A stretch of DNA of 42,476 nucleotides, taken from a virus. A model generated the notes under the pieces. That model did no database searches. It worked only from the letters and a program-made list of their open reading frames with translations, and had not been told where the DNA came from. The stretch spans positions 1 through 42,476 of the IMG/VR virus record IMGVR_UViG_3300042465_004086; one strand, given 5' to 3'. The translations under genes and the position numbers were made by a program. Shown piece by piece: positions 1 to 42,476 of the stretch (position 1 is its first letter; each line of letters begins with the position of its first letter).

Positions 1-127
1 AGCCTGCGTAGATCTTGCCGTCGCGCTCAGTCAGCGGCTGGCGCTGACCGTCGACCACGGTCGGGCGTGCGTTGGCCTTGGCGCTGGCGGCGATGAAATA
101 GTTGCCCTCGAAGCCGTCATAGTTCGA
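1..127. repeat. 127-bp terminal duplication (left copy)
   Basis: Bases 1-127 are identical to 42350-42476. Both copies lie in the reading frame of one gene, and joining them restores an uninterrupted 192-codon protein. The length of exactly 127 equals a common assembler k-mer, so this is best read as the overlap of a circular contig, not a biological terminal repeat. Confidence 0.93.
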
Positions 128-397
128 CTTCTCATCGCCGTTGCGCAGGGCAACCTTGCCGCTGCCGCGCAGTGCCTTGAGATTGACGTCGGCCTTAGCG
201 GCCCACTTCTCTTTTGCAACTGCCTCGATCGTTGCGTTGATGGCGGCGAGCTGCTTGTCATCGCCAGGGATGATGAACGTGGCGCCGAAGCGTGGATCGC
301 CCTCGCCGTTGACGGATGCAGCCTCGAACAGGTTGGGGAATGCCAGGCGCACGTTCTTGATCATGATGCGGCCGGTGGGGTTGTTGATAGTTGCCAT
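1..397 (-). CDS. ssb: Single-stranded DNA-binding protein (DUF2815/Enc34-like), N-terminal part
   Basis: The first 132 codons of a leftward gene that runs off the left edge and is completed at the right edge of this circular genome; joined, the protein is 192 residues. The ATG at 397-395 is preceded by AGGAGATATT, an excellent ribosome site. The N-terminus (MATINNPTGRIMIKNVRLAF) and the FIIPGDD and FEGNYFIAASAK stretches match the DUF2815 family, whose Enc34 phage member binds single-stranded DNA. It would coat ssDNA during replication or recombination in the cytoplasm. It lies directly downstream of the DUF2800 nuclease and upstream of the DNA polymerase in the same leftward operon. Family assignment is from recognised sequence pattern; DNA binding is inferred from the family. 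Confidence 0.85.
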   Translation of the reverse strand, partial: MATINNPTGRIMIKNVRLAFPNLFEAASVNGEGDPRFGATFIIPGDDKQLAAINATIEAVAKEKWAAKADVNLKALRGSGKVALRNGDEKSNYDGFEGNYFIAASAKANARPTVVDGQRQPLTERDGKIYAG

Positions 398-420
398 GTG
401 AATATCTCCTAGTGGGTTGG

Positions 421-1671
421 TTAAGCGATGAGATCAAAGTCTTCAGCGACCGGCTTGATCTCAAGCGCCGGACGTGAATCGGATTCAGGGGCCACGTGTG
501 GCACCCCGTCTTTCTGGGTGATGAGTTCTTGGACCTTGGCCCACTGGCGCTCACCGATGTCGCCGGCCTTGGCCAGCTTCTCGGCCGTGGCTGGGCTGAT
601 GAGCTTCATGTCGTAAGCCTTCTCGACAGGCAGGCGGACCGACTTGCGCAGGTAGGCTTCAGCATCCGCTACGTTCGACCAGGCCCGGTTCCCGCGCTTG
701 CCCTGCACGAGCTTGAAGCCAGGCACCTGGTCGCCAACCCGCAGACGGCGCTCGGCCTCTGCACGGATCGACTTGCACCAGCCTTCGATCAGGTCGACCT
801 TGGTGAGGCACGTTGAAAGCCAGTCGGCGGGGTCATGCGCGTAGGGCGTCAGAACCTCGTCAATGGTGATCGACGTGAATTCGCTCGGAGTCGCCGGGAC
901 AAACTCCAGCGCAGTCTCGGCTACCTCGTTGCGCAACGCCGGGCAGGTGGCCTTTGCTCTGCAGAAATTGCACTGCTTTTCCCCAGGGCTCAGGAATGTG
1001 GATTCCCAGGCCTCTGCGCCATGCAGCCCTTCGGCAGCCTGGCACTTGAGAACCGCGGAGCGGCCAACGGTCCGGCCCCAGGTCTCGAGCTCCTCGACCG
1101 TGAGATCCCACTCGACAGGCGCAGCCTTAATGCGTGGCTGGCTGATCACTACGCGGACCCGGGAGAAGTCAGCCGCGAGGCCGTACTGCGCGACGGTGCC
1201 CAGTGCGTAGAGCATCAGCTGGGGGTTCTCTTCGGCGCGCACATCGACACCGCGGCCATATTTGAAATCGACCACGATGAGCTCTTCGTCCCGGATGATG
1301 ATCACGTCAGCGGTGCCCCAGGCCGTGGACTCAGGCACATCGAGATAACTGGCGTAGTTCACGCGCTGGTCGACGAGGATCATGCCCTCGCCGGCAGCGT
1401 CCTGGACGTAGTCGATGCAGGTCTGGACGTACCCGGCCATGTCCTCGTCGACTTCAAACTCGAAGCCCTCGACCTTCAGCAGTCGACCCACATACGCCGA
1501 TGCTGGACGGCTTTCCTGCAGCGCATACGTGAGCACCAGGTGCGCAGCGGTGCCCTCGGCTGCGTACTTGCTGCTTGTGTTGGGCAGGCCCGCCTGCAGG
1601 ACGTGGCTGCCAGGGCAGAGCATCTTTTGCTCAAAGCCCGAGGCGGACCAGGTGGAGTGTGCGGCAGTCAT
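421..1671 (-). CDS. DUF2800 family Cas4/RecB-like nuclease with Fe-S cysteine set
   Basis: A 416-residue protein. Starting at the ATG 1671-1669 (MTAAHSTWSASGFEQ) overlaps the upstream gene by ATGA; a longer in-frame opening runs upstream but is shadow sequence. PD-(D/E)XK features are visible: GTAD around residue 119-122 and VDFKYG with D135 and K137. Four cysteines are placed as in Cas4/AddB nucleases: one near the N-terminus (C19, in LCPGS) and three in the C-terminal half (C234, C237, C243 in QCNFCRAKATC). This suggests a 4Fe-4S-stabilised exonuclease that could resect DNA ends for recombination-dependent replication. It is followed 23 bp later by the SSB gene, a pairing common in phages. 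The nuclease activity is inferred from family and motifs. Confidence 0.85.
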   Translation of the reverse strand: MTAAHSTWSASGFEQKMLCPGSHVLQAGLPNTSSKYAAEGTAAHLVLTYALQESRPASAYVGRLLKVEGFEFEVDEDMAGYVQTCIDYVQDAAGEGMILVDQRVNYASYLDVPESTAWGTADVIIIRDEELIVVDFKYGRGVDVRAEENPQLMLYALGTVAQYGLAADFSRVRVVISQPRIKAAPVEWDLTVEELETWGRTVGRSAVLKCQAAEGLHGAEAWESTFLSPGEKQCNFCRAKATCPALRNEVAETALEFVPATPSEFTSITIDEVLTPYAHDPADWLSTCLTKVDLIEGWCKSIRAEAERRLRVGDQVPGFKLVQGKRGNRAWSNVADAEAYLRKSVRLPVEKAYDMKLISPATAEKLAKAGDIGERQWAKVQELITQKDGVPHVAPESDSRPALEIKPVAEDFDLIA

Positions 1672-1835
1672 TGCAGCCCCCGACGTTCGAGGATCTCGTT
1701 CAAAGCCTCTTGCGCAACACGCAGGAGGTCGTCGAATTCGGTCAGTTCTTCGGGAGGGCCACCCGTAAGCGCGCCTCGCGTTTCCGCAGCCGTGCTTACC
1801 GCCCACTGCAATGCCTGGAGTTGCTCGCGGGTCAT
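1668..1835 (-). CDS. Small hypothetical protein, 55 aa
   Basis: Leftward 55-residue reading frame starting MTREQLQALQWAVSTAAE and ending ERRGLQ. It has no recognised domain. It looks helical and acidic (PPEELTEFDDLLRVAQEALNEI). Its TGA overlaps the ATG of the DUF2800 nuclease (ATGA), and its start is 3 bp downstream of the preceding gene's stop, so it fits a translationally coupled operon member. Possible role as a partner of the nuclease is speculation. Confidence 0.7.
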   Translation of the reverse strand: MTREQLQALQWAVSTAAETRGALTGGPPEELTEFDDLLRVAQEALNEILERRGLQ

Positions 1836-1838
1836 GGC

Positions 1839-2243
1839 TCAGGCCTCCAGGATTGCGATGCGCTCCTGCACGGCCTCGAGGGCACTGGCCCACTTGTCGG
1901 CGGGCAGTTCCTTGAACGTCTTAACGCCAAAATGAGCGGCCACCGCAGCAGCAGCGTCGCGGCTCTTCGCAGCAAGAGCGAAAACCGCTTTCTGCAGCGT
2001 GGGGTAGTCGATGCCGGGCTCAGGTGTGACGGGCGCAGCGGCCGGGGCTGGGGCCTCCACGGGCTCCGCAATAACTGGGGGCTGGGCAACCACCGGCGCG
2101 GGGGCAGGCTTCGCAGCCTTCACCGGCTTTGGGGCGGGGGCTTCCTCCGGCGCAGGACCACCGACCAGGGCGCTGGTTGGAATGTCTAGCAACGCCTGGC
2201 GGGCGGCTTCGATCGACTTGAAGGTGAGGGTGACTTGAATCAT
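1839..2243 (-). CDS. Hypothetical protein with Ala/Pro-rich linker, 134 aa
   Basis: Leftward gene starting MIQVTLTFKSIEAARQALL at ATG 2243-2241, with AAAGGA upstream (a six-codon-longer opening, MPKDTA, lacks a ribosome site). Three parts are visible: a short N-terminal domain (1-30), a low-complexity Pro/Ala linker (about 35-80), and a helical C-terminal domain (about 82-134) with LAAKSRDAAAAVAAHFGVKTF. Proteins of this shape are common just upstream of phage DUF2800/SSB genes, but I cannot name a function. A candidate promoter with an operator-like palindrome lies just upstream (2273-2301). Confidence 0.75.
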   Translation of the reverse strand: MIQVTLTFKSIEAARQALLDIPTSALVGGPAPEEAPAPKPVKAAKPAPAPVVAQPPVIAEPVEAPAPAAAPVTPEPGIDYPTLQKAVFALAAKSRDAAAAVAAHFGVKTFKELPADKWASALEAVQERIAILEA

Positions 2244-2268
2244 GGCGGTGTCCTTTGGCAATTCAGAT

Positions 2269-2475
2269 TTAAAGTGTAGCGGATGCTAAAGCGTCAGACA
2301 AAACTTTTTGCAGGGTTTCGAGCTCAGCCCGTTGTAGCAAGAGCTTGAACTGCGTTTGTTTCTCTGGCCTTCGGGCGGTCGGGACATACGACAGGAACAG
2401 GACGGTGGTGCCGTAGGGTCCTGCCTTTGTCTCGACTTCCAGCTCCCAGGCGTCGGTCTTTTGAATCGTGGTCAT
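2269..2475 (-). CDS. Hypothetical protein, 68 aa
   Basis: Leftward 68-residue protein beginning MTTIQKTDAWELEVETKAG. No known domain is recognised. Beta-rich N-terminal half (ELEVETKAGPYGTTVLFLSYV) and helical C-terminal half (FKLLLQRAELETLQKVL). Its ATG overlaps the stop of the upstream membrane microprotein (ATGA), so translation is probably coupled. Its 3' end contains a candidate promoter/operator for the next gene. Confidence 0.7.
   Translation of the reverse strand: MTTIQKTDAWELEVETKAGPYGTTVLFLSYVPTARRPEKQTQFKLLLQRAELETLQKVLSDALASATL
2273..2301 (-). promoter_or_regulatory. Candidate internal leftward early promoter with operator-like palindrome
   Basis: On the minus strand TTGTCT, 17 bp, then TACACT (plus-strand 2273-2278), preceded by CGC. 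The sequence 2277-2288 (TAGCGGATGCTA) matches the recurrent TAGCAnnTGCTA palindrome with one mismatch. It overlaps the end of the upstream small gene and sits about 30 bp before the 134-residue gene. Confidence 0.45.
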
Positions 2476-2600
2476 GCGGAAAGCCCAAACACCAGCAGTA
2501 GGCCGAACACAACCCCGAGGGAAACAGCCAGGCCCCAGCTGAGGAATCGCTCAGTGCGGGAGGGGGTGTGATCTTTGGGTTCGAAATCGTCGTGGTACAT
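2472..2600 (-). CDS. Membrane microprotein, 42 aa
   Basis: A 42-codon leftward frame. The N-terminus is charged (MYHDDFEPKDHTPSRTERFL) and is followed by one hydrophobic segment (about residues 21-41, rich in G, L, V, F), so it should be a single-pass inner-membrane protein with an N-terminal cytoplasmic tail. An AAAGGC ribosome site lies 5-10 bases upstream. The TGA overlaps the next gene's ATG. Function unknown. It is one of three similar small membrane proteins among the early genes. Confidence 0.65.
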   Translation of the reverse strand: MYHDDFEPKDHTPSRTERFLSWGLAVSLGVVFGLLLVFGLSA

Positions 2601-2616
2601 GATTGCCTTTCAGGGG

Positions 2617-2748
2617 TTAGCGATAAAACTCACGCTCTATGACGTGAGCGGGAACATTGAACAAGATAGACGTCAAGATCACTGAGACCTTGAAGGGGTG
2701 ACCCTGGGCCAGCAGGCCGAGAAGGTGGGATTGGCGGGTTTGGTTCAT
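2617..2748 (-). CDS. Small hypothetical protein, 43 aa
   Basis: Leftward 43-residue frame MNQTRQSHLLGLLAQGHPFK... ending VIEREFYR. Its ATG overlaps the stop of the upstream 82-residue gene (ATGA), the same coupling used by its neighbours, which is the main reason to accept it. The middle is moderately hydrophobic (VSVILTSILF) but too short to call a membrane helix with confidence. No family recognised. Confidence 0.5.
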   Translation of the reverse strand: MNQTRQSHLLGLLAQGHPFKVSVILTSILFNVPAHVIEREFYR

Positions 2749-2993
2749 TGTGGGTATGCCTCGTTACGGATATCGGCGGCACGGCGGACGATCCGGGCCA
2801 GGGCTTCGTGCTCTTCGTCAGTGTCGACGAAGCCGAAACAGGAATTGTGCAGCTCGACCAAATCCTCGAGCACATCCAGCGCGGCCAGGCCGGCCAGCAG
2901 TTCAGGGTCCAGGGTAGCGAGCCGTTCGCGGCAGCGATCGAAGACGGGCTTCAGGTCTACCAGCAGCTGCTGGGCGGGGGTCGGGGTGGTCAT
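2745..2993 (-). CDS. Hypothetical protein, 82 aa
   Basis: Leftward 82-residue acidic, mostly helical protein starting MTTPTPAQQLLVDLKPVFD. No motif I recognise; the DTDEEHEALARIVRRAADI stretch is likely an amphipathic helix. The ribosome site before the ATG (2993-2991) is weak. It is placed between the first gene of the leftward operon and a run of overlapping small genes. Confidence 0.65.
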   Translation of the reverse strand: MTTPTPAQQLLVDLKPVFDRCRERLATLDPELLAGLAALDVLEDLVELHNSCFGFVDTDEEHEALARIVRRAADIRNEAYPQ

Positions 2994-3023
2994 GATGTAA
3001 GTAGTGGTTACAGGTTGATGGGA

Positions 3024-3218
3024 TTAAGCAGCGTGGCGAACAGATACCACCCGCCAGAATCGGGTCACGGTCACGTGAGCCCAGGCGGGGTAGCACTTGG
3101 CCCACTCAACCGCTTCGTCCCACGAACTTGCGTGGTGAGAGGCAGCCCACCCCATCTCGTCACGGGCAAAGACTTGGTAACCGAAGAGAACTGCGCGGAT
3201 GCGGTTGAGTGTGTTCAT
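3024..3218 (-). CDS. Hypothetical protein, first gene of the leftward early operon, 64 aa
   Basis: A 64-residue protein (MNTLNRIRAVLFGYQVFARD... RFWRVVSVRHAA), tryptophan-rich, no recognised domain. The ATG at 3218-3216 follows GAACGAAAGCACACC (GAAAG as ribosome site). Nearly the same leader sequence, GAACGAAAGCACCC, precedes the DNA polymerase ATG. It is the first coding region after the leftward promoter/operator at 3261-3290, so it should be expressed earliest on this strand. Confidence 0.7.
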   Translation of the reverse strand: MNTLNRIRAVLFGYQVFARDEMGWAASHHASSWDEAVEWAKCYPAWAHVTVTRFWRVVSVRHAA

Positions 3219-3260
3219 GGTGTGCTTTCGTTCGTTTGTTTATCAGTACAACATGTGACG

Positions 3261-3290
3261 ACTGTAGCACATGCTAAAACTCTAGGGCAA
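3261..3290 (-). promoter_or_regulatory. Leftward early promoter with palindromic operator
   Basis: Minus-strand TTGCCC (3290-3285), an 18-bp spacer and TACAGT (3266-3261) preceded by TGC (extended -10). The perfect palindrome TAGCACATGCTA (3265-3276) overlaps the -10 and would block RNA polymerase when bound. The likely ligands are the repressor and Cro-like proteins encoded nearby. Confidence 0.65.
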
Positions 3291-3291
3291 G

Positions 3292-3318
3292 AAAAAGCCC
3301 GGGGATTCCGGGCCTTTT
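3292..3318. terminator. Bidirectional rho-independent terminator
   Basis: GCCCGG (3297-3302) pairs with CCGGGC (3308-3313), flanked by AAAAA on the left and TTTTT on the right, so it can act on either strand. It follows the leftward repressor/microprotein pair and isolates it from the leftward early promoter next to it. Confidence 0.8.
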
Positions 3319-3336
3319 TAACAACACCGCATTGCG

Positions 3337-3498
3337 CTACGGGTGAAAGATCAACACCAGCGCCAGGACGACGAGCGTCGCCGCGGCCAGCCAGACTGCG
3401 GTGCGCGCGGTCTTGCGTATGTCGGCCAAGGGGTCATCGTAAAGGCCCCCATGTTCGACCAGGTACGCAATCCTTTGTTGAATCTCTTCGTTGCTCAT
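3337..3498 (-). CDS. Membrane microprotein co-transcribed with the repressor, 53 aa
   Basis: A 53-residue leftward frame whose ATG overlaps the repressor stop codon (AAATGA). It starts MSNEEIQQRIAYLVEHGG, has an acidic amphipathic N-terminal half and one C-terminal hydrophobic helix (about residues 34-51, AVWLAAATLVVLALVLI). A single-pass membrane protein is expected. As it is translated with the repressor it would be made in lysogens, so superinfection exclusion or immunity is a reasonable guess without direct evidence. Confidence 0.65.
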   Translation of the reverse strand: MSNEEIQQRIAYLVEHGGLYDDPLADIRKTARTAVWLAAATLVVLALVLIFHP

Positions 3499-3920
3499 TT
3501 CCCGCTCCCTCGGACTAAGTCGGTCAGTTTTTTGATGTGCTGCTCGTCGATCCGACCCAGCAGCTTGGCTCTGTCGTACGTCAGTTGAACGAGGCTGGCA
3601 TACGTTTCAGGGTCCGGTCGGAGACCCGCGTCACGTAATACAGTGGCTACTGCCTTAACACAGTCGCTTAATGCCTGGTCATTGAGCTGCGTCGCACCGC
3701 CAGGGTGGTCTTGGTCGAGCCAGCCAATCGGCAGCCCCAACTTACTTTCGACCTCGCGCGCTACTTTTTCGCTGATCTCGCGAGAGGGGTGGGGCCCAGC
3801 GATCTGGGCGATGTAGCTGCCGTTCGAGTGGCCAAGCTTCCGGCTCAGGCTCGTAGGCCCACCCCATTGGTTGATCAGGGCGCGCAGGTTTACCCGGCGG
3901 GTGTCATACACAGACTTCAT
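3495..3920 (-). CDS. CI-like phage repressor (HTH)
   Basis: A 141-residue leftward protein. Residues about 10-75 form a Cro/C1-type helix-turn-helix domain: LRALINQWGGPTSLSRKLG, then HSNGSYIAQIAG as the recognition region, ending LGLPIGWLDQDH, a signature often seen at the end of phage repressor HTH domains. The C-terminal part (80-141) is helical. There is no LexA-type Ala-Gly/Ser-Lys autoprotease domain, so RecA-driven cleavage is unlikely. It faces a rightward Cro-like gene across a 66-bp intergenic region with divergent promoters, the classic lysis/lysogeny switch layout. Its targets are probably the TAGCAnnTGCTA palindromes (inference). Confidence 0.8.
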   Translation of the reverse strand: MKSVYDTRRVNLRALINQWGGPTSLSRKLGHSNGSYIAQIAGPHPSREISEKVAREVESKLGLPIGWLDQDHPGGATQLNDQALSDCVKAVATVLRDAGLRPDPETYASLVQLTYDRAKLLGRIDEQHIKKLTDLVRGSGK

Positions 3921-3986
3921 TTCCAGACACTAGCAATTCACGCAATTTGCTGCAAGGGCTTTACAGAATGCTATAAGATTCGATCC
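3921..3986. promoter_or_regulatory. Divergent repressor/Cro promoter region
   Basis: Leftward promoter: TTGCAG (minus, 3955-3950), 17 bp, TAGTGT (3932-3927) with a TGC extension. Rightward promoter: TTGCTG (3947-3952), 19 bp, TATAAG (3972-3977) with TGC extension. The -35 elements of the two overlap. Half-sites TAGCA (3931) and TGCTA (3969) match the early operator palindrome. Confidence 0.6.
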
Positions 3987-4316
3987 ATGAAAACGATCTC
4001 CATCATCAAGAACTGGATGTCGCTCGCGACCTCCGATGAGCAGCAGCTGCTGGCCGAGCGATGCGGTACCAGCCGTGGCTACCTCTACCAACTGTCGGGC
4101 GGGCATCGCCAGGCCTCGGCCGACCTCGGCGCCGCGATCGAGCGCGAGACCAAGGTCATGGCCAAGGCTAGCAAGGGGCGGCTGCCGATCGTCTACCGCA
4201 CCGACATCGTCGCAGCATGTCGAGCGTGCGAGTTTGCACAGCGCTGCCTGGGCGAGCGCGCCTTGATCAGCGAATTCCCGATCGTGGGCGTTCAGAACCT
4301 GGAGACCGGAACATGA
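3987..4316 (+). CDS. Cro/YdaS-like HTH regulator
   Basis: A 109-residue rightward protein, start ATG 3987 (MKTISIIKNWMSLATSDEQQ); the opening extends upstream into the repressor gene but only this start follows the promoter. The N-terminal 65 residues (LLAERCGTSRGYLYQLSGGHRQASADLGAAIERET) match YdaS/Cro-like HTH proteins, which usually repress the opposing CI-type gene. The C-terminus carries CRACEFAQRC, a cysteine cluster that might bind metal. It is the first gene of the rightward early transcript and overlaps the next by ATGA. The Cro role is inferred from position and family. Confidence 0.78.
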   Translation: MKTISIIKNWMSLATSDEQQLLAERCGTSRGYLYQLSGGHRQASADLGAAIERETKVMAKASKGRLPIVYRTDIVAACRACEFAQRCLGERALISEFPIVGVQNLETGT

Positions 4317-4414
4317 GCTGGTTCGAAATACTTTGTGTGCTTTGGGCAGGTGTGGGCGTCGGCATGTTCATTGCGGCACTGATGCAAGCGAACGGGCGGT
4401 ACAGCGACGAATGA
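4313..4414 (+). CDS. Membrane microprotein, 33 aa
   Basis: A 33-residue frame starting at the ATGA overlap with the Cro-like gene. One hydrophobic helix fills most of it (FEILCVLWAGVGVGMFIAAL), followed by a short polar tail. Its own stop overlaps the next start (ATGA). The tight coupling on both sides argues for a real gene. Function unknown. Confidence 0.6.
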   Translation: MSWFEILCVLWAGVGVGMFIAALMQANGRYSDE

Positions 4415-4587
4415 TCACGCGCCGGTTTCGCGTGGGCATGCGCTTAATGCTTCCAAGCGGGAACATCCTTTTTCTCGTGAGACGAGAAGAGGGCGCCTGG
4501 ATCGGCCAATACACCGAGCTGTCCAAGTTGCGGGGCGAGGTGTCGCTGTGCCCTGCTTGGTTGCGCGCTCACTGCTTCGAGGTTTGA
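4411..4587 (+). CDS. Hypothetical protein, 58 aa
   Basis: Starts MITRRFRVGMRLMLPSGN at the ATGA overlap with the microprotein. It reads as a small beta-rich domain (NILFLVRREEGAWIGQYTEL) with two cysteines near the C-terminus. Basic N-terminus. No recognised family; by shape it might be a small nucleic-acid-binding barrel, but that is a guess. Confidence 0.6.
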   Translation: MITRRFRVGMRLMLPSGNILFLVRREEGAWIGQYTELSKLRGEVSLCPAWLRAHCFEV

Positions 4588-4602
4588 TTCAAGGAAGAAC
4601 AC

Positions 4603-4860
4603 ATGACCCGAGACGACATCATCAAGCTGATGCAGCAAGCTTGCGGCCCTAACACGACGCCCGCATGGCATAACAGATTCTGGACGATCACTCAGAAAGA
4701 GCTTGAGCGCTTCGCCGCTTTCGTTGCAGAAGCCGAGCGTGAGGCGTGTGCAAGGGTGTGTGATGACATTGATGCTGAGTACAAAGGCGAAGACGTTGGC
4801 GCTACTTGGTGTAGTGCTGCTATCCGGGCAAGGGGGAACACAACGGATGAGCAGGTCTGA
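4603..4860 (+). CDS. Hypothetical early phage protein, 85 aa
   Basis: An 85-residue protein (MTRDDIIKLMQQACGPN... CSAAIRARGNTTDEQV). The helical stretch LERFAAFVAEAEREACARVCDDI and the ending AIRARG are features of a widespread phage early protein of unknown role. An AAGGAAG ribosome site is placed 7-8 bases before the ATG. Its TGA shares one base with the following ATG. Confidence 0.7.
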   Translation: MTRDDIIKLMQQACGPNTTPAWHNRFWTITQKELERFAAFVAEAEREACARVCDDIDAEYKGEDVGATWCSAAIRARGNTTDEQV

Positions 4861-5084
4861 TGGACGAGATCAAATACCAGGCCGGGATGGCCGAATACTT
4901 CTACCCCGCGGCCGGTGACCCTCGGCCCAGCGCCGGTGCCAAGGTCCAGCTGCTCACGATCGGTGGGATCCACACAACAGGGCCCTGGGCAGATAACGGC
5001 TTCTACGTTGCCTGGCTGCCATTGCCCAAACGCAACAAACGAAAAGAGGCTCTGATTGCAGAACAGAAGGGCCTTTCTTTTTGA
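4860..5084 (+). CDS. Hypothetical protein, 74 aa
   Basis: Starts MDEIKYQAGMAEYFYPAAG in a TGATG overlap with the preceding gene. A beta-rich central part (AKVQLLTIGGIHTTGPW) and a lysine/arginine-rich C-terminal third (LPKRNKRKEALIAEQKG). No family recognised. It is the last small gene before the promoter and structured RNA at 5081-5207. Confidence 0.65.
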   Translation: MDEIKYQAGMAEYFYPAAGDPRPSAGAKVQLLTIGGIHTTGPWADNGFYVAWLPLPKRNKRKEALIAEQKGLSF

Positions 5085-5111
5085 CCATAGGACTTTGCAT
5101 TCTGCTAAAGT
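5081..5111 (+). promoter_or_regulatory. Rightward promoter for structured RNA and primase-helicase
   Basis: TTGACC (5081-5086), 19-bp spacer, TAAAGT (5106-5111) with TGC directly in front (extended -10 TGCTAAAGT). The site TTGCATTCTGCTA resembles the early operator palindrome with one extra base in the spacer, suggesting repressor control. The expected start near 5115-5118 coincides with the first base-paired nucleotides of the structured RNA. Confidence 0.6.
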
Positions 5112-5207
5112 CAAGTTGTCACACTATCAATCTGCAAGCCCTGGAGAGGGCCCCAACTGGGTGCAGCCCAGGGTGTGACAACCGGGGTTCTCTCCAGGGC
5201 TTTTTTT
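5112..5207 (+). ncRNA. Structured leader/small RNA with intrinsic terminator and possible pseudoknot
   Basis: Bases 5136-5154 (AAGCCCTGGAGAGGGCCCC) pair with 5184-5202 in an unbroken 19-bp stem (two G-U pairs) followed by seven Ts, a very strong terminator. Its loop contains a small hairpin (CTGGG 5157-5161 with CCCAG 5167-5171) and then GTGTGACAAC (5173-5182), the exact reverse complement of GTTGTCACAC (5115-5124) at the 5' end of the transcript. Either a pseudoknot or a switch that competes with termination is possible. It could be a free small RNA of about 90 nt or an attenuator before the primase-helicase. It is not a riboswitch or known RNA family I recognise. Confidence 0.75.
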
Positions 5208-5252
5208 ATGAAAGCCGAAAATGGTTTTTACTTTTAGCTGTGGGCACATCGC

Positions 5253-7247
5253 ATGACGAACGTGGCCCACATCACTCCCCACTTGCGCAACGTTGAAGCC
5301 CCTTCCGCGATTCGTGATCTCCAGGCCTGGGTCATTTGGCGGTTTGAAGAAGTGCCCGGTGGCGGCAAACCCCGCAAGGTCCCTTACTACGCGAACGGTG
5401 GCAAGCGCCACGGCGAGCAGGGCGGACCCGCCGACATCAGCAATCTGGTCACGTTCGACGCGGCCAAAGCCGCGGCAGCTCGCCGAGGCTTCTCCGGTGT
5501 CGGCTTCGCAGCCCTGCAGCAGTGGGGCATCTGCGCTCTCGATTTCGACAACTGCATCACCGGCGGCAAGATCCACCCTGAGGTTGAGGCGCTGCTCGAG
5601 AACACTTACGCGGAGTACAGCCCCAGCGGCCAGGGGATCCGCGTGTTCTTTAAGGGCCAGCTCGGCAACGGGAAGAGCATTCGCGGCGAAGACTTCGGGA
5701 TGGAAGTCTTCAGCACCCGCGGATTCGTTACGTTTACAGGGAATACCCTCGACATCACTGAGCTGCTGGGCAACGACGACGCGATCGCAACCCTGAGCGA
5801 TGAGGTCTACGCCCTGCACAAGTCGCGTTTCGCGCGTGAGCACCAGCCTGTGCTCGAGACGGGCTCATCGGGTGAGCCTGCAGGCCTGACGGGTGCACAG
5901 ATCCAGGAATGCCTCGACGCACTGCCGCCCGACTTGCATTACGACGACTGGCTGCAGGTGGGCATGGCGATCCACTGCGAGACCCGGGGCGAGGGCCTCG
6001 AGGTCTGGGACGAGTGGAGCCAGCGCTCGGGCAAGTACTCGAGCCGTGAGTATGTCGAGGAGCGCTGGCGCTCGTTCGGCAAGGGCGGTGGGGCCCAGGT
6101 CACGGGCCGCAGCCTGGTGCGCTTGGCCAACCAGCACGGCGGTCGCATCACTCTCAGCGCGCCGGCCTCGGCCGATGAGTTCGAGACCCTGGTCGAGGAT
6201 GTCCAGAACGTGGACACCCCCGAGTCGCTGCGCTTCCAGGTCATGCCTGCCCATGAGTTTGCTTCTGTTGCGCCGCCCAGCTGGGTGATCAAGGGCGTGC
6301 TGCCCCAGGCCGAGCTCGTGGTCATGTACGGGGCCAGCGGCTCCGGCAAATCGTTTATGGCCCTCGACATGGCCGCGGCGATTGCCAGGGGCGTGCCATG
6401 GCGTGGCTGCAAGGTGCGCAAGGGCAGGGTGGCCTACATCGCTGCGGAGGGCGCAGGTGGCTTTCGCAAGCGCCTGGTGGCCTATGCACAGCACAACCAG
6501 GTCGATCTCTCGACGGTCGACATCGGTGTCATTCACGCGGCACCCAACATGATGGAGAAGACCGACGCTGTGGACGTGGCCAAAGCGGTCAAGGCCTGGG
6601 GCGGTGCGGACCTGATCATCGTCGACACTTTTGCCCAGGTCATGCCAGGGGCCAACGAGAACGCAGGCGAGGACGTGGGCAAGGCGCTCACGCACTGCAA
6701 GCGCATTCACGAAGTGACCGGGGCCATGATCATCCTGATCCACCACGCAGGCAAGGATGCCAGCAAGGGCGCCCGGGGCTGGTCGGGCCTGCGCGCTGCG
6801 GCCGATGCAGAGCTCGAGGTGGTGCGCGAGGCGACGGGCCGATCACTGAAGCTCACCAAGTCGAAGGACGGCGAGGATGGCCAGGTGTGGGGCTTTGATC
6901 TTGACGTGGTGCAGATCGGGGTTGATGAGGACCTCGATCCGATCACGAGCTGCGTGGTGATCGAGGCGGCAGTGCCAGCGGGTGGCCCGGTCAGGAAGCT
7001 CGGCAAGAACGAGAAGGTGGTCAACGAGGTTCTGCAAGAGATGGCCCAGGCGCAGACCTCTGGCATTGAGATTAAGCCGGTGCTGGAGGAGGCCGCGCGC
7101 CGAATGATGGCTCGCGATGGGGTCGAGGCCGACAAGAAAGGGAACTACAAAAGCAATGCACGGCGGGCACTGAACAAGCTGTGCGAGGGGGGTGACGAGG
7201 CGCCTTACTGGCTTGATCCAGACACCAACACGATTGAGGTGATGTGA
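5253..7247 (+). CDS. Bifunctional primase / RepA-like replicative helicase
   Basis: A 664-residue replication protein. Residues about 20-170 resemble an archaeo-eukaryotic-type primase (prim-pol) domain, including WGICALDFDNC and EYSPSGQGIRVFF. A PriCT-2-like linker follows (about 210-285: DDWLQVGMAIHCETRGEG). The C-terminal half is a RepA/AAA_25 hexameric helicase with Walker A GASGSGKS (about 360-367), Walker B LIIVDTFAQ (about 453-461) and IHHAGKD motif. It would unwind and prime the phage chromosome. The start at 5253 lacks a good ribosome site; a nine-codon frame (5208-5237) lies just upstream and might couple translation. It sits alone between the structured RNA and the CCTTCA repeat cluster. 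Confidence 0.9.
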   Translation: MTNVAHITPHLRNVEAPSAIRDLQAWVIWRFEEVPGGGKPRKVPYYANGGKRHGEQGGPADISNLVTFDAAKAAAARRGFSGVGFAALQQWGICALDFDNCITGGKIHPEVEALLENTYAEYSPSGQGIRVFFKGQLGNGKSIRGEDFGMEVFSTRGFVTFTGNTLDITELLGNDDAIATLSDEVYALHKSRFAREHQPVLETGSSGEPAGLTGAQIQECLDALPPDLHYDDWLQVGMAIHCETRGEGLEVWDEWSQRSGKYSSREYVEERWRSFGKGGGAQVTGRSLVRLANQHGGRITLSAPASADEFETLVEDVQNVDTPESLRFQVMPAHEFASVAPPSWVIKGVLPQAELVVMYGASGSGKSFMALDMAAAIARGVPWRGCKVRKGRVAYIAAEGAGGFRKRLVAYAQHNQVDLSTVDIGVIHAAPNMMEKTDAVDVAKAVKAWGGADLIIVDTFAQVMPGANENAGEDVGKALTHCKRIHEVTGAMIILIHHAGKDASKGARGWSGLRAAADAELEVVREATGRSLKLTKSKDGEDGQVWGFDLDVVQIGVDEDLDPITSCVVIEAAVPAGGPVRKLGKNEKVVNEVLQEMAQAQTSGIEIKPVLEEAARRMMARDGVEADKKGNYKSNARRALNKLCEGGDEAPYWLDPDTNTIEVM

Positions 7248-7277
7248 ATGTGCAAAAAACTGCACGTAGAACAAGGA

Positions 7278-7408
7278 CCCTTCATCCTTCACGGCACCCT
7301 TCACGAAGGAAATGAAGGGTTTGCGAAGATCCCAAAATCTTCCTTCATTCCTTCACGGGTCTTTAGACCGTGAAGGATGAAGGAAGGGATCGGGGCTAAA
7401 AATGAAGG
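7278..7408. repeat. CCTTCA/TGAAGG repeat cluster (candidate origin or pac site)
   Basis: Nine copies of one hexamer in 131 bp: CCTTCA at 7279, 7286, 7298, 7342, 7350 and its complement TGAAGG at 7313, 7371, 7378, 7403. The outer arms CCTTCATCCTTCACGG (7279-7294) and its exact reverse complement (7368-7383) form a 16-bp inverted repeat, and 7342-7383 can fold into an imperfect hairpin. The 244 bp between the primase-helicase and the next gene hold nothing else except a short palindrome (GTGCA-N6-TGCAC, near 7250) and the ribosome site at 7480. Iterated sites next to a replicative helicase suggest an origin; next to terminase genes they could equally be a packaging site. Confidence 0.7.
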
Positions 7409-7491
7409 TGAACGTGCAAAGTTTTACGTATTCGATTGGAAGGACTACGCAACACAACGAACACGCAAAATTTTTGCAGAAAGGGACTGGA

Positions 7492-7722
7492 ATGCAGAAA
7501 CTCATTGCACTGAACGAGAACGGTCGGCGAATTGGTGAGAACCATCCGCGAGCCAAACTCCTGGACTACGAGGTTGATCAGGTCCTGGCGCTGTTGGAGG
7601 CGGGCCTGAGCTACGCCGAGGTCTCGGTCAAGTTTGAGGTCAGCAAGTCCTGCATCGCGCACATTGCGACCGGTCGGCGCCGAGGGCAGATGATTGATCG
7701 ACTGGTGCGCGTGTCCGTGTGA
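7492..7722 (+). CDS. Small HTH DNA-binding protein, 76 aa
   Basis: The start MQKLIALNENGRRIGENHPRAK at 7492 is preceded by AAAGGGA at good spacing; an in-frame ATG at 7402 would add 30 residues but lacks a ribosome site and overlaps the repeat cluster. Residues about 25-70 form a helix-turn-helix: LDYEVDQVLALLEAGLSYAEVSVKFEVSKSCIAHIATGRRRG. Proteins like this often stand directly before terminase genes. It may bind the adjacent CCTTCA repeats (inference). Its last codons contain the -35 part of the first late promoter. Confidence 0.75.
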   Translation: MQKLIALNENGRRIGENHPRAKLLDYEVDQVLALLEAGLSYAEVSVKFEVSKSCIAHIATGRRRGQMIDRLVRVSV

Positions 7723-7742
7723 TTGCAGCAGCCCGCTAAATT
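7711..7742 (+). promoter_or_regulatory. Late promoter copy 1 (TerS)
   Basis: GTGTCCGTG (7711-7719), 16 bp, CTAAATT (7736-7742). The -10-like TAAATT is 17 bp after TCCGTG. It overlaps the end of the HTH gene. A start six bases past the -10 is the ATG of the TerS gene (7749), so the mRNA may have almost no leader. Confidence 0.65.
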
Positions 7743-7748
7743 CGGGGC

Positions 7749-8180
7749 ATGGCCAATAAACCGTTTGACTGGAAACCCGTTTTCTTAACCGCGCTGCGTG
7801 AAGTGCCGGTGGTCTCCCGTGCCTGCGCTGCGGTTGGCATTGAGCGGTCGACCGCCTACCGCGCCGCCGAAATTGATTCCGCGTTCAAGGCAGCCTGGGA
7901 CGATGCGATGGAGGCGGGCATCGATAAGGCCGAGCAGGAGGCCTTTAGGCGGGCCGTGGAGGGCACCGACAAGGGTGTCTGGCACCAGGGTAGCCTGGTG
8001 GGCTCGGAGCGCGTCTACAGCGACGCCTTGCTGGCACTGTTTCTCAAGGGTCGCAGAAAAACCGTGTATGCCGAGCGCAAGGAGCTCACGGGGGCCGACG
8101 GTGCGGCATTGCCCGCGGCCCAGGTGCTGATTGCGACCGGCGTGCCGTCGCTGAGTGACGATCACAGCGACTTAGCATGA
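7749..8180 (+). CDS. terS: Terminase small subunit (TerS)
   Basis: A 143-residue protein. The N-terminal HTH (FLTALREVPVVSRACAAVGIERSTAYRAAEIDSAFKAAWDDA) is typical of small terminase subunits that recognise the packaging site; the central helix (EAGIDKAEQEAFRRAVEG) would drive ring formation; RVYSDALLALFLKGRRKTVYAER is the conserved segment before the C-terminal tail that contacts TerL. Upstream of the large subunit with one small membrane gene between. The ATG is only seven bases after a late -10 element, with no room for a normal Shine-Dalgarno beyond CGGGG. Confidence 0.82.
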   Translation: MANKPFDWKPVFLTALREVPVVSRACAAVGIERSTAYRAAEIDSAFKAAWDDAMEAGIDKAEQEAFRRAVEGTDKGVWHQGSLVGSERVYSDALLALFLKGRRKTVYAERKELTGADGAALPAAQVLIATGVPSLSDDHSDLA

Positions 8181-8416
8181 GGCTGCCCATGCTGCCCCAC
8201 GATAAGGCCAATCATCTGGCGTATGGCGCTGCGATCGCCGCCGTGATGGCGTTACTGGCGCCTCTGTGGCTGGTGCTGGTGGTTTGCGTGCTGGCCGCGG
8301 TTGGCAAAGAGATCATCGACTACAGCGGCAAAGGAACGCCCGACGTCTGGGATGCCGTGGCAACCGTGGCGGGTAGTGCTTTGGTCCTTATCCCGTTGTA
8401 CCTGCGCGCGGCATGA
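8177..8416 (+). CDS. Small membrane protein between the terminase subunits, 79 aa
   Basis: Begins in an ATGA overlap with TerS (MRLPMLPHDKANHLAYGAAIAAV) and ends in an ATGA overlap with TerL. Two hydrophobic segments (about 16-42 and 60-76) flank a conserved-looking loop GKEIIDYSGKGTPDVWD. The DKANH and KEIxD elements resemble the DUF2279/YfiM-like membrane family. It may be a holin-like or envelope-acting protein, but its location inside the terminase operon is unusual and its role unknown. Translation may start at 8189 instead (MLPHDK). Confidence 0.7.
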   Translation: MRLPMLPHDKANHLAYGAAIAAVMALLAPLWLVLVVCVLAAVGKEIIDYSGKGTPDVWDAVATVAGSALVLIPLYLRAA

Positions 8417-9741
8417 AGACAATCGACCTGGGCTACCGGCCCCGCGAGTGGCAACGCGAATGCCACCTCAACCGCAAGCGCTTTACCGTTCTCGCTTTGC
8501 ACCGCCGGGCCGGCAAGACGGAGCTCGCGCTGCGCCAGCTGCTTGACAGCGCTCTGCGGTGCCAGCTCGAGCTTGGCCTGTTCTTCTACGTCGCGCCCTT
8601 GCTGAAGCAGGCCAAGGCCATTGCCTGGGCGCGCTTAAAGCAGATCGTGGCCCCCTTGGTCCTCTGCGACCTGGCCGAGGTCAACGAGTCCGAACTCTGG
8701 GTCAGACTGCGCAGCAACGGGGCGATCATCCGCATGTACGGCGCCGACAATCCTGAAGCGATGCGCGGCGTGCGCCTCGACGGCGTGGTGATGGATGAGG
8801 TGGCCGACATAAAAGCGGAAACCTGGCGCGAGGTGCTGCAGCCGGCGCTGGCCGACCGCCTGGGCTGGGCGCTGTTCATCGGGACCCCGCACGGCATCAA
8901 CCTGTTTTCTGAGTTGTTCTTCAAGGGCCGTGATCTATCCGACTGGCACAGTGCGCTTTACACCGTGTACGACACCGAGGCGCTCAATGCCGACGAGGTT
9001 GAGCGCTACCGCCAATCGGTCGACGAGAACACGTTCAAGCGCGAGATGCTGTGCGACTTCGCCGCCTCGGGCGATGACCAGCTGATGAGCCTGACCGACG
9101 TGAACGAGGCCTGCCGGCGCCACCTGCGCAAGGACGAGTACACCTACGCCGCCAAGGTCATGGGGGTGGACCCGGCCCGCTTTGGTGATGACCGCAGCGT
9201 GATCTTCTGCCGCCAGGGTCTCTATGCCCGTCCGCCTCAGGTGTTTCGTGGGCTGGACAACATGGCACTGGCCGACAAGGTGGCGCAGCAGATCGAGCTG
9301 TTTTGCCCCGATGCAGTGTTCATCGACGCAGGCAACGGCTCCGGCGTGATCGACCGCCTGCGCCAGCTGCACCATGACGTGATCGAGGTGCACTTCAGCG
9401 GTTCGCCAAGCCAGGCCCGCTACCTCAACAAGCGTGCCGAGATGTGGTTCGAGGTGCGCGACTGGCTGCGTGCCGGTGGGGCGATCCCTGACCTGGTCGA
9501 TCTCAAGCAGGACCTGGCCGCGCCGACCTACCGCTTCACGCCGGCCGACAAGATCCAGCTCGAGAGCAAAGACGACATCAAGGGCAGAGGCCTGCCCAGC
9601 CCCGACTTAGGCGATGCGCTGGCGCTCACGTTCGCGTTCCCGGTTTACCAAGACCACAGCGCTCAGGCCAGGGCTCGGGCCATGGGCTTGCCTGTCATCG
9701 ACGAGAGCCCATTGGAATACGACCCCTACGCACGGATGTAA
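8413..9741 (+). CDS. terL: Terminase large subunit (TerL)
   Basis: A 442-residue packaging motor. The ATPase domain has Walker A HRRAGKTE (about 29-36), Walker B with DGVVMDE (about 123-129) and the coupling motif FIGTPHG. The C-terminal RNase H-like nuclease shows its acidic residues: GVDPARFGDD (about 252), VFIDAGNGSG (about 301) and PDLGDALAL (about 396). It cuts and translocates concatemeric DNA into proheads through the portal. Length is normal for the family. The packaging type (headful or cos) cannot be told from sequence alone. Confidence 0.93.
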   Translation: MKTIDLGYRPREWQRECHLNRKRFTVLALHRRAGKTELALRQLLDSALRCQLELGLFFYVAPLLKQAKAIAWARLKQIVAPLVLCDLAEVNESELWVRLRSNGAIIRMYGADNPEAMRGVRLDGVVMDEVADIKAETWREVLQPALADRLGWALFIGTPHGINLFSELFFKGRDLSDWHSALYTVYDTEALNADEVERYRQSVDENTFKREMLCDFAASGDDQLMSLTDVNEACRRHLRKDEYTYAAKVMGVDPARFGDDRSVIFCRQGLYARPPQVFRGLDNMALADKVAQQIELFCPDAVFIDAGNGSGVIDRLRQLHHDVIEVHFSGSPSQARYLNKRAEMWFEVRDWLRAGGAIPDLVDLKQDLAAPTYRFTPADKIQLESKDDIKGRGLPSPDLGDALALTFAFPVYQDHSAQARARAMGLPVIDESPLEYDPYARM

Positions 9742-9748
9742 GTCGGGG

Positions 9749-9780
9749 GTGTCCGTGTTGCCTGGCGCGCCCAGCACAAT
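9749..9780 (+). promoter_or_regulatory. Late promoter copy 2 (portal block)
   Basis: GTGTCCGTG (9749-9757), 16 bp, GCACAAT (9774-9780), with -10-like CACAAT. It starts eight bases after the TerL stop, and the start of transcription would be near 9787, ahead of the small gene and portal. Confidence 0.65.
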
Positions 9781-9809
9781 GCCGCAAAGCCCTAACTGGG
9801 AGAGCAAAA

Positions 9810-10007
9810 TTGTGCATGTCATCGCCCACTATTCCACCACCCCCGCCGCCGCCTCAGGAAATCAAACAGCCTGACAGCGCCAACCTGGCCGCCAACGCGC
9901 GCCGCAACCGTGTCGGCGGCATGATGGGCGGCTCGTTGTTGACCGGGCCTTCGGGCGTGGCTTCGGGCGCGCTAACCACTGGCAAAACTACTCTGCTCGG
10001 TCAGTAA
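9810..10007 (+). CDS. Small proline-rich virion-associated protein, 65 aa
   Basis: Reads MCMSSPTI, a run of seven prolines, then QEIKQPDSANLAANARRNR and a Gly/Thr/Leu-rich tail (LLTGPSGVASGALTTGKTTLLGQ). Related short proteins with an MC start and poly-Pro precede the portal in many podoviruses. The TTG at 9810 is six bases after GGGAGAG; the ATG at 9816 is the alternative. TAATG overlap with the portal gene indicates coupling. Role unknown, possibly a minor head-tail connector component. Confidence 0.7.
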   Translation: MCMSSPTIPPPPPPPQEIKQPDSANLAANARRNRVGGMMGGSLLTGPSGVASGALTTGKTTLLGQ

Positions 10008-11698
10008 TGGATCAACCGCTCAACCAACGCCAGCGCATCCTCTCGCGCAAAAGCGCGCTGTGGAACGAACGCTCGAGCTGGATTACTCACTGGCGAGAGA
10101 TCAGTGACTACCAGCAGCCGCGGGCTGGGCGGTTCGTCGTCACTGATCGCAACCGCGGCGACAAGCGCGCGAACCACATCCTGGACAACACCGCCGTGTT
10201 CGGCGCTCGCACGCTGGCCGCGGGCCTGATGTCGGGTGTTACGAGCCCGGCCAGGCCCTGGTTTCGATTGGAGATCAAAGACAAGGACCTGATGGAGTCG
10301 GGTCCGGTCCGCGCCTGGTTGCATGACACCGCCACACTGCTGCGTGCGATCTTCGCGAGCTCCAACACTTACCGCAGCCTGCACACGATCTACGAGGAGC
10401 TGGGCCTGTTCGGTACCGGTGCCTCGATCGTGCTGCCCGATTTCGACAACGTGATCCACCACTACCCGCTCACGGTCGGCGAGTACGCGCTCTCGACCAA
10501 CAGCAAGGGCGAGGTCGACACGCTGTGCCGCGAGTTCCAACTCACGGTCGCGCAGATGGTCGAGCAGTTCGGAAAAGAAAACTGCAGCGTCACGGTGCGC
10601 AACCTGTTCGACCGCGGCAACTACGACGCCTGGGTGGATGTGATCCACATGGTCGAGCCTCGCAAAGCGCGCGACTACACCAAGCGCGACGGCAAGAACA
10701 TGCGCTTTGCCTCCTGCTACATCGAGCCGGGCAAAGATCAGAACGACAAGTTCCTGTCCGAGTCGGGCTTTGAGCGCTTCCCGGTGCTGGCCCCGCGCTG
10801 GGTCGTCACGGGCAACGATGTCTATGGCACCTCGCCTGGCATGGAGTGCCTGGGCGATGTGAAGCAGTTGCAGCACCAGCAGCTGCGCAAGGGACAGGCG
10901 ATCGACTACCAGGTCAACCCACCGTTGCAGGTGCCGACCAAGTACAAGGAAGCGGCCAAGGCGCGATTGCCGGGCGGCGTGTTCTACGTCGACAGCATGG
11001 GCACCCAGCAAGGTGTGCGTTCAGCGTTCGAGGTGAACCTGAACCTGCAGCACTTGATGGTGGACATTCAGGACGTGCGCGAGCGCATCCGCTCGTCCTA
11101 CTACGCCGACCTGTTCCTGATGCTGGCCAACGACAACCGCTCGGGCATCACCGCCACCGAGGTGGCCGAGCGCCACGAGGAAAAGCTCTTGATGCTCGGC
11201 CCCGTGCTCGAGCGTTTGCACAACGAGCTGCTGTCCCCGCTGGTCGATCTGACGTTCGACTTCGCGGCCCGTGCCAACATCTTGCCCGAGGCCCCGCCCG
11301 AGCTCGAGGGCATGGACCTCAACGTTGAGTTCATCAGCGTACTGGCCCAGGCTCAACGTGCGGTTGCGACTCAGGGCATGGATCGACTGCTCGGCACCGT
11401 GAGCCAGATGGCCGCGGTCAGGCCTGAGGTGCTCGACAAGCTCGACTTCGACCAGATCGTCGACGACTACGGCGAAGCGTACGGCGTCAACCCGAAAATC
11501 ATCATTCCCGATACCCAGGTCGCGGCAGTGCGCCAGCAGCGCGCCGCTGCACTGCAGGCACAGCAGTCCGCTGCCACCGCCCCGCAGGTGGTGGAGTCGG
11601 CGAAGACCGCGAGCGAGATCGACACCGGCAACCTGCAGGACGTGATGAACGGCTTGATGGGATACAACACGCCAAGCCCTGCAATGACTGGAGCCTGA
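10007..11698 (+). CDS. Portal (podoviral head-to-tail connecting) protein
   Basis: A 563-residue protein of the podoviral head-tail connector family. The N-terminus is typical (RILSRKSALWNERSSWITHWREISDYQQPRAGRF), as is TAVFGARTLAAGLMSGVTSPARPWF and LHTIYEELGLFGTGA. It forms the dodecameric ring at the unique capsid vertex, through which TerL threads DNA. Its C-terminus is Ala/Gln-rich (AALQAQQSAATAPQ), probably the barrel/crown tail. It follows the small proline-rich gene with a one-base overlap. Confidence 0.92.
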   Translation: MDQPLNQRQRILSRKSALWNERSSWITHWREISDYQQPRAGRFVVTDRNRGDKRANHILDNTAVFGARTLAAGLMSGVTSPARPWFRLEIKDKDLMESGPVRAWLHDTATLLRAIFASSNTYRSLHTIYEELGLFGTGASIVLPDFDNVIHHYPLTVGEYALSTNSKGEVDTLCREFQLTVAQMVEQFGKENCSVTVRNLFDRGNYDAWVDVIHMVEPRKARDYTKRDGKNMRFASCYIEPGKDQNDKFLSESGFERFPVLAPRWVVTGNDVYGTSPGMECLGDVKQLQHQQLRKGQAIDYQVNPPLQVPTKYKEAAKARLPGGVFYVDSMGTQQGVRSAFEVNLNLQHLMVDIQDVRERIRSSYYADLFLMLANDNRSGITATEVAERHEEKLLMLGPVLERLHNELLSPLVDLTFDFAARANILPEAPPELEGMDLNVEFISVLAQAQRAVATQGMDRLLGTVSQMAAVRPEVLDKLDFDQIVDDYGEAYGVNPKIIIPDTQVAAVRQQRAAALQAQQSAATAPQVVESAKTASEIDTGNLQDVMNGLMGYNTPSPAMTGA

Positions 11699-11699
11699 C

Positions 11700-12266
11700 A
11701 TGCGCCTACGCCACGGCACGGCCTTTTTGTACGACGGGACCACGGGCGACATCGTCGGCCTGCGCGATCCGGACAACAGCGAGCTCTACCTGGTGCCAAC
11801 CACCGGCACCTGGTACTCCCTGACCGATCAGAGCGCGGACGCCGACACGGCCACGACGATGACCTGCGACACGGTGGGCTTTGAACGTGGCATCACGTTG
11901 AGCAACGATTCCCGCTTCAACATCTCCCGTCGCGCCAGCTACAACCTGCAGTTCTCTGCGGTGTTCGCCAACCCCGAGTCGAGCGCCTACGCCGTGAGCG
12001 TATGGTTGCGCGTGAATGGGGTTGACGTGGCCAGCTCCTGCACCGACTTGACCGTGCCCGACAAGCACGGCCAGGTCAGTGGCAAAGCGGTGGCGTCTTG
12101 GAACTTTTTCCTGGACTTGAACGCGGGCGATTACGTCCAGCTCGTTTGGTCGACGCCTTACAACACGATTGCCATTGAGCACACCGACGCGCGCACCGCG
12201 CCCGTGCGACCGGCGATGCCGGGGCTTATCGTCACGATCAACGAGATCAACGGCCAGCGACGCTAA
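11700..12266 (+). CDS. Probable virion structural protein, 188 aa
   Basis: Starts MRLRHGTAFLYDGTTGDIVG one base after the portal stop. The sequence is beta-rich, with the pattern SRFNISRRASYNLQFSAVFAN ... VWLRVNGVDV ... GDYVQLVWS, resembling a C1q/TNF-like jelly-roll as found in head fibres and receptor-binding tips. The same architecture recurs in the gene at 31969. I infer a decoration or fibre protein of the head or connector; no catalytic motif is present. Confidence 0.65.
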   Translation: MRLRHGTAFLYDGTTGDIVGLRDPDNSELYLVPTTGTWYSLTDQSADADTATTMTCDTVGFERGITLSNDSRFNISRRASYNLQFSAVFANPESSAYAVSVWLRVNGVDVASSCTDLTVPDKHGQVSGKAVASWNFFLDLNAGDYVQLVWSTPYNTIAIEHTDARTAPVRPAMPGLIVTINEINGQRR

Positions 12267-12272
12267 GGCATC

Positions 12273-12304
12273 GTATCCGTGAGCTAAACAGCGCGCCCTA
12301 CCAT
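12273..12304 (+). promoter_or_regulatory. Late promoter copy 3 (capsid block)
   Basis: GTATCCGTG (12273-12281), 16 bp, CTACCAT (12298-12304). One mismatch in the upstream box, a perfect downstream box. The GTG initiation codon of the next gene is seven bases past the -10, as with copy 1, so a leaderless message is possible. Confidence 0.7.
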
Positions 12305-12310
12305 GCGCGC

Positions 12311-12631
12311 GTGGCTACCTACGACGACCCAACAGACCTGAAGCGCCAGGAGCGCGATGCCGAAGCCGATGAGGCGGGGGCGCGCGACCGCCGACGCAAA
12401 GAGCTTGAGGATCTCCGTTGGTTGCTAGGCCACCCGCAAGGGCGACGCATCATCAGTCGCATGCTGGAGGAAGCCGGCGTATTCCGCTCATCGTTCAATC
12501 ACTCAGGGTCCGTGATGGCCTTCAGTGAGGGCAAGCGGCACATAGGCCTGTTTCTGACGGCTGAACTGCTTGAAGCAGCGCCCGACGGGTACATGAAAGT
12601 CCTCAAGGAATTTAAGGCCAGAGATGAATGA
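12311..12631 (+). CDS. Bbp19-like head-region protein
   Basis: A 106-residue protein resembling Bordetella phage BPP-1 Bbp19: LEDLRWLLGHPQGRRIISRMLEEAGVFRSSFNHSGSVMAFSEGKRHIGLFL is the diagnostic stretch. The N-terminus is a charged coiled helix (DLKRQERDAEADEAGARDRRRKELE). It starts with GTG at 12311, has no visible Shine-Dalgarno, and its 3' end overlaps the scaffold gene by eight bases. Exact function is unknown; position suggests prohead assembly. Confidence 0.78.
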   Translation: MATYDDPTDLKRQERDAEADEAGARDRRRKELEDLRWLLGHPQGRRIISRMLEEAGVFRSSFNHSGSVMAFSEGKRHIGLFLTAELLEAAPDGYMKVLKEFKARDE

Positions 12632-13229
12632 CGTAGACGCGGCGACCAGCACACCTTCCACCGACGCTGGGGAACCGACAACGATTGATAGCACTGCTGC
12701 ACCCGCAGCGGGCACAGCGGCACCGGCTTCGGCCGACGCTGCTGCAGGCACGCAGGACGCGAAACCCACGGAACCCGTGGTGCCCGAGTCCTACGATCTG
12801 AAGATGCCCGACGGAGTGGAACTCGACCAGGCAGCCGCCTCCGAGTTCACCGCGATTGCCAAGGAGCTCAAGCTCGACCAGGCCGCGGCGCAAAAGCTGG
12901 CTGACATCGGCGCCAAGATGGCGACCCGTCAGGCAGAAGCGCACGCCAAGCTCGTCGAAACTTGGACCGAGCAAGTCAAAACCGACAAAGAAATCGGCGG
13001 CGACAAGCTCGCAGAAAACCTCGGCGTCGCACGCAAAGCGATCGACACCTTTGGCTCTCCCGAGCTGAAGGCGCTGCTCAACAGCACCGGGCTGGGCAAC
13101 CACCCCGAGGTCGTCAAGCTGGCGGTCAAGGTCGGCAAAGCGATCAGTGAGGACCGATTCGTGAACGGTTCGCCAAAAGGCAACGCCACCAACGACCCGG
13201 CCAAAAAGATGTTTCCCACAATGAACTGA
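12624..13229 (+). CDS. Capsid scaffolding protein
   Basis: A 201-residue acidic, helical protein directly before the capsid gene. An Ala/Thr/Pro-rich disordered N-terminus (1-50) is followed by PVVPESYDLKMPDGVELD and long helices (SEFTAIAKELKLDQAAAQKLADIGAKM), typical of phage scaffolds that template prohead assembly and are then expelled. The C-terminus (NPAKKMF-like, here DPAKKMFPTMN) is basic, as expected for the coat-binding end. Assignment rests on composition and synteny. Confidence 0.8.
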   Translation: MNDVDAATSTPSTDAGEPTTIDSTAAPAAGTAAPASADAAAGTQDAKPTEPVVPESYDLKMPDGVELDQAAASEFTAIAKELKLDQAAAQKLADIGAKMATRQAEAHAKLVETWTEQVKTDKEIGGDKLAENLGVARKAIDTFGSPELKALLNSTGLGNHPEVVKLAVKVGKAISEDRFVNGSPKGNATNDPAKKMFPTMN

Positions 13230-13242
13230 AAGGTAATTCACC

Positions 13243-14235
13243 ATGGCTACTCTCGCCGCAAACAACCCGACGCTCCTCGACGTCGCCAAGCGCCTCGACC
13301 CCGATGGCAAGATCGCTTCGATCGTCGAAATTCTGAACGCCACCAACCCCGTACTGGATGATTTGTCGATGGTCGAAGGCAACCTGCCTACCGGCCACCG
13401 CACGACCGTGCGCACCGGCTTGCCCACTCCCACGTGGCGCAAGCTCTACGGTGGCGTGCAGCCCACCAAGTCGACCACCGTCCAGGTGACCGATTCCGCC
13501 GGTATGCTCGAGGCCTACGCCGAAGTCGACAAGGCACTGGCTGACCTCAACGGCAACACCGCTGCCTTCCGCCTGTCCGAAGACGCTGCCCACATCGAAG
13601 GCATGGGTCAGGAAATGGCCTCGACGCTGTTCTACGGCAACGAGGGCACCGAGCCAGAAGCCTTCACCGGCCTGGCTCCACGCTACAACTCTCTGAGCGC
13701 GCAAAACGGCGACAACATCATCGACGCCGCTGGCAACGACACCGACCTGACCTCGATCTGGCTGTGCGTCTGGGGCAGCCAGACCGGCCACGGCATCTAC
13801 CCCAAGGGCTCTTTGGGTGGCCTGCAGATGACCGATAAAGGCCAGGTAACGGTCGAAAACGTCGACGGTGCCGGCGGCCGCATGGAAGCCTACCGCACCC
13901 ACTACCGCTGGGACTGTGGTCTGACGATCCGCGACTGGCGCTATTTCGTGCGCATCGCCAACATCGACGTGTCCGCTCTGAACACGCTGGCCGACACCAA
14001 GAACATCATCAGCTGGATGATCCAGGCGAGCGAGCGTATTCCTGAGCTGGGCAAGGGCCGCGCCGCGTTCTACATGAACCGTCGCCTGCGCGAGAAGCTG
14101 CGCCTGGGCATCCTGGAAAAGGTCGGCTCGAACCTGACCTGGGAAACCGTGGCCGGCGAACGGGTGATGACGTTTGACGACATCCCCGTGCGCCGCACTG
14201 ACGCCTTGGTTAACACCGAGTCGCGCGTTGTCTAA
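13243..14235 (+). CDS. Major capsid protein (BPP-1 Bbp17-like)
   Basis: A 330-residue coat protein. It begins MATLAANNPTLLDVAKRLDP and contains IVEILNATNPVLDDLSMVEGN and TGHRTTVRTGLPTPTWRKL, a recognisable N-terminal arm of BPP-1-type podoviral capsid proteins of the HK97 fold. YRTHYRWDCGLTIRDWRYFVRIAN is the other conserved block. AAAGG stands before the ATG. Flanked by scaffold upstream and cement protein downstream, the same order as in BPP-1. Confidence 0.88.
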   Translation: MATLAANNPTLLDVAKRLDPDGKIASIVEILNATNPVLDDLSMVEGNLPTGHRTTVRTGLPTPTWRKLYGGVQPTKSTTVQVTDSAGMLEAYAEVDKALADLNGNTAAFRLSEDAAHIEGMGQEMASTLFYGNEGTEPEAFTGLAPRYNSLSAQNGDNIIDAAGNDTDLTSIWLCVWGSQTGHGIYPKGSLGGLQMTDKGQVTVENVDGAGGRMEAYRTHYRWDCGLTIRDWRYFVRIANIDVSALNTLADTKNIISWMIQASERIPELGKGRAAFYMNRRLREKLRLGILEKVGSNLTWETVAGERVMTFDDIPVRRTDALVNTESRVV

Positions 14236-14268
14236 CCGGCCGTCACCGAACACTAAAGGAAACACATC

Positions 14269-14745
14269 ATGATTCTTGACAACACTCTCGAGTTCGCTGA
14301 CGCCGTCAGCGTGGCCGCGTCTGCCGGCACCGCCAACATCGGCGACATCATCGACCTCACCACCGCCCGCGACATGGGCAACGGCGAGCCGATGTATCTG
14401 GTCATCACCGTGGACACGGAGATCATCACCGGCGGCAGCGCCGGCACGATCGCCTTCCAGTTGGTCTCCGACAGCACCGACACCATCGCCACCAACGGCA
14501 CCCAGACCGTGCACTACAAGTCTCGCGACTTTGTGACGGACGACGCCTCCGCCAACGACGCCGCGCTGAGCGCTGGTGCTGTGCCCGTGATCGTGGCGTT
14601 GCCAATGGAGGGCCAGGCCTACGAGCGTTACCTGGCCGTGCAGGCCGTGACCGGCACCACGACCACGACCGCCGGCAAGATCAACGCCTTCCTGACGCAC
14701 GATGTCGCCGCTTGGAAGAGCTACGACGCGCCGTTCCAGGCTTGA
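14269..14745 (+). CDS. Capsid cement protein (Bbp16-like)
   Basis: A 158-residue protein starting MILDNTLEFADAVSVAASAG with an AAAGGAAA ribosome site. DIIDLTTARDMGNGEPMYLVITVD and IVALPMEGQAYERYLAVQAV match the Bbp16 family, jelly-roll proteins that clamp neighbouring coat subunits on the outside of the BPP-1 capsid. Placed immediately after the coat gene, as in that phage. Stabilisation of the head is a family-based inference. Confidence 0.85.
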   Translation: MILDNTLEFADAVSVAASAGTANIGDIIDLTTARDMGNGEPMYLVITVDTEIITGGSAGTIAFQLVSDSTDTIATNGTQTVHYKSRDFVTDDASANDAALSAGAVPVIVALPMEGQAYERYLAVQAVTGTTTTTAGKINAFLTHDVAAWKSYDAPFQA

Positions 14746-14757
14746 TGAGGTGACGGC

Positions 14758-14994
14758 ATGAAAGTGATCGCCATCAAACCAGCCTTCCACAACGGCTCCC
14801 GCGTGCGTGTGGGTGACGCGGTGGAGGTGGCCGAGGGCCACCGTGGCACGTGGTTTACGTCGGCTGAAACCGTCAAGGCCCAGGCCAAGACGGTAAAGCC
14901 AACCAAGCCGCAGCCAAGAGCCCTGTCGCAGGCGGGCAAGGAAGAAACTAAAACTTTCCTCCAGGCCCACGCCGACAAGGCCGACCTGGCCTGA
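14758..14994 (+). CDS. Small head-region protein, 78 aa
   Basis: Starts MKVIAIKPAFHNGSRVRVGD, a small beta-type N-terminal domain followed by GTWFTSAET and a basic Lys/Pro/Gln-rich tail. Short proteins of this kind follow the cement/capsid genes in related phages and carry a conserved VRVGD..V element. Function unknown. It is the last gene before a strong terminator, closing the head transcription unit. Confidence 0.65.
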   Translation: MKVIAIKPAFHNGSRVRVGDAVEVAEGHRGTWFTSAETVKAQAKTVKPTKPQPRALSQAGKEETKTFLQAHADKADLA

Positions 14995-15015
14995 TCGGCG
15001 GTCGCTGACTGCATC

Positions 15016-15047
15016 AAGGGGTACCCGCACAACGGGTACCCCTTTTT
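15016..15047 (+). terminator. Rho-independent terminator after the head genes
   Basis: AAGGGGTACCCG (15016-15027) and CGGGTACCCCTT (15033-15044) form a 12-bp stem with a CACAA loop and a TTTTT tail. Late promoter copy 4 begins six bases downstream, giving a terminator-promoter boundary between head and tail units. Confidence 0.88.
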
Positions 15048-15052
15048 GTTGC

Positions 15053-15084
15053 GTGTCCGTGGCGCGCAGCGTGCCTTCTACACT
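15053..15084 (+). promoter_or_regulatory. Late promoter copy 4 (tail block)
   Basis: GTGTCCGTG (15053-15061), 16 bp, CTACACT (15078-15084). It is fully intergenic, directly after a terminator. The expected start near 15091 leaves room for the AGGAGA ribosome site of the tail gene. Confidence 0.8.
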
Positions 15085-15104
15085 GCCGACATCAGGAGAA
15101 TGTC

Positions 15105-15740
15105 ATGGCCTCAGTCGCCCAGATCTGCAACATGGCCCTGAGCCATATCGGCTCAGAAGCCCGCGTCTCAAGCATTAGCCCGCCCGACGGCTCGGTCGAG
15201 GCCGGCCACTGCGCGATTTTCTACGACCTGGCACGCACCGAAATGCTCGAGCCCGGCAACTGGGCCTTTGCACTGAAGCGCCAAGCGCTCGCCCAGGTCA
15301 CCAACCCGAGCACGATCTGGGCCTACGCCTACGCCAAACCTTCCAACTGCCTGCGCGCGCTGCGCATCCTGCGCCCCTCGATCGCGGTGACCGTGTTCAC
15401 CCAAGACCTGGTGGTCGAGCCCCACACCGACGACCGCGACAGCGCGCCCTACGACATCGAGGGTCAGGTGATCCTGACCAACGAGCCCGACGCGGTGCTG
15501 GTGTACGTGCAGGACGTGACCGACTCGACCAAGTTCACGGCGAGCTTCACCAGCACCTTCTCGTACCTGCTCAGTTCCTACCTCGCCGGCCCCATCATCA
15601 AGGGCACCGACGGCATGCGCATCGGCGACTCGATGCGCCAGCGTGCCATGGCCCTCGCTGATGTGTCCGCCACGGCGAGTGCCAACGCCTCGAGCGTGGA
15701 CAACCTGCCGCAGCCCACCCTCTTGGCGGTGCGCGCATGA
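15105..15740 (+). CDS. Tail tubular protein A-like adaptor (T7 gp11-like)
   Basis: A 211-residue protein. The N-terminal helical part (VAQICNMALSHIGSEARVSSISPPDGSVEAGHCAIFYDLARTEML) is the signature of podoviral gp11-like adaptors, which form a ring below the portal. WAFALKRQALAQV and the later RIL..DLVVEPHTDDRD beta region also fit. It overlaps the nozzle gene by ATGA. Confidence 0.85.
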   Translation: MASVAQICNMALSHIGSEARVSSISPPDGSVEAGHCAIFYDLARTEMLEPGNWAFALKRQALAQVTNPSTIWAYAYAKPSNCLRALRILRPSIAVTVFTQDLVVEPHTDDRDSAPYDIEGQVILTNEPDAVLVYVQDVTDSTKFTASFTSTFSYLLSSYLAGPIIKGTDGMRIGDSMRQRAMALADVSATASANASSVDNLPQPTLLAVRA

Positions 15741-18187
15741 GCACCAAGTTCCTGCTCCGCTCGTTCGCCGGCGGCGAGATCACGCCCGAGCTTGCCGGCC
15801 GCCTGGACCTGACGAAGTACCAAACGGGCCTGGCGCTGGCGCGCAACTTCATCACGCTGCCGCACGGCCCCGCCACGCGCCGCCCGGGCTTTGAGTTCAT
15901 TCGTGCAGCGGGCAACTCCGCGCAGCGCGTGCGCTTAATCCCGTTCACGTTCAGCGCCGAGCAAACCGCCGTGATCGAGTTCGGGCACCTGTACGTGCGC
16001 TTCCACATCAACGGCGCCACGCTGCTCTCGCCCACGCCCGCCGCCTGGCTCACGACCACGGCCTACACAATCGGCGCCCTGGTCGCCCAGGGGGGCAGCA
16101 AGTATTACTGCACCACCGCGCACACCTCGGGCACGTTCGCGACCGACCTGGCCGCAGGCAAGTGGTACCTGCTGCCGGCCACGGGCGAGTACCAGATCCC
16201 CACGCCGTTTACCGGCGCGGACCTGTTCGACTTGCACTACACGCAGTCGGCCGACGTGATCACGATCGCGCACCCGAGCTACGCCACGCGCGAGTTAAAG
16301 CGCCTGGGCGCCACCACCTGGACGCTGACCACGCTGTCGTTCGCAGCACCGACCAACGCGCCCACCACGCTGGCCGTCACCGCGACCGTGGCCACCGGCA
16401 CCAACCTCACCACGCAGAAGTACGTGGTCACCACCGTGGGCGCCGACGGCGTCACCGAGTCGCTGCCCTCGACCCCGAAGGCCGTGAGCAACAACCTGAC
16501 GCTCGCCGGCAACTACAACACCCTGGCCTGGTCAGCGGTGGGCGCGGCCACGCGCTACAACGCCTACAAGCTCAGGGGCGGCATCTACGGCTACATCGGC
16601 CAGGCCCGCCCCAACACCGGCGTCGTCACCAAGACCATCAGCACCATCGACCGCCCCGGCGCGGGCGACAAGACCGTCACCGTCACCACCACCGCCGCGC
16701 ACGGCTTTGCCAACCAGGACCTGGTGCTGATCGAGGCCACCGGCGTGGCGAGCCTGAACGGGGCCTGGGTCATCACCGTGACCGGGGGCAGCACGTTCAC
16801 CTACGAGTCGGTGACCGACTCGACCGACAGCGCGGTCATCGGCACCGCCTCGATCCCTGAGCTGTCGATCGTGGACGACAACGTGCTGCCCGACACCAGC
16901 TCCTCGCCGCCCGAGGACATCATCGCGCTGAACTCGGGCACGGACGACTTCCCGGCCGCCACCACCTACCACGAGCAGCGCCGCTGGTTCGCCGGCACCA
17001 ACGACAAGCCCCAGGTGCTGTTTGCCACGCGCACCGGCACCGAGTCGAACCTCACGAGCTCGATCCCCTCGCGTGAAGCCGACGGCATGGAGCTGCGCAT
17101 TGCCTCGAGCCAGTACAACAAGATCCGCCACCTGGTCGCACTGTCCGACCTGATCGCGTTCACCGCCGGCGGTGAGTTCCGCATCTACTCCGACAACGCG
17201 CCCGCGATCACGCCCACCAGCGTGACCATCAAACCCCAGGGCTACGCCGGCGCGAGCAACGTGCAGCCGGTGGTGACCACGGGCTCGATCCTCTACGTGC
17301 AGGCGCAGGGCTCGCGCATCCGTGAGCTGTCCTACAGCTGGGAGGCCAACAGCTACCGCACGGTCGACGCCTCGATCATGGCCCCGCACCGGTTCAACGG
17401 GTTCAGCGTCAGTGAGCTCGCCTACAGCCGCGCGCCCGACTCGATCGCCTGGGCCGTGCGCGACGACGGTACGCTGCTGGGCCTCACCTACGTGCCCGAC
17501 CAGCAGGTCTACGGCTGGCACGCGCACGACACCGACGGCCAGTTCGAGTCGGTGTGCGTGGTCCCTGAGAACAACGAGGACGTGCTCTACGCTGTGGTGC
17601 GCCGCACGATCGGTGCCAGCCAGCTGCGCTACATCGAACGCCTGCACACCCGCATGCTGGTCGACCTCGAGGATGCGTTCTTCGTCGACTCGGGCCTGAC
17701 CTACAGCGGCGCGCCCGCGACCACCATCAGCGGGCTCACGCACCTCGAGGGCAAGACGGTCGACATCCTGGCCGACGGCGCGGTCGAGGCGCGCCAGGTC
17801 GTCACAGGTGGCCAGGTCGTGCTCGGCACGGCCGCGAGCCTGGTGCACATCGGGCTGCCGATTACCGCCGATCTGCGCACGCTGCCACTCGCCATGGAAG
17901 GCGCGCAGGCCGCAGGGCAGGGCATGGTCAAGAACGTGAACAAGGTGCACCTGCGCGTGTCGCAGTCGAGCGTGATCAAGGCGGGACCCACGTTCGACCG
18001 TTTGCGCGAGTACTCCGCGCGCGCCATTACCGACCCGTATGGCAGCCCGCCCGCGCTGCGCGACGGCGAGCTGTCGCTGTCGATCGACCCGAGCTGGAAC
18101 CAGGACGCGGCGCTGTGCGTGCGGCAAGACTTGCCCTTGCCACTGACCGTGCTCTCGATGACGCTGGAAATTCAAAGCGGTGGCTGA
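15737..18187 (+). CDS. Tail nozzle protein (T7 gp12-like tail tubular protein B)
   Basis: An 816-residue protein. The opening FLLRSFAGGEITPELAGRLDL and the ARNFITLPHGPATRRPGFEFI stretch are hallmarks of gp12-type nozzle proteins. An inserted module near residues 95-150 (TTAYTIGALVAQGGSKYYCTTAHTSG) looks like a small carbohydrate-binding CBM5/12-like fold, and fibronectin-like repeats follow (about 210-290). It closes the tail tube and anchors fibres. Overlaps its neighbours at both ends. Confidence 0.85.
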   Translation: MSTKFLLRSFAGGEITPELAGRLDLTKYQTGLALARNFITLPHGPATRRPGFEFIRAAGNSAQRVRLIPFTFSAEQTAVIEFGHLYVRFHINGATLLSPTPAAWLTTTAYTIGALVAQGGSKYYCTTAHTSGTFATDLAAGKWYLLPATGEYQIPTPFTGADLFDLHYTQSADVITIAHPSYATRELKRLGATTWTLTTLSFAAPTNAPTTLAVTATVATGTNLTTQKYVVTTVGADGVTESLPSTPKAVSNNLTLAGNYNTLAWSAVGAATRYNAYKLRGGIYGYIGQARPNTGVVTKTISTIDRPGAGDKTVTVTTTAAHGFANQDLVLIEATGVASLNGAWVITVTGGSTFTYESVTDSTDSAVIGTASIPELSIVDDNVLPDTSSSPPEDIIALNSGTDDFPAATTYHEQRRWFAGTNDKPQVLFATRTGTESNLTSSIPSREADGMELRIASSQYNKIRHLVALSDLIAFTAGGEFRIYSDNAPAITPTSVTIKPQGYAGASNVQPVVTTGSILYVQAQGSRIRELSYSWEANSYRTVDASIMAPHRFNGFSVSELAYSRAPDSIAWAVRDDGTLLGLTYVPDQQVYGWHAHDTDGQFESVCVVPENNEDVLYAVVRRTIGASQLRYIERLHTRMLVDLEDAFFVDSGLTYSGAPATTISGLTHLEGKTVDILADGAVEARQVVTGGQVVLGTAASLVHIGLPITADLRTLPLAMEGAQAAGQGMVKNVNKVHLRVSQSSVIKAGPTFDRLREYSARAITDPYGSPPALRDGELSLSIDPSWNQDAALCVRQDLPLPLTVLSMTLEIQSGG

Positions 18188-18641
18188 GGTCCTGATCCGA
18201 CCCACCGCGCCCGGCGACGTCGAGCACCTCATCGCAAACCTTCGCCCCTCAGACCTTGCCGAGTGCGAGGCCTACGGGCGCCCCGACGTCGAGGCAGGCA
18301 TCAAGGCCAGCGTGCGCCGCTCGCTGCTGTGCTGGAGCGGGTGGGTGGACGGTGAACTCGCCGCGATCCTGGGCGTCGCGCCTATCGACATGCTGAACGG
18401 CATTGGCTCCCCCTGGATGCTTGGCACGCCGGTGCTGGATGCGAACCAGCGTATCCTTGTCCGCAGCACGCCCGAGTACATTGCCCAAATGCTAAAGGCG
18501 TTCCCGCACCTGGTGAATTTTGTGCACGCGCGCAACACCACCAGTGTGCGCTGGCTGCGCCGTCTGGGGTTCACGCTGCACGCAGCGGTCCCCTACGGCG
18601 CGCTGGGTGAACCCTTCCACCCGTTTGAACTGCGAGCCTGA
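18180..18641 (+). CDS. GNAT-fold virion protein (T7 gp13-like, DUF2833)
   Basis: A 153-residue protein starting with GTG at 18180 inside the nozzle gene end. IRPTAPGDVEHLIANLRPSDLAE and WVDGELAAILGVAPID plus FPHLVNFVHARNTTSVRWLRRLGF follow the acetyltransferase-like fold found in T7 gp13-type proteins. In that family it assists assembly of the internal core; enzymatic activity is not established. Order nozzle-gp13-gp14-gp15-gp16 is T7-like. Confidence 0.8.
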   Translation: MAEVLIRPTAPGDVEHLIANLRPSDLAECEAYGRPDVEAGIKASVRRSLLCWSGWVDGELAAILGVAPIDMLNGIGSPWMLGTPVLDANQRILVRSTPEYIAQMLKAFPHLVNFVHARNTTSVRWLRRLGFTLHAAVPYGALGEPFHPFELRA

Positions 18642-18643
18642 CC

Positions 18644-19222
18644 ATGTGTGAACCCGTAACTCTAGGCCTACTGGCGGGCGCTGCTACCGGGATCGGTACC
18701 GGCACCGCCGCGGGGGCCACGGCGCTTGGAATGTCGTCGGCGATGACCGCCGCCCAGGCCATAACATTGGCCGCCACTGTGGGCAGCACCGCAATGTCCG
18801 TGGGCAGCATGTACCAACAGAGCAAGGTTGCCGAGAAAACCGCCGAGAACAACGCCAAGATGGCCGAGTACGCGGCGCAGGACGCGATCAAGCGCGGCGA
18901 AGAAGAAGCCATCAACGTGCAACGCAAAGGCGCGGCGCTCAAGTCCGCCCAGCGCGTGAACCTGGCCAGCAAAGGCTTGGATCTTGGTTACGGCACCGCC
19001 GCCGACCTGCAGGACCAGACGGATTTCTTCACGCAGTCGGACGTGGCCACCACGCGCGACAACGCCCGGCGCGAAGCCTGGAACCTGCGAGCTCGTGGGC
19101 AGAACGCACTCGCCCAAGGGCGTGCCGATGCACTGAACTCGCAGATGAGCGCTGCCGGCTCGCTGCTTGGTGGCGCCGGGCAAGTTTCGTCGAAATGGTA
19201 CGACTACACCAGGAAGGTGTGA
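18644..19222 (+). CDS. Internal virion protein B-like (T7 gp14-like)
   Basis: A 192-residue protein. It starts MCEPVTLGLLAGAATGIGTG, with an Ala/Gly-rich hydrophobic N-terminal region (to about residue 55) and then a long helical part (KVAEKTAENNAKMAEYAAQDAIKRGEEEAINVQRKG). This is the typical shape of podoviral gp14 proteins, which are ejected and form a channel in the host outer membrane. The position before the two larger internal virion proteins supports this. Confidence 0.8.
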   Translation: MCEPVTLGLLAGAATGIGTGTAAGATALGMSSAMTAAQAITLAATVGSTAMSVGSMYQQSKVAEKTAENNAKMAEYAAQDAIKRGEEEAINVQRKGAALKSAQRVNLASKGLDLGYGTAADLQDQTDFFTQSDVATTRDNARREAWNLRARGQNALAQGRADALNSQMSAAGSLLGGAGQVSSKWYDYTRKV

Positions 19223-19223
19223 T

Positions 19224-19652
19224 ATGGGGCGCCCCGCAAACACTGTGGAAAGAATGCTCGTGGTTGACGTTGATACCAGCGGCACCTGCTGGAACTGGAG
19301 GGGTCCTGTCGCGCTCAACGGCTACGGCAAAACCACTGTCGGTGGAAAAACAAAACTGCCGCACCGACTGTTTTACGAGCATTTCAAGGGTGAGATACCC
19401 AGTGGGTTGCACATAGACCACTTGTGCAGGAACCGTCTGTGTGTAAACCCGGCGCACCTTGAAGCTGTAACGCCGCAAGAAAACATCTTGCGCGGGGAGT
19501 CTATTGCCGCGCGCAACGCTACGAAAACGGAGTGCGTGCGCAACCACCCGCTGTCTGGTGGCAACCTCTACGTCACGCCTGACAACCGTCGCCAGTGCAA
19601 GACGTGTAGAAACGCATGGGGGAAGCAGCATGCCAACAGTGCCGCTGTATAA
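19224..19652 (+). CDS. HNH homing endonuclease
   Basis: A 142-residue protein from ATG 19224 (MGRPANTVERMLVVDVDTSG), with AGGAAGG upstream. The HNH fold is clear: GYGKTTVGGK..LPHRLFYEHFKGEIPSGLHIDHLCRNRLCVNPAHLEAVTPQENI, with the catalytic HxDH, N and H residues, and zinc-binding cysteines nearby; a second CxxC pair (CKTCR) is at the end. It lies between two internal virion genes and overlaps the next by 23 bases, as free-standing homing endonucleases do. Codon composition looks slightly less GC-rich than its neighbours, suggesting recent arrival. Confidence 0.88.
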   Translation: MGRPANTVERMLVVDVDTSGTCWNWRGPVALNGYGKTTVGGKTKLPHRLFYEHFKGEIPSGLHIDHLCRNRLCVNPAHLEAVTPQENILRGESIAARNATKTECVRNHPLSGGNLYVTPDNRRQCKTCRNAWGKQHANSAAV

Positions 19653-21408
19653 CGACCGCCAGGTCCGCACTCAGGCACTGCAGCCTGTCTTCCAGAACAC
19701 GCCCGACGTCAGCTCGGGCGCCCGCGCGCTGGCGCAAGGCCTGGGCCAGGTGGCCGACGTCGCGGATCGCATCGATCTGCGCGCTGCCGAAAGCAAGGCC
19801 AACGAGGTCGACACCCAACTGACCCGCGCGTGGGACCAGTGGGAAGACGACAACCGAGGCAAGTACACCAACCAAGCCGCGGACGGCTACACCAAAGCGG
19901 TGGATGCCTGGTGGAAAGACGCCGCCAAGACTTACGGCGGGAGTCTTGACGCTCGCGCCCAGGCCATGGTCGGCAAGACACTGTCGCGCCGCCAGACGCT
20001 TGCGCTAGAGCAGGCCGGCAAGCACGAGTTCACTGAAAAGGAGCGGTACGCCGACAGCACGACCGAGGCCGCCGCTAACACCGCCACCGTCAACGCGCTC
20101 AAGACGGGAGACTACGCGGGTGAAGCCCAGCGCATCCGTGAGCTGACCGACGAGCAGGGGCGGCGCAAGAACTGGGACAAGGACCAGCGCGACGCCGCGC
20201 GCAACGCGCGCCTCGGCCAGTTCAACACCGCCGTCATCGCGCAGCTCGCCGAGAAGGACGCCGCCGCGGCGCAGGTCTACTTGAACGGTGCGATCGAGCG
20301 CGGCGAGATCAAGCCCGATCAGCAGCCCCGCCTGGAGGCGATCGTCAAGAGCGAGGCCGACAACCAGTTCGCTACGCAGAAGGCCGCTGAGCTCGCGACG
20401 CTTTCCCTCAAAGAGCAGCTGGCCGAGGCGGCCAAGATTACCGACCCGCAGCGCCGCGAAAAGACGATCACCCAGATCAAACTCAACACCGCCTTGGTCC
20501 GAGAGGCCGAGGCCGAGGCCGAGCGCCAAGCCTCCGACCAGGCCTGGCAGATGTTTTCGCGCGGGCAAAAGATCCCCGAGACGATCCTCTCCAGCATGAA
20601 CGGGCGCGAGCGCGCGCAGCTCGCCGAATCGCAGCGCACCCGCGCTGATCGCCTGGCTGCCGGCACACCGGTAAAGACCAACATGCTTGCCTACATCGAC
20701 GTCCGCGAAAAGCTCGCCCGGGGTGAGACCGTGGACCTGCGCGCTTACACCGAGAAAATTGGCAAGGCCGAAATGGAGCAGCTGCTCGACATCCAGGGGG
20801 CCGTGCGCACCGGGGGCGTCAAGCAGGACAGCATGCTTACCGACGAGGGACGCATCAACGCTGCGATCGTGAGCTTGGGTATCGACAAGCGCAAGAAGCC
20901 CGAGCAGGCCGCCATGATCACCAACGAAATCGACCGCCGCGTGCGCTCTGCCTCCGCTGCCAAGGGCGGCAAGGACCTGACCGCAGACGAAAAGCAGGGC
21001 ATCGTCGACCGCGTTGTGCTCGACAAGGTCTTTGTCTCTGAATTTGGCCGCGATCCACAAAAGCCTTTGATTTTGCTTACGCCGGAGGAGCAAAAGAACG
21101 CCTACGTTGAGGTCAATGGTGAAGAAGTAAAACTCTCATCCATCCCGCTAAATGACCGCCAGCAGATCATCGCCTCGCTGCAACGCAGGGGCGAACCTGT
21201 TTCCGAGCAAGCGATCGCTGAGGTCTACGTGCGGGTGAAGAAACCCGCCGCTGCACCTGTTGCTGCACCTGTGGCCGCACCCGCTGCAGCACCCCAAACC
21301 CGTGCCCCGGCCCCAGGCGCAGCGCTTAGGCCGCCTTCGATCTACGCATCCGCGGAAGAGTGGGCGGCATACCGCGCAGCTCAAGCGCAGAAAGCTGCAA
21401 AACAATGA
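19630..21408 (+). CDS. Internal virion protein (T7 gp15-like position), 592 aa
   Basis: The start MPTVPLYNDRQVRTQALQP at 19630 lies inside the end of the HNH gene; the upstream in-frame opening is HNH sequence in another frame. The protein is long, helical and charged (ALEQAGKHEFTEKERYADST; KEQLAEAAKITDPQRREKTI), with a Pro/Ala-rich C-terminal linker (PAAAPVAAPVAAPAAAPQ). This matches ejected core proteins of podoviruses. It overlaps the giant protein gene by ATGA. Confidence 0.78.
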   Translation: MPTVPLYNDRQVRTQALQPVFQNTPDVSSGARALAQGLGQVADVADRIDLRAAESKANEVDTQLTRAWDQWEDDNRGKYTNQAADGYTKAVDAWWKDAAKTYGGSLDARAQAMVGKTLSRRQTLALEQAGKHEFTEKERYADSTTEAAANTATVNALKTGDYAGEAQRIRELTDEQGRRKNWDKDQRDAARNARLGQFNTAVIAQLAEKDAAAAQVYLNGAIERGEIKPDQQPRLEAIVKSEADNQFATQKAAELATLSLKEQLAEAAKITDPQRREKTITQIKLNTALVREAEAEAERQASDQAWQMFSRGQKIPETILSSMNGRERAQLAESQRTRADRLAAGTPVKTNMLAYIDVREKLARGETVDLRAYTEKIGKAEMEQLLDIQGAVRTGGVKQDSMLTDEGRINAAIVSLGIDKRKKPEQAAMITNEIDRRVRSASAAKGGKDLTADEKQGIVDRVVLDKVFVSEFGRDPQKPLILLTPEEQKNAYVEVNGEEVKLSSIPLNDRQQIIASLQRRGEPVSEQAIAEVYVRVKKPAAAPVAAPVAAPAAAPQTRAPAPGAALRPPSIYASAEEWAAYRAAQAQKAAKQ

Positions 21409-24400
21409 CAAACCCCTACGACGAAGCTGTTGATGCCTGGAAAGAAAACCAGCCGAAGCCAGCGGGCGCCCCCGCGGTCAACCCCTACGACGCGGCCGTC
21501 ACCGAGATTGCCACCGAACGGCAGCAACGGGTTCGCACCGTCTTCGAGAAGGCGCTAGAAACAAATCCCGATCAGGCGGCAGAGGCGCAGAAGCTGGCCA
21601 ACAGTACCGGCTTGTCTTTGAATTTTGTCGAGCGCAACCAGGAAGAAGTGCGTCGCAAACAGCAGGCACGCATGTTGGACCTGGCGCGCATGGCGCAAGA
21701 GTCGCCAATTCTTGCGCGTCAGCTGGTTGATCCGTCGTTCACCAAGCAGGCGCACGATGACATCGGCAACCTGGCCAACGTCGAGCGGACCTTTACGGGT
21801 ACGCTCAAAGACATTGGCACCGTCGCGATGAAGGGTGCCGTTGGTTTGCCGCAAGCGATTGTCGGCCTGGCCGACCTGGGTATTGCTCTTTCCCCGGTTT
21901 CACTTGCGGTAAGGGGAATGCGTGGTGAACCCCTTTTGGGTGGCGGCTATCTTGGCAAAGGGCTTCAAGCTCTTGGCGTTGACTTCAAACGCACGCAGGA
22001 AATTCTGTCTGGCGAGGAGGGCGAGACCCTGCTGAGTTATAGCCCCGCCCAGCAGGCTGCAAACAAGCGCGTCGCGGATGTAGAGGGATTTACGCAGACC
22101 CTTTCCGCGATGCTAGAGAATCCCAGCACGATCGCCACTTTGGTAGGGGAGTCCTTGCCTCAGATGTTAGGCGGGGCGGCTATCGGCAGAACGGTACTGG
22201 GTCTCGGTGCAAAGGCCGTGGGCCCGGCGATGATCGGGCCCAATCTCCCAGGACTGATGGCGCGCCAGTTTGGCGAGAAGACAGCAACCCTGGTGGCCAG
22301 CGCGTTCGGTGAGGGTGCAATCGCTGGGGGCTACGCCGCCGAGCAGTTTCGTGGTGAGAACGCCGACGGACTGATTGGTGCCAAGGAAACTCTTGCTGCA
22401 CTAGGTACCGGTGCAGGCACCGCGCTGTTCAGTGGTTTCGGTGGGCGCGTCGCTCGCCGCCTGGGCATCGAGGACATCGACACCGCGCTGGTGTCACGGG
22501 GCCTGAACCCTGAGGTCGCCGAGACAATCAAGCGGGGATTTGTTTCGAGCCTGGTCAAGAGTGGCATTTCCGAGGGGCTGTTTGAGGAAATGCCACAGTC
22601 CATCCAAGAGCAGATGTGGCAAAACTGGGCCAACGACAAGCCGCTTGGCCAAGGGGTTGGAAAGGCCGCGGCGCAGGGTGTTGTTGCCGGCTTCGCGATG
22701 GGCGGAGGTTTCCAGGCAATCAGCCGTGTGCGCGACCATTACAGCGAGATCAACACCGCGCAAACCAGCGCCGAGCAACTTGTTGACCTGTTCAACGCGG
22801 CCGCGCCGTCAGCGCTTCGCGAGCGCAACCCCGAACAATTCCGCACTGTCGTCCAGGCCATGGCCGACAACGCCGAGGGTGCACCCTCGGAGATCTACAT
22901 CGATGCCGAGGTCCTGAACCAGCTGGCGCCGGAGGTCCTGGCCCAGCTGCCGCAGTCCGTGCGCGATCAGATTCCCGACGCGCTTGCGGCCAACGATGTG
23001 GTCTCGATCCCGACGGGTGACGTGCTGACGATTGCGCCAGGCACGCCCCTCGAGCAGGTACTGGTCGAGAATGGCCGCGTGGGTGACCCACGGGCAATGA
23101 CCCAGGTCGAGGCCAACCAGGCCGCCGAAAAGGCGCAGGAGTTTCTTGCGCAGGAAGCTCAGAAAGTAATCCAGCAGGCCGCGGACCAGCAGGCCATGCA
23201 AGAGTCGAGCGACCGAGTGAAGCAGGGCGTGCTCGACCAGCTCAACACCGCGGGCCGGTTCCGTGCGCAGGTGAACGAGGCCTACGCCACCTGGACCGCT
23301 GCGTTCTACACCACCATGGCTGGCCGCATGGGCATGACGCCCGAGCAGATGGCCGAGAAGTATCCGCTGCGCATCGCGGCTCAGACGGGGCAGGGTGGGG
23401 TGCTCAACGCCGGCGGTGGCACGCTGGCCGACGTCACTGCGCAGTGGGACGCGGCCAGCATCACCGGCGACGTCTATGAAAATCGCGGCGTCATCACCTT
23501 GTCGCGCATCGTCGTGCCTCAAGGCCAGCGCGAGCAGGGTACCGGCACCGCTGCGCTGCAAGCCTTGGTTGACTACGCCGACCGCACGGGCCAGCGCGTC
23601 GTGCTCTCGCCGTCGGCTGACTTTGGCGGCAACAAGAAACGGCTGATGGAGTTCTACAAGCGCTTCGGGTTTGTAGAGAACAAGGGGCGCAACAAGGATT
23701 TCGCGGTCTCGGAGACGATGATCCGCGAGCCGCAGCAGGTGCTCAACCAGACGCCCGGCGCGCTGCCCGAGTGGTCGTTGGAAAAAGCCAAGACGCGCGT
23801 CACAGACGCCATCAAGAAGGCCGCCATCGCGCTCTCGCCGAAAGCCTCGCTGGCGCGTCGCAACTACGAAAAACTCGACGCCATCTTCAAGAAGGTCCCT
23901 GACCCCCTGGCAAGCGAGGACGCCTGGCGCAAGTTCATGTCGTTGCTGGTGGCCGACAGCAGCGTGCTTGGCGTGCCCTACAACGCGCTCAAGTACGCGC
24001 AAGATCCCCAGGCCGTGGCCGACTATCTCTCGCGCCTGCGCCCCGACCAGCTCGCCTCGCGCCGTGCAGGTTTCGAGCTCGGTGCAAAGATCCGCCAGGA
24101 ATACATCGAAGGCCGCGCCACGCCGGTGATCACGGGGCGCCTGCTGTTGTGGGCCATGCTCTCGCGCAAGGCCGGCGCCTACCCGCACGAGGCCGCCTAC
24201 ATGGACCTGGTCAACGGTGGCGTCGACCAGTGGATTGAGAAGGCCGTCAACGGCACCTGGACTGAGGCCGACAGCGAAGGCTACGTCAAATGGTCGTCGG
24301 AGTTCATGGCGAGCAAGAAGGGCGGCGTCAGCCCTTCCGCGGGCGTGACCTCCAACGCCAACGACTTCGGCCGCATCCTGCTGACCAAGATGTCTCAGAA

Positions 24401-27400
24401 GGACGAGAACGGCGTCACGCAGCTCACGCGCCTGCACAACTTCATCGCCGACCAAAACGTGTCGACCGACCAGGTGCGTCGCGAATTCTTCGCGCTGGGC
24501 GATAGCCTGGGCATCCAGAACAAGGTGCTGTCGTTCGCGCTGCTGGTAACGGGTCGCTGGGACACGCTGGTCCTCGACCGCGTGCAATTCACTCACCTGT
24601 GGGGCGACCAGTACCGGGAGCGCGCAGGCCAGCGCAACATCTACGACAACGGCCTGGCCACCGCGGGAAAGGGTCACTTTGGATTGGCCGTGTACGAGGC
24701 GCTGGCCCGCGGCATGACACAGTCGGTGCAAAAGGGGTACGAGCTCGCCGGCCTGACCGATCAAGGCGATGGCACGCTTGGTGCGTTCCACTGGGATTCG
24801 TGGTTGATTGAATCGTCGCAGGCCATCGGCCACCCGACGATTGAGGCGCTGGACACCCAGACGCCACGCCCCGACCTGGCTGTGCGCCAGGGCAAATTTG
24901 ACACCTACGGCTACAACTTCGAGTACCGTGCCGACGGCCAGTATCAGATCCCCCTGCTGGACGGCAGTGGGTATATAATTTTAGCACCTGCTGAAGCTGC
25001 TGAGTTTCAGGGCAGGATCAGTGACCCCAAAGAAGGGGTGGTGCCAAAAGACTTCAAGGTCTCGCAGAATAAGGCGAGCCCATGGGTTGATGCCGAAGGA
25101 GTAAACCGTGGCAGATACGACGAAATCCTCAACGAGTACGGTCGACGCGCTGATGCAGCAGATGTCGCTCCTGCCGGGCTTGCCGATGCAGGCGGACCCC
25201 TTCAACAGCGTGCAACCGATGCCGGGCGAACAGAACCCGCAGCAGACACCGCCGCAGGACAAGACGACGGAGCTCTAAACCAAGGCCCCCGCGGCACGTT
25301 TAACCCAAGCACCCTCGAACTGGCGCTCAACGAGAACGCCGACCTCTCCACGTTCCTGCACGAGACCGGCCACTTCTTCCTCGAGGTGATGGCCGACCTG
25401 GCGACACAGCCAGGGGCCCCCGCGGATATTCAGCAGGACATGGCCGCGCTGATGAAGTGGTTCGGCGTGCCCGACCTCGCAACCTGGAACAGCTACACCC
25501 TGGACGAGAAGCGCCCGTACCACGAGCGCTTTGCAGAATCCTTCGAGCAGTACCTCCTTGAGGGCAAAGCCCCCAGCCTGGAGCTGCAGCCGCTGTTCCG
25601 TAAGTTCCGCGCGTGGATGCTCAACGTCTACAAGTCGATCAAAGCGTTCGTGGACAGCCGCCAGGGCGCCACCGATATCCAGTTGTCCGACGAAGTGCGC
25701 CAGGTGTTCGACCGGATGCTGGCCAGCGAGGCGCAGATCGCCGAGGCCAACGAGGTCGCAGGCTTGCTGCCTGATCAGGACGCCGATGCCGAGGCGGTGG
25801 AGAGACTCAGCGCCCGGTCACTGCGTGATCTGAAGTGGACCGTGAACGCCCGCAGCAAGGCGATCAAAGCATTGCAGAAGCAGGCCGCCGAATTGCGCAA
25901 GAGCGTGGAGGAGGAGGTCACTGCCGAGGTTGAGGCCCAGCCGGTCTACGCCGCGCGCAAGTTCCTGCGCACCGACACCAAACTCTCAATCGCAGCACTT
26001 GAAGAAGCCTACACCGGCGAGGGCGACCGCTACGCACTGCTGGACTGGAAGCCACTGGTACAACAGAAGCTCGCCGGCAAGGACGGCGCACACCCCGACA
26101 TCGTCGCTGATATGTTCGGGTTTAAGAACGGCGACGAATTGGTGCAGGCCTTGTTAACCGCCGAGCCTATTGCCGATGTGATCGCCGGCTTGACCGACCA
26201 GCGCATGCTCGAGCAGCACGGCGACCTGGTCGACCAGCGCGCCATCGAGCAGGCTGCAAACGAAGCGGTCCACAACGAGGCCCGCGCCCGCTCGCTGGCC
26301 ACTGAACTCAAGAGCCAGGCCGAAGCGATCAACGCCCGTACCGACACCGGTCAGCTCAACGCGGCAGGCAACAAGATCACGGTCAACGCGCTGATGGAAG
26401 CGGCCAAACAGTTTGCCGCCAACGTGGTCGCAGGCACTCCCTTGCGCGACCTCAAGAGCAAAACCGCGCAGCACACGGCCGCCGAGCGACGCGCCGGCAA
26501 GCGCTGGCAAGAGCACACCGCCAAGGGCGAGACGGCCGAGGCAATTAAAGCCAAGCAGGACCAGGTGCTCAACAACGCCGCCGCCAAGGCTGCGCTGGAA
26601 GCCCAGGCCGAAATGCGCCAGATCCTCGAGTTCTTCAAGCGCGTCTACAAGGACGGCAACGAGAAGATCGTCGAGAAGGGCCGCGACCCGGACGTGGTCA
26701 ACGCGGCTCGCGCGGTGCTCGGTGCCTACGGCGCAGCACCCCGGGCCAGCAAGAACGCGATCGAGTACATGGCCCTGGTCGAGAAGAACGACCCGGCAAT
26801 GTTCGCAGCCCTGCAGCCCAGTGTGCAGGGTGCGCTCAACATGGCGCAGCCCCTCGAGTCGCTGACGATGGAGGAGCTGCGCGGCCTGCACGAAGAGATC
26901 CAGGCCATGTGGCACCTGGCCAAGCGCTCGCGAATGATGGAAGTCGACGGCAACCTGATCGACATGCAAGAGGCCGAGGACGATCTCCAGGCCCGCATGC
27001 AGGCGATCGGCGTGCCCGACTCCATCCCGGGAGAGTCCAGCGCCATCACGCCCTCGGAGAAGGCCAAGCGGACGCTGCAGTTCGCCGGGTCCCTTCTGCG
27101 CCGCACGGAACAGTGGGCTGCAGGGATGGGCAATGAGTTCACCCGGCTGGTGTTCCAGCCCGTCAAGCAGGCCGCCGACACCTACCGCGCCGAACGGGTG
27201 AAGTACCGCAAACGCTATCAGGCATTGATCGACACGGTGGCGCCAGCCCTCAAGAAGGGATTGATCGAGGCGCCCGAGCTTGGCTACACCTTCGGCAAGG
27301 GGCACAACGGCATCGGCCACGCCGAGCTGCTGCACGCGATCCTGCACACGGGCAATGAGAGCAACAAGCGCAAGCTGCTGCTGGGCCGTGGCTGGGCGAC

Positions 27401-29135
27401 AGAGAACGCCGACGGGACGATGGACACCAGCAAGTGGGACGCCTTCGTCAAGCGCGCGCAAGACACGGGGCTCCTGACCAAGGCACATTACGACTTCGCT
27501 CAGGGCGTGTGGAATCTGCTGGAGGAGACCAAGCCTGCAGCGCAAAAGACTCACCGCGACGTGTTCGGGCGTTACTTTGCCGAGGTCACTGCCGACAGTT
27601 TCGATACCCCGTTCGGCACCTACGCCGGCGGCTACGTTCCCGCCCAGGCAGACCCGCGCATTGTTCAGGACGCAGCGCTGCGCGACCTGGCCACGACCGA
27701 AAACGAGAACATGTCGTTCTCGTTCCCGAGCACCAATCGAGGATTCACCAAGGGCCGGGTCGAGTACAACCGCCCCCTGATGCTGGACCTGCGCACGATC
27801 GGCCAGCACCTCGACAAGGTGCTGCTGTTCACGCACATGGAACCCGCGGTGCGCGATGTCAACAAGCTGCTCTCGCGCAAGGGCGTGAGCTACAGCCTGG
27901 GCCGCATTGACCCGACGATCTACGCCGGCATGCTGACGCCCTGGCTCAACCGCAGCGCGCGCCAGATCGTCGAGACCCCGATCGTGGGCGATGGTGGCAT
28001 TTCTCGCGTGCTTTCCGTCGCCAGGTCTAGGGCAGGTATGGCGCTCATGTTTGCCAACATCAGTAACACCCTGCAGCAGACAACCGGCTTTCTGACCGCG
28101 ATGGCCAAGCTGAAGGCCGACGGCCTTGAGTCGCAGCTCACTCGGTCGACCGCGATGTTCATCACCAACCCGCGAAAGATGGCCCGAGAAGTGGCGGCTG
28201 CCAGTCCTTTCATGGCGTCGCGCATGGCCAACGAGATCGCGGCAATGAACGGAGCGATGGACGATATCCTCTTGGATCCCAGCCTGTACGAGAAGAGCCA
28301 GGCCTGGGCACAGAAGCACTCCTATTTCCTGCAGTCGGCCATGGCCAACACCATGGAGCCGATCATCTGGACCGCCGGCTACAACGCGGCTCTGGCCAAG
28401 AACATGGACGATGCCGAGGCGGTGAAGTACGCCGATTCGCTCATCCGCCAAACGCAGGGTTCTACCTTGCCGGAGGACGTGAGCCGCATCGAGACGGGCC
28501 CGGCTTACGCTCGAGTGTTCACGCAGTTCGTGGGCTACTTCAACATGATGGCCAACACGAACGCGACCGCGCTCAAGCAAATTGCACAGGAGCAGGGCCT
28601 CAGGAAGGGCGCCGGTAAAGCCCTGGGAATTCTCACGCTTGGCATGATGGCCCCGCTTTGGATGGCGGAGGCGATCGCCATCGCAATGCGCGGGGGCCCT
28701 GAGGACAAGGACGACGACGGCTACCTGGACGACTGGCTCGCTGCCGTGTTTGGCATTGGCACGATCAAGGGCACGATGGCGATGGTCCCGTTCATCGGGC
28801 AGCTGGTCAACGCGTCCATCAACCGGTTCAACAGCAACCCTGCAGACGACAAGATGAGCTTGTCGCCGGCGGTGAGTTTGCTGGAGTCCGCGGTGGGCGT
28901 GCCCATGGACGTCTACAAAGCCATCGCGGACCCCGAGAAGCTCAACGCCCGCAACGCCGTTCGCGACGTGGCAAGCGCGGTCAGCATCGTGACAGGGCTC
29001 CCCGCTATCGCCTTCGCCAGGCCGCTCGGCTACCTGGCCGGCATGGCCGACAACCGCATCGAGCCGACTGGCCCGGCGGACCTGGCCCGTGGCCTGGTGA
29101 CGGGCAGCGCAAGCCCGGAGAGCAAGCAACGCTGA
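21405..29135 (+). CDS. Giant polyvalent internal virion protein (gp16-like position) with GNAT and metallopeptidase-like domains
   Basis: A 2,576-residue protein starting MTNPYDEAVDAWKENQPKPA in an ATGA overlap. Domains in order: helical N-terminus with hydrophobic segments (about 135-300); a GNAT acetyltransferase-like domain (about 685-790, LSRIVVPQGQREQGTGTAAL and FYKRFGFVENKG); a helical region (about 810-1150); a Pro/Ala/Asp-rich linker (about 1235-1290); a zinc metallopeptidase-like motif HETGH (1319-1323) in STFLHETGHFFLEVMADL; long coiled helices; and a hydrophobic C-terminal zone near 2410. Large polyvalent proteins of this type are carried in podoviral heads and ejected into the host. 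No lysozyme-type transglycosylase domain is obvious. Enzymatic roles are inferred from motifs. Confidence 0.85.
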   Translation: MTNPYDEAVDAWKENQPKPAGAPAVNPYDAAVTEIATERQQRVRTVFEKALETNPDQAAEAQKLANSTGLSLNFVERNQEEVRRKQQARMLDLARMAQESPILARQLVDPSFTKQAHDDIGNLANVERTFTGTLKDIGTVAMKGAVGLPQAIVGLADLGIALSPVSLAVRGMRGEPLLGGGYLGKGLQALGVDFKRTQEILSGEEGETLLSYSPAQQAANKRVADVEGFTQTLSAMLENPSTIATLVGESLPQMLGGAAIGRTVLGLGAKAVGPAMIGPNLPGLMARQFGEKTATLVASAFGEGAIAGGYAAEQFRGENADGLIGAKETLAALGTGAGTALFSGFGGRVARRLGIEDIDTALVSRGLNPEVAETIKRGFVSSLVKSGISEGLFEEMPQSIQEQMWQNWANDKPLGQGVGKAAAQGVVAGFAMGGGFQAISRVRDHYSEINTAQTSAEQLVDLFNAAAPSALRERNPEQFRTVVQAMADNAEGAPSEIYIDAEVLNQLAPEVLAQLPQSVRDQIPDALAANDVVSIPTGDVLTIAPGTPLEQVLVENGRVGDPRAMTQVEANQAAEKAQEFLAQEAQKVIQQAADQQAMQESSDRVKQGVLDQLNTAGRFRAQVNEAYATWTAAFYTTMAGRMGMTPEQMAEKYPLRIAAQTGQGGVLNAGGGTLADVTAQWDAASITGDVYENRGVITLSRIVVPQGQREQGTGTAALQALVDYADRTGQRVVLSPSADFGGNKKRLMEFYKRFGFVENKGRNKDFAVSETMIREPQQVLNQTPGALPEWSLEKAKTRVTDAIKKAAIALSPKASLARRNYEKLDAIFKKVPDPLASEDAWRKFMSLLVADSSVLGVPYNALKYAQDPQAVADYLSRLRPDQLASRRAGFELGAKIRQEYIEGRATPVITGRLLLWAMLSRKAGAYPHEAAYMDLVNGGVDQWIEKAVNGTWTEADSEGYVKWSSEFMASKKGGVSPSAGVTSNANDFGRILLTKMSQKDENGVTQLTRLHNFIADQNVSTDQVRREFFALGDSLGIQNKVLSFALLVTGRWDTLVLDRVQFTHLWGDQYRERAGQRNIYDNGLATAGKGHFGLAVYEALARGMTQSVQKGYELAGLTDQGDGTLGAFHWDSWLIESSQAIGHPTIEALDTQTPRPDLAVRQGKFDTYGYNFEYRADGQYQIPLLDGSGYIILAPAEAAEFQGRISDPKEGVVPKDFKVSQNKASPWVDAEGVNRGRYDEILNEYGRRADAADVAPAGLADAGGPLQQRATDAGRTEPAADTAAGQDDGALNQGPRGTFNPSTLELALNENADLSTFLHETGHFFLEVMADLATQPGAPADIQQDMAALMKWFGVPDLATWNSYTLDEKRPYHERFAESFEQYLLEGKAPSLELQPLFRKFRAWMLNVYKSIKAFVDSRQGATDIQLSDEVRQVFDRMLASEAQIAEANEVAGLLPDQDADAEAVERLSARSLRDLKWTVNARSKAIKALQKQAAELRKSVEEEVTAEVEAQPVYAARKFLRTDTKLSIAALEEAYTGEGDRYALLDWKPLVQQKLAGKDGAHPDIVADMFGFKNGDELVQALLTAEPIADVIAGLTDQRMLEQHGDLVDQRAIEQAANEAVHNEARARSLATELKSQAEAINARTDTGQLNAAGNKITVNALMEAAKQFAANVVAGTPLRDLKSKTAQHTAAERRAGKRWQEHTAKGETAEAIKAKQDQVLNNAAAKAALEAQAEMRQILEFFKRVYKDGNEKIVEKGRDPDVVNAARAVLGAYGAAPRASKNAIEYMALVEKNDPAMFAALQPSVQGALNMAQPLESLTMEELRGLHEEIQAMWHLAKRSRMMEVDGNLIDMQEAEDDLQARMQAIGVPDSIPGESSAITPSEKAKRTLQFAGSLLRRTEQWAAGMGNEFTRLVFQPVKQAADTYRAERVKYRKRYQALIDTVAPALKKGLIEAPELGYTFGKGHNGIGHAELLHAILHTGNESNKRKLLLGRGWATENADGTMDTSKWDAFVKRAQDTGLLTKAHYDFAQGVWNLLEETKPAAQKTHRDVFGRYFAEVTADSFDTPFGTYAGGYVPAQADPRIVQDAALRDLATTENENMSFSFPSTNRGFTKGRVEYNRPLMLDLRTIGQHLDKVLLFTHMEPAVRDVNKLLSRKGVSYSLGRIDPTIYAGMLTPWLNRSARQIVETPIVGDGGISRVLSVARSRAGMALMFANISNTLQQTTGFLTAMAKLKADGLESQLTRSTAMFITNPRKMAREVAAASPFMASRMANEIAAMNGAMDDILLDPSLYEKSQAWAQKHSYFLQSAMANTMEPIIWTAGYNAALAKNMDDAEAVKYADSLIRQTQGSTLPEDVSRIETGPAYARVFTQFVGYFNMMANTNATALKQIAQEQGLRKGAGKALGILTLGMMAPLWMAEAIAIAMRGGPEDKDDDGYLDDWLAAVFGIGTIKGTMAMVPFIGQLVNASINRFNSNPADDKMSLSPAVSLLESAVGVPMDVYKAIADPEKLNARNAVRDVASAVSIVTGLPAIAFARPLGYLAGMADNRIEPTGPADLARGLVTGSASPESKQR
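25108..25278 (+). CDS. Candidate overlapping gene inside the giant virion gene, 56 aa
   Basis: In the +1 frame relative to the host gene, GTG 25108 is preceded by AAGGAG at a six-base gap, an ideal ribosome site, and the frame runs 56 codons to TAA (MADTTKSSTSTVDALMQQMS... ending PQDKTTEL). Its composition (Met, Gln, Pro, Ser, Thr) reads like a natural protein, while the host frame here is a low-complexity Ala/Asp/Gly linker. The surrounding bases include the AT-rich GTATATAATTTTAGCA (24971). Chance overlap is possible in a GC-rich genome, so confidence is modest. Confidence 0.4.
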   Translation: MADTTKSSTSTVDALMQQMSLLPGLPMQADPFNSVQPMPGEQNPQQTPPQDKTTEL

Positions 29136-29136
29136 T

Positions 29137-29168
29137 GTGTCCGTGAGCGGAGCTCCCACGCCTACCAT
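29137..29168 (+). promoter_or_regulatory. Late promoter copy 5 (tailspike)
   Basis: GTGTCCGTG (29137-29145), 16 bp, CTACCAT (29162-29168). It sits two bases after the giant gene stop. The initial transcribed sequence, AACCCGTA (29175-29182), is shared with copy 6. Confidence 0.82.
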
Positions 29169-29193
29169 TCTGGTAACCCGTAGGAGCTCCGCT
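29146..29193 (+). repeat. 11-bp inverted repeat around the tailspike promoter start
   Basis: AGCGGAGCTCC (29146-29156) and GGAGCTCCGCT (29183-29193) are perfect reverse complements flanking the -10 and start site. The right arm contains the TAGGAG ribosome site of the tailspike gene. As DNA it could be a regulator site. In read-through RNA it would hide the ribosome site, but in RNA started here the left arm is absent. Confidence 0.7.
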
Positions 29194-29195
29194 GC

Positions 29196-31967
29196 ATGAC
29201 GACCCCTTCCACCGAGCGCAAGGCCGGGCCACTCCTTGGCACCGGCTCGCAAACCAGCTGGCCGTTCACGTTCAAAGTGTTCGCCGCGACGGACATCGCC
29301 GTCACGATCGCAAACAGCCTGGGCGTTGAGACTGCGCTCAACTATGGTGCCGACTACAACGTCACCCTGAACGCCAACCAGGAGACGAGCCCCGGCGGCA
29401 CCGTCACCTATCCGATCAGCGGCACGCCGCTGCCCATTGGCAGCCGCCTGGTGATCGTCGGCAACCTGCCCTATGACCAGCCGCTCGACCTGCCGGCCGG
29501 CGGCAATTTCAGTCCGTTGGCGCTCGAGAACGAGCTTGACCGGCTGACGATGCAGATCCAGCAGTTGCGTGAGAACGTGGGGCGCGCGCTGACGGTGCCG
29601 GTCACCAGCGGTGTGAGCCCTTCGCTGCCATCCCCCGCCGCCAGCAACATCATCGGCTGGAGTGAAAACGGCGACAACCTCGAGAACTACCCGCTTTCCG
29701 AGCTTGCCACCTCGCTGGCGTTCGCGACGTTCCGCTACGACACGTTCACCGGCGACGGCACAACGACGCAGTTCACGCTGTCCACGGACCCCGTAACGCT
29801 GGGTAACCTGGACGTGGCTGTTGGTGGCGTCACGCAAACCCCAGGCACGGATTACCTGCTGGTTGATGGCGTGCTTGCGTTCACCAGCGCACCCCCTAAC
29901 GGGGTCACGATTTTGGCCCGGTTTGGTGAAGGCATTGCGTCGGGTCCGTCGATGGATTCTTACGACGTGAGGTTCCGTCAGGCTGGCACGGGTGCGGTTG
30001 ACCGCACGGCGGAAGCGAAGCTGCGAGAGGTTGTCAGCGTCAAGGACTTTGGGGCCAAGGGTAATGGTATTGATGACGACACTGCTGCAGTAAACGCCGC
30101 GCTTGCTACCGGAAAGCAGGTGTACCTGCCGGATGGCACCTACCTGGCAAACATCGCCGTCTCCACTAGCACGTTCAACCTTGTCGGATCAGGCATGGGC
30201 AGGGCCATCATCAAGCCCTATAACACCGGCCTGCCTGCATTCAAAAACATGGCCGACCCCGGAGATGCGAATTTCTGGAGGCGAAGCAGCATCCGCGATG
30301 TTTCGCTCCAAGGCACTGGAGTCGGCAACGGATTTACCTTTGGCGATCCGGCTTCTTACGCCTCGGGCAATGAGCGCATCGGGCGCGTCGATTTCGTGAA
30401 CGTCGAAATCACCGGCTTCAGCAAAGGCGTGTTCAAGACCTGCGGAAACATCGGGAACAACTACTACAACTGCCGCGTCCAGAACAACGACTACAACTTC
30501 TATGCACAGTCCGACGACTACGCAAGCGGCGGCGCGGCGCAGATGCACACCGGCTTCGACAACTGGTACGGCGGGGCTTGGGGTTACGCTGGGTTGGCCG
30601 ACATCTTTATCAAGGACAGAAAGCTCGGCAAGGGCGGCTGGGTGTTCAACAACGTGGACATCGAGGGTAATTCAGGCTACGCCGTGGTGGCACTGGCGGA
30701 CGCTACGTTTGACTACCTCCCTAATCTCGTGTTTGACAACTGCTGGTTTGAGGCCAACGCAACTGGCGGCTCAATCACCATTGACGGTTTGACTGGCACG
30801 ATTGTCGGCGCGCCCCGCGATCTTTACTTATCTGGCATCAAGAGCGTAGTCGCGAAAGGCATGTACCTTGGCAAGCTCACGCTGCTTAACGGCACAAACC
30901 TGATCGCTGATAAGTGCGGTACTGACACGCTCACCCCCGGAATTTTTGATCTCAGCAAGGACGCATCTAGTACGTTTGCGGTTGATGGCTGGGCCTACAC
31001 CACAGGAATGGATACCAACCTGACGCTGGCTCCTTACGCATCTACGACTGACAACAGCGACGCCGCTTACACCGCCGTCACAAATACGGTTCCTGGGGCA
31101 GTAGCTGCACCCGTCAAGGATTACACCGTCTTACTCGGGTTCTCCGGTACTGCACCAATCGTTGGCGGCGGTGGTGGCTATACCGGTTCGGTCGTGTCTG
31201 ACGGCATGACGTTCAACACTTGCAGTGAATACGTCGTCAGCGGAAGTGCTGCGCGAATCGTCCCTGATGTGACGGCGACGGTGGGCAAGTATTACGCCGT
31301 GAGCTACCAGGCACGGTTGGTCTCTGGTAGCAATGCCTATGTGTACGCAACCAACATGGCAGCGGCTCAACTGATCGACCACAGCCAGTGGCGTCAGTAC
31401 AGCTTCGTGAAGAAGGCTACTGTAACCGGCGCTGGTTTCTCTATGAATTCGTTTGGCGCATCCAGCACCGTGCGGATTGGTGCGATGCAGATCGTGCAGT
31501 TCGATACCGCCCATGAAGCCTACGAATACCTCTACCGCGGGCGCATTGCCACCAACAGCGATGCACGCAGCGCGGCGTATCCGCTTGCGGCATTCACTGA
31601 CGTTGGTGGTGGTGGTGGTGGCGCATCGTTCAACAGCGCAAATGTCGCAGTAACGCTCACGAACAGCGGGTACACAAAAATCTGCGAGGCAAGTTTCCGA
31701 GGCGACCTTACCAAGATCAAGGTGGATTTTCTTGTCGCATTCCAAGACCTCTACACAGGCGGATCACTTGACCAGTTGAGTGGATTCACAACGGTCGCGT
31801 TTTCCTCAACGTCTGACACACCGACCCAGGTGTTTGGGGCAGGCACTGTCACGTTCAGGTGGGTGCAGCAGGGCAGCACCAGTGTTTGGGACCTGCAGGG
31901 TTCAGTGACGACCGGACCAGCAACGGCTGTTGCTTTGGCCGGCCTTGCATTTGTCAAAGGAAAATAA
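29196..31967 (+). CDS. Tailspike with T7-fibre-like N-terminus and pectate-lyase-like beta-helix
   Basis: A 923-residue receptor-binding protein. Residues 1-130 resemble the T7 tail fibre anchoring domain (FKVFAATDIAVTIANSLGVE; LPYDQPLDLPAGGNFSPLALENELDRLTMQIQQLRENV), which docks to the tail. From about 275 a pectate-lyase_3-type beta-helix begins (VVSVKDFGAKGNGIDDDTAAVNAAL), usual for capsule- or O-antigen-degrading spikes. The C-terminal third is Thr/Ser/Gly-rich with a GGGGGG hinge. Active residues cannot be assigned. The ribosome site TAGGAG is 10 bases before the ATG. Confidence 0.87.
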   Translation: MTTPSTERKAGPLLGTGSQTSWPFTFKVFAATDIAVTIANSLGVETALNYGADYNVTLNANQETSPGGTVTYPISGTPLPIGSRLVIVGNLPYDQPLDLPAGGNFSPLALENELDRLTMQIQQLRENVGRALTVPVTSGVSPSLPSPAASNIIGWSENGDNLENYPLSELATSLAFATFRYDTFTGDGTTTQFTLSTDPVTLGNLDVAVGGVTQTPGTDYLLVDGVLAFTSAPPNGVTILARFGEGIASGPSMDSYDVRFRQAGTGAVDRTAEAKLREVVSVKDFGAKGNGIDDDTAAVNAALATGKQVYLPDGTYLANIAVSTSTFNLVGSGMGRAIIKPYNTGLPAFKNMADPGDANFWRRSSIRDVSLQGTGVGNGFTFGDPASYASGNERIGRVDFVNVEITGFSKGVFKTCGNIGNNYYNCRVQNNDYNFYAQSDDYASGGAAQMHTGFDNWYGGAWGYAGLADIFIKDRKLGKGGWVFNNVDIEGNSGYAVVALADATFDYLPNLVFDNCWFEANATGGSITIDGLTGTIVGAPRDLYLSGIKSVVAKGMYLGKLTLLNGTNLIADKCGTDTLTPGIFDLSKDASSTFAVDGWAYTTGMDTNLTLAPYASTTDNSDAAYTAVTNTVPGAVAAPVKDYTVLLGFSGTAPIVGGGGGYTGSVVSDGMTFNTCSEYVVSGSAARIVPDVTATVGKYYAVSYQARLVSGSNAYVYATNMAAAQLIDHSQWRQYSFVKKATVTGAGFSMNSFGASSTVRIGAMQIVQFDTAHEAYEYLYRGRIATNSDARSAAYPLAAFTDVGGGGGGASFNSANVAVTLTNSGYTKICEASFRGDLTKIKVDFLVAFQDLYTGGSLDQLSGFTTVAFSSTSDTPTQVFGAGTVTFRWVQQGSTSVWDLQGSVTTGPATAVALAGLAFVKGK

Positions 31968-31968
31968 A

Positions 31969-32439
31969 ATGCTTAAAGCCTTCAGGTCAATTCTTCCAAT
32001 GCCAGTTTCTCAAGGAGGAACTGGCACGGACAACCCTCCGACAGTACAGGCCTATTCTTCTGTCGCCACCACGCTGGCGCAGAACGTTTACACAAAGCTC
32101 ACCGTCAACAACGAGGACTTTGATACGTCTGGCGCTTTTGATGTTGCCAACTCAAGGTTCCAGCCGACCGTTGCTGGCTACTACTTGATCAACAGCCAGA
32201 TGTATGCGCCTGGCACTGCCTACGCTTCGATGAACACGTACAAAAACGGAAGCTACACGCGAACGATTCAAGGTGGATACAGCGCAGGCATTGATTACCC
32301 TTTGATCGTTACAGGAACTTCGCTTGTGTATTTGAACGGGTCAACCGACTACATTGAGCTGTACGGCATTCAAGGCGGTGTCGCGTCAGTCAACGCAACA
32401 TCGGTCATTTTCCAAGCAACTTTGGTGCGGGGTGCATGA
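31969..32439 (+). CDS. C1q/TNF-like fibre-tip or receptor-associated protein, 156 aa
   Basis: Starts MLKAFRSILPMPVSQGGTGT one base after the tailspike stop, with a CAAAGGAAAA ribosome site. The remaining sequence is a C1q-like jelly-roll (VYTKLTVNNEDFDTSGAFDVANSRFQPTVAGYYLINSQ; YIELYGIQGG). Such small domains often sit at the end of fibres as separate receptor-binding subunits. The base composition is clearly lower in GC than the virion genes, a sign of exchange. Confidence 0.72.
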   Translation: MLKAFRSILPMPVSQGGTGTDNPPTVQAYSSVATTLAQNVYTKLTVNNEDFDTSGAFDVANSRFQPTVAGYYLINSQMYAPGTAYASMNTYKNGSYTRTIQGGYSAGIDYPLIVTGTSLVYLNGSTDYIELYGIQGGVASVNATSVIFQATLVRGA

Positions 32440-32612
32440 TGAACCTCTACGAACAGATCACACAGATATACCCCGAACTCAAAGGCGATGCGCTTGCGTT
32501 CTCGACCACCATCATCTTGCAAGATGACAAAGACGGCCGTGGTGAATACATCGCCAAGTGGGACCATCCCACTCTTGAAAGACCAACAGCCGAACAACTG
32601 AAAGGTGCATGA
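32436..32612 (+). CDS. Tail fibre assembly-type small protein, 58 aa
   Basis: ATGATGAAC start in an overlap with the previous gene. The sequence MMNLYEQITQIYPELKGDA...IILQDDKDGRGEYIAKWDHPTLERPTAEQLKG has the common pattern of XkdW-like/fibre-associated small proteins found right after receptor-binding genes (YPEL, D-GxGxYIxxW, PT-EQL). It is probably a chaperone or minor fibre component. Assigned by pattern and neighbourhood only. Confidence 0.68.
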   Translation: MMNLYEQITQIYPELKGDALAFSTTIILQDDKDGRGEYIAKWDHPTLERPTAEQLKGA

Positions 32613-32613
32613 C

Positions 32614-32955
32614 ATGGACAACGCATTCAAACCCCTGGGCAACACGGTTGCCATCACCGCTGCCGCCACTGCGCCCACGGGCGTCCAGGCCGGCGCCAGC
32701 TCCACCGCCAAGGCGGCGTTTGCCGGCCAGTACCGCATCATCAACGCGGGCAGCGTGACCGTGCACCTGGGCGTCGGCGCCAGTGCTGCAGCGGCTGCTG
32801 CCGCGGCCGTCGCTGCGACCTCTGGCAGCCCGGCTGCCGGCATCCCGCTGGTGCCTGGCGCCGTCGAGATTTTCAGCTTCGACGTCGACACTTACTTCAG
32901 CGGCCTGGCCGCAAGCAACACGACGATCTACATCACGCCTGGCACCGGCTTGTAA
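32614..32955 (+). CDS. Probable virion structural protein, 113 aa
   Basis: Starts MDNAFKPLGNTVAITAAATAPTG. The rest is a beta-rich, Ala-rich domain (QYRIINAGSVTVHLGVGASAAAAAAAA, then PLVPGAVEIFSFDVDTYFSGL), a pattern known from small phage decoration or tail-associated proteins. No enzymatic motif. It is the last gene before a terminator, ending the receptor-binding unit. Confidence 0.65.
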   Translation: MDNAFKPLGNTVAITAAATAPTGVQAGASSTAKAAFAGQYRIINAGSVTVHLGVGASAAAAAAAAVAATSGSPAAGIPLVPGAVEIFSFDVDTYFSGLAASNTTIYITPGTGL

Positions 32956-32979
32956 GCCCCACTTAAAAGGTCGCTCGAC

Positions 32980-33005
32980 AGCCCGCCCAGTGCGGGCTTT
33001 TCTTT
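32980..33005 (+). terminator. Rho-independent terminator after the receptor-binding genes
   Basis: AGCCCGC (32980-32986) pairs with GCGGGCT (32992-32998), loop CCAGT, tail TTTTCTTT. Late promoter copy 6 starts eight bases later, the same terminator-promoter arrangement as at 15016-15084. Confidence 0.85.
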
Positions 33006-33012
33006 GCCTGCG

Positions 33013-33044
33013 GTGTCCGTGTCAGCGGCACGCACACCTACCAT
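33013..33044 (+). promoter_or_regulatory. Late promoter copy 6 (lysis block)
   Basis: GTGTCCGTG (33013-33021), 16 bp, CTACCAT (33038-33044). It is fully intergenic. The start near 33051 is followed by AACCCGTA as in copy 5. It would drive the holins, endolysin and second spike. Confidence 0.82.
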
Positions 33045-33071
33045 ACGGCAACCCGTATGAAAGCGCGCAGC

Positions 33072-33158
33072 ATGACACCAGAGCAGCAGACCATCCTCGA
33101 GGCCACGGTGACCGTTCCGCTCACAGCCCCGGGCTTCGCTAAGGTCGCAATTTTGTAA
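33072..33158 (+). CDS. Small hypothetical protein, 28 aa
   Basis: A short frame MTPEQQTILEATVTVPLTAP GFAKVAIL between the late promoter and the holin-like gene, possibly starting five codons earlier at 33057 (MKARS). No strong ribosome site. It may be a true microprotein at the front of the lysis operon or merely a leader; low confidence. Confidence 0.4.
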   Translation: MTPEQQTILEATVTVPLTAPGFAKVAIL

Positions 33159-33168
33159 CGAGGCTTGA

Positions 33169-33507
33169 ATGGCTCAGAACGCGAGCACTGCGACGAACGT
33201 GTTTTGGCAAACCGTGAAGCAAGTGAATCGCGAACTCAAAGATTTAGATAAGAGACTTGAACTAATGGACACCATCATGATTGACCCCATTGAATTCGGA
33301 CAACTGCGCGCGGAGGTAGTTGCGCAACGTCGAGACCTCGACCGACTTGCCAGCACCCTCGAGCAGTTGGCTAAGTCGATGGACTCAGTGCGCGACACCC
33401 TGACCGAGGCCAAGGGTGGGTGGCGAGCGGTTGCGATGATCGCCGGTATTGCCGGCACACTGGGCAGCGCCGCCACCTGGGTGATCCAACACGTCAAGAT
33501 CAGCTGA
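33169..33507 (+). CDS. Holin-like protein with coiled coil and C-terminal membrane segment, 112 aa
   Basis: An N-terminal charged helical/coiled-coil region (ELKDLDKRLELMDTIMID; RRDLDRLASTLEQLAKSMDSVRDTL) is followed by one C-terminal membrane helix (about residues 84-108, AVAMIAGIAGTLGSAATWVI). This resembles XhlA/hemolysin-type accessory holins. It lies first in a lysis cassette with a GH108 endolysin and a three-span holin. A T-G-A-T-G type overlap joins it to the endolysin gene. Confidence 0.72.
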   Translation: MAQNASTATNVFWQTVKQVNRELKDLDKRLELMDTIMIDPIEFGQLRAEVVAQRRDLDRLASTLEQLAKSMDSVRDTLTEAKGGWRAVAMIAGIAGTLGSAATWVIQHVKIS

Positions 33508-33974
33508 TGCACTTCGATGACGCCTTCACCCGGTTGATTGGCCACGAGGGTGGCTATGTCAACGACCCACGAGATCCAGGCGGGGAGACCCGCTACGGGA
33601 TCAGCAAGCGGGCGTACCCGGGCGAGGACATTGCCAACCTTACCCTGGCCCGGGCGAAGGCGATTTATTTGCGTGACTACTGGGGCCCGGCCGGCTGCGA
33701 TGCGGTGCCCGACGCCATTCGGTTTGATCTCTTCGACATGGCCGTGAACTCCGGCGTGAAAGCGGCGATCAAGACGCTGCAGCGCACGGTGGGGGAGACG
33801 GCCGACGGCGTGCTCGGACCTAAGACACTGCAGGCCATCCAGTCGATGCCTGGCTCGCGGTTCGTGGCGCGATTCAACGGTGCCCGGCTGCTGTTCATGA
33901 CCGAGCTCAACACTTGGCCCGCGTTTGGAAAAGGCTGGGCCAGGCGGGTGGCCATTAACTTGATGGGGGCATGA
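33507..33974 (+). CDS. Endolysin, glycoside hydrolase family 108
   Basis: A 155-residue muralytic enzyme starting MHFDDAFTRLIGHEGGYVND at the TGATG overlap. E14 in HEGGY is the family's catalytic acid; DPGGETRYGISKRAYPGEDI and YWGPAGCDAVPDAIRFDLFDMAVNSG are conserved GH108 blocks; the C-terminal part (ETADGVLGPKTLQAI) resembles the short PG_binding_3 domain. No signal peptide, so it needs the holin to reach the cell wall. Confidence 0.92.
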   Translation: MHFDDAFTRLIGHEGGYVNDPRDPGGETRYGISKRAYPGEDIANLTLARAKAIYLRDYWGPAGCDAVPDAIRFDLFDMAVNSGVKAAIKTLQRTVGETADGVLGPKTLQAIQSMPGSRFVARFNGARLLFMTELNTWPAFGKGWARRVAINLMGA

Positions 33975-34369
33975 TGGCACTTGATCCTATCTCTGCGGCC
34001 TTGGACGTCGGTGGCAAGCTCATCGACCGGCTGTGGCCTGACCCTGAAAAACGCGACCAGGCCCGCCTCGCGCTGCTCGAGCTTGCGCAGAAGGGCGACC
34101 TCACCGAGCTCACCGTGCGCGGCGAGATCGTCAAGACCGAGGCCGCGAGCGAGCACTGGCTCGCCGCCAACTGGCGCCCGATTCTGATGCTGACCTTTGG
34201 CGGGCTCATCGTGGCGCGCTGGTTCGGCTGGGCCGCCCCGGGCCTGAGCATTGAGGAGTACCTCAAGCTCTGGGACATCGTCGAGCTGGGCCTCGGCGGC
34301 TATGTGATCGGCCGCTCGGCCGAGAAAATCATTCCTGCGGCTGCAGCCGCGCTGAAAGGGAGTAAATGA
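33971..34369 (+). CDS. Holin (3TM phage holin family)
   Basis: A 132-residue protein beginning MMALDPISAALDVGGKLIDRLWPDPEKRDQARLALLELAQ, a signature of the 3TM holin family. EHWLAANWRPILMLTFGGLIVARWFG is the first membrane part, and VELGLGGYVIGRSAEKII the last. It would permeabilise the inner membrane for endolysin release. ATGA overlaps join it with both neighbours. Confidence 0.88.
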   Translation: MMALDPISAALDVGGKLIDRLWPDPEKRDQARLALLELAQKGDLTELTVRGEIVKTEAASEHWLAANWRPILMLTFGGLIVARWFGWAAPGLSIEEYLKLWDIVELGLGGYVIGRSAEKIIPAAAAALKGSK

Positions 34370-35646
34370 CCACCCGCGTACCTCGTAACATGATTGGCCT
34401 CACGCCCCTGGGCGGCACGGCCGATGACACCCCGCAGATCCAGGCGGCTATCAACGAAGCGAAGGGCACCGGCGGTGCGGTCTACTTAGGTCCTGGCACG
34501 TTCCGCCTGAACACCCAGCTCAAGATCGAAGGCAGCGCCGGCACCGCGGCGCGCGTCGACGTGGTGATGAGCAAGGCCACCATTCTCAAGTCCTACGTCA
34601 CCGGCAGCGTGTCGGGCTACGACAGCGCAGGCTTTGCGGTGCTGATCGACGGCTGGCGCGACTCGGCCATCCGCGGCGGGCGCCTGGACTACAGCAACGG
34701 CACGGCCGGCATTTTGGTGCGCAACCGCACGGCCAGCACGCTTGCCAACACGCTGGACGGCATGCACATCTTCGGCGGTGCGGCCAAGGCCGACCGCGAG
34801 ACCGCGACCAAGGTGAGCCTGCGCTTCACCGGCACCGAGTCGGTGGCCGGGGCCGCGACCTACTCGAACTATTTCAACCGTGTGGTGGGCTGTCACTTCG
34901 ACATCGGCCACATCCACATCGACCTGAAAAACGGCGACTCGGGCGGTGGCTTGCACCAGCCGAATGCGCAGATCATCAGCGGCAACCTGTTCGAGCGCTA
35001 CGTTTACGGCATCTACATCGAGGACTCCGACGAGCACCGCGGCGTCGACAACTGGTTCAGCCAGGCCGGCACGCTGACGGCCACCGCCGGCGGTGATGCG
35101 GGCACCAACTCGATCGACATCCGCATCGACGGCACGCTGAACGACTTCACCTGGACCAGCGAGCCCGGCGCCGGCGCCAAGGCCTACGTGCTCAAGGCCA
35201 CCGCCAGCACCAACCGCCTGGCCGGCGTGTTCAACTCGGCGACCGCCTCGACCATTGAGGCCGGGGCCGCGGGTGACAACCTGATCAGCGACCGCCAGCG
35301 CCTGGACGGCTTGAAGCGCCTGAACCACTTGAACCACGCCACCGACGGCGAGCAGGACCTGAACCTGTTCGGCGACGGCACCAACAGCCAGGGCGGTGCA
35401 GGGCGCTCGAGCCTGCGCATCTGGGAGGCCAACGGCACGGCGCGCAACCTGCGCCTGGGCTGGAGCACCTCGGGCAAGTGCCTGGCGCAGGTGCCCAATG
35501 GGGCGCACCTGGACTTCGGCGGCACCTGGGAGAACCCGATCATGCTGAACGGGGCGTATCTCTGGGTCGACTCGGGCAAGCTCTACATCAAGACCAGCGC
35601 GCCGACGACCTCGACCGACGGCACCGTGGTCGGCACGCAGACTTAA
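34366..35646 (+). CDS. Second beta-helix tailspike / pectate-lyase-like protein
   Basis: A 426-residue protein coupled to the holin by ATGA. It lacks the T7-type anchoring domain and opens directly with a pectate-lyase-like start (LTPLGGTADDTPQIQAAINEAKGTGGAVYLGPGTFRLNT), then runs as a right-handed beta-helix (DSAIRGGRLDYSNGTAGILVRN; IISGNLFERYVYGIYIED). The C-terminal part (LDFGGTWENPIMLNGAYLWVDSG) is a small beta region common at trimer ends of spikes. How it attaches to the virion is not evident. It ends tail to tail with the leftward HTH gene, sharing bases in the stop codons. Confidence 0.82.
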   Translation: MTTRVPRNMIGLTPLGGTADDTPQIQAAINEAKGTGGAVYLGPGTFRLNTQLKIEGSAGTAARVDVVMSKATILKSYVTGSVSGYDSAGFAVLIDGWRDSAIRGGRLDYSNGTAGILVRNRTASTLANTLDGMHIFGGAAKADRETATKVSLRFTGTESVAGAATYSNYFNRVVGCHFDIGHIHIDLKNGDSGGGLHQPNAQIISGNLFERYVYGIYIEDSDEHRGVDNWFSQAGTLTATAGGDAGTNSIDIRIDGTLNDFTWTSEPGAGAKAYVLKATASTNRLAGVFNSATASTIEAGAAGDNLISDRQRLDGLKRLNHLNHATDGEQDLNLFGDGTNSQGGAGRSSLRIWEANGTARNLRLGWSTSGKCLAQVPNGAHLDFGGTWENPIMLNGAYLWVDSGKLYIKTSAPTTSTDGTVVGTQT

Positions 35647-36053
35647 GCCCTGAGGGCCAGGTCCTGATTGGCGGCGCCCGCGTGGCGCCGTTCGGCTTCT
35701 TCGGCGATCGCCAGGCGGATCTTGAGGGTTTCGAGCTCGCGGCGCTGGGCGGTCAGTTGCTGGCGCAACAGCACCAGGGCGAGCACGTCGCCCGGGCTGT
35801 AGCGGTCACCGCCTGGGCTCACCAGCTCGCCGCGCACGAATCCCCAGCCAGTCCAGCGCCCCTCGGTGCCGGGCAGATCGCCGAGCAGCAACTTGATGGC
35901 GAGGTGCTGGCGCCCGGGGATGTGCACCCGGCCGGTGAGCCAGCGGTAGAGGGTCTTGGGGTGGACGTTCAGCTCCCGGGCCACGGCGCGCTCGCCGATC
36001 CGTTCGACGAGGGCGCGTAGATCCCGGCCGGGACGGGCGTTGATCTCAAGCAT
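35643..36053 (-). CDS. DUF3653-like HTH regulator
   Basis: A 136-residue leftward protein. The N-terminal HTH reads RALVERIGERAVARELNVHPKTLYRWLTGRVHIPGRQHLAIKLLLG; next comes WTGWGFVRGELVSPGGDRYSPGDVLAL, the hallmark of DUF3653-type phage proteins. A coiled C-terminal helix (LRQQLTAQRRELETLKIRLAIAEEAERR) likely dimerises it. It is the last gene of the leftward operon but also has its own promoter/operator region. A regulator of late transcription is possible, as it is the only extra DNA-binding regulator in the early operon (inference). Confidence 0.75.
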   Translation of the reverse strand: MLEINARPGRDLRALVERIGERAVARELNVHPKTLYRWLTGRVHIPGRQHLAIKLLLGDLPGTEGRWTGWGFVRGELVSPGGDRYSPGDVLALVLLRQQLTAQRRELETLKIRLAIAEEAERRHAGAANQDLALRA

Positions 36054-36065
36054 GTGCGACAGTTT

Positions 36066-36206
36066 CCTTTAGCAGATGCTTTAGCGTCAACCCCCGTTTC
36101 GATACGCATAATGTATATTGTGCCCTGCCATTTTGCTAAATGGCACAGAGCACTAGGGGGAATTCGTGCTCGCGTCGATTCTAGCAAGTGCTAGAACGTA
36201 GTGCAG
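36066..36206 (-). promoter_or_regulatory. Promoter/operator region of the DUF3653-like gene
   Basis: The 177-bp gap between two leftward genes holds two operator-like palindromes: TAGCAAGTGCTA (36182-36193, perfect) overlapping an extended -10 TGCTAGAAT on the minus strand (-10 at 36183-36178), and TAGCAGATGCTT (36070-36081, one mismatch) close to the gene start. The -35 of the former is weak (CTGCAC at 36206-36201). An AT-rich stretch (36106-36118) could be a further -10. Confidence 0.6.
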
Positions 36207-36230
36207 GATGCACCGAGGCGGGGAGGGGAG

Positions 36231-36410
36231 TCAAGCCTGCGGGGCCACCTGGTCCTTGATCCACTCGAGCAGCCTGGTGCGGCTGACAGCGTCGACCGCA
36301 GCGGGGGAGGCAAGCATTGCCACCAGGCGGTCCAGCAGTGCGGCCTTGGCCGCCATCGCCTGGTAGTCATCCAGGGCCTGGTTGATCGCTGCGTCAAATT
36401 CTCCGGGCAT
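36231..36410 (-). CDS. Hypothetical protein, 59 aa
   Basis: Leftward, start ATG 36410-36408 (MPGEFDAAINQALDDYQAMA) with AAAGGA in front; an eight-codon-longer frame lacks a ribosome site. Fully helical by appearance (AKAALLDRLVAMLASPAAVDAVSRTRLLEWIKDQV). No family recognised. Placed immediately after the DUF3310 gene. Confidence 0.65.
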   Translation of the reverse strand: MPGEFDAAINQALDDYQAMAAKAALLDRLVAMLASPAAVDAVSRTRLLEWIKDQVAPQA

Positions 36411-36411
36411 G

Positions 36412-36663
36412 TCAGATTCCTTTCTTGTTTTCAAACTCGATCAGCATGTCGATGACGTGCCGTGCTTTTTCCAGATCTTGGACGCCTGCCTTGTCCCTGA
36501 ACCTGGTCACGTATTTGATGATCGTGTGCTGGCAGGCGTCGAGGTTGTTGGCCATCGAGTATTCCATCGGCTGGATCTTTAGCTTGCTGTAGTGGTCGCC
36601 CCCGACCTGGGTGCTCAGTGCCCCTGTTGGAACCTTCTTGATGATGTTTGGGATCTCTTTCAT
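36412..36663 (-). CDS. DUF3310 family protein, 83 aa
   Basis: The diagnostic DUF3310 pattern is present: STQVGGDHYSKLKIQPMEYSMANNLDACQHTIIKYVTRFRDKAGVQDLEKARHVIDMLIEFE (GGDHY, P-EY, K-Y, R-k-g--DL-KA). This small domain is widespread in phages and is sometimes annotated nucleotide-kinase-like, with unproven biochemical role. Located after the PP-loop protein in the leftward operon. Confidence 0.87.
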   Translation of the reverse strand: MKEIPNIIKKVPTGALSTQVGGDHYSKLKIQPMEYSMANNLDACQHTIIKYVTRFRDKAGVQDLEKARHVIDMLIEFENKKGI

Positions 36664-36673
36664 TTTCTGCCTT

Positions 36674-37450
36674 TCATGCTATGTCGTTCATAAAAATTCG
36701 ATCTGCCACGCCGTTGCAGACCACGCCGCAGGAGATGTCGGCCTCGTCCTCGTAGCGTCCAGCCGCCGGGTCCAACTCGCGCAGCGTTATGCGCTTGCGT
36801 ACACCGCCCACGCGAGTGGCGTTGATGGTGCGACCGAGCTCCTCCTCGACCTGGGCCATCTTTTCGAAGACCTCGGGAAAGTCCACGCGGATCTTGTTCC
36901 AGTACCCGGCGCCGCCCTTGACGCAGCCGATGCAGTTATTGTTTTTGTAGCCGAGTTTGTACATGGTGGGGATGTCGATCCCGGCGTCGGCCAGGACCCC
37001 CAGGCAGTCCTGCTTGCCAAGCGCGTGGCGGATGAGCGGCACGTCGACATCGACTGCGGGGTTGTTCTCCTGGAAATCCAGGTAGCGCTGCTCCTCCTCG
37101 GCGGTGAACCCGAACACCTGCCGATCGCCGGGTCGCTCGAACGTGTTGCGCACCCCCTTCTTGAGCAGCCGAGTGCAGGCCGCCCCGGTGGGACCAACCA
37201 GGTAACGGGTGCGCAAGAACACCTCGTAGATGTCGGCCCCGTACTGGGCATTGCGTAGCACCGTGATGGGCTGGCCAAACCAGCGTTCACAGTCGGCCAG
37301 GAAACGCGCATTATCGGGGTGCTCTTGGCGCACCTCGGTGTAGGCCACCACCAGCGGCGGCACGCGCCCAGCGTTGTCTTGGATAGCCACCTTAGTGGCC
37401 ACCGCCGATGCTGCTCCACAGGAAAACCAGCAGACGATTCGGTCAATCAT
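36674..37450 (-). CDS. Phosphoadenosine-phosphosulfate reductase-like PP-loop protein
   Basis: A 258-residue protein from ATG 37450-37448, preceded by AAAGGCAGAAA and overlapping the helicase stop. The N-terminus MIDRIVCWFSCGAASAVATK carries the PP-loop SxGxxS-type nucleotide site; TGAACTRLLKKGVR, EEEQRYLDFQENNP and NNNCIGCVKGGAGYWNKIR follow, the latter a CxxC that may bind metal or Fe-S. The family includes sulfate-assimilation reductases, DndC/IbrA-type proteins and many phage members whose substrates are unknown. Adenylation chemistry is likely; sulfur metabolism or DNA modification are both open. Confidence 0.82.
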   Translation of the reverse strand: MIDRIVCWFSCGAASAVATKVAIQDNAGRVPPLVVAYTEVRQEHPDNARFLADCERWFGQPITVLRNAQYGADIYEVFLRTRYLVGPTGAACTRLLKKGVRNTFERPGDRQVFGFTAEEEQRYLDFQENNPAVDVDVPLIRHALGKQDCLGVLADAGIDIPTMYKLGYKNNNCIGCVKGGAGYWNKIRVDFPEVFEKMAQVEEELGRTINATRVGGVRKRITLRELDPAAGRYEDEADISCGVVCNGVADRIFMNDIA

Positions 37451-38841
37451 TTTCTGCCTTTCAGGTAATTGAGCAGGATGTCCTGCACGCTGCGCTTCGA
37501 TGCCCGGCGAGCCATCACGAGCTCGTCGATCGTATTGCGGGCCACGATGTAGTGAACGAACACCGGCCGGTCCTTGCCGGCCTGCATCTGCCGCATGGGG
37601 CCCACGCGCTCGAGCACCTGGTCGTGGTACTCGAGGTTCCAGTCCTGGGCGAAGAACACCAAGGTGTTGCAGTGGTACTGCAGGCCGTCGACCCCGTGGC
37701 CCATGCTGGCCGGATGGCCGAACCACAGCTTGCCCTTGCCGGCCATCGCCTGGGCCATGCCCTGGGGTTCGGACAGGTTCAGCCCATCCGGGAACCGCTT
37801 CTGCAATCGGGCCAGATCGCTCTTGAACTGGTACGCCACCAGGATCGGGTCATCGCCCGTCTCGGCGGCCAGCTCCTCGAGGGCGTCGAGTTTCTCGGTG
37901 TGCACCTCGGCCCAGCTGCCCGGTGGGTTTCTGCTGGGGTCCAGGTAAACGGCCCCGCTGCACAGCTGCAGGCACTTCATTGACTTGGCCGCGGCAGTCA
38001 TTGCCTCGACCTCGTTGTCCTCGATCATCGTGAAGAGCTCGCGCTCGAGCTCTCGGTAGGCCAACCTGGCGGAGGAGGGCAGCTCGACCTCGATCACGTT
38101 GACAATCGGGTCCTTAAGGTTGAACCAATCCTGGGGGTCCAACGTCAAGCAAATGTCGGACAGCCGCCCCTGGATATCTTCCTGGGCGTGCTCCGCTTGA
38201 ACCCATTTCGTGAACTGGCCGGCTTTGCTCGGGCGGAACCACCGTTCCTGAAAGGCCGAGAACGTGCGCCCCAGGCGTACCCCTGCGTCGAGGAACCAGG
38301 TTTGCCCCCAGAGGTCGGCCAGGCCGTTGCTGGCTGGCGTACCTGTGAGGTTCACCCAGCGCTCGACATGCTTGTGGGCGACCTGCGCCAGGGCCTGGGC
38401 GCGAACGCCCCCCTGGCGCAGCCTGAAGCCCTTGAGCTTCGTGGACTCGTCGGCCACCACGGTGGCGAACGGCCAAGGCTTGCCCTTGAACTCGTCCCGC
38501 AGCCAAACCAGGTTCTCGTAGTTCGTGGTGTAGATCGGTGCCTGTCGGCGCAGGGCGGCCCGGCGCTCTGCCACCGTGCCGGTGATCGGGACCACCTCGA
38601 TGCCGGTCAGGTGGGCCCACTTGCCGGCCTCGTTGGCCCAGGTGTCACGGGCAACCCGCAAGGGTGCCAGGACCAGAGAGGGCCGGTCCTCGCCCCACAC
38701 GTTGTGCAGGTAGTCGAGGAACGTCAGGGCCATGACGCTCTTTCCCATGCCCGGCTTTGCGAAGATCGCCGAACGGGGGACCCTGGCCAAGTGGTCCATG
38801 GCCAGCCCGTGGTAGGGGCGGGGAGTGAAGGGCCTACGCAC
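37447..38841 (-). CDS. SNF2-like DEAD/DEAH-type helicase
   Basis: A 464-residue leftward helicase. I prefer the GTG at 38841, which keeps FTPRPYHGLAMDHLARVPRSAI and overlaps the preceding zinc-ribbon gene by eight bases; a longer frame reads through that gene. Motifs: I AKPGMGKS, II VVADESTKLKG, III NLTGTPASNGLADLW, and C-terminal helicase motif with DQVLERVGPMRQMQAGKD near VHYIVARNTIDE. SNF2-like ATPases in phages are thought to remodel DNA or aid replication/recombination. It lies with VRR-NUC, polymerase and SSB in one operon. Start is uncertain. Confidence 0.87.
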   Translation of the reverse strand: MRRPFTPRPYHGLAMDHLARVPRSAIFAKPGMGKSVMALTFLDYLHNVWGEDRPSLVLAPLRVARDTWANEAGKWAHLTGIEVVPITGTVAERRAALRRQAPIYTTNYENLVWLRDEFKGKPWPFATVVADESTKLKGFRLRQGGVRAQALAQVAHKHVERWVNLTGTPASNGLADLWGQTWFLDAGVRLGRTFSAFQERWFRPSKAGQFTKWVQAEHAQEDIQGRLSDICLTLDPQDWFNLKDPIVNVIEVELPSSARLAYRELERELFTMIEDNEVEAMTAAAKSMKCLQLCSGAVYLDPSRNPPGSWAEVHTEKLDALEELAAETGDDPILVAYQFKSDLARLQKRFPDGLNLSEPQGMAQAMAGKGKLWFGHPASMGHGVDGLQYHCNTLVFFAQDWNLEYHDQVLERVGPMRQMQAGKDRPVFVHYIVARNTIDELVMARRASKRSVQDILLNYLKGRK

Positions 38842-39007
38842 GCTTGGTATTCCCGGACGTGGCTCGTGGCCGCCGGTAAGCGGCACCGACCAGAGTGAAC
38901 CGATACTTGCATGCCAGGCATTGCATGCGCCGACGCTTTGCGTTGTGCTTAGGGCTCCAGCGGGTCTCAAGCACGTGGGCTTTGCCCTTACAAAGCGGGC
39001 AGCTCAT
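38834..39007 (-). CDS. Zinc-ribbon protein, 57 aa
   Basis: MSCPLCKGKAHVLETRWSPK... RRMQCLACKYRFTLVG: two CxxC pairs (C3, C6 and C30, C33) separated by 23 residues, a compact zinc ribbon similar to that of NrdR or transcription factors, followed by a basic tail. Its ATG overlaps the upstream gene by ATGA and its end overlaps the helicase start by eight bases. DNA or RNA binding is likely; the target is unknown. Too short to be listed by ordinary gene callers. Confidence 0.72.
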   Translation of the reverse strand: MSCPLCKGKAHVLETRWSPKHNAKRRRMQCLACKYRFTLVGAAYRRPRATSGNTKRA

Positions 39008-39402
39008 GCAGCCTCGACCCGCAAGCGGCCATTGCCGGACTGCACGAACCTGGCAGTGCCTGCCATCACTTTGGTCAGATCGTGCGCTTTCTTTCGTGCT
39101 CGGGCACGGACTTGCCGATCCGCGCTTGTGAGCTTCTCGCGCTTTGCATCGCGACCTACGCCGAGCTTGTAGATCTTGACGCTGTCACGCCCGCGGACGT
39201 CTTTTTCCCAGCTCGAGATATGTGCGGCGCCTGCGCGGTGCAATTCGCGGGTGTACTGCAGCACAGTGACGTAGTGCAAACCGGTGAGCTCTGCCAAAGC
39301 CTGGCAGCTGTGGATTCCCTCCAGCAACCGCTTGATCAGATCGGCCTGGGTGATTGCGTTGATCTTGATGCATCGCTTGCCTTTGTTACGTGGTGGGTTC
39401 AT
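39004..39402 (-). CDS. Winged-helix/HTH protein, 132 aa
   Basis: A 132-residue basic protein (MNPPRNKGKRCIKINAITQAD). Residues 18-60 contain an HTH (LIKRLLEGIHSCQALAELTGLHYVTVLQYTRELHRAGAAHISSWEKD), followed by a wing-like strand (SVKIYKLG). The C-terminal third is Arg/Lys-rich (KREKLTSADRQVRARARKKAHDL), likely binding nucleic acid. It overlaps neighbours on both sides by ATGA. Function unknown; a replication or transcription regulator is plausible. Confidence 0.72.
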   Translation of the reverse strand: MNPPRNKGKRCIKINAITQADLIKRLLEGIHSCQALAELTGLHYVTVLQYTRELHRAGAAHISSWEKDVRGRDSVKIYKLGVGRDAKREKLTSADRQVRARARKKAHDLTKVMAGTARFVQSGNGRLRVEAA

Positions 39403-39665
39403 TTCAGTAGATCCTCAACGCCTTCGATTGAATCAATCACTTCGACCAGTTCCCCTAGTCGTCTCATCCTGTTGTGCTCCCGCAGCTGTTGCGAGGTGGG
39501 CTTCTCGCCTGGGGCTTTCAGTTCTACCCACACGGGTGCCCTGTTTGGCAACATGACCCGGCGATCCGGTGCTCCCCGCCGGCCAATCCACTGCGCCTTA
39601 CGTATCTCTCCGCCGACTTCCTTTACTCGCTTCGCCAGGTACGCCTCGATCACCGACTCACGCAT
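39399..39665 (-). CDS. VRR-NUC domain nuclease
   Basis: An 88-residue minimal VRR-NUC (PD-(D/E)XK) enzyme, with the metal-binding core GAPDRRVMLPNRAPVWVELKAPGEKPTSQQLREH (D in APDR, E-x-K in ELK). The ATG 39665-39663 follows AAAGGG; the GTG one codon earlier is also possible. Stand-alone VRR-NUCs occur in phages, often next to an SNF2-like helicase, as here, and are suggested to resolve branched DNA. That role is inferred from the family. Confidence 0.9.
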   Translation of the reverse strand: MRESVIEAYLAKRVKEVGGEIRKAQWIGRRGAPDRRVMLPNRAPVWVELKAPGEKPTSQQLREHNRMRRLGELVEVIDSIEGVEDLLK

Positions 39666-39879
39666 CACCGACCCTTTCCCTCAGCACGGGCAACCCGGCC
39701 AGCTTTCGCTGCATGACCCGGCAGGCAAACCCCGATTCGCCCTCTGCCCGACCGTTGTTGCCGTCTGTCGTCCAAAACGTTGTCCATTCCCCATTGACCA
39801 AGCGCTGGCAGAGAATCAAGTCTCCGAGCTTTAGTCGCCTTACTTCATCACCGTACTGCCGAGTCTCGCTTCCATCCAT
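39658..39879 (-). CDS. Hypothetical protein, 73 aa
   Basis: Leftward protein MDGSETRQYGDEVRRLKLGD...LPVLRERVGDA, with a CTGGAG ribosome site. A beta-type middle (DLILCQRLVNGEWTTFWTTDG) and two cysteines; no family recognised. It is the first gene after an internal promoter/operator (39904-39919) and overlaps the VRR-NUC start. Confidence 0.65.
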   Translation of the reverse strand: MDGSETRQYGDEVRRLKLGDLILCQRLVNGEWTTFWTTDGNNGRAEGESGFACRVMQRKLAGLPVLRERVGDA

Positions 39880-39903
39880 GGTCGTGGCTCCAGTTAGTGC
39901 TTT

Positions 39904-39932
39904 AGTGTAGCAACTGCTAAAGGTTAGTGATT
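39904..39932 (-). promoter_or_regulatory. Internal leftward promoter with palindromic operator
   Basis: The perfect palindrome TAGCAACTGCTA (39908-39919) overlaps an extended -10 on the minus strand, TGCTACACT (-10 TACACT at 39909-39904). The -35 (AATCAC) is weak. It lies in the 51-bp gap between the polymerase and the 73-residue gene, so the downstream replication genes may be separately repressible. Confidence 0.6.
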
Positions 39933-42021
39933 ACTCTTTTCTGTACCTCAGTGTTTCAAATCCAGCAGCAGCCAGGGGAATGCCTGGCGCCCATGGCGGG
40001 GGTGTGGACATCATCCGGCTGAGTTCATCGACGTTGTAGTCGTCAGTGTCCGGCACCTCGGTCAGCAGCTCGTCGTGCACAGACAACACGATCGAGTAGC
40101 CGGCCACCTCAATCGCAGGCATGTTGTACGCCAGGATGTCGCGCGCGAACGCCTGGGTGGCGTTCTCGATGAGCTTGCCGCCGTAGGTCTTGAGGCGCTC
40201 CCATTTGCGGGTGTACTGGTTTGTTCCCATGTACGTGATCGAGTTGTCCTCGTCGATCGCCGGGTTGAGGTAGCAGAGGTAGCGGCCGGAGGGCAGGCGA
40301 ATGCGCAGCCAAGCGCCATCACGGCGGGCCTTCAGGTGCTGGCCAATCGAGAACGATTCGCCTGGGTTCTGGATCGCTGCGCGGACGGCTTCGCCGGCGG
40401 CCTTCCACAGCGCAACGGTCGCCGGGTGTGCATCGCGCCAGGCCCGTTTCAGGATCTCGCACGCGACGTAGATCTCGTTCGATAGGCCCAGGGTGCGCTT
40501 GTTCTTCTTGGCCCAACCCCACACGCCCTGCGCATCCTCAAGCGCTTGAGCGCTGGCCGTCTCCCAGACTGCCTTGGCCAGCTCGCCGAGGTCCATGTCG
40601 TACACGACCGCAAAGGTCAGGAACGCAGCGACACCGCCCTCATACCCCAGGCCGAGCTCTTGGACCTTGCCGATCTGCCTTTGGCTCTTGCTGACGTCCT
40701 TCGCATCAACGTTGAACGACCGGGCATAAGCGAGTTTGTAAAGGTCCGCACCCTTACCCTGGTCGAACTCCTCGAATGCTTTGATCTTCCAGCGCTCGCC
40801 GGCCAGGTAGGCCAGGCCGCGGCCCTCGATGTTGGACAAGTCCGCGACATCAAGCTTCTTGCCTGGGGGTGCGACGATGCAACCGCGGATCGCGTTTGCG
40901 GTTTGCTGCATGACGTTGTTGTAGACCAGGTCAGCGCAGCCAGTTTTCAGCGCCTCGACGACTAGGTCCTGCGCTTCCTCATCAAACCCGTACTCAGGGC
41001 GGGGCAGGTTCTGTGGCTGGAAGATCCGGCCCGCCCACCGCGTGGTGCGCAGTGCGCCGGCAAACTGCAGAGTGTTGCGCAGTCGGCCATCCCTCGAGGT
41101 GGCCTTGACCAGGGCTGCGTATTTGGCTGTGCTGGTCTTGGTGGCCTCGAGGCGGATCGACATCAGCAGCCGCACACCGGCCGGAAGATCCGGGTCATCA
41201 AGCCGGCGGCGCAACGTGTCCGCCCGCATGTCGGGGAGCTCGATACCGTAGGCCTCAATGATGTGCTGCAGCAGCTGATCGCGGCGGCTGACACTTGTCA
41301 CCAGGCCGTCGGTTTCTGCGACGACTTCTTCCTTCAGTCGCTTTTGCTCTCGGGCCACAGCGTCAATTGCTGCGTGAGCGAGGTCGCGATCGACGGCGAC
41401 GCCTCGGTCGTTGATGCGCTGATCGAGGTGCCAGAGGGCAAGCTCGGGGTGTCCGGTGCGATAGTTCCAGGTGGGCAGTCGCTGGCTGATTGCACGCATT
41501 GCGACAATGTCCTGGCGGCTGTACTCAAGAAATTCTGCCCACTGTTCGGGGTGTGTTTCACGAGTCGCTCTCCTCAGTGTTGAATTCTTTGCACGGGGTT
41601 TACAAAACAGCTGAATCAGCTCGCGGCCGCGCTTGTCCTTGGCCTGGTCTGCCTCGAGGCCAACGATCTGGCCGATCTTGTCGAGGCCACCCGGCAGGCC
41701 GTGGGCCATCGCCTGGATCATCGTGTCTTGCCAGCGCTCGACAGGGATCTCGAGGCCCCAGCAGTGACGCAGCAGGGTGCGGTCGAACATGCTGTTGTGG
41801 GCGACGATGGTGACTGTGGGGTCCAGGAGGTAGCCCATCAGCTCGGCGGTCTGGTCCTGCCCGTCGCTGGCCGTGCAGTCGTGCACCACCGGCTCGCCGT
41901 CGTCGATCGCCCACTGGGCCACGGTGATCTCTGTCGACTCGTGCTCGGCGTAGGCGTGAGTGCCGGCGCTCTTGAGGTCGCACTCGCTGAAGGTCTCGCA
42001 GTCAAACCATAGAATTGTCAT
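39931..42021 (-). CDS. Family A DNA polymerase with 3'-5' exonuclease
   Basis: A 696-residue replicative polymerase. The exonuclease domain shows FDCET (D7, E9), VAHNSMFDRTLL and YSRQDIVAM (exo I-III). The polymerase domain shows motif A as DLSNIEGRGLAYL (D394), motif B as QRQIGKVQELGLGYEGG and motif C SVHDE (H649-E651). These variants of A and B are normal for the phage subgroup lacking a 5'-nuclease domain. With primase-helicase and SSB it makes a nearly self-sufficient replisome. The ATG at 42021 is preceded by GAACGAAAGC, the same leader as the gene at 3218. Confidence 0.93.
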   Translation of the reverse strand: MTILWFDCETFSECDLKSAGTHAYAEHESTEITVAQWAIDDGEPVVHDCTASDGQDQTAELMGYLLDPTVTIVAHNSMFDRTLLRHCWGLEIPVERWQDTMIQAMAHGLPGGLDKIGQIVGLEADQAKDKRGRELIQLFCKPRAKNSTLRRATRETHPEQWAEFLEYSRQDIVAMRAISQRLPTWNYRTGHPELALWHLDQRINDRGVAVDRDLAHAAIDAVAREQKRLKEEVVAETDGLVTSVSRRDQLLQHIIEAYGIELPDMRADTLRRRLDDPDLPAGVRLLMSIRLEATKTSTAKYAALVKATSRDGRLRNTLQFAGALRTTRWAGRIFQPQNLPRPEYGFDEEAQDLVVEALKTGCADLVYNNVMQQTANAIRGCIVAPPGKKLDVADLSNIEGRGLAYLAGERWKIKAFEEFDQGKGADLYKLAYARSFNVDAKDVSKSQRQIGKVQELGLGYEGGVAAFLTFAVVYDMDLGELAKAVWETASAQALEDAQGVWGWAKKNKRTLGLSNEIYVACEILKRAWRDAHPATVALWKAAGEAVRAAIQNPGESFSIGQHLKARRDGAWLRIRLPSGRYLCYLNPAIDEDNSITYMGTNQYTRKWERLKTYGGKLIENATQAFARDILAYNMPAIEVAGYSIVLSVHDELLTEVPDTDDYNVDELSRMMSTPPPWAPGIPLAAAGFETLRYRKE

Positions 42022-42038
42022 CGGGTGCTTTCGTTCCT

Positions 42039-42092
42039 TTGGCGAGGGGCCGCACCGCAGTGCCGTAGGGGTTAATCCCGGCCCCTCACCAA
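42039..42092 (-). other. Stem-loop in the DNA polymerase leader
   Basis: GAGGGGCCG (42044-42052) pairs exactly with CGGCCCCTC (42079-42087); the flanks TTGG and CCAA extend the stem to 13 bp with one mismatch. It lies in the 5' leader of the polymerase mRNA, with its base about 18 bases upstream of the ATG. It could tune polymerase translation or RNA stability; no family recognised. Confidence 0.6.
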
Positions 42093-42095
42093 AAG

Positions 42096-42119
42096 AGCCC
42101 CCCGTACACTCGGGGGGCT
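42096..42119 (-). terminator. Hairpin terminator between SSB and DNA polymerase genes
   Basis: AGCCCCCCG (42096-42104) and CGGGGGGCT (42111-42119), a 9-bp stem with a six-base loop. On the minus strand it is followed by CTTTT, a short U-tract, so partial termination of leftward transcription after SSB is expected. Confidence 0.65.
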
Positions 42120-42143
42120 TTCACTGATTGTCTCCAACGCATT

Positions 42144-42169
42144 GCCCGCCTTTCGGCGGGCTTTTTTTT
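42144..42169 (+). terminator. Rightward-reading rho-independent terminator at the end of the SSB gene
   Basis: GCCCGCC (42144-42150), TTTC loop, GGCGGGC (42155-42161), then eight Ts. The T-run overlaps the SSB stop codon. It works for transcripts moving rightward, where no gene precedes it, so it probably blocks antisense read-through into the SSB gene. Confidence 0.75.
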
Positions 42170-42476
42170 ATGCAAAGTCGTCAGCGCCAGCGCCTTCGCT
42201 GATCTCGTCGAACTCATCCGCACCCGCTGGGCGGCCACCGCCGAAGGCTTCACCGTCGCGCACGAACTGGACGCCCCGGATTGTCGCGTTGATGCGCTTG
42301 CCGTAGGCGTTGTCCTGCGCCCAGATCTCGATCGACGCGTTGACGTAGCAGCCTGCGTAGATCTTGCCGTCGCGCTCAGTCAGCGGCTGGCGCTGACCGT
42401 CGACCACGGTCGGGCGTGCGTTGGCCTTGGCGCTGGCGGCGATGAAATAGTTGCCCTCGAAGCCGTCATAGTTCGA
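42168..42476 (-). CDS. ssb: Single-stranded DNA-binding protein (DUF2815/Enc34-like), C-terminal part
   Basis: Continuation of the gene interrupted by the window edge: residues 91-192 of the 192-residue protein, of which residues 91-132 are also encoded at the left end because 127 bases are duplicated. It contains the conserved YAGCYVNASIEIWAQDN stretch and RINATIRGVQFVRDG. The tail is acidic, ending DEFDEISEGAGADDFA, like the acidic C-terminal tips of many SSBs that recruit partner proteins. The TAA stop (42170-42168) lies in the T-run of a hairpin reading rightward. A hairpin with a weak U-tract follows downstream before the polymerase gene. Confidence 0.85.
   Translation of the reverse strand, partial: SNYDGFEGNYFIAASAKANARPTVVDGQRQPLTERDGKIYAGCYVNASIEIWAQDNAYGKRINATIRGVQFVRDGEAFGGGRPAGADEFDEISEGAGADDFA
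42350..42476. repeat. 127-bp terminal duplication (right copy)
   Basis: Exact second copy of bases 1-127. Removing one copy gives a 42,349-bp circle. The physical virion ends cannot be deduced from it. Confidence 0.93.

Follow-up and report, generated by a model that had tools for sequence, protein, structure and literature searches.

A conserved structured RNA upstream of phage primase-helicase genes is a probable antisense control element of the C4 type

INTRODUCTION

What might a short and strongly folded RNA do immediately upstream of a phage primase-helicase gene? The question is raised by IMG/VR virus record IMGVR_UViG_3300042465_004086, a stretch of 42,476 bases with podovirus-type genes that was analyzed over its whole length and is called the window below. 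A preliminary description of this DNA proposed that a promoter at 5081-5111 starts a short RNA ending in a terminator, and that the loop of the terminator stem is complementary to the 5' end of the same RNA. The arrangement was thought to resemble no RNA family and to imply either a pseudoknot or a switch that decides on read-through into the primase-helicase gene.

Phages offer several precedents for RNA control at such a position. The CA antisense RNA of N15, whose prophage is a plasmid, lies upstream of the replication (primase-helicase) gene. The CI RNA of P4 pairs with upstream and downstream sites and stops replication-gene expression (PMC4825925). The Gifsy-1 IsrK locus works with alternative folds, and one promoter gives rise both to an sRNA that ends at a terminator and to an mRNA made by read-through; IsrK acts in trans to activate a leader ORF, the stop of which overlaps the start of the following gene (PMC4825925).

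RESULTS

Architecture of the element in the window

The features of the locus, all on the plus strand, are as follows.

5081 to 5111, plus strand: predicted promoter, with a weak -35 box TTGACC (5081-5086), a 19-nt spacer and an extended -10 box TGC-TAAAGT (TGCTAAAGT, 5103-5111)
5115 to 5124, plus strand: a, the 5'-end target site GTTGTCACAC, an exact 10-nt complement of a'; comparable to a1 of the P1 c4 locus
5132 to 5136, plus strand: b, the second target site CTGCA, which abuts S and complements b'; comparable to b1 of P1
5136 to 5154, plus strand: 5' arm of the 19-bp stem S, from folding, with 15 of 20 aligned stem pairs varying on both sides in relatives
5157 to 5171, plus strand: h, a five-pair hairpin (5157-5161/5167-5171) whose loop TGCAG (5162-5166) is b'
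5173 to 5182, plus strand: a', the recognition segment GTGTGACAAC between h and the 3' arm of S; it complements a and, in most relatives, also d
5184 to 5202, plus strand: 3' arm of S, from folding and covariation
5201 to 5207, plus strand: T7 tract, read from the sequence as an intrinsic-terminator tail; present in the window clade only, the other elements having 0-6 T
5210 to 5220, plus strand: d, the GAAAG-NCG RBS region of the leader ORF (the a2 position), which reads GAAAGNCGCC(A)-ATG in relatives
5221 to 5256, plus strand: leader ORF (MVFTFSCGHIA, then stop), whose stop overlaps the primase ATG (5253) by 4 nt; translational coupling is predicted
5253 to 7247, plus strand: primase-helicase gene (PriCT-2 + AAA_25 by Pfam), the presumed controlled gene

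The 19-bp stem, T7 tract, five-pair hairpin and 10-nt complementarity of the preliminary description are all present where it had placed them. The pairing between b and b' is an addition. Stem S comprises 19 pairs (5136-5154/5184-5202), two of them G-U, and the predicted folding energy of the 104-nt strand is -52.7 kcal/mol (z -5.3 against dinucleotide shuffles). Within the window, the stem of the element is the sole plus-strand hairpin with at least 15 bp and a 20-60 nt loop. Forty shuffled windows yielded six hairpins of that size, none accompanied by a 10-nt upstream complement, and the observed a:a' pairing was equaled in none of 400 shuffles of the 24-nt 5' segment.

Transcription presumably starts from the sequence at 5081-5111. 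A strict sigma-70 consensus scan did not call this promoter and its -35 box is weak, but a box like TGCTAAAGT or TGCTACAGT is found at the equivalent position in most homologous elements, amid otherwise unrelated sequence.

Copies that might act in trans from elsewhere were also sought. The window holds no second exact TTGTCACAC besides its own complement. A weak match to the covariance model R1 (see below) at 42017-42126 on the minus strand was rejected as a trans copy, being a different hairpin before a DNA polymerase gene. That hairpin (42026-42100, minus strand; 18 bp, loop 20-60) is itself strong and immediately precedes the GAAAG RBS of the gene for DNA polymerase A (39931-42021, minus strand); among relatives the outer stem (TTTTGGTGAGGG/CCCTCACCAAAA) varies little and the interior is nearly unrelated.

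Homologous elements in uncultivated phages

A BLASTN comparison with annotated phages found nothing related to the window. Searches of viral contigs with the primase, by contrast, returned many relatives in which the same layout, written in different letters, lies upstream of the primase gene. Its order is an extended -10 box, a, b, the 5' arm of S, the b' hairpin, a', the 3' arm of S and GAAAG...ATG.

A covariance model, R1, was built from 14 elements with the window excluded. It nevertheless matches the window element at E 1.2e-10, and it matches further elements in fetched loci and in 17 of 20 whole records, including that of the window. Two pattern scans using a' and d added 13 distinct cores, some of them upstream of unrelated primase-helicases of the VapE-like, D5_N/DUF5906 and Prim-Pol+PriCT_1+AAA_25 kinds. 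Since a' and d were part of the scan pattern, these 13 cores lend no independent support to the a':d pairing.

Overall, related elements precede primase-helicase genes in dozens of uncultivated phages. Two isolates with related primases, Caulobacter phage GB2A and Curvibacter phage PCA1, gave no R1 match. A coarse first-look filter with R1 found no prophage copies in 401 genomes of one bacterial family, among which the seed MAG alone had the primase. Two records that encode tyrosine integrases contain divergent copies of the element (L084 2882-3007 and L085 2882-3007), directly upstream of a distant primase that is 49-50% identical to the primase of L007; these copies also lack the a':d pairing.

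Conservation and covariation of the pairings

Four parts of the layout are conserved, namely stem S, hairpin h with its b' loop paired to b, the pairing between a' and the 5'-terminal segment a, and a second pairing of a', with d, which most relatives have and the window lacks. In alignment A5, a structure consisting of S, h, a:a' and b:b' accounts for 94.3% paired cells and reaches a covariation score of 0.504, compared with 0.166 for shuffled controls and 0.057-0.093 when the partners are slid. Pairs changed on both sides number 23 (13.3 in shuffles), and double-change cells number 100 (33.6 in shuffles). By helix, such two-sided changes affect 15 of 20 pairs in S, 5 of 6 in b and 2 of 8 in a:a'. 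The lower variability of a:a' reflects a GCCAA core common to the A5 members, which in the window is wholly replaced in a (GTTGTCACAC) jointly with a'. Hairpin h carries a compensatory T-A to C-G change between the window and the relative L010, and cross-family matrices indicate that S arms pair best inside their own family.

Among 37 distinct cores, a:a' is kept in 35, b:b' in 36 and a':d in 32, whereas shuffled sequences reach the same thresholds at rates of 0.20, 0.34 and 0.18, respectively. In cores that were found without using d, a':d is present in 19 of 24. Homologous loci lacking either pairing had been named as an outcome that would speak against the element; the retention of a:a' leaves the original claim of a structured RNA before the primase-helicase gene intact, as something real and conserved. 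G-U combinations exceed A-C combinations in S by 38 to 4 cells across relatives, which makes the plus-strand RNA the likely functional form. Judged from these alignments, the element is a conserved phage structured RNA whose sequence turns over almost entirely while its pairings are kept.

The terminator proposed for the locus generalizes less well. The T7 tract is present in the window, but tails among the elements range from 0 to 7 Ts, with at least five in about one-third of loci, and a terminator role for the family as a whole is therefore not supported.

Gene context

In most elements the first ATG lies 10-28 nt past S and opens either an ORF of 9-17 codons or a genuine gene, in many cases one for a DNA methylase. 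Where the primase gene comes next, there is in most cases an overlap of 4 or 8 nt between the end of this first ORF, at its stop, and the primase ATG. The coupled ORF of the window (5221-5256) was read by hand, the automatic ORF script having chosen an earlier ATG at 5208. The best helix between the loop and d is just 4 bp in the window and 6 bp in L010.

Four primase-helicase architectures follow the element: PriCT_2+AAA_25, VapE-like, D5_N/DUF5906 and Prim-Pol+PriCT_1+AAA_25. The link between element and primase is mostly a leader ORF or methylase gene that overlaps or adjoins the primase gene. A DNA methylase-like gene stands between the two, as the first gene under the RBS of the element, in L006, L009, L046, L047, L056, L093 and L249; the calls for L009, L047 and L056 rest on similarity to L093.

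Some other features of the window can be recorded here. Directly 3' of the primase gene is a perfect 16-bp inverted repeat (7279-7294/7368-7383, 73 nt apart), and the structural gene region contains an open reading frame of 2591 codons (21360-29135, plus strand). A gene for a repressor-like protein (phrog_12107; 3495-3920, minus strand) lies about 1 kb upstream of the element on the opposite strand.

Alternative folds and geometry

Computed folding predicts that in nearly all elements, transcripts stopping before the 3' arm of S pair their 5' segment with the loop, and that complete transcripts form S. For the window, this change from the 5'-end:loop fold to S falls between 5195 and 5198. A switch is thus thermodynamically plausible.

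The pseudoknot that had been offered alongside the switch fits poorly with the geometry. Both b, which ends 0 nt from the stem, and d, 6-10 nt beyond it, are located at the base of a 20-bp helix. The top of this helix carries b' and a', which would place these two about 56 Å from the base (20 bp x 2.8 Å). With S closed, b:b' and a':d are hardly possible in cis for this reason, and forcing a':d in cis costs 6-23 kcal/mol of folding energy. A pseudoknot within a single molecule is therefore considered unlikely. The geometry and the energetic cost together favor reading b:b' and a':d as contacts made in trans, or ab:b'a' as an alternative fold.

Comparison with known phage regulatory RNAs

At gathering score, the Rfam C4 model (RF01695) matches neither the window nor 13 homologous loci, although it scores the positive controls P1, P4 and N15 at 69-79 bits. 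Relaxing the threshold to E<=10 gives a single match, in one relative and on the wrong strand. The isrK (RF01394) and c4-a1b1 (RF03163) models likewise have no match in the window or the 13 loci, whereas the P1/P4/N15 controls match. No Rfam family matches the window at gathering, the sub-threshold matches being mostly eukaryotic microRNAs with long hairpins. R1, in turn, does not match P1, P4 or N15. Because each model misses the members of the other, we do not file the element under RF01695 and regard it as one that would work like C4. The earlier view that it resembles no RNA family is accurate for sequence and for Rfam models, but the layout is that of P1 C4.

The annotated P1 record places a1 at 48255-48261, b1 at 48269-48276, C4 at 48343-48419, a2 at 48423-48429 and b2 at 48452-48459, with icd starting at 48470 and overlapping ant1. 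Within C4, b' is in a hairpin loop and a' is 3' of b', both inside an 18-bp stem. The elements described here share the long closing stem and this placement of b' and a', and their upstream a and b follow the a1-b1 order, complement a' and b', and covary (35/37 and 36/37). A site like a2, at the RBS and complementary to a', is present for the family (32/37; 19/24) and missing from the window (4 bp). The overlap of the leader ORF with the controlled gene also has its counterpart in P1, and coupling is predicted. Against P1 and P7 C4, the element has no Rfam match and no UUCG-type hairpin as the first branch inside the closing stem, since the 5' arm of S leads straight to the b' hairpin. No downstream b2 site was evident by eye in relatives. 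In addition, b abuts the core here and is 66 nt away in P1, and the gene concerned is a primase-helicase rather than an antirepressor.

Other systems are similar in part. As with N15 CA, the RNA precedes a primase-helicase gene, and the differences are those noted for P1, the missing Rfam match included. The seqA-seqB-seqC arrangement of P4 CI likewise places an RNA in the leader of a replication (alpha primase) operon with upstream and downstream sites (PMC4825925); it has no detectable sequence or model similarity to the element, in which the downstream site and the RBS of the coupled leader ORF overlap. The IsrK/orf45/anrP locus of Salmonella Gifsy-1 shares a terminated sRNA with a read-through mRNA, alternative folds and a stop/start overlap (PMC4825925), but IsrK has another structure, activates its target and controls an antirepressor.

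DISCUSSION

Taken at the level of sequence, the pairings, their covariation, the order of segments, the gene context, the ORF overlap and the thermodynamic exclusivity of S and ab:b'a' point to antisense control. We consider it probable that the element controls the primase-helicase operon as a compact antisense-RNA locus, of the kind represented by C4 (P1/P7), CI (P4) and CA (N15). The promoter would give rise to an RNA with a folded core (S, h and a', about 67 nt) that presents two recognition segments, b' in the hairpin loop and the neighboring a'. In trans, the core would pair with the a-b site at the 5' end of each newly made leader transcript; in most relatives it would also pair with d, on the RBS of the short ORF coupled to the primase gene. 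The expected effect of this pairing is repression of the replication gene, which most relatives would achieve through occlusion of the RBS. The d site of the window no longer pairs with a', and the output is thus likely to be attenuation, with the core preventing the nascent ab:b'a' structure so that S forms and terminates. The T7 tract similarly suggests that the window clade follows the attenuation branch of this model. Transcription, action in trans, the sign of regulation and a role in immunity or copy control are what we infer from these relationships.

A purely cis-acting attenuator or translational switch, in which ab:b'a' acts as an anti-S structure and the choice between it and S decides read-through or translation of the primase operon with no trans RNA, is an unlikely reading that still deserves serious attention. 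It accounts for ab:b'a' as well as antisense control does, and it draws on the predicted folds, which change from 5' segment:loop to S as transcripts are completed (at 5195-5198 in the window), and on the T7 tail. Its inputs would be RNA polymerase pausing, ribosomes, a protein or a ligand. What it handles less well is that a' also complements d in most relatives, a pairing unfavorable in cis with S closed, and that U-tracts are missing in many elements. Furthermore, no conserved unpaired sequence resembling a ligand pocket is apparent outside the pairing segments.

The remaining explanations seem far weaker. An activating sRNA like IsrK, with the terminated leader RNA opening the read-through mRNA in trans and so turning on the leader ORF and primase, has the Gifsy-1 sRNA and its overlapping leader ORF as precedent (PMC4825925). 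We judge it improbable, given that the structure of IsrK differs, that no Rfam isrK match was found and that an RNA directly complementary to the RBS, as in relatives, is more suggestive of a repressor. Proximity to primase genes of several kinds might instead hint at a hairpin that works in the DNA itself, such as a single-stranded site for replication or for primase loading; with the excess of G-U over A-C pairs and with a conserved -10 box, RBS complementarity and a coupled ORF all indicating RNA, this is very improbable. An ordinary intrinsic terminator with chance complementarity to the 5' end would explain a T7 tract after a GC-rich stem in the window. We reject it as having almost no credibility, since homologs keep the pairings, all of which covary across families, none of the 40 shuffled windows gives such a layout and the T-tract is unconserved.

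If the element is indeed an antisense control locus, its role may lie in immunity, in the copy control of a plasmid prophage or in lytic timing. A repressor-like gene is near the element in 13 of 17 records (the window and 12 of 16 others). Neither the window nor its close relatives yielded a tyrosine or serine integrase, and a role in lysogenic immunity is consequently conjectural. Tyrosine integrases are confined to three more distant records, L084, L085 and L070, the first two of which have the element, and no serine recombinase turned up in the records searched.

To our knowledge, most described cases of RNA-based phage immunity come from enterobacterial phages of the P1/P4/N15 type. A broader and more tentative possibility, which we regard as open to real doubt, is that the elements constitute an undescribed family of mobile self-antisense RNA modules, with repressor and target in one RNA, that define RNA-based immunity groups and control replication initiation in many uncultivated phages. 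Specificities of a' and b' common to phages with unrelated primases might, on this tentative reading, let the modules define immunity groups between phages, including those without an integrase. If the antisense reading itself is correct, RNA-based immunity would reach a broad environmental set of phages through a simpler, self-contained design wired directly to the primase-helicase gene. RNA control of replication timing, of copy number and of the exclusion of related phages would become testable, and the family would supply many naturally orthogonal antisense pairs.

Follow-up and report, generated by a model that had tools for sequence, protein, structure and literature searches.

The window, that is, the whole 42,476-nucleotide stretch of DNA that was analysed, is an IMG/VR virus record (IMGVR_UViG_3300042465_004086) whose two ends share a 127-bp repeat, and its genome is therefore probably complete and circular. 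Six copies of a two-part motif precede genes for packaging, head, tail, tailspike and lysis functions, and a small helix-turn-helix (HTH) protein, HTH77, is encoded beside the first of them (Table 1). A direct search of the window returned all six copies at the coordinates and on the plus strand reported in the first-pass annotation, and GTRTCCGTG was separated from the second box by exactly the claimed 16 bp at 6/6 sites; the minus strand, searched over the whole window, held no copy. The second box, earlier described as TAnnAT, was found to be TAnnnT at five sites and CACAAT at the sixth (9749), and the description of the sites as intergenic failed for site 1, which shares sequence with the final codons of the ORF that stops at 7722. 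Terminator-like stems do precede the sites at 15053 and 33013, as had been noted for two of the six. When GTGTCCGTG-N16-CTACCAT was searched with up to 3 mismatches, 7 matches were obtained, compared with 0.23 expected from shuffled sequence and 2 in the largest shuffle. The seventh match, at 15501, lacks the core and was set aside as chance, and a candidate at 18451 (GTATCCTTG-N16-GTACATT) was left uncounted, lying within conserved GNAT-like coding sequence though recurrent in the clade.

Table 1. Positions of the putative late promoters, the HTH77 gene and associated features in the window.
Feature	Position	Strand	Description
HTH77, 76-aa helix-turn-helix protein	7492..7722	+	Proposed late activator; gene just before TerS
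Codons of A56 and H57, predicted recognition helix	7657..7662	+	Residues linked to box bases 3 and 5 across lineages
Putative late promoter 1	7711..7742	+	GTGTCCGTG-N16-CTAAATT; overlaps HTH77 3' end; before TerS
Putative late promoter 2	9749..9780	+	GTGTCCGTG-N16-GCACAAT; before small ORF (~9810) and portal gene
Putative late promoter 3	12273..12304	+	GTATCCGTG-N16-CTACCAT; before scaffold/protease and capsid genes
Putative late promoter 4	15053..15084	+	GTGTCCGTG-N16-CTACACT; after terminator-like stem; before tail genes (15105)
Putative late promoter 5	29137..29168	+	GTGTCCGTG-N16-CTACCAT; before tailspike gene (29196)
Putative late promoter 6	33013..33044	+	GTGTCCGTG-N16-CTACCAT; after terminator-like stem; before lysis genes
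Inverted repeat around promoter 5 -10 (folding prediction)	29146..29193	+	AGCGGAGCTCC...GGAGCTCCGCT

The reading of these sites as late promoters with a non-standard -35 box was supported by comparative evidence. No isolated phage matched the region in a megablast search, and a gapped-motif scan of relatives found 78 copies in 18/20 related records against 1 control match, all copies within any one of the 18 records lying on a single strand. Related phages carry the same motif and spacing at homologous places; distant phages carry other 9-mers, yet the gene borders and the spacing are unchanged, and many HTH77-bearing lineages have a box of their own at the corresponding places, with some loci (e.g., L207, L254 and L320) yielding no clear one. 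The spacing between the -35 and -10 boxes, which in sigma70-type promoters ranges over 15–19 bp and is usually 17 bp, is 17 bp at every window site and in nearly all relatives, the exception being one genome (G010) in which it is one base shorter. Among 68 aligned sites from 12 genomes, conservation was confined to the two short boxes, with a near-random spacer; within the -10 box, A-11 and T-7 were present in 68/68, a count to be read with the search having partly required both, and position -12 was T in 54 and C in 12. The -35 box, TCCGTG in the window and other, unrelated hexamers elsewhere, does not resemble TTGACA in any lineage compared, in agreement with what had first been claimed for the window. 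Additionally, of 202 sites, 43% have a start codon exactly 6–7 nt downstream of the -10 box, where chance would give about 3% at each offset, and leaderless late mRNAs are implied.

The HTH77 ORF extends upstream to 7402, and the conserved start is at 7492. Only two DNA-binding proteins, HTH77 and a Cro-like protein, are common to 11/11 related motif-bearing genomes, and of the two HTH77 alone is also present in MW202640 and MW202722, which carry a diverged motif. The Cro-like protein, missing from that pair, was rejected as the activator, as were HTH132, HTH136 and a CI-like protein, which are missing from several motif-bearing genomes. The predicted structure of HTH77 (pLDDT 90) is one three-helix HTH with a recognition helix at model residues 52–60, within which residues 56 and 57 would fall. 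In Pfam the window protein matched weak generic HTH models only, and several members of its family matched Sigma70_r4, HTH_7 and HTH_23. The fold search gave no match with E up to 0.001, and the best structural neighbours were the HTH domains of Tc3, resolvase, GcrA and Hin (Z ≤ 5.8); for a predicted model, such middling Z scores are a sign of the common HTH fold and nothing more. Relatives of HTH77 match PHROG profiles named ‘endonuclease’ or ‘HNH endonuclease’, as well as phage HNH enzymes over their GENHPRAKL...HTH stretch, and the BPP-1 counterpart, Bbp27, is annotated ‘endonuclease’. No HNH nuclease domain was found in HTH77 by the Pfam search, and 76 aa leave no room for one. Two further matches were discarded: the homologue in G012 forms the HTH part of an HNH enzyme, in a genome with no late boxes, and Vibrio phage K67, whose genome encodes a tape-measure protein, is not a podophage of the kind analysed here.

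Co-variation of box and recognition helix was evaluated in 44 non-redundant lineages. Gln56 accompanies A at box base 3 in 7/7 cases and Asp57 accompanies G at base 5 in 14/14. An unbiased scan of 518 column pairs ranked base 5 with residue 57 and base 3 with residue 56 as the top two, and both outscored all 458 variable portal columns. The phylogenetic background is nevertheless real, since one portal column reached z 9.5 for base 5 compared with 10.3 for residue 57, with information of 0.46 and 0.75, respectively. In a tree-aware test, the Gln/A3 changes fell on the same branches in 6/6 cases (0/5000) and 5 Asp/G5 changes coincided (2/5000); the links of Lys or His57 with C5 and of residue 63 with base 7 were not significant. 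Rules fixed in advance gave 7/8 bases correctly in four isolated phages, BPP-1 among them; the box of Caulobacter SR18, which lies outside the TAnnnT filter, was located when upstream regions were inspected for the box that the rules predicted. The BPP-1 boxes are on the minus strand, at 26293, 24131, 20746 and 6184. Exceptions to the residue–base rules were found in L215, L237, L238, L325 and L205, in G006, G008 and L060, where an RW helix is still paired with GTGTCCGTG, and in DC33, which has A3 without Gln. Recognition of the box by HTH77 is thus a well-supported reading of these alignments, and box and protein appear to have changed together in evolution.

The six sites very probably form one regulon of late promoters, at which HTH77 would replace the -35 contact and recruit the host polymerase of the sigma70 type. 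HTH77, made from the gene immediately upstream of TerS, would accumulate ahead of late transcription and, as a single HTH, would bind the 9-bp box, which spans about -38 to -30, with recognition-helix residue 56 reading base 3 and residue 57 reading base 5; co-variation is what suggests both the physical binding and the direct base contacts. Substituting for the -35 contact, it would bring the host's RNA polymerase, carrying the primary (sigma70-type) factor, to the TAnnnT or CACAAT -10 box at the 17-bp spacing, presumably by touching a surface of the polymerase or sigma, and the packaging, head, tail, tailspike and lysis genes would be switched on together.

The first-pass annotation had called for either a phage activator or a host alternative sigma factor, and the evidence favoured the former. 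Recognition of GTGTCCGTG and the -10 box by an alternative sigma, with no phage protein involved, would suit the sigma-like 17-bp spacing and TAnnnT box, and neither a phage sigma factor nor a phage RNA polymerase was recognised among the proteins scanned, as had been stated earlier. It is, nevertheless, quite improbable, given that the box changes along with residues 56 and 57 of HTH77, that two Limnohabitans elements have different boxes (L226, GTGCGCGTA; DC33, GTACCCGTA) and that portal relatives without a detected HTH77 mostly lack a comparable repeated box. Co-variation reveals recognition and not its sign, and the box overlaps the -35 region, so HTH77 might instead be a repressor whose removal leaves the late promoters to host RNA polymerase alone. 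This was judged improbable: on its own the polymerase would have no -35 contact, because no lineage has a TTGACA-like box and the box drifts freely with HTH77, and the fixed 16-bp spacing is needed by an activator acting on polymerase, not by a repressor. The HTH77 gene also lies just before the late block, as do the genes of late activators in other temperate phages.

Use of the motif by a phage-encoded RNA polymerase, which might for example be a domain within the 2591-aa virion protein, was considered because residues 244–639 of this protein align with the N-terminal region (211–612 of 3406; E 8.6e-12) of the PHROG named virion RNA polymerase. In the same protein Pfam recognised LPD22 only and no polymerase domain, no solved structure matched, T7-type motif B is absent and there is a single HD dipeptide, and the gapped -35/-10 layout is unlike the promoters of phage-encoded polymerases, which makes this explanation extremely improbable. 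Hardly more credible is the idea that the repeats are some other element between genes, such as a recombination or packaging site or a mobile repeat. The sites do stand at module borders, where genes are exchanged, and TerL varies between relatives while the boxes persist; against this, only the two short boxes are conserved around a near-random spacer, at 43% of 202 sites a start codon keeps the exact distance of 6–7 nt to the -10 box, and the box co-varies with a recognition helix.

Activation through HTH77 has its closest parallel in the middle promoters of T4, where sigma appropriation by MotA/AsiA substitutes the box of a phage protein for the -35 element, keeps the sigma70 -10 element and uses the host RNA polymerase (PMC6755090). 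The HTH77 system, likewise, has at the -35 place a box that co-varies with a phage HTH protein. MotA binds a box centred near -30, whereas that of HTH77 spans about -38 to -30; MotA has two domains and works with AsiA, whereas HTH77 is one 76-aa HTH domain with no partner identified; and MotA serves middle promoters, whereas the HTH77 targets are late genes with a lineage-specific box. No MotA homology was found for the window HTH77 in Pfam. P2 Ogr is a small activator of several dispersed late promoters acting via the host sigma70 polymerase, and the sites of Mu C and P2 Ogr are dyad-symmetric and are found next to the -35 region or upstream of it, whereas the 9-mer of HTH77 is asymmetric and occupies the -35 position itself. 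Mu C is likewise a small phage activator of several dispersed late promoters used by the host sigma70 polymerase (PMC4461284). Neither the Mor/C nor the Ogr family was among the family matches of the window HTH77. Sigma70 region 4 and the resolvase/Hin HTH resemble the HTH77 family in the matches of several members and in structural neighbours, but no sigma region 2 was found in HTH77, and a 76-aa protein with one three-helix HTH lacks the pairing of regions 2 and 4 by which a phage sigma factor is recognised. HNH homing endonucleases have an HTH module in common with the HTH77 family, from which HTH77 may derive, whereas HTH77 co-varies with a promoter box.

A literature search found no published account of late promoters or late control for these podophages. 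If true, the proposal would name the late-gene switch of a large podophage group that includes BPP-1, the model phage for diversity-generating retroelements, and would suggest a route from a homing-endonuclease DNA-binding module to a transcription factor. The dozens of lineages in which protein and promoter change together amount to a natural experiment, and a recognition code should therefore be readable from sequence. A wider claim is more tentative, and somewhat doubtful as it stands: that HTH77 is a one-domain surrogate of sigma region 4 drawn from such a module and defines a widespread class of late activators that take over the -35 role and have a residue-to-base code that can be read, and that in BPP-1 transcription of the diversity-generating retroelement, with its tail fibre, mtd, avd and reverse transcriptase genes, would also start from the promoter at 6184.

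The leaderless late mRNAs that the proposal predicts would have 5' ends placed by the -10 box and the fixed 6–7 nt distance to the start codon. At promoters 1 and 3, the TerS ATG (7749) and a GTG start (12311) each lie 6 nt past the -10 box, and a leaderless mRNA is predicted for both. At promoter 5, folding prediction gives a hairpin in which the spacer, as 5' arm, pairs with a 3' arm that takes in the ribosome-binding site; the tailspike site would thus be hidden in read-through RNA and exposed in RNA started at promoter 5.

The six proposed late promoters of the first-pass annotation, in each of which a -35-like 9-mer (GTRTCCGTG) is followed after 16 bp by a -10 box, were all present on the plus strand, and a search of the window allowing 3 mismatches yielded 7 matches against 0.23 expected. 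The IMG/VR virus record is 42,476 bp long, and both of its ends share a 127-bp repeat. The gapped motif also recurred in relatives, with 78 copies of GTRTCCGTG-N16-NNANNNT in 18 of 20 related records and 1 match to the reversed control pattern. Copies were confined to one strand per record, namely the HTH77 strand wherever the gene for this 76-aa helix-turn-helix (HTH) protein was included, and the spacer measured 16 bp in every clear case except one. Among 68 sites the boxes were fixed and the spacer nearly random, the positions demanded by the search being invariant by construction. When viral contigs were scanned with GTGTCCGTG-N16-CTACNNT, at least 119 stretches matched; a large share belonged to related phages, where they occupied the same gene borders, and many others were chance matches.

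The -10 assignment was independently supported by sequence downstream. An ATG or GTG lay exactly 6 or 7 nt past the -10 box at 43% of 202 sites, with about 3% per offset expected at random, and 56 of 63 lineages had at least one such start codon. This placement fits leaderless mRNAs beginning at the start codon. At the tailspike promoter and its homologous sites in relatives, the spacer pairs with the downstream ribosome-binding site (arm score of at least 8 in 11 of 20 sites vs 4% of shuffles), which would be hidden in read-through RNA and exposed in promoter-started RNA. Ribosome-binding sites of some T4 late genes are likewise hidden in read-through RNA.

The absence of a phage polymerase or sigma factor, claimed earlier, held among the window proteins scanned. 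The 2591-aa protein has a large polyvalent protein domain, LPD22, and is matched by a virion RNA polymerase profile in its N-terminal part only; the polymerase motifs sought in it were absent. Only HTH77 and a Cro-like protein were HTH proteins common to all 11 motif-bearing genomes, and HTH77 alone among those of the window also had a homologue in MW202640 and MW202722, which are more distantly related. There, HTH77 was 36–40% identical and the box read GTGCCCGTA or GTACCCGTA, with gene borders and 16-bp spacing unchanged. Portal-based searches supplied two sets of 80 loci, one drawn from viral contigs and the other from the genomes of bacteria, Betaproteobacteria in many cases; repeated 9-mers upstream of a -10 box were sought in both sets without bias. 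Many HTH77-bearing loci had a box that fitted GTRnnnnTR and was particular to their lineage (e.g., GTGCGCGTA, GTGCACGTA, GTGTACATA and GTATACGTA), and some gave no clear box in this search. Controls (reverse strands, and genome-collection loci without detected HTH77) gave mostly chance-size groups, with one exception, L212, a fragment ending short upstream.

The tabulation of boxes favoured GTR-type 9-mers, and box positions 1 and 2 were thus excluded from the variation analysis. When mutual information was calculated for 518 pairs of box base and HTH77 residue in 44 representatives, base 5 with residue 57 ranked first (z 11.2) and base 3 with residue 56 second (z 8.9). G5 accompanied Asp57 in 14/14 cases and occurred in 4/30 without it (p = 3 × 10−8), and A3 accompanied Gln56 in 7/7 and occurred in 1/37 without it (p = 2 × 10−7). 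Collapsing lineages at 60% and at 50% identity left the former pair in first place and moved the latter down to third and fifth, respectively. Shared ancestry was controlled for by scoring portal columns against the box bases. The best portal column was below HTH77 for base 3 (z 5.9 vs 9.4) and, by a small margin in z, for base 5 (9.5 vs 10.3), where the margin in information was clear (0.46 vs 0.75). On the portal tree, all 6 gains or losses of Gln56 shared branch and direction with changes of base 3 (random placements, 0/5000), and Asp57 and G5 changed together 5 times (2/5000); links of Lys/His57 with C5 and of residue 63 with base 7 were not significant. In the predicted model of HTH77 (mean pLDDT 90.2; helices 25–36, 41–48 and 52–60), residues 56 and 57 would lie in the recognition helix, since this spans 52–60; fold comparison returned the common HTH fold and nothing beyond. 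Recognition of the box by HTH77 is well supported by the co-variation.

Residue-to-base rules, set before cultured phages were examined, gave 7 of 8 box bases correctly in four of them. Bbp27 of BPP-1, the HTH77 counterpart annotated as an endonuclease, has Ala56 and Lys57, predicting G3 C5, and GTGCCCGTG was found on the late strand. For zth2-2 (Gln, Lys), A3 C5 was predicted and GTACCCGTA found. Caulobacter SR18 (Arg, Asp; G3 G5 predicted) had GTGCGCATG/A with atypical -10 boxes, a case less blind than the other three, its residues being known before its boxes were sought. In DC33 (Lys, Lys), C5 was predicted correctly, and A3 was found where G3 was expected. GenBank assigns this Limnohabitans phage (PQ492659) to the Inoviridae, yet it is short-tailed and its genome resembles MW202722-type podophages. 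The annotated TerS (terminase small subunit) start of BPP-1 may be too early, because the predicted leaderless start falls within the gene.

In the simplest reading, HTH77 would occupy the box, standing in for the -35 contact, and a host sigma70-type polymerase would take the -10 box; activation, and a contact of HTH77 on the polymerase, are inferred. In none of the lineages does the box look like a -35 element, which makes a repressor role at the same site less likely. The proposed activator would be like T4 MotA, a phage factor in place of the -35 contact (PMC6755090), and unlike it in being a different, single-domain protein with a differently positioned box. No account of this promoter class, or of a transcriptional role for Bbp27, was found in the open-access papers searched.

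Features of the window and of BPP-1 with their coordinates
Feature	Genome	Position	Strand	Observation
CI-like and Cro-like HTH genes	window	3495-4316	divergent	suggest a temperate phage; no integrase recognised among window proteins scanned
CCTTCATCCTTCAC repeats and inverted repeats	window	~7275-7400		immediately 5' of HTH77; perhaps its control region
HTH77	window	7492-7722		proposed activator
TerS start codon	window	7749		6–7 nt past -10 box
TerL (terminase large subunit)	window	8413-9741		25–27% identical replacement or no match in many relatives; HTH77 and promoters retained
Gene start codon	window	12311		6–7 nt past -10 box
GTATCCTTG-N16-GTACATT	window	18451-18482		within conserved GNAT-like gene, found across clade; recurrence probably coding conservation; may be an internal promoter
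2591-aa protein	window	21360-29135		
Spacer of the tailspike promoter and the ribosome-binding site it pairs with	window	29146-29193		
Annotated TerS start	BPP-1	26318		
GTGCCCGTG	BPP-1	26293	minus	before TerS
GTGCCCGTG	BPP-1	24131	late	before bbp24
GTGCCCGTG	BPP-1	20746	late	before bbp19
GTGCCCGTG	BPP-1	6184	late	before bbp9
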